NCBI GenBank assembly: GCA_031271685.1
Contig: JAISVH010000074.1
Span: 1-36,662, forward strand
Direction: 5' to 3'
Length of the DNA stretch: 36,662 nt
Origin: Eubacterium sp.
Lineage (GTDB): Bacteria; Bacillota; Clostridia; Oscillospirales; Ruminococcaceae
Shown here: positions 1-36,662 of the stretch, one piece after another
Numbering within the stretch: the stretch's first letter is position 1
Layout: each line of letters opens with the position of its first letter
Program-made: the position numbers and the translations under genes
Notes under the pieces: generated by a model
The model's database searches: none
The model's input: only the letters and a program-made list of their open reading frames with translations
Told to the model about the DNA's origin: nothing

Positions 1-62
1 CAAATTTAATGTAAAACGACTATAGTCCGCCGCCTAATAGGCTAGGGACATGAACGCGGTTT
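1..62 (+). repeat. E repeat copy 1, right part (C end and D module), cut by window start
   Basis: The stretch carries the end of the C module (gtaaaacgactatag) followed by a D module (ccgccgcctaa ... gggacatgaacgcggt) that recurs through the window. It stops about 25 bp beyond the 3' end of the MarR-like gene. Only the right part can be seen because the window starts inside it. Confidence 0.75.
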
Positions 63-87
63 CCTGTATGTCCAAGTTTATTCGGGT

Positions 88-522
88 TTAACCGTTTTTA
101 TTTTGCTCGTATTCTTCATTGATCTTTTGAAGCATGACATTGAACGATTCAAGATGCGACCAAGAGTATTTTGCCCCGATAGTCTCAATGGCTCCTTCTA
201 ATTTGCGATCAAACTTGCAGAGATCATCAGCAGTTTCAGGCTTTATGGTTATGTAATAGATCCTTTTATCGGTTTTACTTTGACACCTTTCAATCAGCCC
301 CTGCTTTAAAAGTTCATTAATCTTTACCGCCACCGCTGATTTGGAGACATTTAAGGCTTTGGATATATATCCGGCCGTACAATTTTTGGTCCACATGATC
401 ACATTAAGATAAAGCAAGCTGTTATATGTGATATACGCGCCGCTTTCGCAGTCACTCATTTTTTTAAGTTCGTTAAGACTTTTTCTATAATAAAATCTAT
501 TTAGTTCCTCTAACAGACCCAT
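88..522 (-). CDS. MarR-family winged-helix transcriptional regulator
   Basis: A 144-residue protein with the MarR layout: an N-terminal helical region, then a winged helix around YISKALNVSKSAVAVKINEL (recognition helix) and a wing (ERCQSKTDKRIYYITI), and a C-terminal dimerisation helix. Proteins of this family are usually dimeric repressors that respond to small ligands. I placed the start at the ATG ending at 522, because GGAGGGG lies 4 bases upstream. A longer form from the ATG at 552 adds ten residues, but its AGGAG site lies inside a perfect inverted repeat at 551-583. The gene stands alone on the minus strand, its 3' end facing E repeat copy 1. The target genes are unknown. Family assignment is fairly sure; the ligand is not predictable. 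Confidence 0.85.
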   Translation of the reverse strand: MGLLEELNRFYYRKSLNELKKMSDCESGAYITYNSLLYLNVIMWTKNCTAGYISKALNVSKSAVAVKINELLKQGLIERCQSKTDKRIYYITIKPETADDLCKFDRKLEGAIETIGAKYSWSHLESFNVMLQKINEEYEQNKNG

Positions 523-550
523 GTTCCCCTCCAAAAAATATACAGAAAAC

Positions 551-583
551 ATATTACTCCTGCGCCAAACGTAGGAGTAATAT
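551..583. promoter_or_regulatory. Perfect inverted repeat upstream of the MarR-like gene, likely autoregulatory operator or leader hairpin
   Basis: ATATTACTCCT and AGGAGTAATAT form a perfect 11-bp inverted repeat with an 11-bp spacer, 29 bp upstream of the preferred start codon at 522. MarR proteins commonly bind palindromes in their own promoter region (family knowledge). In the mRNA the right arm would also sequester the AGGAG ribosome site of the longer start at 552. That it is an operator is inference. Confidence 0.5.
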
Positions 584-921
584 TTAAAAATACGCTTATT
601 ACGCCGTGGATATAATCGCGGTTATGCGCCAAAAGGCACTAAAATCCAACTCTTAAAGTTGTTTTTATTTTACTTGCAAAAGTTGTATTATTAAAATCAA
701 CCTTCTTGTGTTCCCGCACCGCAGTGTTTTTAAACGGCGGGAAAAAACGCTGACAACCTTAAGACTATGTAGCAAAGTAAGGCCTCCTTCGGCGGCACGC
801 GGCGCACGCCGCGTCTTAAAAACGCATTTAGCGTTTTTAAAATGGCAGTTATAACTTGTACACCGAAGTTATTCGGCATTGCCTAAAAAAGATTTAATGT
901 TTATAAGGAAGTAAATAATTT
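584..921. other. Non-coding gap between divergent regulators, rich in hairpins
   Basis: No credible gene is seen. The stretch holds several hairpins: 722-751 (CAGTGTTTTT with AAAAACGCTG), 797-814 (ACGCGGCG with CGCCGCGT, 8 bp perfect) and 816-840 (TTAAAAACGC, loop ATTTA, GCGTTTTTAA, 10 bp perfect). Near its right end, 874-888 reads TCGGCATTGCCTAAA, which resembles a degenerate end of the TTAAGGCAA-type MITE found elsewhere in the window. Their role is unknown; the last two hairpins could act as a terminator or insulator. Confidence 0.45.
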
Positions 922-1248
922 ATGGAAAGTAAAATCAGTATGGAGATAGGCGGCCGCGTGCGCCGTCAGCGCGAGATGTTGGGAATATCACGTGAAAGAC
1001 TTGCTTTATATCTTGATGTTTCGCCAAAGTTTATCGCTGACATTGAGCTTGGAATAAAAGGTATGTCTTTGACTACCCTTATGAAAATGTCAAGTGCATT
1101 AAAACTTTCGACAGATTATATATTATTTGGGAAAAGCGAAAAAACGGACTTAGAGCCGCTTTTAAAAGCATTTTCTTTATGTACGAAAGAAAAAATACAA
1201 TACGCCGAAGAACTTTTAAAATTATTCTTAAAAGCTATAGCTAACTAA
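922..1248 (+). CDS. XRE/Cro-CI-type helix-turn-helix regulator
   Basis: A 108-residue protein. Residues about 8-70 form an HTH_3 domain: GGRVRRQREMLGISRERLAL, then the turn LDVSPKFIADIELG with the characteristic I(A)xIExG pattern, ending in STDYILFG. The rest (about 75-108) is helical and charged and may serve dimerisation. An AAGGAAG ribosome site lies 10 bases upstream of the ATG. The gene is alone on the plus strand and convergent with the phosphofructokinase gene. Small single-domain XRE proteins of this form are common in Clostridia, often with unknown targets. The domain call is firm; the role is unknown. Confidence 0.85.
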   Translation: MESKISMEIGGRVRRQREMLGISRERLALYLDVSPKFIADIELGIKGMSLTTLMKMSSALKLSTDYILFGKSEKTDLEPLLKAFSLCTKEKIQYAEELLKLFLKAIAN

Positions 1249-1299
1249 AAAGTTGATTAACTGCGGCGAAACACGGCAACACTCCCATATTACGATAAA

Positions 1300-1417
1300 A
1301 GCCCCGAATAAATTAGTTTTAAACATCTGTGGCTTTATCTCGAAGCGCCGTTTTAATCGGCGAGCTTAAGCGTGGAATTCACTTCCGTGTTTACACAATT
1401 TGCTATAATTCGGGGCT
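1300..1417. repeat. 118-bp structure bounded by AGCCCCGAAT inverted repeats, with a degenerate E module A inside
   Basis: AGCCCCGAAT (1300-1309) and ATTCGGGGCT (1408-1417) are a perfect 10-bp inverted pair. Inside are aaacatctgtggc, like the start of E module A, and smaller hairpins such as GCCG-ttttaat-CGGC. The block sits between the convergent XRE and pfp genes. A stretch resembling its left end (AAAAGCCCCGTAAAATAA) occurs at about 5758-5775 without a partner. It may be a decayed repeat or an extended bidirectional terminator. Confidence 0.45.
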
Positions 1418-1437
1418 GAAGTTTAAAATATTAATCC

Positions 1438-1461
1438 GCAGAAACGCAAACGTTTCGCTGC
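1438..1461 (-). terminator. Possible terminator of the phosphofructokinase gene
   Basis: GCAGAAACG, loop CAAA, CGTTTCGCTGC form a stem with a 2-base bulge, 17 bp beyond the stop of the minus-strand gene. On that strand it is followed by GGATTAATATTTT, a weak T-rich tail, so termination is only plausible. Confidence 0.35.
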
Positions 1462-1478
1462 AGTTTAATATAAAAGAC

Positions 1479-2726
1479 TCACTTCGCATCCGGGCGATAA
1501 CCGCGCGAATTAAGGCTTATATGCTGAGGCAGGCCGCTGACCATAAATGGTGTTAGCTCGGATTGAACCAACGGACTGGCATATCGTATAAAGTCGCTTG
1601 TAACAAAATCTTTGGTGCTATTTATCCAGTTAAGCGGCACCTTTTTTTCTATATTGGCAATTTCTCCTACATCAACAATCCCGGCAGTACATATGTATGG
1701 ATCACTGGATTCTCGCTTTAGTATTATTACTTTTGCGGTTTCTCCCTCAAGAGCCGCCTTAACCGCAGCGCCGCCTACCTGATACGCTTCGGTAATGTCC
1801 ACGCGCGATACCATATGCGAAGCACAGCGCTGAATAGTGCTAAGTTCGATGGAGCGCGCCTTACATTTCATGCGGCGCATAAGGGTTTCCGCAAGGTAAC
1901 GCGCGGTGCCGGTAAGCATTTTATGGCCAAAGGCATCGGTTATGCTTATATCGGAGGCAAGTTCTGAAACATATCTGCCGTCTTCGATTTTTAACCCTTC
2001 GGAAACTACAACCACTAATGGCTTACGCTCAAGTATTTTTATAGATTTTTCAATAAATTCATCAATATTTATGCTATATTCAGGCAAAAATATAAGGTCA
2101 GGCCCTTCACAGTCGGAGCCTATTGAAAGCGCGGCGGCGCCGGTGAGCCATCCGGCGTTGCGGCCCATTACCTCCACTATTGTGGCATTTTTTAGATCAT
2201 AGGCACGCCCGTCAAGGATAATCTCTTTCGTTACAGAAGCTATAAATTTTGCGGCGCTGCCGTAACCCGGCGTATGATCGGTTATTGCCAAGTCGTTGTC
2301 GATAGTTTTGGGCACACCGATAAACCTTATGGGGCTGCCTATTTTTTCGCCATAAGCGCTTAGCTTCATGGTTGTGTCCATTGAGTCGTTTCCGCCGATA
2401 TAGAAAAAATAACCGATATCCAATTCATCGAGAATTTCAAATATTTTTGAGAAAACCGTTTCATTTTCGTCAATATTTGGCAGTTTATATCTACAAGAGC
2501 CTAGAAAGCTTGCAGGGGTGCGCTTTAAGAGTTCGATGTCGATTTCTTCAACGATATAGTCAGACATGTTTATGTATTTGCGATCTAGAAGGCCCTGTAT
2601 GCCGTTTATCATGCCATAAACCTCGTCTACGCCGCGATTGATTGCCGACTCAAAAACGCCGGCTAAACTTGAGTTGATAACTGAGGTAGGACCGCCGGAC
2701 TGACCAACTATTGCGTTGTTTTTCAT
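1479..2726 (-). CDS. pfp: Pyrophosphate-dependent 6-phosphofructokinase
   Basis: A 415-residue phosphofructokinase that phosphorylates fructose 6-phosphate in glycolysis. The nucleotide/PPi loop is VGQSGGPTSVINSSLAG near the N terminus; the catalytic segment is PKTIDND. The motif GGNDSMDT, with Asp where ATP-type enzymes have Gly (GGDGS), together with Lys before TIDND, is the known signature of PPi-dependent enzymes. GRNAGWL and MVSR are further family motifs. I set the start at the ATG ending at 2726, which has AAGGGG 7 bases upstream; an upstream TTG in frame would overlap that site. A consensus promoter at 2891-2919 drives it through a leader of about 158 bases that consists largely of E repeat copy 2 read in antisense. 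PPi use is inferred from motifs. Confidence 0.9.
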   Translation of the reverse strand: MKNNAIVGQSGGPTSVINSSLAGVFESAINRGVDEVYGMINGIQGLLDRKYINMSDYIVEEIDIELLKRTPASFLGSCRYKLPNIDENETVFSKIFEILDELDIGYFFYIGGNDSMDTTMKLSAYGEKIGSPIRFIGVPKTIDNDLAITDHTPGYGSAAKFIASVTKEIILDGRAYDLKNATIVEVMGRNAGWLTGAAALSIGSDCEGPDLIFLPEYSINIDEFIEKSIKILERKPLVVVVSEGLKIEDGRYVSELASDISITDAFGHKMLTGTARYLAETLMRRMKCKARSIELSTIQRCASHMVSRVDITEAYQVGGAAVKAALEGETAKVIILKRESSDPYICTAGIVDVGEIANIEKKVPLNWINSTKDFVTSDFIRYASPLVQSELTPFMVSGLPQHISLNSRGYRPDAK

Positions 2727-2780
2727 ATGGATACCCCTTTTCAATAGTATTTTTTTCGATTAATTTTCAGGTAGATTTAC

Positions 2781-2885
2781 TTAAAACATCTGCGGCAGAG
2801 TCGCTTCCGATGTTTTCTAGTAAATTAAATATAGCGTGGGATTAAAAATCATCCGCCGCCTAAGAGGCAGGGATACGCAGTTATA
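2781..2885 (+). repeat. E repeat copy 2 (modules A, short B and D)
   Basis: It begins with ttaaaacatctgcggc (module A, hairpin gcggc..gtcgc), continues with a B-like gtgggattaaaaatcatccgcc and ends in a D module with the small hairpin GCCTaagAGGC. It lies between the pfp start and the pfp promoter, so it is transcribed in antisense as the pfp leader. Confidence 0.8.
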
Positions 2886-2890
2886 ATATA

Positions 2891-2919
2891 ATTATAGAAA
2901 GACAACCTGTTTTTGTCAA
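2891..2919 (-). promoter_or_regulatory. Consensus sigmaA-type promoter for pfp
   Basis: On the minus strand it reads TTGACA, 17 bases, TATAAT: both hexamers match the consensus exactly. The -10 is at 2891-2896 and the -35 at 2914-2919. Transcription would start near 2884, inside the D end of E repeat copy 2, and reach pfp at 2726. Confidence 0.85.
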
Positions 2920-2929
2920 GAAAATTTTT

Positions 2930-3060
2930 TCAAACATCTGCGGCGAATCCGATTCCGGTGTTTTATAATCCTTTAAATTTAATAAATTTAAAGTTAAACG
3001 ACTATAACAAGCGTCAGTGAGGGATTGAAAACCACCCGCTGCCTAAGAAACGCGGTTATA
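2930..3060 (+). repeat. E repeat copy 3 (modules A, C, B and D)
   Basis: Module A tcaaacatctgcggcga, then the AT-rich palindromic C module (ctttaaatttaataaatttaaag), a B module (gcgtcagtgagggattgaaaa) and a short D module ending cgcggttata. Its last base is 2 bp from the stop codon of the GGDEF-EAL gene. Confidence 0.8.
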
Positions 3061-3062
3061 CT

Positions 3063-5564
3063 TTACTGTTTTATAAAAGAAGAGACAACAGACGGCTCAT
3101 ACACTGACAAAAAGTCCATGAGTTCTGACGACGTTAAAGGTTTGCTTAATAGATAGCCCTGAAGATAATTTATATTAAAGGAGTTTAAAAGCCCAAGCTG
3201 CTCAGCATTTTCCACCCTTTTTACACAAACTCCGCCCGGTATGGTTTTTGAGAGCTTTATCACCGTTTCAAGCAGAATTTCGTCGTAATCGTCAAAGACG
3301 TTAGTAAACAATGAAAAATCTGTTTTTACCATATTTACATATGAGTATTTTAACAATTTTGGAGCGACAAAATCACGGCCAAAGCTGTCTATTATTATTT
3401 TTACACCGATTTCTTTAAGTTTTGCTATTACAGGTATGATATTGTCTCTTGTGTTCATCAACGTTCTTTCGGATATTTCGACATAAAGATATTCTCCGGA
3501 CAGTCCGCTTTTACGTAACGCCTCTTTGACCATGGATATGATTGCCCCCGATTGCAGTTCGCGCACGGTGATATTAACGCTTATCGAAAAATCCGGGTCT
3601 ATATGTTTTTGCATTTCCTTGCAAAACTCACAGGCGGAAGTTATGACCCATTTATCCAAACGGATGTCAAACCCTATATTTTCAGCTAATCTAACTATAT
3701 TTATAGGCCCAAGCGTATTGTTTTCCCCGCTCCAGTTAACAAACACCTCAAATGGACCGTAATTGCCGGTTTTAAGACTTATAACCGGCTGATACCTAAG
3801 GCTGAATCCGTTCATATGGTTATTAATGTCCATCCTTAGTTTTTCCGCAAAAAAATAGTCAACGCTCGCTGGCTTTTCAAATTCTTTTGAATAAAAAGCA
3901 TAGCTATTAACCCCATATTCAATAGAGCGGTACATTGACAGGGACGCCGCCCTGTATATTTCTTCGTTGTTTTTTCCGTTTTGGGGGTATAGGGTTACTC
4001 CTATCCCCGCCTCGAGATAGTGCTCGTTACCGTCCTGCTCCCAAGGTCTTTTAAAGCGGATAAGTAGCATTTCAGAAAATTTTTTGGCGGCTAAGGCATC
4101 GGCGTTGGAAAGCAAAACCGTTATAATGTTCCCCGAAAATCGATAAATTTTAATCGCCTCAACAGGCATAGAGGCAATATAATCAGTAACGCTTTTTATC
4201 AGCATGTCAGTATAGGAATGTCCGAAAAGTTCGTTAAAAGTCCTAAGATTGGTAACTTTTATATATACTACCGACCCTTCTTTTTGGGATATAAACTCTT
4301 CTCTTAAATCTATGTCAAGCTTAGCCCGATTGGGAACGTTTAAAGTCGGGTCATGGTAAGCCAGATAAGTCGCTTGACGCGAAGTCTCCTCAAGCATTTG
4401 ATCTGTTTTGTATTTTAGCAGAAGAGAAGATAATATTTGCGAGATTCTTATTAGTATTTTTACTTCCTGCGTGGTAGGTATGCGTTCAGAACCAAGCAAA
4501 GAGTAGGTGACAATCCCGCCTCGCCCTCCTTCCCCGCTTAAGTTTGCCGCGACATAATGACTAACGCCGAATTTATTAAACTCGTGTTTAAAGCCGCTTG
4601 GATAGTAATAGTCGGTGAAATCAAGGCGCTCTAATGTTATCGGGATATCATTATAGCTTATCTTTGGTTTTAGATCGCTTTTGAAGTCGCCGTTAGCCAT
4701 CCATTTAAAAAGTTCATAGAACATTTTTTCCTTTGAGTCTTCTTCAAAAATACTGATAGAGTCAACTTTTACATAGTTTCCGACAATTTTAAATACAGTG
4801 TTTATAATGTCGCTTGTGTTTTTGTTTCCGAAACTTTCGTTATAAACGCTGTTTATCAACATCTGCTGTTCTACGTTTTCGCTGAGCATTTTATTTGTAT
4901 GTTGCGAATTGGTCATTTCTTTATACAGTAAAACCAAAGAATTGACAACTCTTGAGAGAGTCAGCGACATAACATCCAACAATTGTTCATGCTTGTCTAT
5001 TATCTCTTTCTTATACGCGCCGATAATCCATTTGGCAATCACCATACGGTTTACGCGTATATTAGCCTCTTTTAAAAATGGAAATTTATTAATATTGAAA
5101 GAAGCTTCTTTAGAATTAGGCGTGCACAAAAGCTTTCCGTCGGCGTCAAAAATCGCGGAATAAATGCCGGCTCCAAATTTAAAAGGCATTTGAAGCTGCT
5201 CAAGATATTCGCGGTTGACAAGATCACAAATCTTTGGCTCGCCGGAATCGGGTAATATGAATCCCCAGCCTGAGACATCACTGATTGCCTTGTCAATATA
5301 CTTTGACACTTCTATCATAATACCGTCAAGATGGGTCCTAGTAGAAAGGATGTCTTTAAAATTTTGGGCACAAATCAAAAACCGGCGAATTTCCCCATCG
5401 AAATTTATCCGAAAATGAGTATAAAGCTCAGACGTGTTGCCGCTGGCAACTCCACGAATTTCTTCGGTAAGCTCGGGAAGATCTTCGGCAATGCAAAGCC
5501 ATTCAAGCGGTATTCTGATAGACTTTTCATTTACGATAGAAATATGAACGGTTAAATCCTTCAT
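3063..5564 (-). CDS. Large GGDEF-EAL protein with degenerate catalytic motifs
   Basis: An 833-residue protein. Residues about 1-390 are a long, probably sensory region with no recognised motif. A GGDEF-like domain starts near 403 (YHDPTLNVPNR), but the GGDEF position reads SGNII (about 475-479). An EAL-like domain follows (about 590-815): EAL is replaced by EVF (606-608), DD by DS (726-727), and Lys-Arg stands where AEG would give the catalytic Glu. The Asn of VNITV, the EISE motif and QGY remain. Both cyclase and phosphodiesterase activity are therefore doubtful; it may be a c-di-GMP receptor or act through protein contact. The ORF opens upstream at 5702, but the promoter at 5668-5696 lies downstream of that codon, and the ATG ending at 5564 has AAGGAT 7 bases upstream, so I chose it. 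No membrane segment is obvious. Confidence 0.85.
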   Translation of the reverse strand: MKDLTVHISIVNEKSIRIPLEWLCIAEDLPELTEEIRGVASGNTSELYTHFRINFDGEIRRFLICAQNFKDILSTRTHLDGIMIEVSKYIDKAISDVSGWGFILPDSGEPKICDLVNREYLEQLQMPFKFGAGIYSAIFDADGKLLCTPNSKEASFNINKFPFLKEANIRVNRMVIAKWIIGAYKKEIIDKHEQLLDVMSLTLSRVVNSLVLLYKEMTNSQHTNKMLSENVEQQMLINSVYNESFGNKNTSDIINTVFKIVGNYVKVDSISIFEEDSKEKMFYELFKWMANGDFKSDLKPKISYNDIPITLERLDFTDYYYPSGFKHEFNKFGVSHYVAANLSGEGGRGGIVTYSLLGSERIPTTQEVKILIRISQILSSLLLKYKTDQMLEETSRQATYLAYHDPTLNVPNRAKLDIDLREEFISQKEGSVVYIKVTNLRTFNELFGHSYTDMLIKSVTDYIASMPVEAIKIYRFSGNIITVLLSNADALAAKKFSEMLLIRFKRPWEQDGNEHYLEAGIGVTLYPQNGKNNEEIYRAASLSMYRSIEYGVNSYAFYSKEFEKPASVDYFFAEKLRMDINNHMNGFSLRYQPVISLKTGNYGPFEVFVNWSGENNTLGPINIVRLAENIGFDIRLDKWVITSACEFCKEMQKHIDPDFSISVNITVRELQSGAIISMVKEALRKSGLSGEYLYVEISERTLMNTRDNIIPVIAKLKEIGVKIIIDSFGRDFVAPKLLKYSYVNMVKTDFSLFTNVFDDYDEILLETVIKLSKTIPGGVCVKRVENAEQLGLLNSFNINYLQGYLLSKPLTSSELMDFLSVYEPSVVSSFIKQ

Positions 5565-5667
5565 AGATTCTATCCTTATCCTTAAAAACTTACTTTTTTG
5601 TATCAACAATTTATATTCTTCCAAAAAATGCACCGCCTCTAGCATTTCGATATGTAACGCTTGGTTA

Positions 5668-5696
5668 ATTATACTATATTTTTTTATGAAATACAA
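5668..5696 (-). promoter_or_regulatory. sigmaA-type promoter for the GGDEF-EAL gene
   Basis: Minus strand: TTGTAT (5691-5696), 17 bases, TATAAT (5668-5673). Transcription would begin near 5661 and leave a leader of about 97 bases before the ATG ending at 5564. It overlaps the first codons of the longest possible ORF, which argues against that start. Confidence 0.7.
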
Positions 5697-5850
5697 TAAC
5701 ATTTGTATATTTTATTCAAATTTGTGAAAAGTAGACAATTTTAATATGCTTTGGTTGTAAAAAAGCCCCGTAAAATAATCATATGCAAAAAGTGGACGAA
5801 CTAGTACTTTATTTTAAAATTATAGCAAATTGCTTAAACATGAAATCTAA

Positions 5851-5953
5851 TTCCATGCTGGCCACGTCAGCGGCGGGTGATTTTCAATCCTATCGCTAAT
5901 TTACTATAATGCTTGTTAAAACGCCGTAAGCGGCTCCGCCGCAGATGTTTGAA
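5851..5953 (-). repeat. E repeat copy 4, inverted orientation
   Basis: Read on the minus strand it begins ttcaaacatctgcggcgga (module A), passes a short tagtaaattagcgatagg joint and a B-half (gattgaaaatcacccgccgctgacg), and ends with a ...catggaa segment shared with copies 8 and 11. It occupies the gap between the divergent GGDEF-EAL and recJ genes, with its A end next to the recJ promoter. At 5758-5850 the rest of the gap shows only AT-rich sequence and a half copy of the AAAAGCCCCG motif. Confidence 0.75.
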
Positions 5954-5961
5954 TTGTTGTA

Positions 5962-5990
5962 TTGCGTTTTTTTCTATTAAATGTTATAAT
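5962..5990 (+). promoter_or_regulatory. sigmaA-type promoter for recJ
   Basis: TTGCGT (5962-5967), 17 bases, TATAAT (5985-5990). The predicted transcription start is about 24 bases before the recJ ATG, leaving room for the AAGGA ribosome site. Confidence 0.7.
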
Positions 5991-6020
5991 AAAATAATTA
6001 CATAATATAATAAGGACGAG

Positions 6021-8060
6021 ATGATGAAAAAATGGTCTTTAAATAATGAAAATTTAGCACATGTTTCATCGCTTTGCGATGAAACGCGTTTAAGCCGCCT
6101 TGTTTGCACAACATTAATCGGCAGGGGCATTTTAAACAAAAAAGACGCGGATTTGTTTTTGCCGGAACAGCCTTTATCCGATCCTTATCTCATCAAGGAC
6201 ATGGATAAAGCGGTAGAAATCATTGAAACGTCTCTTGAGATCGGCGAAAAGATAATGATTTTCGGCGACTATGACTGCGACGGAGTAGCAAGTACCGTTA
6301 TGTTGTTCAATTATCTTTCGGCGCTTGGTGGCGAGGTAGATTGGTATATACCATCTCGCAATGATGGATACGGTATGAGCGAGGCGTCAGTTCGAGAGCT
6401 GGCAAAAAAAGAAATAGGACTTATAATTACCGTGGATAACGGGATTTCGGCTTATACAGAAATAGAGCTTGCTAAAAAACTTGGAATGAAAGTTATTATT
6501 ACCGACCATCACAAAATGCCTGAGAAGCTTCCTTCCGCAGACGCGGTAATAAATCCGCACCGTGCCGACGACGAGTCAAATTTTAAAGAGCTTGCGGGTT
6601 GCGGGGTAGTGCTAAAGCTTATAATGGCTTTAGAACATGAAAATGAACAGGCTTTTGAACAGTTTGCCGATTTTGCCGCCATAGGCACGGTGGCTGATAT
6701 AGTTCCACTTTGCAGCGAAAATAGAACCATAGTAAAGCAGGGGATTTCCAGTATAAACGATACCGATAATATTGGTCTGCGCATGTTACTAAAGGCAAGC
6801 GGAGCGGCGGGACGACAGATTTCATCGACTTCTCTCGCTTTTACCCTGGCTCCTAGAATCAATGTGGCCGGACGTTTAGATCACGCCGAAAAATCGGTGG
6901 ATTTGTTTTTAAGCGAGAGTTACGGCCCTGCTGAGAGCAAAGCGATATTGCTTTGTGAGCTGAATGAAAAACGTCAGAAAATAGAAAATGATATCGTTGT
7001 TGCGGCGGAAAACTATCTTTCCGTCAATTCTGAAAGTTTTTTTGAACGGATACTAATCGTTTCCGGCAAGGGATGGCATCCAGGGGTTATAGGGATAGTA
7101 AGTTCGCGTCTTTTGCAGAAATATGATAAACCTTCTGTTGTAATATCCGTTGACGGTGAAATAGCCAGGGGGAGCGCCCGCAGCATCGATGGCTTTTCAA
7201 TATATGACGCGTTAAAATCATGTGCGAAACTGCTGACAAAATTCGGCGGGCATACAAAGGCCGCAGGATTTACAATGAGCTCTTCTGACTTGCCGGAGTT
7301 CTGCAAACTGCTTTATGCCTATGCAAAGAATAATTTCTGTGAAATGCCTAAAATACCGCTTTTTATAGATAAAGAGCTTTCTCCCGAGGACATAAATATT
7401 TGCGCGATTTCAGAGCTTTCCCTTCTTGAGCCATATGGAGAAGGCAATCCACAGCCGCTGTTTCTTATGAAAAAGTGCCTAATAATTTCAAAAAAGCCGC
7501 TTAAAGAAGGTAAATTCCTTTCTTTTACCGTGAGTTTTTCGGGAACAAACCAGGTAATACTTAATTTCAAAACATCATATAATGAATTTTGGTATGAGGA
7601 AGGCGATATGGTTGATATTGTCGTATCACTGGGAATAAATGAATATAACGGCGCAAAAAACATTCAAATTTTGGCAAAGGACGTGAGAAGACACGGATTT
7701 TTACAGGAACAATTTTTTGCCGCTTCAGACACGTTTGAAAAATTTCGCCGCGGGGAAGAAATCGACCAAAGACTCTATAAAAGAATAATGCCGGAATTAA
7801 AACACATAAAAGCGGTGTATGATATGCTTAAAACCAACAGCATTATTATGGCAACGGCAGATTTGGCGTTAAAGATGGGAATAAATTATTGTATGTTTTC
7901 GATCATACTTGACGTTTTAAGTGAGCTTAACCTTATTAAGTGCGACAGACTAAACAACAGTGCGGAGGTTTTGCCGTCGTCAGGCAAAGCCGATCTATCA
8001 AAATCGAAGTGGATAGCAAGACTTAAAGAGCAATGCGCGGGCAGACTTGCAGTTAATTAG
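6021..8060 (+). CDS. recJ: Single-stranded-DNA-specific exonuclease RecJ
   Basis: A 679-residue DHH-family 5'-3' single-strand DNA exonuclease of recombination and mismatch repair. Residues 83-88 are the metal-binding DYDCDG motif; DNG (139-141) and TDHH (161-164) complete the DHH domain. A DHHA1 domain follows with the characteristic FGGHTKAAGF motif. The C-terminal third holds the OB-fold-like region (FLSFTVSFSGTNQVILNFK) and a further tail to the end. Length is within the usual RecJ range. Two ATGs stand in tandem at 6021 and 6024; AAGGA just upstream suits either. It has its own promoter at 5962-5990. Downstream, a 180-bp MITE separates it from the (p)ppGpp synthetase gene; recJ followed by relA is a common Firmicute order. 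Confidence 0.95.
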   Translation: MMKKWSLNNENLAHVSSLCDETRLSRLVCTTLIGRGILNKKDADLFLPEQPLSDPYLIKDMDKAVEIIETSLEIGEKIMIFGDYDCDGVASTVMLFNYLSALGGEVDWYIPSRNDGYGMSEASVRELAKKEIGLIITVDNGISAYTEIELAKKLGMKVIITDHHKMPEKLPSADAVINPHRADDESNFKELAGCGVVLKLIMALEHENEQAFEQFADFAAIGTVADIVPLCSENRTIVKQGISSINDTDNIGLRMLLKASGAAGRQISSTSLAFTLAPRINVAGRLDHAEKSVDLFLSESYGPAESKAILLCELNEKRQKIENDIVVAAENYLSVNSESFFERILIVSGKGWHPGVIGIVSSRLLQKYDKPSVVISVDGEIARGSARSIDGFSIYDALKSCAKLLTKFGGHTKAAGFTMSSSDLPEFCKLLYAYAKNNFCEMPKIPLFIDKELSPEDINICAISELSLLEPYGEGNPQPLFLMKKCLIISKKPLKEGKFLSFTVSFSGTNQVILNFKTSYNEFWYEEGDMVDIVVSLGINEYNGAKNIQILAKDVRRHGFLQEQFFAASDTFEKFRRGEEIDQRLYKRIMPELKHIKAVYDMLKTNSIIMATADLALKMGINYCMFSIILDVLSELNLIKCDRLNNSAEVLPSSGKADLSKSKWIARLKEQCAGRLAVN

Positions 8061-8122
8061 CTTGGACAATACCAAAAGCAACAAAACAAAAACTTTTTAT
8101 CAAACGGTTTTTGTAGTTTATT

Positions 8123-8302
8123 TTAAGGTAATACCGAATAGTTCTCGCGTGCAAAGCGCACAGTCGGATTTTTCGTAAAACTAGGCAATTTTGCCGAGAA
8201 TATTTGTTGATATTTAAGGCGCGATTAACTAAGTTTGGCAAGAAATACGAAAGTGATTTGTGCGTCAAGCCGTTAAGCGTGAGTTGCGCAGTGTTGACTT
8301 AA
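8123..8302 (+). mobile_element. MITE-like element, full-length copy 1 (180 bp)
   Basis: It starts TTAAGGTAATACCG and ends CAGTGTTGACTTAA, imperfect terminal inverted repeats that both begin with TTAA. It aligns without gaps to the 180-bp copy at 16646-16825; the longest shared blocks include ggatttttcgtaaaactagg and aagccgttaagcgtgagttg. There is no transposase gene inside. No direct repeat beyond TTAA is visible outside. It lies 47 bp upstream of the relA-family start codon. Confidence 0.8.
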
Positions 8303-8349
8303 AGCCGATTTGCGCCGTGTCCGCTAAACGGTAATGGGGATAAAAGACT

Positions 8350-10542
8350 ATGGAGCACAAAGCAGTGAAATTAGAATTATTAATGAAAAAAATATCCGAC
8401 AGCGGCCGAAATTATGACACACTTAAAATAAGGGAGGCATATAAAGTGGCCGAAAGGGCGCACGACGGACAATTGCGCCGCTCGGGAGAACTTTATATTA
8501 CTCATCCGGCGGCGGTGGCCGACATCCTGCTTGATTTGGGAATGGACAGCGTTACTATCTGTTCAGCTCTTTTGCACGATGTAGTGGAGGATACCGATAT
8601 ACCTCTCGAAACTATCCGCCGGCAATTCGGAGCGGATGTTGCCATGCTTGTTGACGGTGTGACCGAAATCGGTAAGATCCCGCTTAACTCTAAAGAGGAG
8701 ACCCAAGCGGAAAACATAAGAAAAATACTGCTAGCTATGTCGCATGATATCCGAGTTATGATTATTAAACTGGCTGACCGGCTTCATAATATGCGCACGC
8801 TTGGATTTCGCGAAGAAGATAAGCAGCGTTCAACCAGCTCTGAAACCATGAATTTTTATGCCCCCATAGCGCACCGTTTGGGCATGAATGATATAAAAGA
8901 AGAGATGGAAGAGCTTGCGCTTAAGCATCTTGATCCTTTCGGCTATGATAATATTGAAAAGCAGCTTTCTTTGCAGGAGAACGAAAGAGAATCTTTTATA
9001 AGTACTATCAAAGAACGCATTATGGAGCGTATTTCCTTTATTTCACCGTCTCCAATAATAGAGGGACGAGTTAAAGGGGTATACAGCATATATAAAAAAG
9101 TTTATATCGACGGAAAAGATATGGGGGAAATATACGATATTTTTGCCGTAAGGATAATACTGCAAACGATTGCCGAATGTTATACCGTTTTGGGAATCAT
9201 ACACGACATGTTCAGACCCATTCCATATCGCTTGAAGGATTATATTGCCACTCCAAAGCCAAACCTCTATCGATCCCTGCACACCACCGTTATCGCTAGA
9301 GAAGGCGTTCCGTTCGAGGTTCAGATACGAACGGCCGATATGCATCACACTGCGCTTTATGGTGTCGCGGCACATTGGAAATATAAAGCGGGGATATCGG
9401 GCAAGACGTTAGGCGAAAACCGACTAGAATGGATACACCATATTTTAGAGCAACAGCAGGAGGCTGACGATGTTGAGCAGATCGCCGAAGCGGTGCGCAT
9501 TGACCTTGCCTCGGATGAAGTGCTCGTTTTTACGCCAAAGGGAGACGTTGTTTCTTTGCCTATGGGTTCGACCGTCATAGATTTCGCGTATTCCATACAC
9601 ACCCAAGTCGGAAACAAGATGACCGGTGCTAAGGTGGGAGGGCGTATGGTAAAATTTGACCACAAGCTTAAAACCGGAGAGATAATTGAGATAATAACTA
9701 CCGGCTCGGAAAATTATGGACCAAATCTTAACTGGGTGGAAATAGCGAAAACCACCGAGGCCAAGGCAAAAATTCGCGCCTGGCATAAACGCGAAAACCG
9801 GGAGAAAAATATTAATTCTGGCAAAAAGGCTTTGAATCTTGAATTTAAAAAGTACCATATCCCGTGGAATCATAATTTTGTAAAAGAGATTGCCGCTCGC
9901 CAACGGTTTGAGGAAGTAGACGATTTTTATGCCGCAATAGGGTATGGCGGAGTATCATTATCAAAAATTATGCAGCGGGTAAAATATGAGCATGAAAAAG
10001 CGCACAAAAATATAGGCGACAGGCTGACCGATGTTGCATTTGCACGCAACATTCTTAAAAAACAGTCCGGCGGAGTAACAGTGGAAGGCGAAATCAAAAA
10101 CTGCAGCGTTAAATACGCACAGTGCTGTAACCCGTTGCCCGGCGATGAAATTATAGGTTTTGTTACTCTGGGGGGGCACGGGATATCGATCCATAAAGTT
10201 GACTGCCATAATGTTTTAAGCAATATGAAAAGGGATATCCCCGCTGAGCGTTGGGTAGGAGTGTCATGGAACCAAACAGGAAATTCTGACAACGGAGGTT
10301 TTTATCGTGTAACGGTAGATATTATAGCCGAAGACAGAAAGTCTCTGATCGCGGACATCACCACCCTAATATCTGAAAACAAGCTTAGCATAACCGAAAT
10401 AAACGCTCATTTTTTAAAGAACGGCAATGCCAACGTAATAGTCACTTTTGAAGTAGCGGGTGTGGAGCAGCTTAACGGAATGACCTCCAAAATAAAAAAA
10501 CTAGAAGGAGTAATGTCGGCTGAAAGAACTGGAAAACAGTAG
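8350..10542 (+). CDS. relA: Bifunctional (p)ppGpp synthetase/hydrolase (RelA/SpoT family)
   Basis: A 730-residue long RSH enzyme that makes and degrades the stringent-response alarmone. The HD hydrolase domain is intact: His52, HDVVED (76-81) and Asp143 in LADRLHN. The synthetase domain (about 240-346) has VYSIYKK, the RLKD motif (294-297) of the RXKD type found in bifunctional enzymes (monofunctional RelA has EXDD) and EVQIRT. A TGS domain (about 390-450) and a C-terminal ACT domain (about 655-728) follow, with a zinc-finger-like segment KYAQCCNPLPGD between. A GGGGA site lies 9 bases before the ATG. No strong promoter is seen; it may be read from recJ across the MITE. The next gene follows after 28 bp. 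Confidence 0.95.
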   Translation: MEHKAVKLELLMKKISDSGRNYDTLKIREAYKVAERAHDGQLRRSGELYITHPAAVADILLDLGMDSVTICSALLHDVVEDTDIPLETIRRQFGADVAMLVDGVTEIGKIPLNSKEETQAENIRKILLAMSHDIRVMIIKLADRLHNMRTLGFREEDKQRSTSSETMNFYAPIAHRLGMNDIKEEMEELALKHLDPFGYDNIEKQLSLQENERESFISTIKERIMERISFISPSPIIEGRVKGVYSIYKKVYIDGKDMGEIYDIFAVRIILQTIAECYTVLGIIHDMFRPIPYRLKDYIATPKPNLYRSLHTTVIAREGVPFEVQIRTADMHHTALYGVAAHWKYKAGISGKTLGENRLEWIHHILEQQQEADDVEQIAEAVRIDLASDEVLVFTPKGDVVSLPMGSTVIDFAYSIHTQVGNKMTGAKVGGRMVKFDHKLKTGEIIEIITTGSENYGPNLNWVEIAKTTEAKAKIRAWHKRENREKNINSGKKALNLEFKKYHIPWNHNFVKEIAARQRFEEVDDFYAAIGYGGVSLSKIMQRVKYEHEKAHKNIGDRLTDVAFARNILKKQSGGVTVEGEIKNCSVKYAQCCNPLPGDEIIGFVTLGGHGISIHKVDCHNVLSNMKRDIPAERWVGVSWNQTGNSDNGGFYRVTVDIIAEDRKSLIADITTLISENKLSITEINAHFLKNGNANVIVTFEVAGVEQLNGMTSKIKKLEGVMSAERTGKQ

Positions 10543-10570
10543 ATATGGCCGGAAATTTAGAAAAATTTAT

Positions 10571-11209
10571 ATGTGGATGCAAAAATATATTTCAAGCGCT
10601 TATGAAACTAATACTTACTGCTTGATTTCTGAAAAAAATAACGCGGTAATAATTGATCCCGCTGAAATTGATATGGGCGTGATACGCGAGCTTAACGAGA
10701 AAGGCGCAGTAATCAGAAAAATATTGCTAACCCACGGGCATTTTGATCACACAAAATCCTGCGCCGAAATCGTTAGAATGACCGGCGCTAAAGTTTTTGT
10801 GCATGCATCCGACGAAGCTAAGCTTGCCGATATAGACTTAGCCATGGGCTCAAAGTTGGATAAAAAAAACTTTGAGCCGATTTTAAAATATCAAGTCGTG
10901 ACGGAAGGCGATATAATAGAAATTGATGAATTTAGGTTTTATGTAATGCATACTCCTGGACATACCGCCGGCAGCGTTATCTATAGATTTAAAGATATTT
11001 TATTTACGGGCGACACTATTTTTAAAGAAACAATAGGAGCCACTAATGACAGGTCTTCTGACTTGCAAGCGCTTTTTAACTCGGTGGAGAGGATCAAAGC
11101 TTTAGACTGTGATTTTCAAATTTTACCCGGTCACGGACCGGAAACTACTCTTTATTATGAAAAGAAAAACAATTTCTATTTCACCAATAATTGGCTTATA
11201 GTTGATTAA
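10571..11209 (+). CDS. Metallo-beta-lactamase-fold hydrolase (glyoxalase II-like)
   Basis: A 212-residue single-domain protein with the binuclear metal motifs of the family: HGHFDH (55-60), His131 in HTPGHTAGS, Asp148 in FTGDTIF and His188 in LPGHGPET. The short form without the C-terminal glyoxalase II domain is common in Firmicutes, next to relA, and hydrolyses thioesters such as hydroxyacylglutathione analogues (family knowledge; substrate here unknown). It follows the relA-family gene by 28 bp and is probably co-transcribed. The ribosome site is weak; an alternative ATG is two codons downstream. Confidence 0.88.
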   Translation: MWMQKYISSAYETNTYCLISEKNNAVIIDPAEIDMGVIRELNEKGAVIRKILLTHGHFDHTKSCAEIVRMTGAKVFVHASDEAKLADIDLAMGSKLDKKNFEPILKYQVVTEGDIIEIDEFRFYVMHTPGHTAGSVIYRFKDILFTGDTIFKETIGATNDRSSDLQALFNSVERIKALDCDFQILPGHGPETTLYYEKKNNFYFTNNWLIVD

Positions 11210-11243
11210 TTTAGAAAATATCAAAAATAATAATGCGAAAGAT

Positions 11244-11350
11244 TTCAAACATCTGCGGAGAATCCTCTTCCAATATTTTAACAAACGTTAGCGGGGGATT
11301 TTTAATCCCCCCTCCGCCTAAGATACGGGGGACATAAACGCAATTCGATA
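11244..11350 (+). repeat. E repeat copy 5 (modules A, B and D)
   Basis: Module A ttcaaacatctgcggaga, then acaaacgttagcgggggattt and a D module ctccgcctaagatacggggg, ending near cataaacgcaattcgata. It lies 35 bp beyond the MBL-fold gene. Confidence 0.75.
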
Positions 11351-11410
11351 TATTTCCCTTGCAAAATTTTCAATTAATATTTTTAATTCCCTTTCAAATA
11401 ATAAAATCAG

Positions 11411-11474
11411 CATAGCGTTTCGTTGCGGTTTAGTATTATGGTTTTTGCTCTTAAATAAGTATTAAAACGCTATG
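11411..11474. promoter_or_regulatory. Spaced inverted repeat CATAGCGTTT / AAACGCTATG upstream of the small secreted protein
   Basis: A perfect 10-bp inverted pair (11411-11420 and 11465-11474) with a 44-bp spacer; the right arm is 21 bp before the start codon. It could be a pair of half-sites for a looping regulator or a long leader hairpin ending just before the ribosome site. Function is inference. Confidence 0.4.
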
Positions 11475-11494
11475 TTTTATGAAAGGGGACAATG

Positions 11495-11857
11495 ATGAAA
11501 AAGACTTTAATAGCTATAATAGCGTCTGTTTTTTCCACACTTATAATGAGTATGGCTTCATCCGCCACCGGTAACGGCGTGGTAATTGGCGCGGATGACA
11601 CGGCTCGGGGCATTGAAGAAAACTCTGAAGAGATTGTAAACGGTGCGGCAGATACCGCTGAAGATATCGTGGGTCCCGGCAAGAACAACTCAATAAATGG
11701 CAAAGACGGGATCGTTGAACCCGAAACCCCAAAAAGGGTAAAGGGCGTTAGTGATCCGCAAAACCCTTCAACCGGTATCGCAGCCATACCTTTTGCCATG
11801 ACTTTAGGCTCAATAGGTGTGGCCGCAATTGCGGCTATGTCAGGTAAACGCAGATAG
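11495..11857 (+). CDS. Small secreted acidic protein with NPSTG sorting-signal-like C terminus
   Basis: A 120-residue protein of no recognised family. Residues 1-24 are a signal peptide (Lys-Lys, hydrophobic core, cleavage near ASSA). The middle (25-88) is acidic, rich in Asp, Glu, Gly and Asn. The C terminus has NPSTG (90-94), a hydrophobic stretch (IAAIPFAMTLGSIGVAAIAA) and the positive tail KRR: the three-part layout of a cell-wall sorting signal, with NPxTG in place of LPxTG. A sortase could therefore anchor it, though a simple membrane anchor is possible. AAAGGGG lies 6 bases before the second ATG (11495) and only 3 before the first (11492), so I chose the second. It stands alone on the plus strand. 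Confidence 0.75.
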   Translation: MKKTLIAIIASVFSTLIMSMASSATGNGVVIGADDTARGIEENSEEIVNGAADTAEDIVGPGKNNSINGKDGIVEPETPKRVKGVSDPQNPSTGIAAIPFAMTLGSIGVAAIAAMSGKRR

Positions 11858-12073
11858 CTAAATTTTTGCGGCGAATTGCGTTTTTATGAAAACGTTCAAA
11901 TCCAATGGCAAAATACTGCGTTTTGTGCGGTGTCGGCTTATTAATAAAGCCTTAAGCGCATTTTTAAAAGCTTTAATGCTATATTTAAAGTTTTTTAGAA
12001 TTCTTAATGGACTTTTTTGAAAAAAATCTATTATAAAAAGGTTTTAAAGAATGGCATCGCGCTTTACGCGGTA

Positions 12074-12148
12074 TTCAAACATCTGCGGCGGGGCCGATTT
12101 CAGTGTTTTATAATCGTTTAACTTTAAATTTAAAGTTAAAGGACTATA
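12074..12148 (+). repeat. E repeat copy 6 (modules A and C)
   Basis: ttcaaacatctgcggcggggccg (A) followed by the palindromic C module cgtttaactttaaatttaaagttaaa in two overlapping arms, ending ggactata. The last 13 bases overlap the 3' end of the MFS transporter gene and provide its stop codon. The 216-bp gap to its left (11858-12073) has no gene; it contains a degenerate MITE-end-like GTGCGGTGTCGGCTTA at about 11916. Confidence 0.75.
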
Positions 12149-13311
12149 TTGCAATTGTCAATTTTTTTATATAGAAGCACGGTCATAAATATCATTATAA
12201 GCAGCAACAGCACAACAAAAAACGGGAATATGCCGTAACTCAGCTTTGATCCCAAAATTCCAAATAAAGGCGGTATAAAAGTCGTCCCCGTATATGCGCA
12301 TGCCATCTGAACGCCTATCATAGACTGAGAGTATCGGACTCCAAAATTAATCGGGGTTTCATGTATTAAGCTGGGATAAATCGGAGCGCAACCGAGACCT
12401 AACAAAAAGAATCCCGTAAAAAGAAGATTGACTTTAATAGGTAAGAATAAAACAACTGCGCCCGCTCCAATCAGGATTTGTCCAATTTGAACCATTCGTT
12501 TATGGCAAAGTTTAATTGATAAGAAACCGGATAACAGCCTGCCAAACGTTATACCAAAATAGTAAAGGGAAATCCAACTGGCAGCGGTTATCGCGGATAC
12601 CCCGCGAACAGTGACAAGATAACTGCTTCCCCACAATCCAATCGTCATTTCTATCCCGCAGTAACAAAAGAAAACAGTTAACACTTGTTTTGCACCGGGT
12701 AACATTATAAGTTTGCGAATAGGCAGTACTTGCGGTACAGATATTTCATCAACGCTCTCGGATGATTTTATTCTTTTCCAAAGCGGCAGAGATAGAAATA
12801 GAATCGCTGTTAAAATGAACTGTATTATGCCGATTATCCTGTATCCGGCGTTCCAAGATTGTGTCTGCACTAAACCGTACGACATTATGAAAGGACCGAT
12901 TGAAGCGCCGACCCCCCAAAAACAATGCAGCCAACTCATGTGGTTCGCTTTATAATGCAGCGCCACAAAATTATTAAGCGCCGCATCTACCACACCGGCT
13001 CCCAATCCTAGCGGAACGGAAAAAAGGCACAATAAGGCGAAACTATTAGAAATAGATATACAAATAAGTGAGGCGGCCGTTATGGCAACGCTTAAAAATG
13101 TTACCGCTCCGGCACCTAAGCGATTTATAACACGCCCGCTTAACAAACCGGAAATGATGGTTCCTCCTGAAATGATCATTGAAACTATCCCCGCACTGAA
13201 AATGGAAACACCCAAATCGCCATACATAGAAGGCCATGCGCTGCCAAGCAGCGAATCAGGCAGCCCTAAACTTATAAATGACAGATAAATTATAATCAGC
13301 AATAAAAACAT
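12136..13311 (-). CDS. MFS-family transporter
   Basis: A 391-residue protein with about twelve hydrophobic segments. The N terminus (FISLGLPDSLLGSAWPSMY) and GRVINRLGAG, a loop 2-3 like motif, support the major facilitator superfamily. Substrate cannot be told; the general shape recalls sugar- or drug-type facilitators of Firmicutes. I place the start at the ATG ending at 13311, which has GAGG 6 bases upstream, rather than the in-frame GTG at 13326. The last three codons and the TAA stop come from E repeat copy 6, so the C-terminal tail was set by repeat insertion. E repeat copy 7 sits 19 bp upstream of the start. A weak -10-like TATAAT (13438-13443) lies beyond it. Confidence 0.85.
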   Translation of the reverse strand: MFLLLIIIYLSFISLGLPDSLLGSAWPSMYGDLGVSIFSAGIVSMIISGGTIISGLLSGRVINRLGAGAVTFLSVAITAASLICISISNSFALLCLFSVPLGLGAGVVDAALNNFVALHYKANHMSWLHCFWGVGASIGPFIMSYGLVQTQSWNAGYRIIGIIQFILTAILFLSLPLWKRIKSSESVDEISVPQVLPIRKLIMLPGAKQVLTVFFCYCGIEMTIGLWGSSYLVTVRGVSAITAASWISLYYFGITFGRLLSGFLSIKLCHKRMVQIGQILIGAGAVVLFLPIKVNLLFTGFFLLGLGCAPIYPSLIHETPINFGVRYSQSMIGVQMACAYTGTTFIPPLFGILGSKLSYGIFPFFVVLLLLIMIFMTVLLYKKIDNCNIVL

Positions 13312-13330
13312 TTTGTACCTCACCACATAG

Positions 13331-13417
13331 ATTCATCTGCGGCGTAGCCGCTCCAGTGCTTTATATTCGTTATAGTAAATTAACGCCTAAGAAGAGGAGG
13401 ACATAAACGCGGTTATA
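13331..13417 (+). repeat. E repeat copy 7 (modules A and shortened D)
   Basis: attcatctgcggcgtagccgct (A), then ttcgttatagtaaattaac and a short D module cgcctaagaagaggagg ending cgcggttata. It lies immediately upstream of the MFS gene start, in antisense to it. Confidence 0.75.
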
Positions 13418-13460
13418 TTCCCTTTTATAACCATGAAATTATAGTGCTATCTTTGCTATA

Positions 13461-13492
13461 TAAAAAATTAAGCCGCCCTTTTTGGGCGGCTT
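13461..13492 (-). terminator. Rho-independent terminator of the sigma factor/zinc-ribbon unit
   Basis: AAGCCGCCC and GGGCGGCTT form a perfect 9-bp stem with a 5-base loop (13470-13492). On the minus strand it is followed by TAATTTTTTA, a proper T tract. It lies about 100 bp beyond the zinc-ribbon gene. Confidence 0.85.
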
Positions 13493-13594
13493 GCTCATTG
13501 TCATTGCCGGAATACCATTTATGTTGCTTTACAAAGGGGTAAGTATTATCGGGTTATTAACACTGAACAATTTTCGAGAGACACAAATAAAGTA

Positions 13595-13864
13595 TTAGGC
13601 TCTCTGCTTCGCGAAACACTCGCTGCAATATACCGGCCTGTCGTCACGCGGCTTGAAAGGCACCTTAGCCTCACCGCCACAATCGGCGCATACTGCTATA
13701 AATGTTTCCTTGTTTCTTGCGGCGCTTTTCTTCGCGTCACGGCAGTCTTTGCATCTCTGCGGCTCGTTTACAAAGCCTTTTTCCGCATAGAATTCCTGTT
13801 CCCCTGCAGTGAAAACAAATTCATTACCGCAGTCTTTACAAATTAGGGTCTTGTCTTCGTACAT
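13595..13864 (-). CDS. Small zinc-ribbon protein with four CxxC pairs
   Basis: An 89-residue protein. It carries two zinc ribbons: CKDC with CKDC (about 9-12 and 38-41) and CADC with CSEC (about 59-62 and 80-83). The N-terminal part (CKDCGNEFVFTAGEQEFYAEKG) matches the probable zinc-ribbon (zf-trcl) family; the second half has VPFxPxxDRPVYC. These proteins are widespread in Clostridia with unknown function; nucleic-acid binding is likely but unproven. GAGG stands 10 bases before the ATG. It follows the sigma-factor gene by 81 bp on the same strand and ends before a strong terminator, so the two are likely one unit. Confidence 0.85.
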   Translation of the reverse strand: MYEDKTLICKDCGNEFVFTAGEQEFYAEKGFVNEPQRCKDCRDAKKSAARNKETFIAVCADCGGEAKVPFKPRDDRPVYCSECFAKQRA

Positions 13865-13945
13865 TTGATAATACCTCGCAATTTTTTTCCGACCTCGGAC
13901 GGATTTTCACCGACACCTTTGTAAAACAACGCTCTTAATATTAAG

Positions 13946-14533
13946 CTACTGGGTCATGTTTCTCAATCCCTCACGGAGCTTTTGTCTGGCCCTTGACAGA
14001 GAGTTATCAACCGACTTTACACTAATTCCTAGGCTTCTCGAAATCTGTTTATAAGAGCAAGCGCCCAAATAAAGAGTCATCACCTGAAGCTCACGCTTTG
14101 AAAGACGGGCAGCCAACATATCCCTTATTTCGGATTCCTTTTCTTTTTCAATTACCAACTCCTCTGGAGGAAGAACATTAGCCGCAATACTGCCCAAATC
14201 AAAAGTCTCGGCCCTTATAGGAGCATTTGACGCGGCAATAACAGCAGACTTCATTTTATTGATTACGCACACGCCGGCATAAGTTTTAAACGATCCCTTA
14301 TCGTGACAATAGGTGCGAAGCGCTGAAAGAAGCCCCAAAAATCCGTCAGAAACAAGATCTTCACGATCTATGGTTTTGCTTTTCATAAGATTCGCTTTTA
14401 TCTCGATCATACGAATATAGCGTGAGATAATTACTGAATTAAGCCGCATCGCTTCCGTCTCGTCCTCTGAACTTCGCGCAGCTACAATAAGAGCCTCGTC
14501 GTTGAAACTATAAGGGTCAAATATTTTATGCAA
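13946..14533 (-). CDS. SigH-like sigma-70 family RNA polymerase sigma factor
   Basis: About 195 residues. Region 2 is seen in RLNSVIISRYIRMIEIKANL and DLVSDGFLGLLSALRTY; region 4 is ERxLQVMTLYLG followed by the helix-turn-helix SYKQISRSLGISVKSVDNSL. The layout and the linker PEELVIEKEKE resemble sporulation sigma-H of Bacillus and Clostridium; the protein is slightly shorter. The ORF opens at an ATG ending at 14560, but this lies within a near-consensus promoter, so I chose the in-frame TTG ending at 14533, preceded by GGTGAT; a start at the GTG ending at 14542 is also possible. The promoter holds a 15-bp palindrome, so expression is probably regulated. Family firm, sigma-H identity likely but not proved. 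Confidence 0.78.
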   Translation of the reverse strand: MHKIFDPYSFNDEALIVAARSSEDETEAMRLNSVIISRYIRMIEIKANLMKSKTIDREDLVSDGFLGLLSALRTYCHDKGSFKTYAGVCVINKMKSAVIAASNAPIRAETFDLGSIAANVLPPEELVIEKEKESEIRDMLAARLSKRELQVMTLYLGACSYKQISRSLGISVKSVDNSLSRARQKLREGLRNMTQ

Positions 14534-14550
14534 AAATATCACCAACTTAC

Positions 14551-14579
14551 ATTGTATCATTCAACCGTTGAATTGTCAA
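14551..14579 (-). promoter_or_regulatory. Strong promoter with a 15-bp palindrome in its spacer
   Basis: Minus strand: TTGACA (14574-14579), 17 bases, TACAAT (14551-14556). The spacer contains ATTCAAC-G-GTTGAAT (14559-14573), a perfect odd palindrome lying between the hexamers, the place where a repressor would block polymerase. Transcription would start near 14544, downstream of the longest ORF's ATG. Confidence 0.8.
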
Positions 14580-14642
14580 CTACCTTATAAAAATTTGTTA
14601 AATTAACCATAAAAGCCATTATTAATTGAACAAATCATACAA

Positions 14643-15182
14643 TTATTCACTATACTTCAGTCTTCCGGCCTTGTATAGGTCATTCCCTTCAGAGTCTATC
14701 GCCACTATAAGCGGGAAATTTTCAAAATAAAGCCGTTTTATACTCTCGCACCCAAGTTCGGGAAAAGCTATCACCTCAACCGATTTTACGCACTGCGCCG
14801 CAAGCGCGCCGGCTCCGCCGACGGCGGCAAAATAAACGGCTTTGTTTCGCACTATGGCTTCTATTACCGAAGAGCTGCGCTCGCCTTTCCCGATAGTCGC
14901 CGCCAACCCGAAATCCAGTAATTTTGGCGTAAACTTATCCATCCTTCCCGATGTAGTGGGGCCGCACGACCCGATTGGAAGATTAGCCGGGGTTTCGGTA
15001 GGCCCCGCATAATAAATTACCGAGTCTTTCAGCTCAAAAGGTAAAGGTCGGTCTTTTTCAATCAGGCAAGTCAACAACCTATGCGCCTCATCGCGCGCGG
15101 TATAAACATATCCAAAAAGAGATACTCTATCTCCCGCTTTAAGATTTTCCGCTTTTTTTCGGATATCCACCGATCTAAGCAT
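14643..15182 (-). CDS. Fumarase/L-tartrate dehydratase beta-type subunit, orphan
   Basis: A 179-residue protein of the class I fumarase C-terminal family (FumA/TtdB-like swivelling domain): GPTTSGRMDKFTPKLL, the IGKGERS motif and KAVYFAAVGGAGALAAQ are its hallmarks, and the length fits a free beta subunit. With the Fe-S alpha subunit it would hydrate fumarate to malate, or act on tartrate or a related acid. No alpha subunit is adjacent, which is unusual as the two are normally a gene pair. The ATG at 15182 overlaps the stop of the DivIVA-like gene (TGATG), so translation is coupled to it. A GTG one codon earlier is possible. The substrate is not known. Confidence 0.85.
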   Translation of the reverse strand: MLRSVDIRKKAENLKAGDRVSLFGYVYTARDEAHRLLTCLIEKDRPLPFELKDSVIYYAGPTETPANLPIGSCGPTTSGRMDKFTPKLLDFGLAATIGKGERSSSVIEAIVRNKAVYFAAVGGAGALAAQCVKSVEVIAFPELGCESIKRLYFENFPLIVAIDSEGNDLYKAGRLKYSE

Positions 15183-16096
15183 CACTTTATAAGTTCCTCA
15201 TAAAAATCAAATTTATAATCCATATCACCCGAATCTTCCGTTTTAACGGCAAATTCAGAATTTTTATCATTTGAGACGCCTTGTTCTCCTGTAAAACCCA
15301 AATTTTCAAGCGTTCCGCCGTCATTTGGACTACAGTAGACTCCTCCGTTTGGATTTACCAGAAACAGATCGTCAGATAAATCAGCTCCCTTTTCGAATTT
15401 AAGCGGATTTTCAGGTAAAAAATCGTTTCCTTTTTCGAGCTTATGCGATTCAAGCGGAGGCAAATCCTTACCCTTATTGACTGTATTCGATTCAAGCGGA
15501 GATAAATTTTCATCCTTGTTAATAATCATTGAATTATCTTTAGCGGGATCATTGGCGTTAAAATCATTAGGAATGCGGCCAAAGATATCCTCAAATTCGT
15601 TTGTCCCGCTTAAATTATCGCTATTATTTTGAAAATCCAAACCATAACCATTGATGTTTTCGTCCGTTGATTTAACAGAGCAGCCATTCTCATTTTTATA
15701 ATCATCAACAGCATCGGAGGCAAGTTCCATTTGAGAAACCTCTGTCAGGCCCCCGCCAGATTTAAGGCGATCCAATTCTTGCTGAAGCAGGTCACATTTT
15801 TTTTGAGATGATTCAATGGCGGTTTTTGCTAAAGCGAGCTGATCGTTCATTTTAGCAAGCCGTCCTTCATAGCTAGATGTAATTTCAGCAATGGACTCTT
15901 GAACATGTTCCAAGCGTTCAACTTCGGCCTGAAATTCCTCCACTTTCTTTAACAAATCATTGTTTTTCTTTTTTAAAACGGATATATACATATTAACTTC
16001 AGATTTTTTAAAGCCCATCATCTCTGTGCCGAAAGCAGTTTTTTCAAAAGTCGAATCGCTCGATAATTTTTTAATCGCGTCTTTTGATACAGCCAT
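15182..16096 (-). CDS. DivIVA-domain coiled-coil protein
   Basis: A 304-residue protein. Residues about 17-45 (FGTEMMGFKKSEVNMYISVL) give the DivIVA N-terminal lipid-binding/dimerising signature, followed by a coiled coil to about 112 with a heptad pattern of Leu, Glu and Lys. The remainder (about 115-304) is acidic, rich in Asn, Asp and Ser, low in complexity, and includes near repeats of the form LPPLES and FEKGADL; it looks disordered. Such proteins gather at curved membranes and recruit division or cell-wall factors. GGAGGG lies upstream of the ATG and a good promoter at 16136-16164. It is the first gene of a two-gene unit with the fumarase beta subunit. Confidence 0.8.
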   Translation of the reverse strand: MAVSKDAIKKLSSDSTFEKTAFGTEMMGFKKSEVNMYISVLKKKNNDLLKKVEEFQAEVERLEHVQESIAEITSSYEGRLAKMNDQLALAKTAIESSQKKCDLLQQELDRLKSGGGLTEVSQMELASDAVDDYKNENGCSVKSTDENINGYGLDFQNNSDNLSGTNEFEDIFGRIPNDFNANDPAKDNSMIINKDENLSPLESNTVNKGKDLPPLESHKLEKGNDFLPENPLKFEKGADLSDDLFLVNPNGGVYCSPNDGGTLENLGFTGEQGVSNDKNSEFAVKTEDSGDMDYKFDFYEELIK

Positions 16097-16135
16097 TTAC
16101 TCGCCCTCCATAAATATCAATACCTATCATTTTTG

Positions 16136-16164
16136 ATTATATCACTATTTTACTTTTTTTTCAA
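16136..16164 (-). promoter_or_regulatory. sigmaA-type promoter for the DivIVA-like gene
   Basis: Minus strand: TTGAAA (16159-16164), 17 bases, TATAAT (16136-16141). The expected start is near 16129, giving a leader of about 33 bases containing GGAGGG. Confidence 0.8.
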
Positions 16165-16179
16165 GGGAATTTATTAAAA

Positions 16180-16193
16180 TTAAGGCAATACGG
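16180..16193 (+). repeat. Solo end of the TTAAGGCAA MITE
   Basis: TTAAGGCAATACGG matches the first 12 bases of the MITE inverted repeat (TTAAGGCAATAC), with no matching partner nearby. It lies just left of E repeat copy 8. Confidence 0.45.
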
Positions 16194-16212
16194 TTATTTT
16201 GGACGATAAAGG

Positions 16213-16313
16213 TTATAATGTTAGGGATTACGTTCATGTCCCCCTCCTTTAAAGCATCGGGTTCCATGCTGATACTTGTTAAAACAACGGAAGCGACTTA
16301 GCCGCAGATGTTC
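16213..16313 (-). repeat. E repeat copy 8, inverted orientation
   Basis: Read on the minus strand: aacatctgcggctaagtcgctt (A), gttttaacaagtatcagcatgg, a variant joint and a D end with gggggacatgaacgtaat. It fills the gap between the divergent DivIVA-like and ireB genes, its A end next to the ireB promoter. Confidence 0.7.
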
Positions 16314-16334
16314 TAAAAAAATGCAAAAAAGACC

Positions 16335-16363
16335 TTGAAAAATTAAGTTATTTGTTGTATACT
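16335..16363 (+). promoter_or_regulatory. sigmaA-type promoter for ireB
   Basis: TTGAAA (16335-16340), 17 bases, TATACT (16358-16363), with transcription starting near 16370, 25 bases before the chosen ATG. Confidence 0.75.
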
Positions 16364-16394
16364 TTATTTAGAGTTTATGAAAGGAACAAAGATA

Positions 16395-16643
16395 ATGGAA
16401 ATAGATAAGACAATCGCTTTTTCCGTGCACGACGAACGGGAAAACGAAATGAAAGAAATACTAACTACAGTATATGAAGCTTTGCGTGAAAAAGGCTATA
16501 ATCCAATAAACCAGCTTGTCGGATACAGATTGTCCGAAGACCCAACCTATATTACAACTTATAATAACGCGCGCAGCCTAATAAGGCATATAGACCGCGA
16601 CGAGTTGTTGCAGATGCTGGTTAAAAGCTATCTGGTCGGATAG
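16395..16643 (+). CDS. ireB: IreB family regulatory protein (DUF965)
   Basis: An 82-residue protein covering the whole IreB/DUF965 family: DKTIAFSV near the start, then [19 protein letters not shown] and [20 protein letters not shown], which are highly conserved. In Enterococcus faecalis IreB is a small dimeric substrate of the Ser/Thr kinase IreK that controls cephalosporin resistance; phosphorylated Thr residues lie near the N terminus, and Thr4 of this protein (MEIDKT region) is a candidate. In Clostridia it commonly precedes ruvX and alaS genes, but here the next gene, after the MITE, is a deacetylase. The ATG at 16395 has AAAGGA upstream, so it is preferred to an in-frame ATG at 16377. 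Confidence 0.92.
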
Positions 16644-16645
16644 AC

Positions 16646-16825
16646 TTAAGGCAATATCGCACAGCTCTGGGGTACAAAGCACGCAGTAGGATTTTTCGTA
16701 AAACTAGGCAATTTTGCCGCGAATATCCGTTGGTATTTAAGGCAAAATTAACGAAGTTTGGCGAAAAATACGCAAGTGATTTGTGCGCCAAGCCGTTAAG
16801 CGTGAGTTGTGCGGTGTTGCCTTAA
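16646..16825 (+). mobile_element. MITE-like element, full-length copy 2 (180 bp)
   Basis: Starts TTAAGGCAATATCGCAC and ends GTGCGGTGTTGCCTTAA: 17-bp terminal inverted repeats with two mismatches. Length equals that of copy 1 exactly. An internal hairpin GGCAA-tt-TTGCC and an internal TTTAAGGC are also shared. It begins 2 bp after the ireB stop codon and encodes no protein. Confidence 0.85.
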
Positions 16826-16886
16826 ATATGTTTTTATTTTCTAAAATTTTCAAGTTATAAAAACTGTAAATAAAACAATAATATTG

Positions 16887-16906
16887 TTGACGGCAAAATT
16901 CGTCAA
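16887..16906. promoter_or_regulatory. Inverted repeat TTGACG-N8-CGTCAA upstream of the deacetylase gene
   Basis: A perfect 6-bp inverted repeat with an 8-bp spacer, 25 bp before the start codon at 16932. It could be an operator or a leader hairpin; no good -10 follows TTGACG, so I do not call it a promoter. Confidence 0.35.
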
Positions 16907-16931
16907 AATCGAACGGTAAAGGACTTAAAAT

Positions 16932-17975
16932 ATGAAAATAAAATCTATAATTATTTGCGCCGTTTTGGCTATTGTGCTATGCCTTGCCGGCTGTAGAGAC
17001 GCCAACGGCAAAAAATTAACTCCGACAGGGGCCGCGTCATCAACTAGGAGTTCTGCGGCAACCATTGATCCAGCTGTAACAACAACAGTAATCGAAAACA
17101 TTAACGGCACTACGGCAGTCGAGGGTAATCCCCCGACTGCCGAAACAATATATGGCTTAGGCGTTTCAGCAACGGATATTTCGGTAATTTCAGAAGTTGA
17201 CGTTTCGTCAAGGACACCGACAATGACATCGGAAACGAATTCGGAAATATTTCCGGCTATAGCGTTTTCTATCCCCACTAACAATAACATAGATAAAATA
17301 GACAACAAAAAAATTGGTTGGGGCTTAGGACCTGACAGGAATTCTTCAGGCCGACCGCTCGATGCGGAGGCGGCTAATGAAAAATATCAAATATATAACG
17401 CTCGCTTTATTGAAAAAGACGAAAATAAAATATACCTAACTTTTGACGAAGGCTATGAAAACGGATTTACCCCGTCAATACTCGACACACTGAAAGAAAA
17501 AAAAGTAAAGGCTACGTTTTTTGTCACATACGATTACTGCAAAAATCATCCTGAACTCGTCAAACGAATGGCGAACGAAGGCCATACGGTTGGAAATCAC
17601 TCATACAGCCATCCTTCGTTTCCGGATTGCGAACCCGGTAAAGTGAATGACGAAATTACTATGCTGCATGACTACGTCAATAAGAATTTTGGAATAAAAA
17701 TGAATGTGATTCGTTTTCCTATGGGTGAGTTTTCTGACCGAACTTTGGCTATTGCCGATAATCTGGGTTATAAAAGTATTTTTTGGTCTTTTGCCTATAT
17801 GGATTGGGATGTAAACAATCAGCCAAGCCCGCTGGAAGCGTATAAAAAGATAACCGATTCAACTCATCCAGGAGCTATAGTGCTGCTGCACGCAGTATCA
17901 AGCGCCAACACGGCCTGTTTGGGTAAAGTTATCGATTATTGGCATGGCAGCGGATATAAAATAGTCGCCTATTAG
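16932..17975 (+). CDS. PdaA-like polysaccharide deacetylase lipoprotein
   Basis: A 347-residue protein. Residues 1-21 form a lipoprotein signal (lipobox CLAGC, Cys21), followed by a long Ser/Thr-rich linker to about 120. The NodB-type (CE4) domain spans about 165-345: the first motif TFDEG (170-174), where TFDDG is canonical and PdaA has TFDNG, then KVKATFFVT, and the metal ligands His223 and His227 in NHSYSHPS. The run YENGFTPSILD is typical of the PdaA group (delta-lactam-forming de-N-acetylase of spore cortex peptidoglycan), so a cell-wall or spore-cortex role is likely. AAAGGA lies upstream. Convergent with the transglutaminase gene. It could also be a vegetative peptidoglycan deacetylase. 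Confidence 0.85.
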   Translation: MKIKSIIICAVLAIVLCLAGCRDANGKKLTPTGAASSTRSSAATIDPAVTTTVIENINGTTAVEGNPPTAETIYGLGVSATDISVISEVDVSSRTPTMTSETNSEIFPAIAFSIPTNNNIDKIDNKKIGWGLGPDRNSSGRPLDAEAANEKYQIYNARFIEKDENKIYLTFDEGYENGFTPSILDTLKEKKVKATFFVTYDYCKNHPELVKRMANEGHTVGNHSYSHPSFPDCEPGKVNDEITMLHDYVNKNFGIKMNVIRFPMGEFSDRTLAIADNLGYKSIFWSFAYMDWDVNNQPSPLEAYKKITDSTHPGAIVLLHAVSSANTACLGKVIDYWHGSGYKIVAY

Positions 17976-17997
17976 GGGGCGTTTGCGGTAATAGGCG
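17966..17997. terminator. Possible bidirectional terminator between convergent genes
   Basis: CGCCTATTA and TAATAGGCG form a perfect 9-bp stem; the left arm overlaps the last codons of the deacetylase gene. There is no T run on either side, so terminator function is uncertain. Confidence 0.35.
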
Positions 17998-18018
17998 GCA
18001 TCCCTAAGCAGCTTCTAA

Positions 18019-19317
18019 CTAGTTCTTAAATTTATTCCTCAAGATTATAATAAACATAATGGCAATAAGTCCCCCTAAAACACATGCGGCCGCATAAAGC
18101 GGGGCTTCACCGTTATCTTCTTTTTCAGAATTTTTGATTATTGGAAATATAGACTGCACACTGACAGCATCGGTTTCGGGCTGAACTTCGGGAGATTTGT
18201 AAACTGGTTTCGCTTCAATTTCAGACGGGTCAGCCCCGGACTTTGAAGGGGCAAAGCTATCCGGAACATCGAAATATTTGCGAGATTGCGCACTATCCAC
18301 GCGGTGATCTTGTGAAAAAGCCAAGGGAGAAATATCAAAATATTTTATTGCCGTAATGCCTTTTTTGTATCTTCCGTTTTCATAACGGTTGGAACTGTCC
18401 CAGCAAGGATCGGTATACACCCAACGATTTTCCTTTTCATACCAAAACGCGACCCACTCGTGCACCACGGTCACATATGGCAGATCCTGATAATCGCACA
18501 CCGCCCCATTAGACCCGCTTAACGTCATTACTCCGCCCTTAAGGTTTAACGTCTCCAGGCCTATGGATTCAAGCAACGCAGCGTAAAGCCCGGCAAATCC
18601 GCCGCATATTGAACGACGAGAGGCAAGAGTTCCCTTTAGAGAGACATTCGCTTCTGTTATAATTCCACGGCTTGCGTCAATATCATAATAAATATTTTCC
18701 GATACCCAATTTGAAAGAGCCCTAGCCTTTTGATAGTCATCGGTAAGCCCATAAGTAACGCTATCGGATATACGGCGAACTTCTTCGAGTGTTCTTTCGA
18801 TTTCTTTGATATCCGGATTTTCATCGGTATAAACGGCGGTAATTTCCGAAGTCAGCACAACGCCGTTAAACATAGCTTTCGCGCTTTTTTCGGAAAGTCC
18901 GTTATCTCCGAAAAACCACCCGCCATTATACTCGACCCGATAAGTTGCTATACTATCGTTGGCAAATGAAATAACTATTTTTGCAAAATCACCGGCAGGC
19001 GTGCCTGAAAGCGCGGCGGTAAAGCTTCCGTCTGACTTTATATTAAGGCTTTTCTTATAACCTACCATATTTGAACCGGAAAAATAAATATCTTTTGGAA
19101 TGGTGTTTAAATATTTACCTTCAATATTTATAATGTTATCTAGAATGGTAAACTTTGAGTAGTTTTCCCTGTCAAGCGAGGTAAAAAGAATATTAGAGCG
19201 ACCCAGAGAGCTTTGATATTCTTTATAGCTTTCGGGTCTTTGCGCTGCCGACGCGGGGATTAAAAGCGAAAATTGTATAAGCGCTATTAAAATTCCTATA
19301 ACTTTATACGACATCAT
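18019..19317 (-). CDS. Exported transglutaminase-like protein, coupled to sigK
   Basis: A 432-residue protein with a signal peptide (cleavage near ASA-AQ, about residue 25) and a C-terminal membrane segment (AACVLGGLIAIMFIIILRN). The transglutaminase-like core has the Cys in RRSICGGFAGLYAALLE, the His in VVHEWVAFWYE and the Asp in YTDPCWD, a complete papain-like triad; a YDIDA motif precedes it. Proteins of this type may cross-link or hydrolyse peptides outside the membrane. Its ATG overlaps the sigK stop codon (ATGA), so it is translationally coupled to the late mother-cell sigma factor and may belong to sporulation. The N-terminal 150 residues resemble no family I recognise. Confidence 0.8.
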   Translation of the reverse strand: MMSYKVIGILIALIQFSLLIPASAAQRPESYKEYQSSLGRSNILFTSLDRENYSKFTILDNIINIEGKYLNTIPKDIYFSGSNMVGYKKSLNIKSDGSFTAALSGTPAGDFAKIVISFANDSIATYRVEYNGGWFFGDNGLSEKSAKAMFNGVVLTSEITAVYTDENPDIKEIERTLEEVRRISDSVTYGLTDDYQKARALSNWVSENIYYDIDASRGIITEANVSLKGTLASRRSICGGFAGLYAALLESIGLETLNLKGGVMTLSGSNGAVCDYQDLPYVTVVHEWVAFWYEKENRWVYTDPCWDSSNRYENGRYKKGITAIKYFDISPLAFSQDHRVDSAQSRKYFDVPDSFAPSKSGADPSEIEAKPVYKSPEVQPETDAVSVQSIFPIIKNSEKEDNGEAPLYAAACVLGGLIAIMFIIILRNKFKN

Positions 19318-20030
19318 TTTTTGTCAGGACCTCCGGAAAATTTTTCTTTTAGCTTTTGCAAGGCACGCTTTTCAATCCTTGAAACATATGAACGGGAAAT
19401 ACCAAGTTTTGCCGCGACCTCTCGCTGAGTCATTGACTTGCAGGGCGGACTGCATTCATAGGAAAGGCCGTATCTCATACAGACTATTTGGCGCTCACGA
19501 TTGTCGAGCGCTTCTTTAATATTATTGTACAATTTTTGTGAATTAATAATTAAATCTACCTCATCGGCCACGCATGTAGGATCTCTAAACAGATCGGCTA
19601 AAAATAACTGGTTGCCGTCTTTATCCACGTCCACCGAATCATATATATATACTTCAGTCGATTGGCGCTTAGTTTTACGAAAATGCATTTTTATCTGATT
19701 ATCAATGCACTTGCTTGCGTAGGTGCTGAAGGATATTTGCTTGGTTGCATCAAAGGTGCGAGCGGCGTTTATAAGCCCGATGGTGCCGATTGAAATTAAG
19801 TCCTCCTGATCTTTTGAGTCGCCATAATTTCGCCTGACAATAAAAGCGACCAACCTGAGGTTATGCTCAATCAGCCTGTTGCGGGCAGTTTCGTCGCCAG
19901 ACATGATCAGATCCAGCAGTTCACGCTCTTCTTTTTTAGTTAGCTGACGTGGGAAAGTCCCCCCATATTCAAGATGAAGCGCAAAATACAACAGATTTTG
20001 CATGGTAAGCTGAATTAGTGTCGAAAGCAT
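19314..20030 (-). CDS. sigK: RNA polymerase sporulation sigma factor SigK
   Basis: A 238-residue uninterrupted sigma factor. IEHNLRLVAFIVRR and DQEDLISIGTIGLINAARTFD are region 2 in the form typical of sigma-K/sigma-E; region 4 has LDNRERQIVCMRYGL and the helix-turn-helix REVAAKLGISRSYVSRIEKRALQKL. The hydrophobic N terminus (LIQLTMQNLLYFALHLEYGG) resembles the pro-sequence removed by SpoIVFB in Bacillus. No skin-type insertion is present. An AAGGA site lies about 13 bases before the ATG, a long spacing. Downstream, the transglutaminase gene overlaps its stop. A 23-bp palindrome at 20050-20072 lies just upstream. Identity as SigK rather than SigE is inferred from the pro-sequence and similarity; I am fairly sure. 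Confidence 0.9.
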   Translation of the reverse strand: MLSTLIQLTMQNLLYFALHLEYGGTFPRQLTKKEERELLDLIMSGDETARNRLIEHNLRLVAFIVRRNYGDSKDQEDLISIGTIGLINAARTFDATKQISFSTYASKCIDNQIKMHFRKTKRQSTEVYIYDSVDVDKDGNQLFLADLFRDPTCVADEVDLIINSQKLYNNIKEALDNRERQIVCMRYGLSYECSPPCKSMTQREVAAKLGISRSYVSRIEKRALQKLKEKFSGGPDKK

Positions 20031-20049
20031 GGCAAAGTTCGTCCTTCTA

Positions 20050-20072
20050 TGTAATATTATGATAATATTACA
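20050..20072. promoter_or_regulatory. Perfect 23-bp palindrome upstream of sigK
   Basis: TGTAATATTAT-G-ATAATATTACA is an exact palindrome (11 bp, 1-base centre), 20 bp upstream of the sigK start. It could be the binding site of a dimeric regulator. It is AT-rich and not followed by a T tract, so I do not call it a terminator for the upstream MATE gene. Confidence 0.5.
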
Positions 20073-20104
20073 ATATATGCTATGCTTCTTGTCTATAATT
20101 CTGA

Positions 20105-21490
20105 TTAAAATATTTTGTTTTTTATTATTTTTCTTACCACTATAAGCGCCACAATAGCGCTTAAAATCCCCACTCCTAAGTTGCTGACCAACATAACGAC
20201 ACCAACGCTTTCACTTCCGAGATCGGTAAAATTCTGTAAAAACCAAAGCAAGGGTATCCTAAAAATAAACACCCGAGAAACATTGACCAAAAGACTCAGC
20301 TTAGTCAAGCCGAAGCCATACAACAATGCAAGCGACGCGGCGTTTATCCCGAGCGCTATAGCAGCGAACGACTCATAACCATAGACGCTTTTTATAAGCA
20401 GCCTGAATCGCTCATTCCCACCCGCGAAAAGCGAGCTGATAAAATCGAGCTGCCACATGGTCAATCCAAAATATATTGCGCCTATGATAATGTTTATGAC
20501 AAATATTTTTTTAAATACTTCTATCGCACGGAATTTATTTCCGGCGCCGCGGTTTTGGCTTATAAGCGCGACTCCAGCCTCTTGAAACCCACCGCTAGCG
20601 CCGGCCGATATGCCGCAGATGTTGTTTGATACACTAAGAGCGCCAACTGTATTGTCTTTATAAGCCGCACTCATTCCGTTCACTATTACCTTGCCTGCAG
20701 AGAACACCATTTTTTCTATTATTACGGGTATAGATTTTATTAACGTTATGCCGGCCGTCGCGCGGTCAAATTTTATTGCGGAAAAAGAAAAGCCAAACGC
20801 ATTGTCGCGTCCTCGCATATTTATTAATGCGAATACTAAAAATACTGCTTGTGATATAACGGTAGCGAAAGCTATGGTTACAACTCCACCGTTCAAAAGA
20901 TAGACAAATCCGGCGTTAAATGATAACTTTATCAAGCTGGTAACGATGTTTATGACTAATATGCGCTTGACGTTGCCTCGCGCCCTCTCTATCGAGAGAT
21001 AAACATAATTAAAGAAATTAAGAACCGTTCCGAACAGCTCTACCCTAAAAAAATTATTACCCTCAACTATAAGTTCATCAGGTGTGCCAGATAATTTTAA
21101 AATCAATTCCGAGCAAGGTATGCAAATAAACAGCGTTAGAATGCCGATTCCTGCGCAGAGAGCGTAAACGCTGCTTACCCTCTGTTTTACCAGTTTTAAT
21201 TTGCCGGCTCCGTAGGCTTCGCTCACCTTCATGGTGGTTCCGATAGCAAGTCCTCCTCCGAGCGCCGAAATAACCATCGTTATCTGCTGTATTATAGCAA
21301 CCGTCGATACCGCACCCGCGTCAATATGTGCCGCTATAGCGTTATCTATAAGCTTGAACGCCATCATAAGGCTTTGATACAGCGCCAGAGGGAGACCGAC
21401 CTGAAGCGTGACTTTCCAAAGATTGCCGTTAAGCGCTAAATCGCGGTAGCGTTTGTCTTTTTCAGTGAGGTTTGCTTTGATTTCAGGCAT
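20105..21490 (-). CDS. MATE-family efflux transporter
   Basis: A 461-residue polytopic protein with about twelve membrane segments in two similar halves. Typical family features are PLALYQSLMMAFKLIDNAIAA in the first segment, GAGKLKLVKQRVS after the second, and in the second half QNRGAGNKFRAIEVFK. These transporters use sodium or proton gradients to export cationic compounds or other small molecules. The gene is followed by sigK 74 bp downstream on the same strand; whether they are co-transcribed is unclear. The start has only a distant AAAGG. E repeat copy 9 lies 32 bp upstream of it, with a TATAAT-like box (minus strand) at its D end. Confidence 0.88.
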   Translation of the reverse strand: MPEIKANLTEKDKRYRDLALNGNLWKVTLQVGLPLALYQSLMMAFKLIDNAIAAHIDAGAVSTVAIIQQITMVISALGGGLAIGTTMKVSEAYGAGKLKLVKQRVSSVYALCAGIGILTLFICIPCSELILKLSGTPDELIVEGNNFFRVELFGTVLNFFNYVYLSIERARGNVKRILVINIVTSLIKLSFNAGFVYLLNGGVVTIAFATVISQAVFLVFALINMRGRDNAFGFSFSAIKFDRATAGITLIKSIPVIIEKMVFSAGKVIVNGMSAAYKDNTVGALSVSNNICGISAGASGGFQEAGVALISQNRGAGNKFRAIEVFKKIFVINIIIGAIYFGLTMWQLDFISSLFAGGNERFRLLIKSVYGYESFAAIALGINAASLALLYGFGLTKLSLLVNVSRVFIFRIPLLWFLQNFTDLGSESVGVVMLVSNLGVGILSAIVALIVVRKIIKNKIF

Positions 21491-21522
21491 CGATGTATTT
21501 GTGCCTTTCTACAACTTATTTT

Positions 21523-21705
21523 TTCAAACATCTGCGGCAAAGCCGCTTACGGTGTTTTAACAAGCATTATAGCAAATTAACTATAGCGGGGGATTGAAAA
21601 TCAAACGTCGCTGACGTATAGCCGTTTAACTTTAAATTTGATAAATTAAATTTAAATGATTATAACCCGCCGCCTAAGATGCGGGGGGACATAAACGCGA
21701 TTATA
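21523..21705 (+). repeat. E repeat copy 9, longest form (A, joint, B, C, D; 183 bp)
   Basis: Ordered modules: A ttcaaacatctgcggcaaagcc; joint acaagcattatagcaaattaac; B gcgggggattgaaaatcaaa; C ccgtttaactttaaatttg with its mirror arm; D ccgccgcctaagatgcgggg ending cgcgattata. This copy shows most modules together and defines the full extent of the element. No terminal inverted repeats and no obvious target duplication are visible. Confidence 0.85.
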
Positions 21706-21712
21706 GAAAATT

Positions 21713-21745
21713 GCGTTTTTATAGGAACGAATCCCATAAAAACGC
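21713..21745 (-). terminator. Terminator of uxaC
   Basis: GCGTTTTTAT and ATAAAAACGC form a perfect 10-bp stem, 45 bp beyond the uxaC stop. On the minus strand the stem is followed by AATTTTCTATAA, a modest T-rich tail. Confidence 0.6.
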
Positions 21746-21790
21746 TCGCCGTCCAACAACTAAATTAGCTGCTGTAAAAAACCAAAACAT

Positions 21791-23191
21791 TTAGAAACCA
21801 AAATAGTTTTTTGTATTGTAATAAGATATATCCGACACTATTTTAGATAATTTTGACATATCATCCGGATATTCGCCGTTTTCTACCCATTCGCCGATAA
21901 GATTGCACAAAATTCTCCTGAAATACTCGTGGCGCGGATATGAAAGAAAGCTTCTTGAATCGGTTAGCATACCGACGAATCCCGCAAGAAAGCCTTCGTT
22001 TGCGAGCGAAATCATCTGTTCGCGCATTCCGGAGTTGTGGTCATTGAACCACCAAGCCGATCCGTGCTGTATTTTGTTAACGCAGCTTCCGTCCTGAAAG
22101 CATCCGGCGATAGTGTCTATAGCCGCGTTATCGTTTGGGTTAAGACTGTAAATAATAGTTTTAGGCAATGCCCTTTCTTTTGAAAGCGAACCCAAAAAAT
22201 CAGCCATAAGTGATGACGGCGCGTAATTATTTATACAGTCATAGCCTGTATCCGGCCCTAAAATCTCAAATTGCAGCGGATTATTATTGCGTTTGCAACC
22301 ATAATGGAGCTGCATTACCCACCCCATTTTACTGTATTCGCGCGCGCAGAAAAGCATAAAAGCAGTTTTATATCGTCTTATTTCAAGCTCGCTAATCTCT
22401 CCTCCTTTTAATCGCTTAGTTAAAATCTCGTTTATTTCTTCGTCGGAGGCCGGGAGGTAATCAACATACTCCAGCGCATGGTCTGAAACGCAGCAGCCCA
22501 TAGAAGCAAAAAATTCCATTCGATTTTTAACTGCTGATTTAAGATCGCCAAGGTTTTTAATGTCTATCCCGCTTTTTTCTGAGAGTTTTTCTATATAATC
22601 GATAAATTCAGGATTTTCGGCGTTCATGATCTTATCGGGCCGCCATGCAGGCAAAACTCTTACATCAAAGCTTTTGTCCTCGGCGATAGACTTATGCCAT
22701 TCAAGAGTGTCCACAGGGTCGTCGGTAGTGCAAATAACCCGAACATTGCTTTTTTTAATAAGATTTTTTACCGACATATCGGGGGATTTAAGCTTATCGT
22801 TGCAAAGGCTCCAAACCTCTTCCGCGGTTTCGCCGGACAGTACGCCGTGATAACCGAAATAACGCTGAAGCTCAAGGTGCGTCCAATGAAAAACGGGATT
22901 GCCTATGCACCGCGAGATGGTCTCGGCATATTTTTGAAATTTTTCACGGTCAGAGCCATCCCCGGTTATGTATTTTTCATCCACCCCAGCCGCGCGCATC
23001 AGGCGCCACTTGTAATGATCTCCGCCCAACCAAACAGACGTGATATTTTCGAATTTTTTGTCGTTTGCGATTTCGGCAGGATTGATGTGACAGTGGTAGT
23101 CAATGATCGGTAAGGTTTTTGCACAGCCGTGAAACAATTTTACGGCCACGTCGGTGTTAAGCATAAAATTTTCGTTCATGAATTCTTTCAT
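21791..23191 (-). CDS. uxaC: Glucuronate/galacturonate isomerase
   Basis: A 466-residue UxaC-family uronate isomerase, which converts D-galacturonate to D-tagaturonate (and D-glucuronate to D-fructuronate), the first step of the isomerase pathway. The metal-binding HCHI of LPIIDYHCHINPAEI, GGDHYKWRLMRAAG, VICTTDDPVDTLEWH and MQLHYGCKRNNN are family motifs; the length is usual. GGAGG lies 6 bases before the ATG. It is divergent from uxaB, with its own promoter at 23389-23417 and a leader of about 190 bases, and ends at a terminator. As uxaB and uxaA follow and no fructuronate reductase gene is seen, galacturonate is the likely main substrate. Confidence 0.96.
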   Translation of the reverse strand: MKEFMNENFMLNTDVAVKLFHGCAKTLPIIDYHCHINPAEIANDKKFENITSVWLGGDHYKWRLMRAAGVDEKYITGDGSDREKFQKYAETISRCIGNPVFHWTHLELQRYFGYHGVLSGETAEEVWSLCNDKLKSPDMSVKNLIKKSNVRVICTTDDPVDTLEWHKSIAEDKSFDVRVLPAWRPDKIMNAENPEFIDYIEKLSEKSGIDIKNLGDLKSAVKNRMEFFASMGCCVSDHALEYVDYLPASDEEINEILTKRLKGGEISELEIRRYKTAFMLFCAREYSKMGWVMQLHYGCKRNNNPLQFEILGPDTGYDCINNYAPSSLMADFLGSLSKERALPKTIIYSLNPNDNAAIDTIAGCFQDGSCVNKIQHGSAWWFNDHNSGMREQMISLANEGFLAGFVGMLTDSRSFLSYPRHEYFRRILCNLIGEWVENGEYPDDMSKLSKIVSDISYYNTKNYFGF

Positions 23192-23230
23192 ATGACGCCT
23201 CCTAAATATCTTTTATTTTTATAATACATA

Positions 23231-23370
23231 TGTTTTAACAAGCGTTATAGTAAATTAAGGCAACACCGCATGATATTTTGCATTATTATTTTTTGTGTTT
23301 TATAAGTTAATTAACTAATAGTCAGCATGTAACCCGCCGACTAAGAGACGGGGGCATAAACACGATTATA
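23231..23370 (+). repeat. E repeat copy 10, split by an X-type segment
   Basis: The tail of module A (tgttttaacaagcgttatagt) is joined to TTAAGGCAACACCGCA, a MITE end, at 23255; an AT-rich segment (X1, to about 23325) follows and then a D module (aacccgccgactaagag ... cacgattata). The order suggests an insertion of X into an E copy. The copy lies in the uxaC leader, read in antisense. Confidence 0.7.
23255..23325 (+). repeat. X repeat copy 1, MITE-end-like segment inside E copy 10
   Basis: Starts ttaaggcaacaccgcatgat and ends tataagttaattaactaata. Both ends recur at 27422-27526 (X copy 2), with a different centre. The left end equals the MITE terminal repeat, but the right end does not, so it may be a broken or separate element. 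Confidence 0.5.
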
Positions 23371-23388
23371 TTATACACCATTTATTAT

Positions 23389-23417
23389 ATTATACAACCT
23401 TGTCTCAGTTAAATCAA
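23389..23417 (-). promoter_or_regulatory. sigmaA-type promoter for uxaC
   Basis: Minus strand: TTGATT (23412-23417), 17 bases, TATAAT (23389-23394). Transcription would start near 23382 and cross E repeat copy 10 before uxaC at 23191. Confidence 0.75.
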
Positions 23418-23468
23418 TAGAGTTTGTTAAAATTTAATAAAATTTTTTTTATTTTTTAGCTATAATAC

Positions 23469-23497
23469 TTGACTTAGTTAAAAACAAGTAGTATAAT
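23469..23497 (+). promoter_or_regulatory. sigmaA-type promoter for uxaB
   Basis: TTGACT (23469-23474), 17 bases, TATAAT (23492-23497). Transcription would start near 23504, giving a leader of about 93 bases. The -35 boxes of the uxaC and uxaB promoters are 51 bp apart, so a shared regulator could act on the AT-rich stretch between them. Confidence 0.85.
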
Positions 23498-23596
23498 ATA
23501 TCACAGGTGTATGTAAAAAATAACCAGTATTTGTTGCCATGAATATTAAAAATTGTTTATTTAAGCAATTCCCATTAAATTCTCGGGAGGTTAACA

Positions 23597-25057
23597 GTGA
23601 CAAATATAGCAAATATGAATATCGAAAAGAGAAATTACCCGATCAAGGCCGTCCAGTTCGGCGAGGGTAATTTTCTACGTGGCTTTGTAGACTACATGAT
23701 CGACATACTCAACGAAAAAAAACGTTGGGACGGAAGCGTTACGCTTCTTCAACCAATAGAGTTTGGCAGTCTTGACCATTTTAAAACGCAAAACTGCCTT
23801 TATACGGTATTTTTAAGAGGACTGGAAAGCGGCACCGAAAAGATTGAAAAGCGTGTGATCACCTGTTGCAACGAGGCAGTCTCATGCATTAAGGATTATG
23901 AGCGATATGCTGCTTTAGCAAAGCTAGACACACTAAGATTCGTCATCTCAAACACGACTGAAGCCGGAATAGTATACGACGGTTCCTGCCTGCTTTCCGA
24001 CCGCCCTCCAAAGTCATATCCGGCAAAACTTGCAAAGTTTTTATATGAACGTTATACATATTTTAACGGTGATATAAACAAGGGGATTATTGTTCTGCCC
24101 GTTGAGCTTATTGACGACAACGGCATTGAACTTAAAAGAATAGTAAAGCTTCACGTATACGACTGGAAATTAGGAGATGAGTTTGAGTCATGGTTGGACC
24201 GCGCCTGCGTATTTGCTTCGACTTTGGTTGACCGTATCGTTACCGGTTATCCAAAAGAAGAAGCCGAGGTTTTTGCCGAGCTTGGCTATGAAGATAAACT
24301 GTTGGTGACGGGAGAGCCTTTTGCCCTTTGGGTGATTGAGGCAGATCGTGACATAAGCGATGAAATCCCGTTTGACAAGGCGGGATTGCCGGTTATATTC
24401 ACCGATAATCAAAAGCCGTATAAGCAACGCAAAGTGCGAATCCTTAACGGAGCTCACACCAGTTTTGTGTTGGCATCTTTTCTTGCCGGAAATGATTTTG
24501 TTGGTCAGTCTATGGACGACGAGCTGATTTTCAAATTCATGCGCGACACTATATTTGATGAAGTTATTCCCACTTTAGACCTCCCCAAAGAAGATCTTAT
24601 AGAATTTGCCAACGCAGTTATCGATAGGTTTAAAAACCCCTTTATCAAGCATGCGCTGCTTTCTATTTCACTGAATAGCATATCAAAATGGCGTGCGCGG
24701 TGTTTGCCGAGTCTTATGGTTTATCTTGAGCGGAAAGGCGAATTACCTGCTCATTTGACGTTTTCACTGGCGGCTAATATCGCTTTCTATAACGGCAACG
24801 AAATAAAAGACGGTATTTTGATCGGCAACCGAAATGGCGAACCATATAACATTCAAGACGATAAAGCGGTTCTTGAATTTTTCGCAAAAAACTCAAGCCT
24901 TTCTTCACGAGAGATTGCGGAGCTGTTTTTAGGGAATGAAGAGTTTTTTGGCGAGGATTTAAATCGTTTGCCAGGTCTCACTGATAAGGTAACAGATTGT
25001 TTGTCTGAAATACGCTCAAATGGTATGCGGACGGCATTGGAAAAATATTTTAAATGA
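23597..25057 (+). CDS. uxaB: Tagaturonate reductase (altronate oxidoreductase)
   Basis: A 486-residue NAD-dependent mannitol-dehydrogenase-family enzyme that reduces D-tagaturonate to D-altronate. VQFGEGNFLRGFVDYMID at the N terminus is the nucleotide-binding segment; VISNTTEAGI and RKVRILNGAHTSFV are the family's conserved motifs, the last with the catalytic Lys and Asn-His region. The length matches UxaB. The start is GTG, with GGGAGG 6 bases upstream; the first ATG in frame is 12 codons later but lacks such a site. Divergent from uxaC and probably first in the plus-strand uronate series, though 585 bp packed with repeats separate it from uxaA. Confidence 0.94.
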   Translation: MTNIANMNIEKRNYPIKAVQFGEGNFLRGFVDYMIDILNEKKRWDGSVTLLQPIEFGSLDHFKTQNCLYTVFLRGLESGTEKIEKRVITCCNEAVSCIKDYERYAALAKLDTLRFVISNTTEAGIVYDGSCLLSDRPPKSYPAKLAKFLYERYTYFNGDINKGIIVLPVELIDDNGIELKRIVKLHVYDWKLGDEFESWLDRACVFASTLVDRIVTGYPKEEAEVFAELGYEDKLLVTGEPFALWVIEADRDISDEIPFDKAGLPVIFTDNQKPYKQRKVRILNGAHTSFVLASFLAGNDFVGQSMDDELIFKFMRDTIFDEVIPTLDLPKEDLIEFANAVIDRFKNPFIKHALLSISLNSISKWRARCLPSLMVYLERKGELPAHLTFSLAANIAFYNGNEIKDGILIGNRNGEPYNIQDDKAVLEFFAKNSSLSSREIAELFLGNEEFFGEDLNRLPGLTDKVTDCLSEIRSNGMRTALEKYFK

Positions 25058-25131
25058 GTTATAGGTTAGAAATCAGGAGTCGTTATGTCCACCTCAGCAA
25101 TGGTTAAAATATTTTTATAGCAAGCTTATTT

Positions 25132-25222
25132 TTAAGGCAACACCGCACAATTCACGCTTAACGGCTTGGTGCATAAATCACTTGCGGATTTTGCACGCCA
25201 GAACTTTGCGGTATTGCCTTAA
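25132..25222 (-). mobile_element. MITE-like element, internally deleted copy 3 (91 bp)
   Basis: TTAAGGCAACACCGCA and TGCGGTATTGCCTTAA bound it, giving near-perfect terminal repeats. Read on the minus strand, the first 33 and last 58 bases match the ends of the 180-bp copies, and about 89 bp of the centre are missing. It lies 74 bp beyond uxaB. Confidence 0.8.
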
Positions 25223-25248
25223 CAGTACAAAAAGCTACGCAAAACCGA

Positions 25249-25343
25249 TTCAAACATACTCGATGGAGCTGCTTTCGGTGTTCTAACAAGCGTCAGCTGA
25301 CGTAGTCGACATGGAACCCTTCGGGGACATGAATGCGGTTATA
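25249..25343 (+). repeat. E repeat copy 11 (A, shortened B, variant D)
   Basis: ttcaaacatactcgatggagc (diverged A), ttctaacaagcgtcagctgac, then tggaacccttcggggacatg and gaatgcggttata. The ...catggaaccc segment is shared with copies 4 and 8. Confidence 0.7.
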
Positions 25344-25502
25344 ACGCTTACAAGCTTTAAGGTTTGCTCGATTGTCGGCGGTTTTTCTTACGTTAACAGT
25401 CGTGTGACTATTGTTAGATCAGCCTTTTGCGTCGTTTTTCAGAATGTTTTATGAAATAGGTTTGCTATAGCTCATTATTGATGACTCCTAACTACTAACT
25501 AA
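25344..25502. other. Non-coding stretch between E repeat copies 11 and 12
   Basis: No gene or promoter is evident. A bulged hairpin, TAACAGTC with GACTATTGTTA around 25395-25417, is the only structure I see. With MITE copy 3 and E copies 11 and 12 it makes up the 585-bp gap between uxaB and uxaA. Confidence 0.4.
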
Positions 25503-25625
25503 TTCAAACATCTGCGGCGTAGCCGCTTCAAGTGTTTTAACAAACGTTAGCGGGGGATTGAAAATCACCTGCCACTGACGTATAATCCGCCGCCTAAGGG
25601 TCTGGGGGTCATGGACGCGGTTGTG
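25503..25625 (+). repeat. E repeat copy 12 (modules A, B and D)
   Basis: ttcaaacatctgcggcgtagcc (A, perfect GCGGC..GCCGC hairpin), acaaacgttagcgggggattg (B) with its right arm, and D ccgccgcctaagggtctggg ending gacgcggttgt. Its end is 6 bp before the uxaA ribosome site. Confidence 0.82.
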
Positions 25626-25642
25626 TATTAGGGAGTTTGATT

Positions 25643-27130
25643 ATGAAGGTTATTAAAATTAACGGCGGAGATAATGTCGTTGTTGCCGCAGAGCCTATCC
25701 CAAAGGACACGGTGATTACGGTTGACGGCTTGAAAGTCAAAGTCTTAGGAGATATACCCGCCGGCCATAAAATAGCGGTTGAAAATATATCCGTTGGCGC
25801 AAATGTTATAAAATACGGCGAGCGTATAGGATTTGCCGGCAAAGATATAAAAATTGGCGATTGGGTGCATGTACATAACTTAAAAACCACCCTAAGCGGA
25901 AAGATCGAATATTCATATGACCCAGTGAAAATAAAAGAAACATCCCGATCTCCGGCAGTTTTTAAAGGATTTTTGCGCGAAAACGGCAGTGTTGGGGTTC
26001 GTAATGAAATTTGGATCATTCCAACGGTCGGGTGTGTTAACGGCATAGCCGAAACGCTTCAAAAATTTGGGGAAGCCGAATCTGTCAAAAAGGCTGATAT
26101 TGACGCCGCCGTGGCTTTTCCTCATCCTTACGGGTGTTCACAGTTGGGATATGACCAGGAAACGACCCGTGTTATTTTGGCGGATCTTATCAATCACCCC
26201 AATGCCGGCGCCGTGTTGGTTGTGGGATTAGGCTGTGAAAACAGCGGCGTTAATGTACTAAAAGACTATATCGGCCAATATAATCCCGATAGAGTAAAGT
26301 TTTTAATAACTCAGGATTTTGATGATGAAATTGCCGAAGGAAAAAAGCTTTTAGTCGAGCTTATTGAATATGCTTCTAAAGCTGAACGCACGGAGATTTC
26401 CGCTTCTAAGCTTATAATCGGACTTAAGTGCGGCGGCTCCGACGGATTTTCGGGCATAACCGCCAACCCCACTGTAGGTGCGTTTTCGGATCTATTGGTT
26501 TCAATGGGAGGAACCACCATACTTACAGAGGTTCCCGAAATGTTTGGCGCAGAACAAATTTTAATGAACCGCGCTAAAAATGAAAAAATCTATGGCCAAA
26601 TAGTTGATTTGATAAACGACTTTAAAGAATATTATGAAAAATCGGGGATGCCGATTTATGAAAACCCATCGCCCGGAAATAAAGACGGCGGCATTTCCAC
26701 GCTTGAAGATAAATCGCTTGGATGTACCCAAAAATCGGGCAGTTCTCCGGTTTGCGGAGTGTTGGGTTATGGAGATAAAGCGAGTGATTCCGGGCTTAAC
26801 CTGCTTAGCGCTCCTGGCAACGACCTTGTTGCGGCTACCGCTTTAGCCGCGTCCGGAGCACAAATTGTGCTATTCACTACCGGACGAGGCACTCCTTTCG
26901 CTTCACCGGTGCCTACAGTGAAAATTTCAAGCAATACCGCTCTTTTTAAAAGAAAATCCGGTTGGATCGATTTTAATGCCGGTTATGCCGTAGACGGGAC
27001 TAAAACAATAGATGAGCTTGGCGCTGACTTGCTTGAGTTTGTTCTGAAAATTGCAAACGGAAAATCGGTGAAAAGCGAGGAAATGGGACTACACGATATG
27101 GCTATATTTAAAACCGGGGTGACTTTGTAA
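25643..27130 (+). CDS. uxaA: Altronate dehydratase
   Basis: A 495-residue UxaA-family enzyme that dehydrates D-altronate to 2-keto-3-deoxygluconate. The N-terminal SAF domain (about 1-90, with VAAEPIPKDTVITVDG and GDWVHVHNLKT) is followed by the large catalytic part: GYGCSQ-like PYGCSQLGYD, GLGCENSGVN, LKCGGSDGFSGITANPTVG and EVPEMFGAE; conserved Cys residues fit the iron-dependent site. I set the start at ATG 25643, as GGGAG lies 7 bases upstream, in place of an in-frame TTG six bases earlier. It follows uxaB at 585 bp, its upstream end in E repeat copy 12, and precedes eda by 451 bp. Confidence 0.95.
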   Translation: MKVIKINGGDNVVVAAEPIPKDTVITVDGLKVKVLGDIPAGHKIAVENISVGANVIKYGERIGFAGKDIKIGDWVHVHNLKTTLSGKIEYSYDPVKIKETSRSPAVFKGFLRENGSVGVRNEIWIIPTVGCVNGIAETLQKFGEAESVKKADIDAAVAFPHPYGCSQLGYDQETTRVILADLINHPNAGAVLVVGLGCENSGVNVLKDYIGQYNPDRVKFLITQDFDDEIAEGKKLLVELIEYASKAERTEISASKLIIGLKCGGSDGFSGITANPTVGAFSDLLVSMGGTTILTEVPEMFGAEQILMNRAKNEKIYGQIVDLINDFKEYYEKSGMPIYENPSPGNKDGGISTLEDKSLGCTQKSGSSPVCGVLGYGDKASDSGLNLLSAPGNDLVAATALAASGAQIVLFTTGRGTPFASPVPTVKISSNTALFKRKSGWIDFNAGYAVDGTKTIDELGADLLEFVLKIANGKSVKSEEMGLHDMAIFKTGVTL

Positions 27131-27143
27131 TAAAATCACGGTT

Positions 27144-27245
27144 ATCAGGCTACCTACAGGATTGCTAAACCGGCGACAATCATGCATTTCCGCAGTATTA
27201 CTGCGGTTTGCTCAACCTTAGGCACCTTTGTTGTGTTTGCCTGAT
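27144..27245 (+). ncRNA. Candidate structured RNA element or complex terminator after uxaA
   Basis: An outer stem ATCAGGC (27144-27150) and GCCTGAT (27239-27245) encloses a perfect inner hairpin CCGCAGTA-t-TACTGCGG (27190-27206) and further partly complementary arms (AGGATTGCTAAACC with GGTTTGCTCAACCT). TTGATTCTTTTT follows, as after a terminator. I match it to no known riboswitch. It might end uxaA transcription or be a small RNA. Confidence 0.35.
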
Positions 27246-27307
27246 CTTGATTCTTTTTAAAACGATGATATTTTAAAATATGATCCAGCGATAAGGTTAT
27301 TTAAATA

Positions 27308-27398
27308 TTCAAACATCTGCGGCGGAACCTCTTCCGGTGTTTTAACAAACGTCAGCGGGGATTGAAAATCACCCGCCGTTGACGTATAGCAAATTAAC
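27308..27398 (+). repeat. E repeat copy 13 (modules A and B)
   Basis: ttcaaacatctgcggcggaacc (A), acaaacgtcagcggggattg (B) with the mirror arm caccc..gccgttgacgta, and a tail atagcaaattaac. It lacks C and D modules. Between it and eda lies X repeat copy 2. Confidence 0.8.
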
Positions 27399-27421
27399 TC
27401 GAAAACAAGCAAAATTAATTT

Positions 27422-27526
27422 CAGCAAAACCGCATGGTATTTTGCAGTAAATCCGCTTGTGCAGATTAACTGCAACTTTCGTGTTATTATCCTTGATATT
27501 TTCTAAGTTAATTACCTATAAATCAG
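27422..27526 (+). repeat. X repeat copy 2
   Basis: Begins gcaaaaccgcatggtatttt and ends ctaagttaattacctataaatcag, sharing both ends with X copy 1 in E copy 10; a short hairpin ttaactgc/gcagattaa region fills the middle. The distance from its end to the eda start is about 55 bp. Confidence 0.45.
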
Positions 27527-27581
27527 TTTAATTATCCGCGTAAGCGGAGTTTTGCAATATATTAAAGTAAAGGAGAGTAAA

Positions 27582-28541
27582 ATGACAATTATTGAAGAAA
27601 TTTCAAAAATAGGAATAGTTCCAGTTATAGCGTTGGAAGACGCTAAAGACGCCAAACCTCTGGCGAAATCCCTTTGCGACGGAGGTCTTCCCTGTGCCGA
27701 GGTAACTTTTAGGACTGCCGCAGCTGAAGAGAGCATAAAAATCATGACTTCAGAATTTCCACAGATGTTGGTGGGCGCCGGCACGGTTCTTACTACAGAG
27801 CAGGTTGACCGGGCGGTGAAAGCGGGCGCTAAATTTATCGTCAGCCCGGGACTTAATCCTAAAATCGTAAAATATTGCTTAGATAAGGGTGTTGCTGTCG
27901 CGCCCGGATGCGCTAACCCTTCTGACGTTGAGCAGGCGATAGAATTAGGCCTGAAAACAGTAAAATTCTTTCCGGCCGAGCAGGCGGGAGGACTTAGTAT
28001 GATAAAAGCTATGGCCGCGCCTTACACGCAAATGACTTTTATGCCTACCGGAGGGATCAATGCAAAAAATCTTTTGGATTATCTTAACTTTAATAAAATT
28101 TTAGCTTGTGGCGGTAGCTGGATGGTATCAAAAGATATGATATCCGCCGGTGAGTTCGACAAGATAACCGCTCTTACCCGCGAAGCGGTTGACCTTATGT
28201 TGGGCTTTAATCTTGCGCATGTGGGGATAAATGAGATAGACCCCGAAAATGCGCTTTCTGCGGCTGTAAACTTTGAAAACCTATTTGGATTTTCTAAAAA
28301 AGACGGTAATTCTTCTGTTTTTGCAGGAAAATATGTCGAGGTCATGAAATCGCCTTATCTCGGCAAAAACGGACATTTGGCCATCGGCACTAATTTTATA
28401 GATCGCGCTGTATATCATCTTGAAAAACGCGGTGTTAAATTTGATAAAAGCACTGAGAAAAGAGATCCAAAAGGCGCTTTAAAAGCTGTTTATCTTGAGA
28501 ATGAGATAGGCGGATTTGCTATTCATCTCGTTCAGAAATAG
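27582..28541 (+). CDS. eda: KDPG aldolase with C-terminal VOC-like domain
   Basis: A 319-residue protein. Residues about 1-205 are a bifunctional KHG/KDPG aldolase: GIVPVIAL, AEVTFRTAAAEE with the catalytic Glu, LVGAGTVL, the Schiff-base Lys in KFFPAEQAGG, and FMPTGGI. It splits 2-keto-3-deoxy-6-phosphogluconate to pyruvate and glyceraldehyde 3-phosphate. The typical enzyme ends near 210, but here about 105 residues follow (HVGINEIDPENAL, HLAIGTNFIDRAVYHLEKRG, GGFAIHLVQK) with the pattern of a vicinal-oxygen-chelate (glyoxalase-like) domain. Such fusions occur in Clostridia and their role is not known to me. The start is the ATG at 27582, with AAAGGAGA upstream; an in-frame TTG lies ten codons earlier. 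Confidence 0.9.
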   Translation: MTIIEEISKIGIVPVIALEDAKDAKPLAKSLCDGGLPCAEVTFRTAAAEESIKIMTSEFPQMLVGAGTVLTTEQVDRAVKAGAKFIVSPGLNPKIVKYCLDKGVAVAPGCANPSDVEQAIELGLKTVKFFPAEQAGGLSMIKAMAAPYTQMTFMPTGGINAKNLLDYLNFNKILACGGSWMVSKDMISAGEFDKITALTREAVDLMLGFNLAHVGINEIDPENALSAAVNFENLFGFSKKDGNSSVFAGKYVEVMKSPYLGKNGHLAIGTNFIDRAVYHLEKRGVKFDKSTEKRDPKGALKAVYLENEIGGFAIHLVQK

Positions 28542-28565
28542 TTTTAGAAGAACGAAAAGCAAGCA

Positions 28566-28700
28566 TTTAAAAATCTGCGGCGGAGCCGCTTCCTATGTTT
28601 TATAATCGTTTAACTTAAAATTTAATAAATTTTAAGTTAAACGGGTATAACAAGCGTCAGCGATGATTGAAAATCACCCGCCGCTGATGTATAGTAAATC
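28566..28700 (+). repeat. E repeat copy 14 (modules A, C and B)
   Basis: tttaaaaatctgcggcggagcc (A), the full C palindrome cgtttaacttaaaatttaat with mirror arm taaattttaagttaaacg, then caagcgtcagcgatgattga (B) and its arm cacccgccgctgatg. There is no D module. It fills the 222-bp eda-kdgK gap. Confidence 0.82.
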
Positions 28701-28711
28701 GACTTGAAAAT

Positions 28712-28734
28712 GAACACGTGACGACGAACACGTG
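28712..28734 (+). promoter_or_regulatory. Tandem repeat GAACACGTG upstream of kdgK
   Basis: GAACACGTG occurs twice, at 28712-28720 and 28726-28734, with a 14-bp period; each contains the palindrome CACGTG. A TATAAA follows at 28735. The pair may be a regulator site for the kdgK-kduI-kduD unit. A good -35 at the right spacing is not seen. Confidence 0.45.
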
Positions 28735-28763
28735 TATAAAAAATATAAAGAGGTAAGATTAAT

Positions 28764-29786
28764 ATGAAAAAAGTTATAACTTTTGGCGAAATTATGTTAA
28801 GACTGGCACCCGAAGGGTATTACCGCTTCACTCAGGCGGAAAAATTCGGCGCCACATACGGCGGCGGCGAGGCAAATGTTGCGGTATCACTCGCCAACTA
28901 CGGTTACGACGTTAAATTTGTTACAAAACTCCCTAAACACGAAATTGGTCAGGCAGCTATAAATTCGCTTAGAAAATATGGCGTTGATACAAGTTTTATC
29001 GCACGAGGCGGTGATAGGGTCGGCATATACTTTCTAGAAAAAGGCGCAAGCCAAAGACCTTCAAAGGTTATTTATGACCGTGCGGGATCCTCTATTGCAA
29101 CGGCTACCTCTGCTGATTTTGATTGGGATAAGATTTTTGACGGAGTTGATTGGTTCCATTTTACCGGCATTACACCCGCATTAGGAGACGGAATAGCCGC
29201 TATTTGTCTCGAGGCTTGTAAAAAAGCAAAGGAAAAGGGAGTTACTATAAGCTGTGACTTAAATTATCGCAACAAGCTTTGGAGCAAAGAAAAAGCCGGA
29301 AAGGTAATGGGAGAGATCTGTCAGTTTGTTGATGTTTGTATCGCCAACGAAGAAGACGCGGGCGACGTGTTTGCAATTAAAGCAAAGAATACCGATGTTA
29401 CTAAAGGCGAAGTAAACCACGATGGTTATAAAGACGTTGCAAAGCAATTGGCTGATCGCTTTAATTTTAAGAAGGTCGCCATTACCCTCAGAACTTCTAT
29501 TTCCGCCAACGACAACGGTTGGGCAGCTATGCTTTATGAAAACGGCAACAGCTTTTTCTCAAAGAGCTATAAAGTTCATATCGTTGACCGTGTGGGCGGC
29601 GGAGACAGCTTCGGCGGCGGCCTTATATACGCTAGCCTAGAAAATTTTGAGCCTCAGCAAGCAATTGAGTTCGCTGTAGCGGCAAGTTGCCTTAAACATA
29701 CGGTTGAAGGCGACTTTAATTTAGTAAGCGTTGACGAAGTAACGAAACTTTCGGGCGGAGACGGTTCCGGACGCGTTCAGAGATAG
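28764..29786 (+). CDS. kdgK: 2-Keto-3-deoxygluconate kinase
   Basis: A 340-residue PfkB/ribokinase-family sugar kinase that phosphorylates 2-keto-3-deoxygluconate to KDPG, joining the UxaA and KduD branches to Eda. GGGEANVAVSLANYG near residues 34-48 is the substrate and family motif; DRVGGGDSFGGG near 272-283 is the catalytic Asp and anion-hole motif (GGGD, the form often seen in this subfamily, in place of GAGD); GASQRPSKVIYDR fits KDG kinases. AGAGG stands 10 bases upstream of the ATG. It starts a tightly spaced set: kduI follows 23 bp after it. Confidence 0.92.
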   Translation: MKKVITFGEIMLRLAPEGYYRFTQAEKFGATYGGGEANVAVSLANYGYDVKFVTKLPKHEIGQAAINSLRKYGVDTSFIARGGDRVGIYFLEKGASQRPSKVIYDRAGSSIATATSADFDWDKIFDGVDWFHFTGITPALGDGIAAICLEACKKAKEKGVTISCDLNYRNKLWSKEKAGKVMGEICQFVDVCIANEEDAGDVFAIKAKNTDVTKGEVNHDGYKDVAKQLADRFNFKKVAITLRTSISANDNGWAAMLYENGNSFFSKSYKVHIVDRVGGGDSFGGGLIYASLENFEPQQAIEFAVAASCLKHTVEGDFNLVSVDEVTKLSGGDGSGRVQR

Positions 29787-29809
29787 TTATTAAGAAGGAG
29801 AATAGTTGC

Positions 29810-30649
29810 ATGGAATTGAGAACGGCGGCTTCACCAAAAGATGTGAAGAATTATGATACCAAAAGGTTAAGAGAAGAGTTTTTGATCAGCGATCTATTTA
29901 AACCTGACGAGATAAAAACACTTTATAGCCATATTGACCGCATTATTGTCGGCTCCGCGGTGCCCGCAAGCAAAATGTTAATATTGACGGCGGGGGAAGA
30001 GATTAGAGCGGAATATTTTTTAGAGCGCCGTGAATTGGGTATAATTAATGTCGGCGGAAAAGGTATTGTAATCGTTGACGGAACAAATTATGCATTAGAT
30101 TATAAGGACGGTATGTACATCGGAATGGGAGCTAAGGATATTTCATTTAAGAGTGACGATCCTAATAAGCCCGCTAAGTTTTATTTCAACAGCGCGCCGG
30201 CCCATAAGGCTTATCCTACAAAGCTTATAACTCTTGACAGCATAAAACCGGAAAATAAAGTGGAGCTAGGTTCAATGGAAGAATGCAACCACAGGGTAAT
30301 AAACAAATACATATTGCCGGGACAAGTAGAAAGCTGCCAGCTAGTTATGGGCATGACCGCGCTTAAACCCGGCAGCGTTTGGAACACAATGCCGTGCCAC
30401 ACCCATGACAGAAGAATGGAGGTATATCTCTACTTCGAGGTTGCCGACGACGCGGTAGTATTCCATTATATGGGTGAGCCGACAGAAACTAGGCATATCG
30501 TTATGCGCAACGAAGAGGCGGTGATCTCTCCGAGTTGGTCGATTCATAGTGCTTGCGCCACTCGCTCATATACTTTTATTTGGGGCATGGTGGGGGAAAA
30601 TCAGGCGTTTGACGACATGGATCATGTGGCAATGAAAGATATTAAATAA
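29810..30649 (+). CDS. kduI: 5-Keto-4-deoxyuronate isomerase
   Basis: A 279-residue enzyme of the KduI cupin family. It converts 4-deoxy-L-threo-5-hexosulose uronate, which arises spontaneously from unsaturated galacturonate, to 2,5-diketo-3-deoxygluconate. The zinc-site segment MPCHTHDRRMEVYLYFEV and EECNHRVINKYILPG are hallmark motifs, and the length is that of the E. coli enzyme. An AAGGAGAATAG site lies upstream of the ATG. It is between kdgK and kduD in an operon with 15-23 bp gaps. The reaction is known from the family; no unusual residue stands out. Confidence 0.95.
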   Translation: MELRTAASPKDVKNYDTKRLREEFLISDLFKPDEIKTLYSHIDRIIVGSAVPASKMLILTAGEEIRAEYFLERRELGIINVGGKGIVIVDGTNYALDYKDGMYIGMGAKDISFKSDDPNKPAKFYFNSAPAHKAYPTKLITLDSIKPENKVELGSMEECNHRVINKYILPGQVESCQLVMGMTALKPGSVWNTMPCHTHDRRMEVYLYFEVADDAVVFHYMGEPTETRHIVMRNEEAVISPSWSIHSACATRSYTFIWGMVGENQAFDDMDHVAMKDIK

Positions 30650-30664
30650 ATAAGGAGTATTCTA

Positions 30665-31441
30665 ATGGGCATATTTAATTTAGGCGGAAAAGTCGCATTG
30701 GTGACCGGCGCGTCATATGGCATAGGTTTTGCCATCGCAACCGGATTAGCTGACAACGGCGCAAAAATAGTGTTTAATGACATTAACCAAGAACTGGTTG
30801 ATAAGGGCATGGCGGCATATAAGGAAAAGGGTATTGACGCCAAAGGATATGTTTGCGACGTTACTGATGAAAATCAGGTAAGCGAGCTTATAGAAAAAAT
30901 CGAAAAAGATGTTGGAACGATTAAAATTCTTGTCAATAACGCTGGAATAATAAAACGAATACCCATGACCGAAATGAGTGCGGCAGAATTTCGGCAGGTA
31001 ATAGATATTGACCTTAACGGACCGTTTATTATGGCAAAAGCGGTAATTCCCGGTATGATAAAATCCGGCGGCGGAAAGATAATCAATATCTGTTCCATGA
31101 TGTCTGAGCTTGGTCGCGAAACAGTATCTGCTTATGCGGCCGCAAAGGGCGGACTGAAAATGCTCACAAAAAATATCGCTAGTGAATACGGCGGAAATAA
31201 CATACAGTGTAACGGGCTAGGGCCAGGTTATATCGCCACGCCTCAAACTGCCCCTCTTCGCGAGGACGGACATCCATTCAACAGCTTTATTATAGCGAAA
31301 ACACCCGCAGCAAGATGGGGGACTCCCGAAGATTTGACAGGTCCTGCGGTATTTTTGGCTTCTCCGGCATCAGATTTCGTTAACGGACACATCCTTTACG
31401 TTGATGGCGGCATCCTTGCCTATATCGGCAAGCAACCTTGA
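30665..31441 (+). CDS. kduD: 2-Deoxy-D-gluconate 3-dehydrogenase (KduD, SDR family)
   Basis: A 258-residue short-chain dehydrogenase that reduces 2,5-diketo-3-deoxygluconate to 2-keto-3-deoxygluconate. The Rossmann motif is TGASYGIGFAIA, NNAGI is present and the catalytic Ser and Tyr-x-x-x-Lys are in ICSMMSELGRETVSAYAAAKGG. LGPGYIATPQTAPLREDG and DGGILAYIGKQP match KduD proteins. AAGGAG lies upstream of the ATG, and 15 bp separate it from kduI. Together with KduI, KdgK and Eda it finishes the unsaturated-uronate route. Confidence 0.93.
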   Translation: MGIFNLGGKVALVTGASYGIGFAIATGLADNGAKIVFNDINQELVDKGMAAYKEKGIDAKGYVCDVTDENQVSELIEKIEKDVGTIKILVNNAGIIKRIPMTEMSAAEFRQVIDIDLNGPFIMAKAVIPGMIKSGGGKIINICSMMSELGRETVSAYAAAKGGLKMLTKNIASEYGGNNIQCNGLGPGYIATPQTAPLREDGHPFNSFIIAKTPAARWGTPEDLTGPAVFLASPASDFVNGHILYVDGGILAYIGKQP

Positions 31442-31508
31442 AAAATTTGGACTTTATAGTCATTTTGACTGTGAAATAACAAACAAAAATTTATAAGGAG
31501 AAAATGTA

Positions 31509-32858
31509 ATGAAAATCAGGAAACTTATAGCAATTTCTTTAGGGGTTACAATGCTTGCGTCTTTTGCGGCTTGTACCCCGCAGACAACAGAGCCGGCAAC
31601 AACTCAGCCGATCAGCAGTGATGAGACTTCCGCAGCAGTCGCTTCCGAGACAACCGGTTCTGATACTACGATATCTTTCTCATGGTGGGGAGGCGATGAA
31701 AGACACAACGCGACTCTTGATGCCATTGCTGCATTTGAAGCACAAAATCCGGGTATAAAAGTTGACAGCCAATACGCGGCATGGACCGGATGGGAAGAAG
31801 CAATGGCCACCAAATTTTTCTCTAACACCGCTCCTGATATGAACCAAATCAATTGGAACTGGATTTCTCAATTCAGTGGCGACGGAAGCAAATTTGCCGA
31901 TATTAATCAATACAGCAATATTATTGACCTCACCCAATTTGATCAGGCATCGCTTGACCAATGTTTTGTTGCCGACAAGCTCCAAGCAGTCCCTGTTTCA
32001 ATGACCGGACGTATTTTCTATTGGAACAAGACTACCTTTGATAATGCGGGGATTGAGACTCCTAATTCACTAGAGGATCTTTATGCCGCAGCCGACGCGT
32101 TTAAGAGTAATTTAGGCGAAGATTATTTCCCGTTGGTAATGGGCGAATATGATCGCGCTATCTTGTTGCCTTATTATCTTGAATCCAAATATGGCAAGGC
32201 TTGGGTTGAAAATAATGTGCTGCAATATTCTGTTGAAGAGATAGCCGACGGTCTTCAATTTTTCAGCGATCTTGAGGCTGGCGGAGTTATCCCCACTATT
32301 CAAATGGTTACCGGCGATGGAGCGGAATCTCTTGATAAAAATCCTAAATGGATCAACGGCAGATACGCCGGTATCTTTGAGTGGGATTCTTCTGCAACCA
32401 AATTCCGCGATGCTCTTGACGGTGAGCAAGAATTTGTAGTAGGCAATTATTTTGCTGACTTAGGCGAAAGCCAAGGCGGTTTCGCTAAGGTTTCTCTTGC
32501 TTTTGCGATTTCTGAATCCTCGCAAAACAAAGAAGCTTGCGCTCAGTTAATGGAATATCTTTTAAATGATGATACCGGAACCGCAATTTTGGGATCACAG
32601 CGCGGAATACCGCTTTCTAAAAAGGCTATCGCCAACACCGACAGCAAGGGATTGTTGGATCCGCTAGTAAAGGAAGCGAATGAGAAGGTTTTGGCATGGG
32701 TTAAATTCCCGTTAGACCCGAAATTTGAAGATGCCAGATTAAAAAATACAGATGGCACCTATTATGATGCGTTCAGTGGTTTAAGTTATGGAGACTATGA
32801 CGCTCAAACAGCTGCTCAAATTCTCGCTGACGGCATAAACGCCGTACTTGCCTCATAA
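31509..32858 (+). CDS. ABC-type sugar importer, lipoprotein solute-binding protein
   Basis: A 449-residue extracytoplasmic sugar-binding protein (SBP_bac family 1). The lipoprotein signal covers residues 1-22 (lipobox-like SFAAC, Cys22), followed by a Thr/Ser-rich linker. SFSWWGGDERHNATLDAIAAFEAQNPGIKV is typical of this family, as is DMNQINW with GRIFYWNKTTFDNAG. In this context it probably binds oligogalacturonides or unsaturated derivatives. AAGGAG precedes the ATG. It lies 67 bp after kduD, without a clear own promoter, and is followed by a perfect hairpin before GH105 and the two permeases. The ligand is inferred from neighbours only. Confidence 0.9.
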   Translation: MKIRKLIAISLGVTMLASFAACTPQTTEPATTQPISSDETSAAVASETTGSDTTISFSWWGGDERHNATLDAIAAFEAQNPGIKVDSQYAAWTGWEEAMATKFFSNTAPDMNQINWNWISQFSGDGSKFADINQYSNIIDLTQFDQASLDQCFVADKLQAVPVSMTGRIFYWNKTTFDNAGIETPNSLEDLYAAADAFKSNLGEDYFPLVMGEYDRAILLPYYLESKYGKAWVENNVLQYSVEEIADGLQFFSDLEAGGVIPTIQMVTGDGAESLDKNPKWINGRYAGIFEWDSSATKFRDALDGEQEFVVGNYFADLGESQGGFAKVSLAFAISESSQNKEACAQLMEYLLNDDTGTAILGSQRGIPLSKKAIANTDSKGLLDPLVKEANEKVLAWVKFPLDPKFEDARLKNTDGTYYDAFSGLSYGDYDAQTAAQILADGINAVLAS

Positions 32859-32881
32859 TTATTTTTATATTGCGATCGCGA

Positions 32882-32913
32882 GTTATCCGCCGTCGTAAAA
32901 GACGGCGGATAAC
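32882..32913 (+). terminator. 13-bp stem-loop after the solute-binding gene, likely attenuator or mRNA stabiliser
   Basis: GTTATCCGCCGTC and GACGGCGGATAAC form a perfect 13-bp stem with a 6-base loop. No T tract follows, so it more likely protects the upstream message or gives partial termination, raising the binding protein over the permeases. Confidence 0.7.
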
Positions 32914-32943
32914 CTTGCTAACTTAATTCAAAGGAAGCTAATA

Positions 32944-34032
32944 ATGGAAAAAATCGATAGAGTTGAAGAATATATTGAAAATTATTTTAAAAAATATCAA
33001 AATTATAAAAGTTACTGGAATTATGAAGACGGGTGCGTTCTTATTGGCGCCGTTCAATTATATGACATTACCGGAGATAAAAAATATATAGAATATGTTG
33101 TTTCATATCTCGAAAAAGTAGTGCCGGAAAACGGAGTTATAACTAATTATCAGATTGGGAAGCACAATATTGACGGATTTAATTGCGGCAAGGTATTATA
33201 TCGTGCCTATGACTATACAAATGATAAAAAGTTTATAAACGCAATTGAGTTTTTAATGGAAGACCTAAAAAAACAACCGAGGACTAAAAACGGAAACTTT
33301 TGGCACAAAGCTATCTATCCAAACCAGGTTTGGCTTGACGGTTTATATATGGCTCAACCGTTTTATACTAATTATGAAACCAGATATAATAAAAGCGAAA
33401 ATTATTCCGATATCGTAAAGCAGTTTCAAAATATCAGAAAATTTATGCGCGATACTAAAACCGGACTTTATTATCATGCTTATGACGAGTCTAAGACTAT
33501 GTTTTGGGCAGATAAAAAAACCGGGCTTTCCCCTAATTTTTGGCTTAGGTCAATAGGATGGTTCATAATGGCGTTGGCCGATTCAATAAACGCAATGTCT
33601 GAACAGATTTACGAGCATTATCGTGCGCTTGTTGATATTTTTAGAGAGCTTGCAGACGATGTTATTAAATTTCAAGACGCACAGACAAAGCTTTTTTATC
33701 AAGTGGTCGATCATCCTGAAGCTAAAGATAATTACACCGAAACTTCAGGCTCGTTAATGATTGCATACTCACTGATGAAGGGAGTAAATCTCGGGGTGCT
33801 AAGCAGAGAAAAGTTTTTAGACAAGGGAATAGAAATATTTGACAATGTAGTTTCTCAAAAACTTAAAGATGGCAAGCTCACCGATATTTGCGCTGTCGCG
33901 GGCTTAGGTCCGGATGATAAGCCATGGCGTAATGGAACGGTCGAGTATTATATTTCCGAAGCAAAGACAGATGATGACGCAAAAGGTGTCGGGCCGCTTA
34001 TAATGGCGTATTCGCAAAGGCTTGCGCTGTAA
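32944..34032 (+). CDS. Glycoside hydrolase family 105, unsaturated rhamnogalacturonyl/galacturonyl hydrolase
   Basis: A 362-residue (alpha/alpha)6-barrel enzyme without a signal peptide, therefore cytosolic. YPNQVWLDGLYMAQPF holds the Asp132 that corresponds to the catalytic Asp of YteR; further family motifs are PNFWLRSIGWFIMAL and YTETSGSLMIAYSLMKG. GH105 enzymes release the terminal unsaturated uronic acid from lyase-made oligosaccharides by hydration. The product would feed KduI. AAGGAAG lies upstream of the ATG. It stands between the binding protein and the permease genes, which fits uptake of unsaturated oligomers. Rhamnogalacturonan or homogalacturonan as source cannot be decided. Confidence 0.92.
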   Translation: MEKIDRVEEYIENYFKKYQNYKSYWNYEDGCVLIGAVQLYDITGDKKYIEYVVSYLEKVVPENGVITNYQIGKHNIDGFNCGKVLYRAYDYTNDKKFINAIEFLMEDLKKQPRTKNGNFWHKAIYPNQVWLDGLYMAQPFYTNYETRYNKSENYSDIVKQFQNIRKFMRDTKTGLYYHAYDESKTMFWADKKTGLSPNFWLRSIGWFIMALADSINAMSEQIYEHYRALVDIFRELADDVIKFQDAQTKLFYQVVDHPEAKDNYTETSGSLMIAYSLMKGVNLGVLSREKFLDKGIEIFDNVVSQKLKDGKLTDICAVAGLGPDDKPWRNGTVEYYISEAKTDDDAKGVGPLIMAYSQRLAL

Positions 34033-34056
34033 ATTTATTAATAAGGGGGGTTATTT

Positions 34057-34986
34057 ATGACAAATTATTCAAAGTCGGCCAGAATTTATGGACAGACCGG
34101 ATTCAAGGCTTTTTGCAAGAGAAACGCCGGAATAATTTTTATTCTTCTTTGGCTTATAGGGTTTTTGGTATTTAGACTTTATCCGTTTCTTTCCTCACTT
34201 TTCTACAGCTTTACCGATTACAATTTATTTAAAGATCCTCACTATAGCCAAACGGGACTTATGAACTACGAGATGATATTTAATAATCGTCAAATTTTAA
34301 CGGCTTTTGGCGTAACGTTTAAATACGCATTCATTACTGTCCCGTTAAAGTTAGTGTTTGCCCTGTTTGTCGCATATATACTTAATTATAAAATAAAAGG
34401 AGTCAATCTTTTCAGAACGGCGTATTACATACCGTCAATACTTGGCGGCTCCGTCGCCATAGCGGTTCTTTGGAAAGCGCTATTTAGCGATGACGGCGTT
34501 ATTAATGTTTTGCTATCAGTATTTGGCATTCAAGGTCCTACCTGGTTAAGCGACCCGAATCTTGCTGTTTTCATTATTTCACTTCTTAGAGTTTGGCAGT
34601 TCGGATCCGCTATGGTGCTGTTTTTGGCGGCTCTTAAAGGAGTGTCTTTAGACCTTTACGAGGCGGCGACTATTGACGGCGCCTCAAAAGCGAGACAGTT
34701 CTTTAACATTACTTTGCCTCTTATAACACCTATTGTATTTTATAATCTTGTCACGCAAATAGTTCAAGCATTTCAGGAGTTTAACGGACCGTATATCATC
34801 ACAAAGGGCGGACCAAGAAGCGCCACAACCCTAATTTCGCTGCTTATTTATAACAGAGCGTTTAAAAGCTTTGAAATGGGCATATCCAGCGCAATGGCGT
34901 GGGGCTTGTTTGTTATCGTTGCTGTGCTTAGCATAATAGCATTTGTAAGCCAGAAAAAATGGGTTTACTACGATGATCAATCTTAA
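34057..34986 (+). CDS. Sugar ABC transporter permease (MalF type)
   Basis: A 309-residue permease with about six membrane segments; the EAA loop motif is YEAATIDGASKARQFFNITLPLI (residues 201-223), the site of contact with the ATPase. FTDYNLFKDP and VLWKALFSDDGVIN are usual for the MalF/LplB-type members. AAGGGGGG lies upstream of the ATG; the gap from GH105 is 24 bp. It pairs with the next gene to form the membrane channel. No ATPase is encoded here; in Firmicutes such importers often share an MsmX-type ATPase. Confidence 0.93.
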   Translation: MTNYSKSARIYGQTGFKAFCKRNAGIIFILLWLIGFLVFRLYPFLSSLFYSFTDYNLFKDPHYSQTGLMNYEMIFNNRQILTAFGVTFKYAFITVPLKLVFALFVAYILNYKIKGVNLFRTAYYIPSILGGSVAIAVLWKALFSDDGVINVLLSVFGIQGPTWLSDPNLAVFIISLLRVWQFGSAMVLFLAALKGVSLDLYEAATIDGASKARQFFNITLPLITPIVFYNLVTQIVQAFQEFNGPYIITKGGPRSATTLISLLIYNRAFKSFEMGISSAMAWGLFVIVAVLSIIAFVSQKKWVYYDDQS

Positions 34987-35000
34987 AAGGAGGAGAAGTC

Positions 35001-35864
35001 ATGATAGAAAGCTATAAAACATCTCAAAAAATCGGCACTTTCTTTAAATACTTAGTGCTTATCATCGTAGGTATATTCATGGTATATCCTCTGATATGGA
35101 TGATCGGCGCCACTTTTAAAACTAATGCCGAAATTTTCACCTCTATTTCCCCCATACCGCATAATCCTATATTAGACGGCTATGTCAGGGCAATGGAAAA
35201 CTACGGTGGTATGATAAATATTTGGAAATCGATGCTTAACACATATTCTATTGTTATTCCTAAAGTTATCTTCACCGTGACTTCCGCCACTATTACCGCA
35301 TATGGTTTCGGCCGTTTTAAGTTTGTCGGCAGAAATATATTTTTCGCGCTCATGATGGCTACTTTGTTTTTGCCGCAGGTGGTTATGAATGTTCCCCAAT
35401 ACATAATGTATAGCGGATGGGGTTGGGTGGATTCTCCTATTTATCTTCCTCTTGTAGCCCATACGTTATTCGCAACCGAATCTTATTTTGTATTTATGCT
35501 AGTGCAGTTCTTAAGGAGTGTCCCGCGTGAACTGGACGAGGCGGCAAAGATTGACGGATGCAACTCTTTTCAGATTTTGCTTATAATTCTTTGCCCTATG
35601 CTTAAACCGGCAATGGTGAGTGCGGCGCTGTTTCAATTTATGTGGTCGTCTAACGATTTTATGGGGCCGTTGCTTTATGTCAGCACCGTTGAACGCTATC
35701 CGGCAGCGACATTCGTGAAAATGTCGATGGACGGCGATACGGGATTTGAATGGAATCGTGTGCTGGCCGTATCTTTTATTTCTATTATACCTTCGCTGAT
35801 TGTGTTCTTTTTGGCTCAGAAACAATTCGTAGAGGGGATTTCCGCTGGGAGTGTTAAGGGATAG
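35001..35864 (+). CDS. Sugar ABC transporter permease (MalG type)
   Basis: A 287-residue permease with about six membrane segments. VYPLIWMIGATFKTNAEIF at the start of the domain, the EAA loop DEAAKIDGCNSFQILLIILCPM (179-200) and the C-terminal QKQFVEGISAGSVKG are typical of MalG/YtcP-type proteins. AGGAGG lies 10 bases before the ATG, and 14 bp separate it from the other permease gene. It ends the ABC unit; a strong hairpin lies 80 bp beyond it. Confidence 0.93.
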   Translation: MIESYKTSQKIGTFFKYLVLIIVGIFMVYPLIWMIGATFKTNAEIFTSISPIPHNPILDGYVRAMENYGGMINIWKSMLNTYSIVIPKVIFTVTSATITAYGFGRFKFVGRNIFFALMMATLFLPQVVMNVPQYIMYSGWGWVDSPIYLPLVAHTLFATESYFVFMLVQFLRSVPRELDEAAKIDGCNSFQILLIILCPMLKPAMVSAALFQFMWSSNDFMGPLLYVSTVERYPAATFVKMSMDGDTGFEWNRVLAVSFISIIPSLIVFFLAQKQFVEGISAGSVKG

Positions 35865-35944
35865 TATATTAGAAAAAATTATCTACAGAGAAATTTTTCG
35901 TGAGCGAACCCCCAAAAAATAGATTTCTAACTTTGCCGATAAGC

Positions 35945-35970
35945 TAAAGGGGGAGAAAACTCCCCCTTTA
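35945..35970 (+). terminator. Hairpin terminator after the ABC permease genes
   Basis: TAAAGGGGGAG and CTCCCCCTTTA form a perfect 11-bp stem with a 4-base loop; the downstream tail (ATGATG) lacks a T run, but the stem is very stable with TTTA in its 3' arm. Confidence 0.7.
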
Positions 35971-35990
35971 ATGATGAAAGCCGCAGTGTT

Positions 35991-36033
35991 TATAGCATTT
36001 TGAAAAACGTAAACGTTTTATCAAAATGCTATA
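35991..36033. promoter_or_regulatory. 43-bp near-perfect palindrome with AAACGTAAACGTTT core, before GH28
   Basis: TATAGCATTTTGAAAAACGT and ACGTTTTATCAAAATGCTATA pair over their whole length with one bulged base and an AA centre. The core AAACGTAAACGTTT looks like a LacI-family operator. A TATAAT at 36030-36035 overlaps the right end. No T tract follows, so it is more likely an operator or leader hairpin than a terminator. Confidence 0.6.
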
Positions 36034-36056
36034 ATTATAAATTACATGAGGTAATT

Positions 36057-36662
36057 ATGAAATTAGATATATTAAAAAAGAATGCAAGATGTGTTGTTAT
36101 AAAAATTGATGATGGAGGTCATTATAATACAAGATCCGATTATGACATTATATTAAACGGGTCTCTTCTTTTTAAAACCGATAAATCCATAACCACCATT
36201 TTGGGGCTTTTGCCAGACACATTTTATATAGCAGAGATAGGCGAAGAGAAGCTTGAATTTAAAACCGACAAAGAGTTTGTAACATTATGCGTCAAGGACT
36301 TTGGAGCAAAGGGCGATGGCATACATGACGACACGCTTTATATACAGGCGGCGATAATGTCGTGCCCCCAGAAAAGCCGTGTTTTGATTCCCGCAGGCGA
36401 TTATTTGGTCAATAATCTGTTCCTTATCAGCAATATTAAAATTGAACTTCAGAGGGGCGCGCGCATAATTATGAATTCCGAGCGCTTCGCCCATCCCATT
36501 ATGCCGGGCATGACTGAGAGCTATGATGGCTTAAGCGAATATAATCTCGGCACTTGGGAGGGCAATCCTCTTTCTATGTTTGCCGCCTGCATAACCGGAA
36601 TCAATGTTAAAAATGTTGAGATTTATGGTGAAGGCGAAATTTTTGGAAATGCTTCGCAGGAC
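36057..36662 (+). CDS. Glycoside hydrolase family 28 (polygalacturonase-like), N-terminal part
   Basis: The first 202 codons are present and the gene runs past the window end. Residues about 1-75 are a beta-rich leading domain, as in exo-polygalacturonases with an N-terminal fibronectin-like domain. From about 80 the text VKDFGAKGDGIHDDTLYIQAAI is the hallmark of the start of the pectinase beta-helix, followed by SRVLIPAGDYLVNNLFLISN and IELQRGARIIMN. The catalytic Asp residues lie beyond the window. There is no signal peptide, so it would be cytosolic and probably trims imported oligogalacturonides. GAGG (36048-36051) lies 5 bases before the ATG. It starts a new unit behind the 43-bp palindrome. 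Confidence 0.85.
   Translation, partial: MKLDILKKNARCVVIKIDDGGHYNTRSDYDIILNGSLLFKTDKSITTILGLLPDTFYIAEIGEEKLEFKTDKEFVTLCVKDFGAKGDGIHDDTLYIQAAIMSCPQKSRVLIPAGDYLVNNLFLISNIKIELQRGARIIMNSERFAHPIMPGMTESYDGLSEYNLGTWEGNPLSMFAACITGINVKNVEIYGEGEIFGNASQD

What the first reader, a model, noticed from the sequence alone, without database searches (positions are those of the whole stretch)
2781..28700. A modular, hairpin-rich intergenic repeat family (E), about 14 copies in 36.7 kb
The copies are built from the same short modules in varying selections: A (ttcaaacatctgcggc with a GCGGC..GCCGC hairpin), C (a 40-bp AT-rich palindrome with gtttaac arms), B (cgtcagcgggggattgaaaa with its mirror arm) and D (ccgccgcctaa ... 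cataaacgcggttata). Copies start at 1, 2781, 2930, 5851, 11244, 12074, 13331, 16213, 21523, 23231, 25249, 25503, 27308 and 28566. They have no terminal inverted repeats, transposase or reading frame. The mosaic layout recalls BOX elements of pneumococcus, but the sequences are unrelated as far as I can tell. Each module is a folded unit, which suggests selection or mobility at the RNA or single-strand DNA level.
Basis: partly seen in the sequence, partly recalled or inferred. Interest (0 to 1): 0.8.

Follow-up and report, generated by a model that had tools for sequence, protein, structure and literature searches.

The report
Clostridia-wide folded mobile DNA element family
Small folded DNA elements that carry no genes have spread between the genes of this bacterium and, in related forms, through many of its relatives, probably by borrowing the enzyme of a single-strand DNA transposon.

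Summary
E is a genome-wide intergenic repeat: 115 exact copies of its 16-nt head, reversed control 0; 140 copies in 770 kb, 132 intergenic. Ends are sharp. Shorter forms look like deletions between short repeats; palindrome C is a separate insert.

Relatives with the same fold but different letters occur patchily in the order (25 of 394 genomes) and class (46 of 391). Pairs covary between species (31 double changes, 9.0 shuffled), not among this genome's copies (2, 4.2 shuffled): the master's fold is selected, inserted copies decay.

No target duplication was seen; the terminal TATA pre-exists at the clearest nested empty site. Copies oppose the GC-skew leading strand (42:14 here, 13:2 in relative G019).

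In G019, E's end (TAAC plus hairpin P4) matches the left end of an IS605-type transposon there (0 of 5210 windows as high). Best reading: a PATE-like non-autonomous element moved through single-stranded DNA by an IS605-type transposase in trans. This genome has no such transposase left, and most carriers tested lack it too.

The parts
1..62 (+). E copy: half of insert C plus 3' hairpin D
   Evidence: by eye; D12 and D6; not in the nhmmer lists
2781..2885 (+). E copy, A..B'..D
   Evidence: nhmmer 2783-2884
2929..3060 (+). E copy, A, insert C, B', D
   Evidence: nhmmer 2930-3055
5852..5953 (-). E copy, A and B, 3' part degenerate
   Evidence: nhmmer
11244..11348 (+). E copy, A..D near full length
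   Evidence: nhmmer 11244-11344
12074..12147 (+). E copy, A plus insert C only
   Evidence: nhmmer 12075-12111
13331..13417 (+). E copy, A..D degenerate
   Evidence: nhmmer 13333-13416
16225..16316 (-). E copy, A..D degenerate
   Evidence: nhmmer 16230-16313
21523..21705 (+). E copy, A, B, insert C, D
   Evidence: nhmmer 21524-21615 and 21657-21704
23231..23370 (+). E copy lacking hairpin A, interrupted by other repeat sequence; D at 23305-23369
   Evidence: no E module seen in the gap of relative G063
25249..25343 (+). E copy, degenerate A and D
   Evidence: nhmmer
25503..25625 (+). E copy, A, B, D
   Evidence: nhmmer 25503-25622
27308..27400 (+). E copy, A and B, 3' end fused to another repeat
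   Evidence: nhmmer
28566..28700 (+). E copy, A, insert C, B
   Evidence: nhmmer 28569-28602 and 28644-28687

Best explanation
E is a non-autonomous transposable element of about 100-150 nt recognised as a fold of single-stranded DNA. The top strand reads: optional leader hairpin(s) starting TTCAA; a closing stem P1 edged by AAC..GTT; inner hairpins P2, P3, P4; then GTTATA. Read on the other strand it sits directly 3' of TATAAC, with P4 as its left-end hairpin, and ends ..TTGAA. This is the layout of IS200/IS605-type elements. An IS605-type Y1 transposase supplied in trans would recognise the fold, exposed on the lagging-strand template, cut at the two ends that P1 brings together, and insert 3' of a TAAC-type target without duplication. 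Inserted copies then decay and lose modules by slippage between short repeats at hairpins. Shown: ends, copy number, intergenic placement, no duplication signal, strand bias, between-species covariation, one orthologous empty site, and likeness of E's end to an IS605-type left end in G019. Inferred: the single-strand intermediate, trans mobilisation and that enzyme.
For: Sharp ends with no conserved flank (71 left and 51 right ends). No duplication signal in 43 copies from relatives (best of 208 position pairs z 2.9). Nested insertion L040 in repeat H: eight uninterrupted H copies carry GTTATA at the junction; L334 against L032 has TATA. Orientation against the GC-skew leading strand 42:14 here, 13:2 in G019, 65:28 in 770 kb (p 1.6e-4); intergenic GTTATA outside E is balanced, 40:48 and 13:14. 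DNA fold of the consensus z -3.47. Between-species covariation. Patchy multicopy spread. G019 copies 97% identical on average; six G392 copies 94.6-98.5% with different flanks. G019 has one Y1 gene, an IS605-type tnpA beside a broken tnpB; its left end aligns with G019's E from TAACTT through P4, score 38, 0 of 300 shuffles and 0 of 5210 genome windows as high. In relatives of this tnpA, 11 of 20 loci read (10 distinct) show T[TC]AAC shortly before the left hairpin (by eye). G392 holds a fragment of the same tnpA type (22 aa, 86%).
Against: No Y1 transposase in this genome (93% complete). Any Y1: 8 of 18 carriers and 5 of 19 non-carriers. IS605-type: only G019 and, as a fragment, G392; the other Y1 genes are IS200-type or, in G348, also RAYT-like, and the IS200 ends seen do not match E. 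The left-end match was noticed after the fact and is weaker for other E types (1-30 of 5210 windows as high, 0-3 of 300 shuffles; this genome's own consensus 30 of 5210). E's other end does not resemble that IS605's right end (by eye). Strand bias is absent where neighbouring genes oppose replication (7:6) or converge (7:6). The TTCAA motif is itself biased (108:76, 104:60). Only one nested site is clear, with a 1-nt mismatch at the join; L327 against L043 is ambiguous and two further hits are low complexity. P1 joins the two ends, unlike the separate end hairpins of IS200/IS605.
Confidence: 0.64

Rival explanations
1. RNA route: E is a transcribed structured RNA copied back into DNA by a reverse transcriptase and inserted at breaks. 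The conserved P4 and stems are RNA features.
For: Between-species covariation fits RNA as well as single-stranded DNA. Some relatives' loci read as 5'-truncated copies with an intact 3' end: L146, L206, L224 (by eye, not counted systematically).
Against: In this genome 39 copies keep only the 5' end against 17 with only the 3' end. RNA fold of the canonical consensus z -1.28, of the long form -2.24. Strand bias, TATA target and likeness to an IS605 left end fit a DNA route better. No search for reverse transcriptases was made.
Confidence: 0.1
2. Ordinary MITE: a DNA transposon derivative moved by a DDE transposase through its short inverted ends, P1.
For: 30 distinct P1 pairs score 5 or more (86 distinct cores examined), giving inverted ends of 5-9 bp plus AAC/GTT.
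Against: P1 sequence differs between species while pairing is kept. Swapped stems score 1.9 against 6.4 for own stems (the 21 stems compared were pre-selected for score). No duplication signal. DDE transposases were not searched for.
Confidence: 0.11
3. Host-selected regulatory or terminator element, retained for a function at each site.
For: Intergenic placement; hairpin A resembles a terminator stem followed by T-rich sequence (by eye).
Against: Pairs are not conserved between copies within the genome. The family's exact head is absent from 59 relatives and the two sites compared are not shared. Mixed gene context: neighbours read against E on both sides 33, with E 17, divergent 13, convergent 8.
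Confidence: 0.07
4. Spread by recombination or slippage of older repeats without any dedicated recombinase.
For: Repeats share modules and fuse to one another; fold-back A-A' and D-D' palindromes occur; in G030 E lies inside a larger repeat that has itself been copied.
Against: Exact ends in unrelated flanks and near-identical copies in G019 and G392 need a specific insertion step.
Confidence: 0.08

Closest known systems
PATEs, palindrome-associated transposable elements of Haloquadratum (PMC3119063, passages read)
   Same: Near-terminal palindromes, no target duplication, a conserved terminal oligonucleotide that is the target, similarity to IS605-type ends, core deletions between direct repeats, frequent hits by small palindromic inserts, related IS200-type transposases mostly broken
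   Different: Only one end matches an IS605-type element here, and only in a relative. P1 ties the two ends into one closed fold. The family spans many genera of a bacterial class.
REPINs and REP sequences with RAYT/TnpA-REP (PMC3116915, PMC6006769, passages read)
   Same: Many intergenic palindromic copies, non-autonomous, compensatory changes in the hairpin, proposed single-strand transposition
   Different: Not an inverted doublet with a GTAG foot; no RAYT in this genome. The one RAYT-like gene seen (G348, L273; below the NCBIfam cut-off) has no E-like motif beside it.
CGTC-tagged REPs (PMC3733652, passages read)
   Same: Palindromic, high copy, no dedicated transposase known
   Different: Those are 20-40 bp hairpins with a CGTC foot. 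E is larger and branched. CGTC occurs in the canonical E of this genome and in the leader of the G019 type, not at a hairpin's foot throughout.
BOX elements of pneumococcus (PMC3049150, passages read)
   Same: Modular composite intergenic repeats with folded modules and variable make-up
   Different: The paper relates BOX mobility to inverted ends like those of ISSpn2; its boxB is tandem. In E the variation looks like deletions from one long form plus inserts.
Integron attC sites (recalled, not tested against a source)
   Same: AAC..GTT edges with an internal loop and a variable branched top, acting as a folded single strand
   Different: The right core GTTATA does not fit the recalled GTTRRRY, and the element ends do not match cassette joints.

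Membership tests
IS200/IS605-derived PATE | No target-site duplication | tested here: met
   No correlated flank positions in 43 copies; nested site L040
IS200/IS605-derived PATE | Conserved short target kept once at one end | tested here: met
   GTTATA already in eight empty H copies, TATA in L032; rests on few sites
IS200/IS605-derived PATE | Two separate near-terminal hairpins and no terminal inverted repeat | tested here: inconclusive
   Hairpins A and D lie near the ends, but P1 pairs the core's ends with each other
IS200/IS605-derived PATE | One end matches the left end of an IS605-type element in a related genome | tested here: met
   G019: 0 of 300 shuffles, 0 of 5210 windows as high; weaker for seven other E sequences; noticed after the fact
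IS200/IS605-derived PATE | The other end matches that element's right end | tested here: inconclusive
   No likeness seen by eye; no scored comparison was made
IS200/IS605-derived PATE | Matching transposase in the same genome | tested here: not met
   No PF01797 gene in this genome, 93% complete; no tnpA or tnpB match in the 770 kb and other loci of this genome in hand
IS200/IS605-type mechanism | Insertion biased to the lagging-strand template | tested here: met
   42:14 and 13:2 against the GC-skew leading strand; no bias in two gene contexts, 7:6 each
REP/REPIN | GTAG-like tetranucleotide at the hairpin foot | tested here: inconclusive
   None at the ends of this genome's copies; GTAG stands just inside the 3' end in some relatives (L130, L199, L236), not at a hairpin's 5' foot
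REP/REPIN | RAYT gene flanked by the repeat | tested here: not met
   No PF01797 gene in the own genome; no E copy or convincing motif in the Y1 loci examined, not all of the 26 fetched
MITE | Target-site duplication | tested here: not met
MITE | Terminal inverted repeats shared with a DDE-type IS | not tested
   DDE elements were not searched
BOX | boxA/boxB/boxC sequences | not tested
   BOX sequences were not fetched; only the layout was compared

The most novel reading that the evidence does not exclude
E belongs to an undescribed, Clostridia-wide class of single-strand mobile element in which both ends and their cut sites are held together in one branched fold by a stem (P1) conserved only as pairing. 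It persists across many genera by borrowing passing transposases through a near-invariant docking hairpin, P4 (CCGCC..AGAGGCGGGGGACAT), and outlives them, as in this genome; the enzyme in most carriers may be one not yet recognised.
Probability: 0.35. Interest if true: 0.8.

Novelty: new variant of a known kind. Interest (0 to 1): 0.65.

Why it matters
In this genome about 140 copies of roughly 100 nt in 770 kb make up near 2% of the sequence and perhaps a tenth of its noncoding DNA (my estimate). A single structure-conserved superfamily spread over 69 distinct sampled genomes (weak single hits included), without a match at Rfam's thresholds in the window and not found in our paper searches, would extend PATE/REPIN-type single-strand transposition in Clostridia. 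Its species-variable but paired stem lets co-evolution of a fold and its recognition be read directly from genomes, and G019 offers a candidate enzyme to test.

Tried and rejected
Chance or window-only repeats: rejected. Rfam: none at gathering in the window; at E up to 0.1 in seven relatives' loci only a BjrC80 match far below its cut-off. Phage origin: 21 viral stretches with the 16-mer, one match each, about what chance gives (my estimate); the P4 pattern gave 2 viral stretches, not followed. Plasmids: no match. Autonomous copy: solitary 5' and 3' ends within 6 kb gave five pairs, not pursued; seven loci whose D lacks the usual upstream showed no evident shared gene and read mostly as truncated. 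IS200-type Y1 as mobiliser: not supported. In one search only six of ten loci parsed; the four missed were read, which is how the IS605-type gene of G019 came to light. Y2 transposase: 0 of 37, but the control genomes were silent too, so uninformative. Cross-species empty sites among loci then in hand: none. (a viral locus against phages) was a stray query, no match, not used. Literature: searches turned up no description of this family; the held library lacks most subscription papers. PMC8040213 passages list palindromic RNA candidates in microbiomes, not compared by sequence. A first report draft said that no IS end matched E; changed that. I therefore raised the best reading from 0.58 to 0.64, trimmed the rivals, and dropped the bolder claim that the enzyme lies outside the Y1 transposases.

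Full report
What is there. The window is contig 139 (bases 1-36662) of a 2.26-Mb draft genome. The 80 record titles listed for relatives of the repeat name Oscillospiraceae, Ruminococcus, Clostridiales, Eubacterium and other Clostridia, some with gut sources in the title. The 20 window proteins scanned are housekeeping or uncharacterised (phosphofructokinase, RecJ, RelA/SpoT, fumarase, sigma factors, hexuronate catabolism); none matched a transposase family. The genes from 28764 on were not scanned.

The repeat. Its head TTCAAACATCTGCGGC occurs 115 times in this genome (55 forward, 60 reverse; reversed control 0) and in none of 59 other genomes, 35 of the same genus. The canonical form is 104 nt. 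nhmmer found 84 hits, 41 near full length, in 414 kb, and 140 merged copies in 770 kb, 132 of them intergenic; the coding fraction, measured on the first 414 kb, was 0.86. Both ends are abrupt: TT at the left in 70 of 71, GCGGTTATA at the right, near-background letters beyond. Full-length copies average 87% identity to the consensus, range 69-95% (57 copies), so the family is old here.

Why it looks modular. The longest form (L046:617-764) reads A, B with both arms, a TTAATTAA palindrome, then D. The common 104-nt form equals a deletion between the two CCCGCCGC repeats; the form GCGTCAGCATGGAACCC equals a deletion between the two GTCAGC repeats. This is read from the sequences; slippage at hairpins is inference. 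Fold-back palindromes of either end occur: A-A' (L030:2218, L036:1667, L045:11320) and D-D' (L042:10883). Module C interrupts E at two different places.

Structure. The consensus folds as DNA with z -3.47 and as RNA with z -1.28; the long form -3.62 and -2.24. Three other copies fold less well as DNA (z -0.97, -1.57, -1.89). Among 24 copies of this genome the pairs show no covariation: 2 double changes against 4.2 in shuffles. The fold is not maintained copy by copy.

Relatives. Model R1 over 71 genomes of the genus, own included, matched this genome (56 scored) and G009 once (L051). L051 has the same layout but a different hairpin A (GGGGCaacGCCCC). Searching with L051 matched 10 of 71, own included. 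P1 differs in sequence but keeps pairing, e.g. AGACACCGG/CCGGTGTCT, GCGACTTG/CAAGTCGC, TTGTCATG/CATGACAA (86 distinct cores, 30 distinct pairs scoring 5 or more; many of the rest look truncated or mis-assigned). Own stems score 6.4 against 1.9 when swapped, but those were pre-selected, so this illustrates rather than tests. On alignment A2 (19 relatives' cores, mostly chosen for a clear P1, plus this genome's long form) the AAC/GTT edge, P3 and P4 give 31 double changes against 9.0 shuffled, 0 of 500 shuffles as high; all lie in P3. P4 and GTTATA barely vary. Model R2 matched 25 of 394 genomes of the order (18 of 167 genera) and 46 of 391 of the class (35 of 220 genera); two genomes are in both lists, so 69 are distinct. 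At most 9 candidates per genome were scored, so copy numbers are lower bounds, and weak single hits may be chance.

Mobility. G019 copies are 97% identical on average (17 full copies) with different flanks; six G392 copies are 94.6-98.5% identical. A G019 copy (L284:4544-4685) lies in a short gap between two genes. Of 13 relatives' regions fetched, 11 aligned on both sides; 9 had a projected gap of -12 to 3 nt, 2 had 65-75 nt of other sequence, 2 could not be aligned. For the window, the 23191-23597 gap shows no E module in G063, the closest relative seen for that region (the intergenic alignment is poor).

Target. No pair of flank positions correlates as a duplication would (43 copies). Of 79 full copies tested for nested sites, E in L040 interrupts repeat H, and eight uninterrupted H copies carry GTTATA once at the junction, with a 1-nt mismatch on the left; L334 against L032 has TATA; L327 against L043 is ambiguous; two hits were low complexity. 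So the terminal TATA most likely belongs to the target. The last letters vary in relatives (GTTATA, GTTATT, GTTACA).

Strand bias. Taking positive GC skew to mark the leading strand (general knowledge, not shown for this genome), E's top strand opposes it in 42 of 56 copies (p 2e-4; 21 of 77 left out for |skew| up to 0.03) and in 13 of 15 in G019 (p 0.007; 6 of 21 left out), and in 65 of 93 in the larger sample (47 of 140 left out; p 1.6e-4). Intergenic GTTATA outside E is balanced; TTCAA is biased the same way but less (0.59, 0.63). By context: genes with leading 38:11, divergent 12:4, convergent 7:6, genes against leading 7:6. Replication and gene direction are not fully separated. The strand that carries the target would lie on the lagging-strand template, as reported for IS608 and ISDra2 (PMC6006769, passages).

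Mobiliser. Y1 transposase PF01797 is absent here, present in 8 of 18 carriers and 5 of 19 non-carriers (carriers by model R2 or the DNA search). Most are IS200-type, whose ends differ from E (six loci); G348 has a RAYT-like gene. G019's gene is different: an IS605-type tnpA (NF033573) followed by a tnpB broken by a stop. Its left side reads TTTTAAC then a hairpin GTCCCCTACCTCTAAGGTGGGGG. G019's own E, read on the bottom strand, is TATAAC then GTCCCCCGCCTCTAAGGCGGCGG. They align with score 38; none of 300 dinucleotide shuffles and none of 5210 windows of G019 reach it. Seven other E sequences score 26-32, with 0-3 of 300 shuffles and 1-30 of 5210 windows as high; this genome's consensus has 0 and 30. 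The match was noticed late, after a failed parse, so it is post hoc. Of 24 viral-contig relatives of this tnpA, 20 upstream regions were read and 11 (10 distinct) show T[TC]AAC shortly before the left hairpin (by eye). G392 has a 22-aa fragment 86% identical to this tnpA. No other carrier tested has this type. The right end does not match by eye. In 770 kb and other loci of this genome no tnpA or tnpB match was found. DDE, serine and tyrosine recombinases were not searched.

Verdict. A real, class-wide, structure-conserved mobile element family, seen here as an old, decaying lineage-specific expansion. It works like PATEs, with an IS605-type transposase as the best candidate; full membership is not shown because the matching enzyme is missing here and only one end matches.

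Noticed in passing
window 8123-8303, 16646-16826, 25128-25222: A second repeat family with inverted ends TTAAGGCAAYACCGC..GCGGTATTGCCTTAA, MITE-like; a copy also sits directly beside E at L041:16007.
   Followed up: no
window 1317-1410: A very degenerate A-like start (TTTTAAACATCTGTGGC) with an inverted match to 5818-5859, possibly a fifteenth E remnant.
   Followed up: no
L042:10883 and L030:2218, L036:1667, L045:11320: Near-perfect fold-back palindromes of single element ends (D-D' and A-A'), suggesting snap-back copying at hairpins.
   Followed up: partly
L343-L350 (G030): In G030 the E-like element lies inside a larger repeat of about 320 nt that has itself been copied, with a shared right flank TTGACCTTTTTCTACAGAC.
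   Followed up: no
L128 (CALXBK): The leader hairpin unit TTCAATAAGGGGCTTGCCCCGTCA is present twice in tandem, while L165 and L185 lack it.
   Followed up: no
L031:15594, L073, L088, L096: E copies repeatedly abut the same repeat (starting about TATAGTCAGTCAATTTAAAAAC) on the right, as if its end were a preferred target.
   Followed up: no
E cores, e.g. L165:6509, L185:4286, L284: The inner left edge TTCAAC/TTTAAC on the top strand equals the T[TC]AAC seen before IS605-type left ends, so both strands of E carry a target-like motif; which strand is cut is open.
   Followed up: no
L236, L237: Two viral contigs carry the element, L237 twice; possible vehicles between hosts.
   Followed up: no
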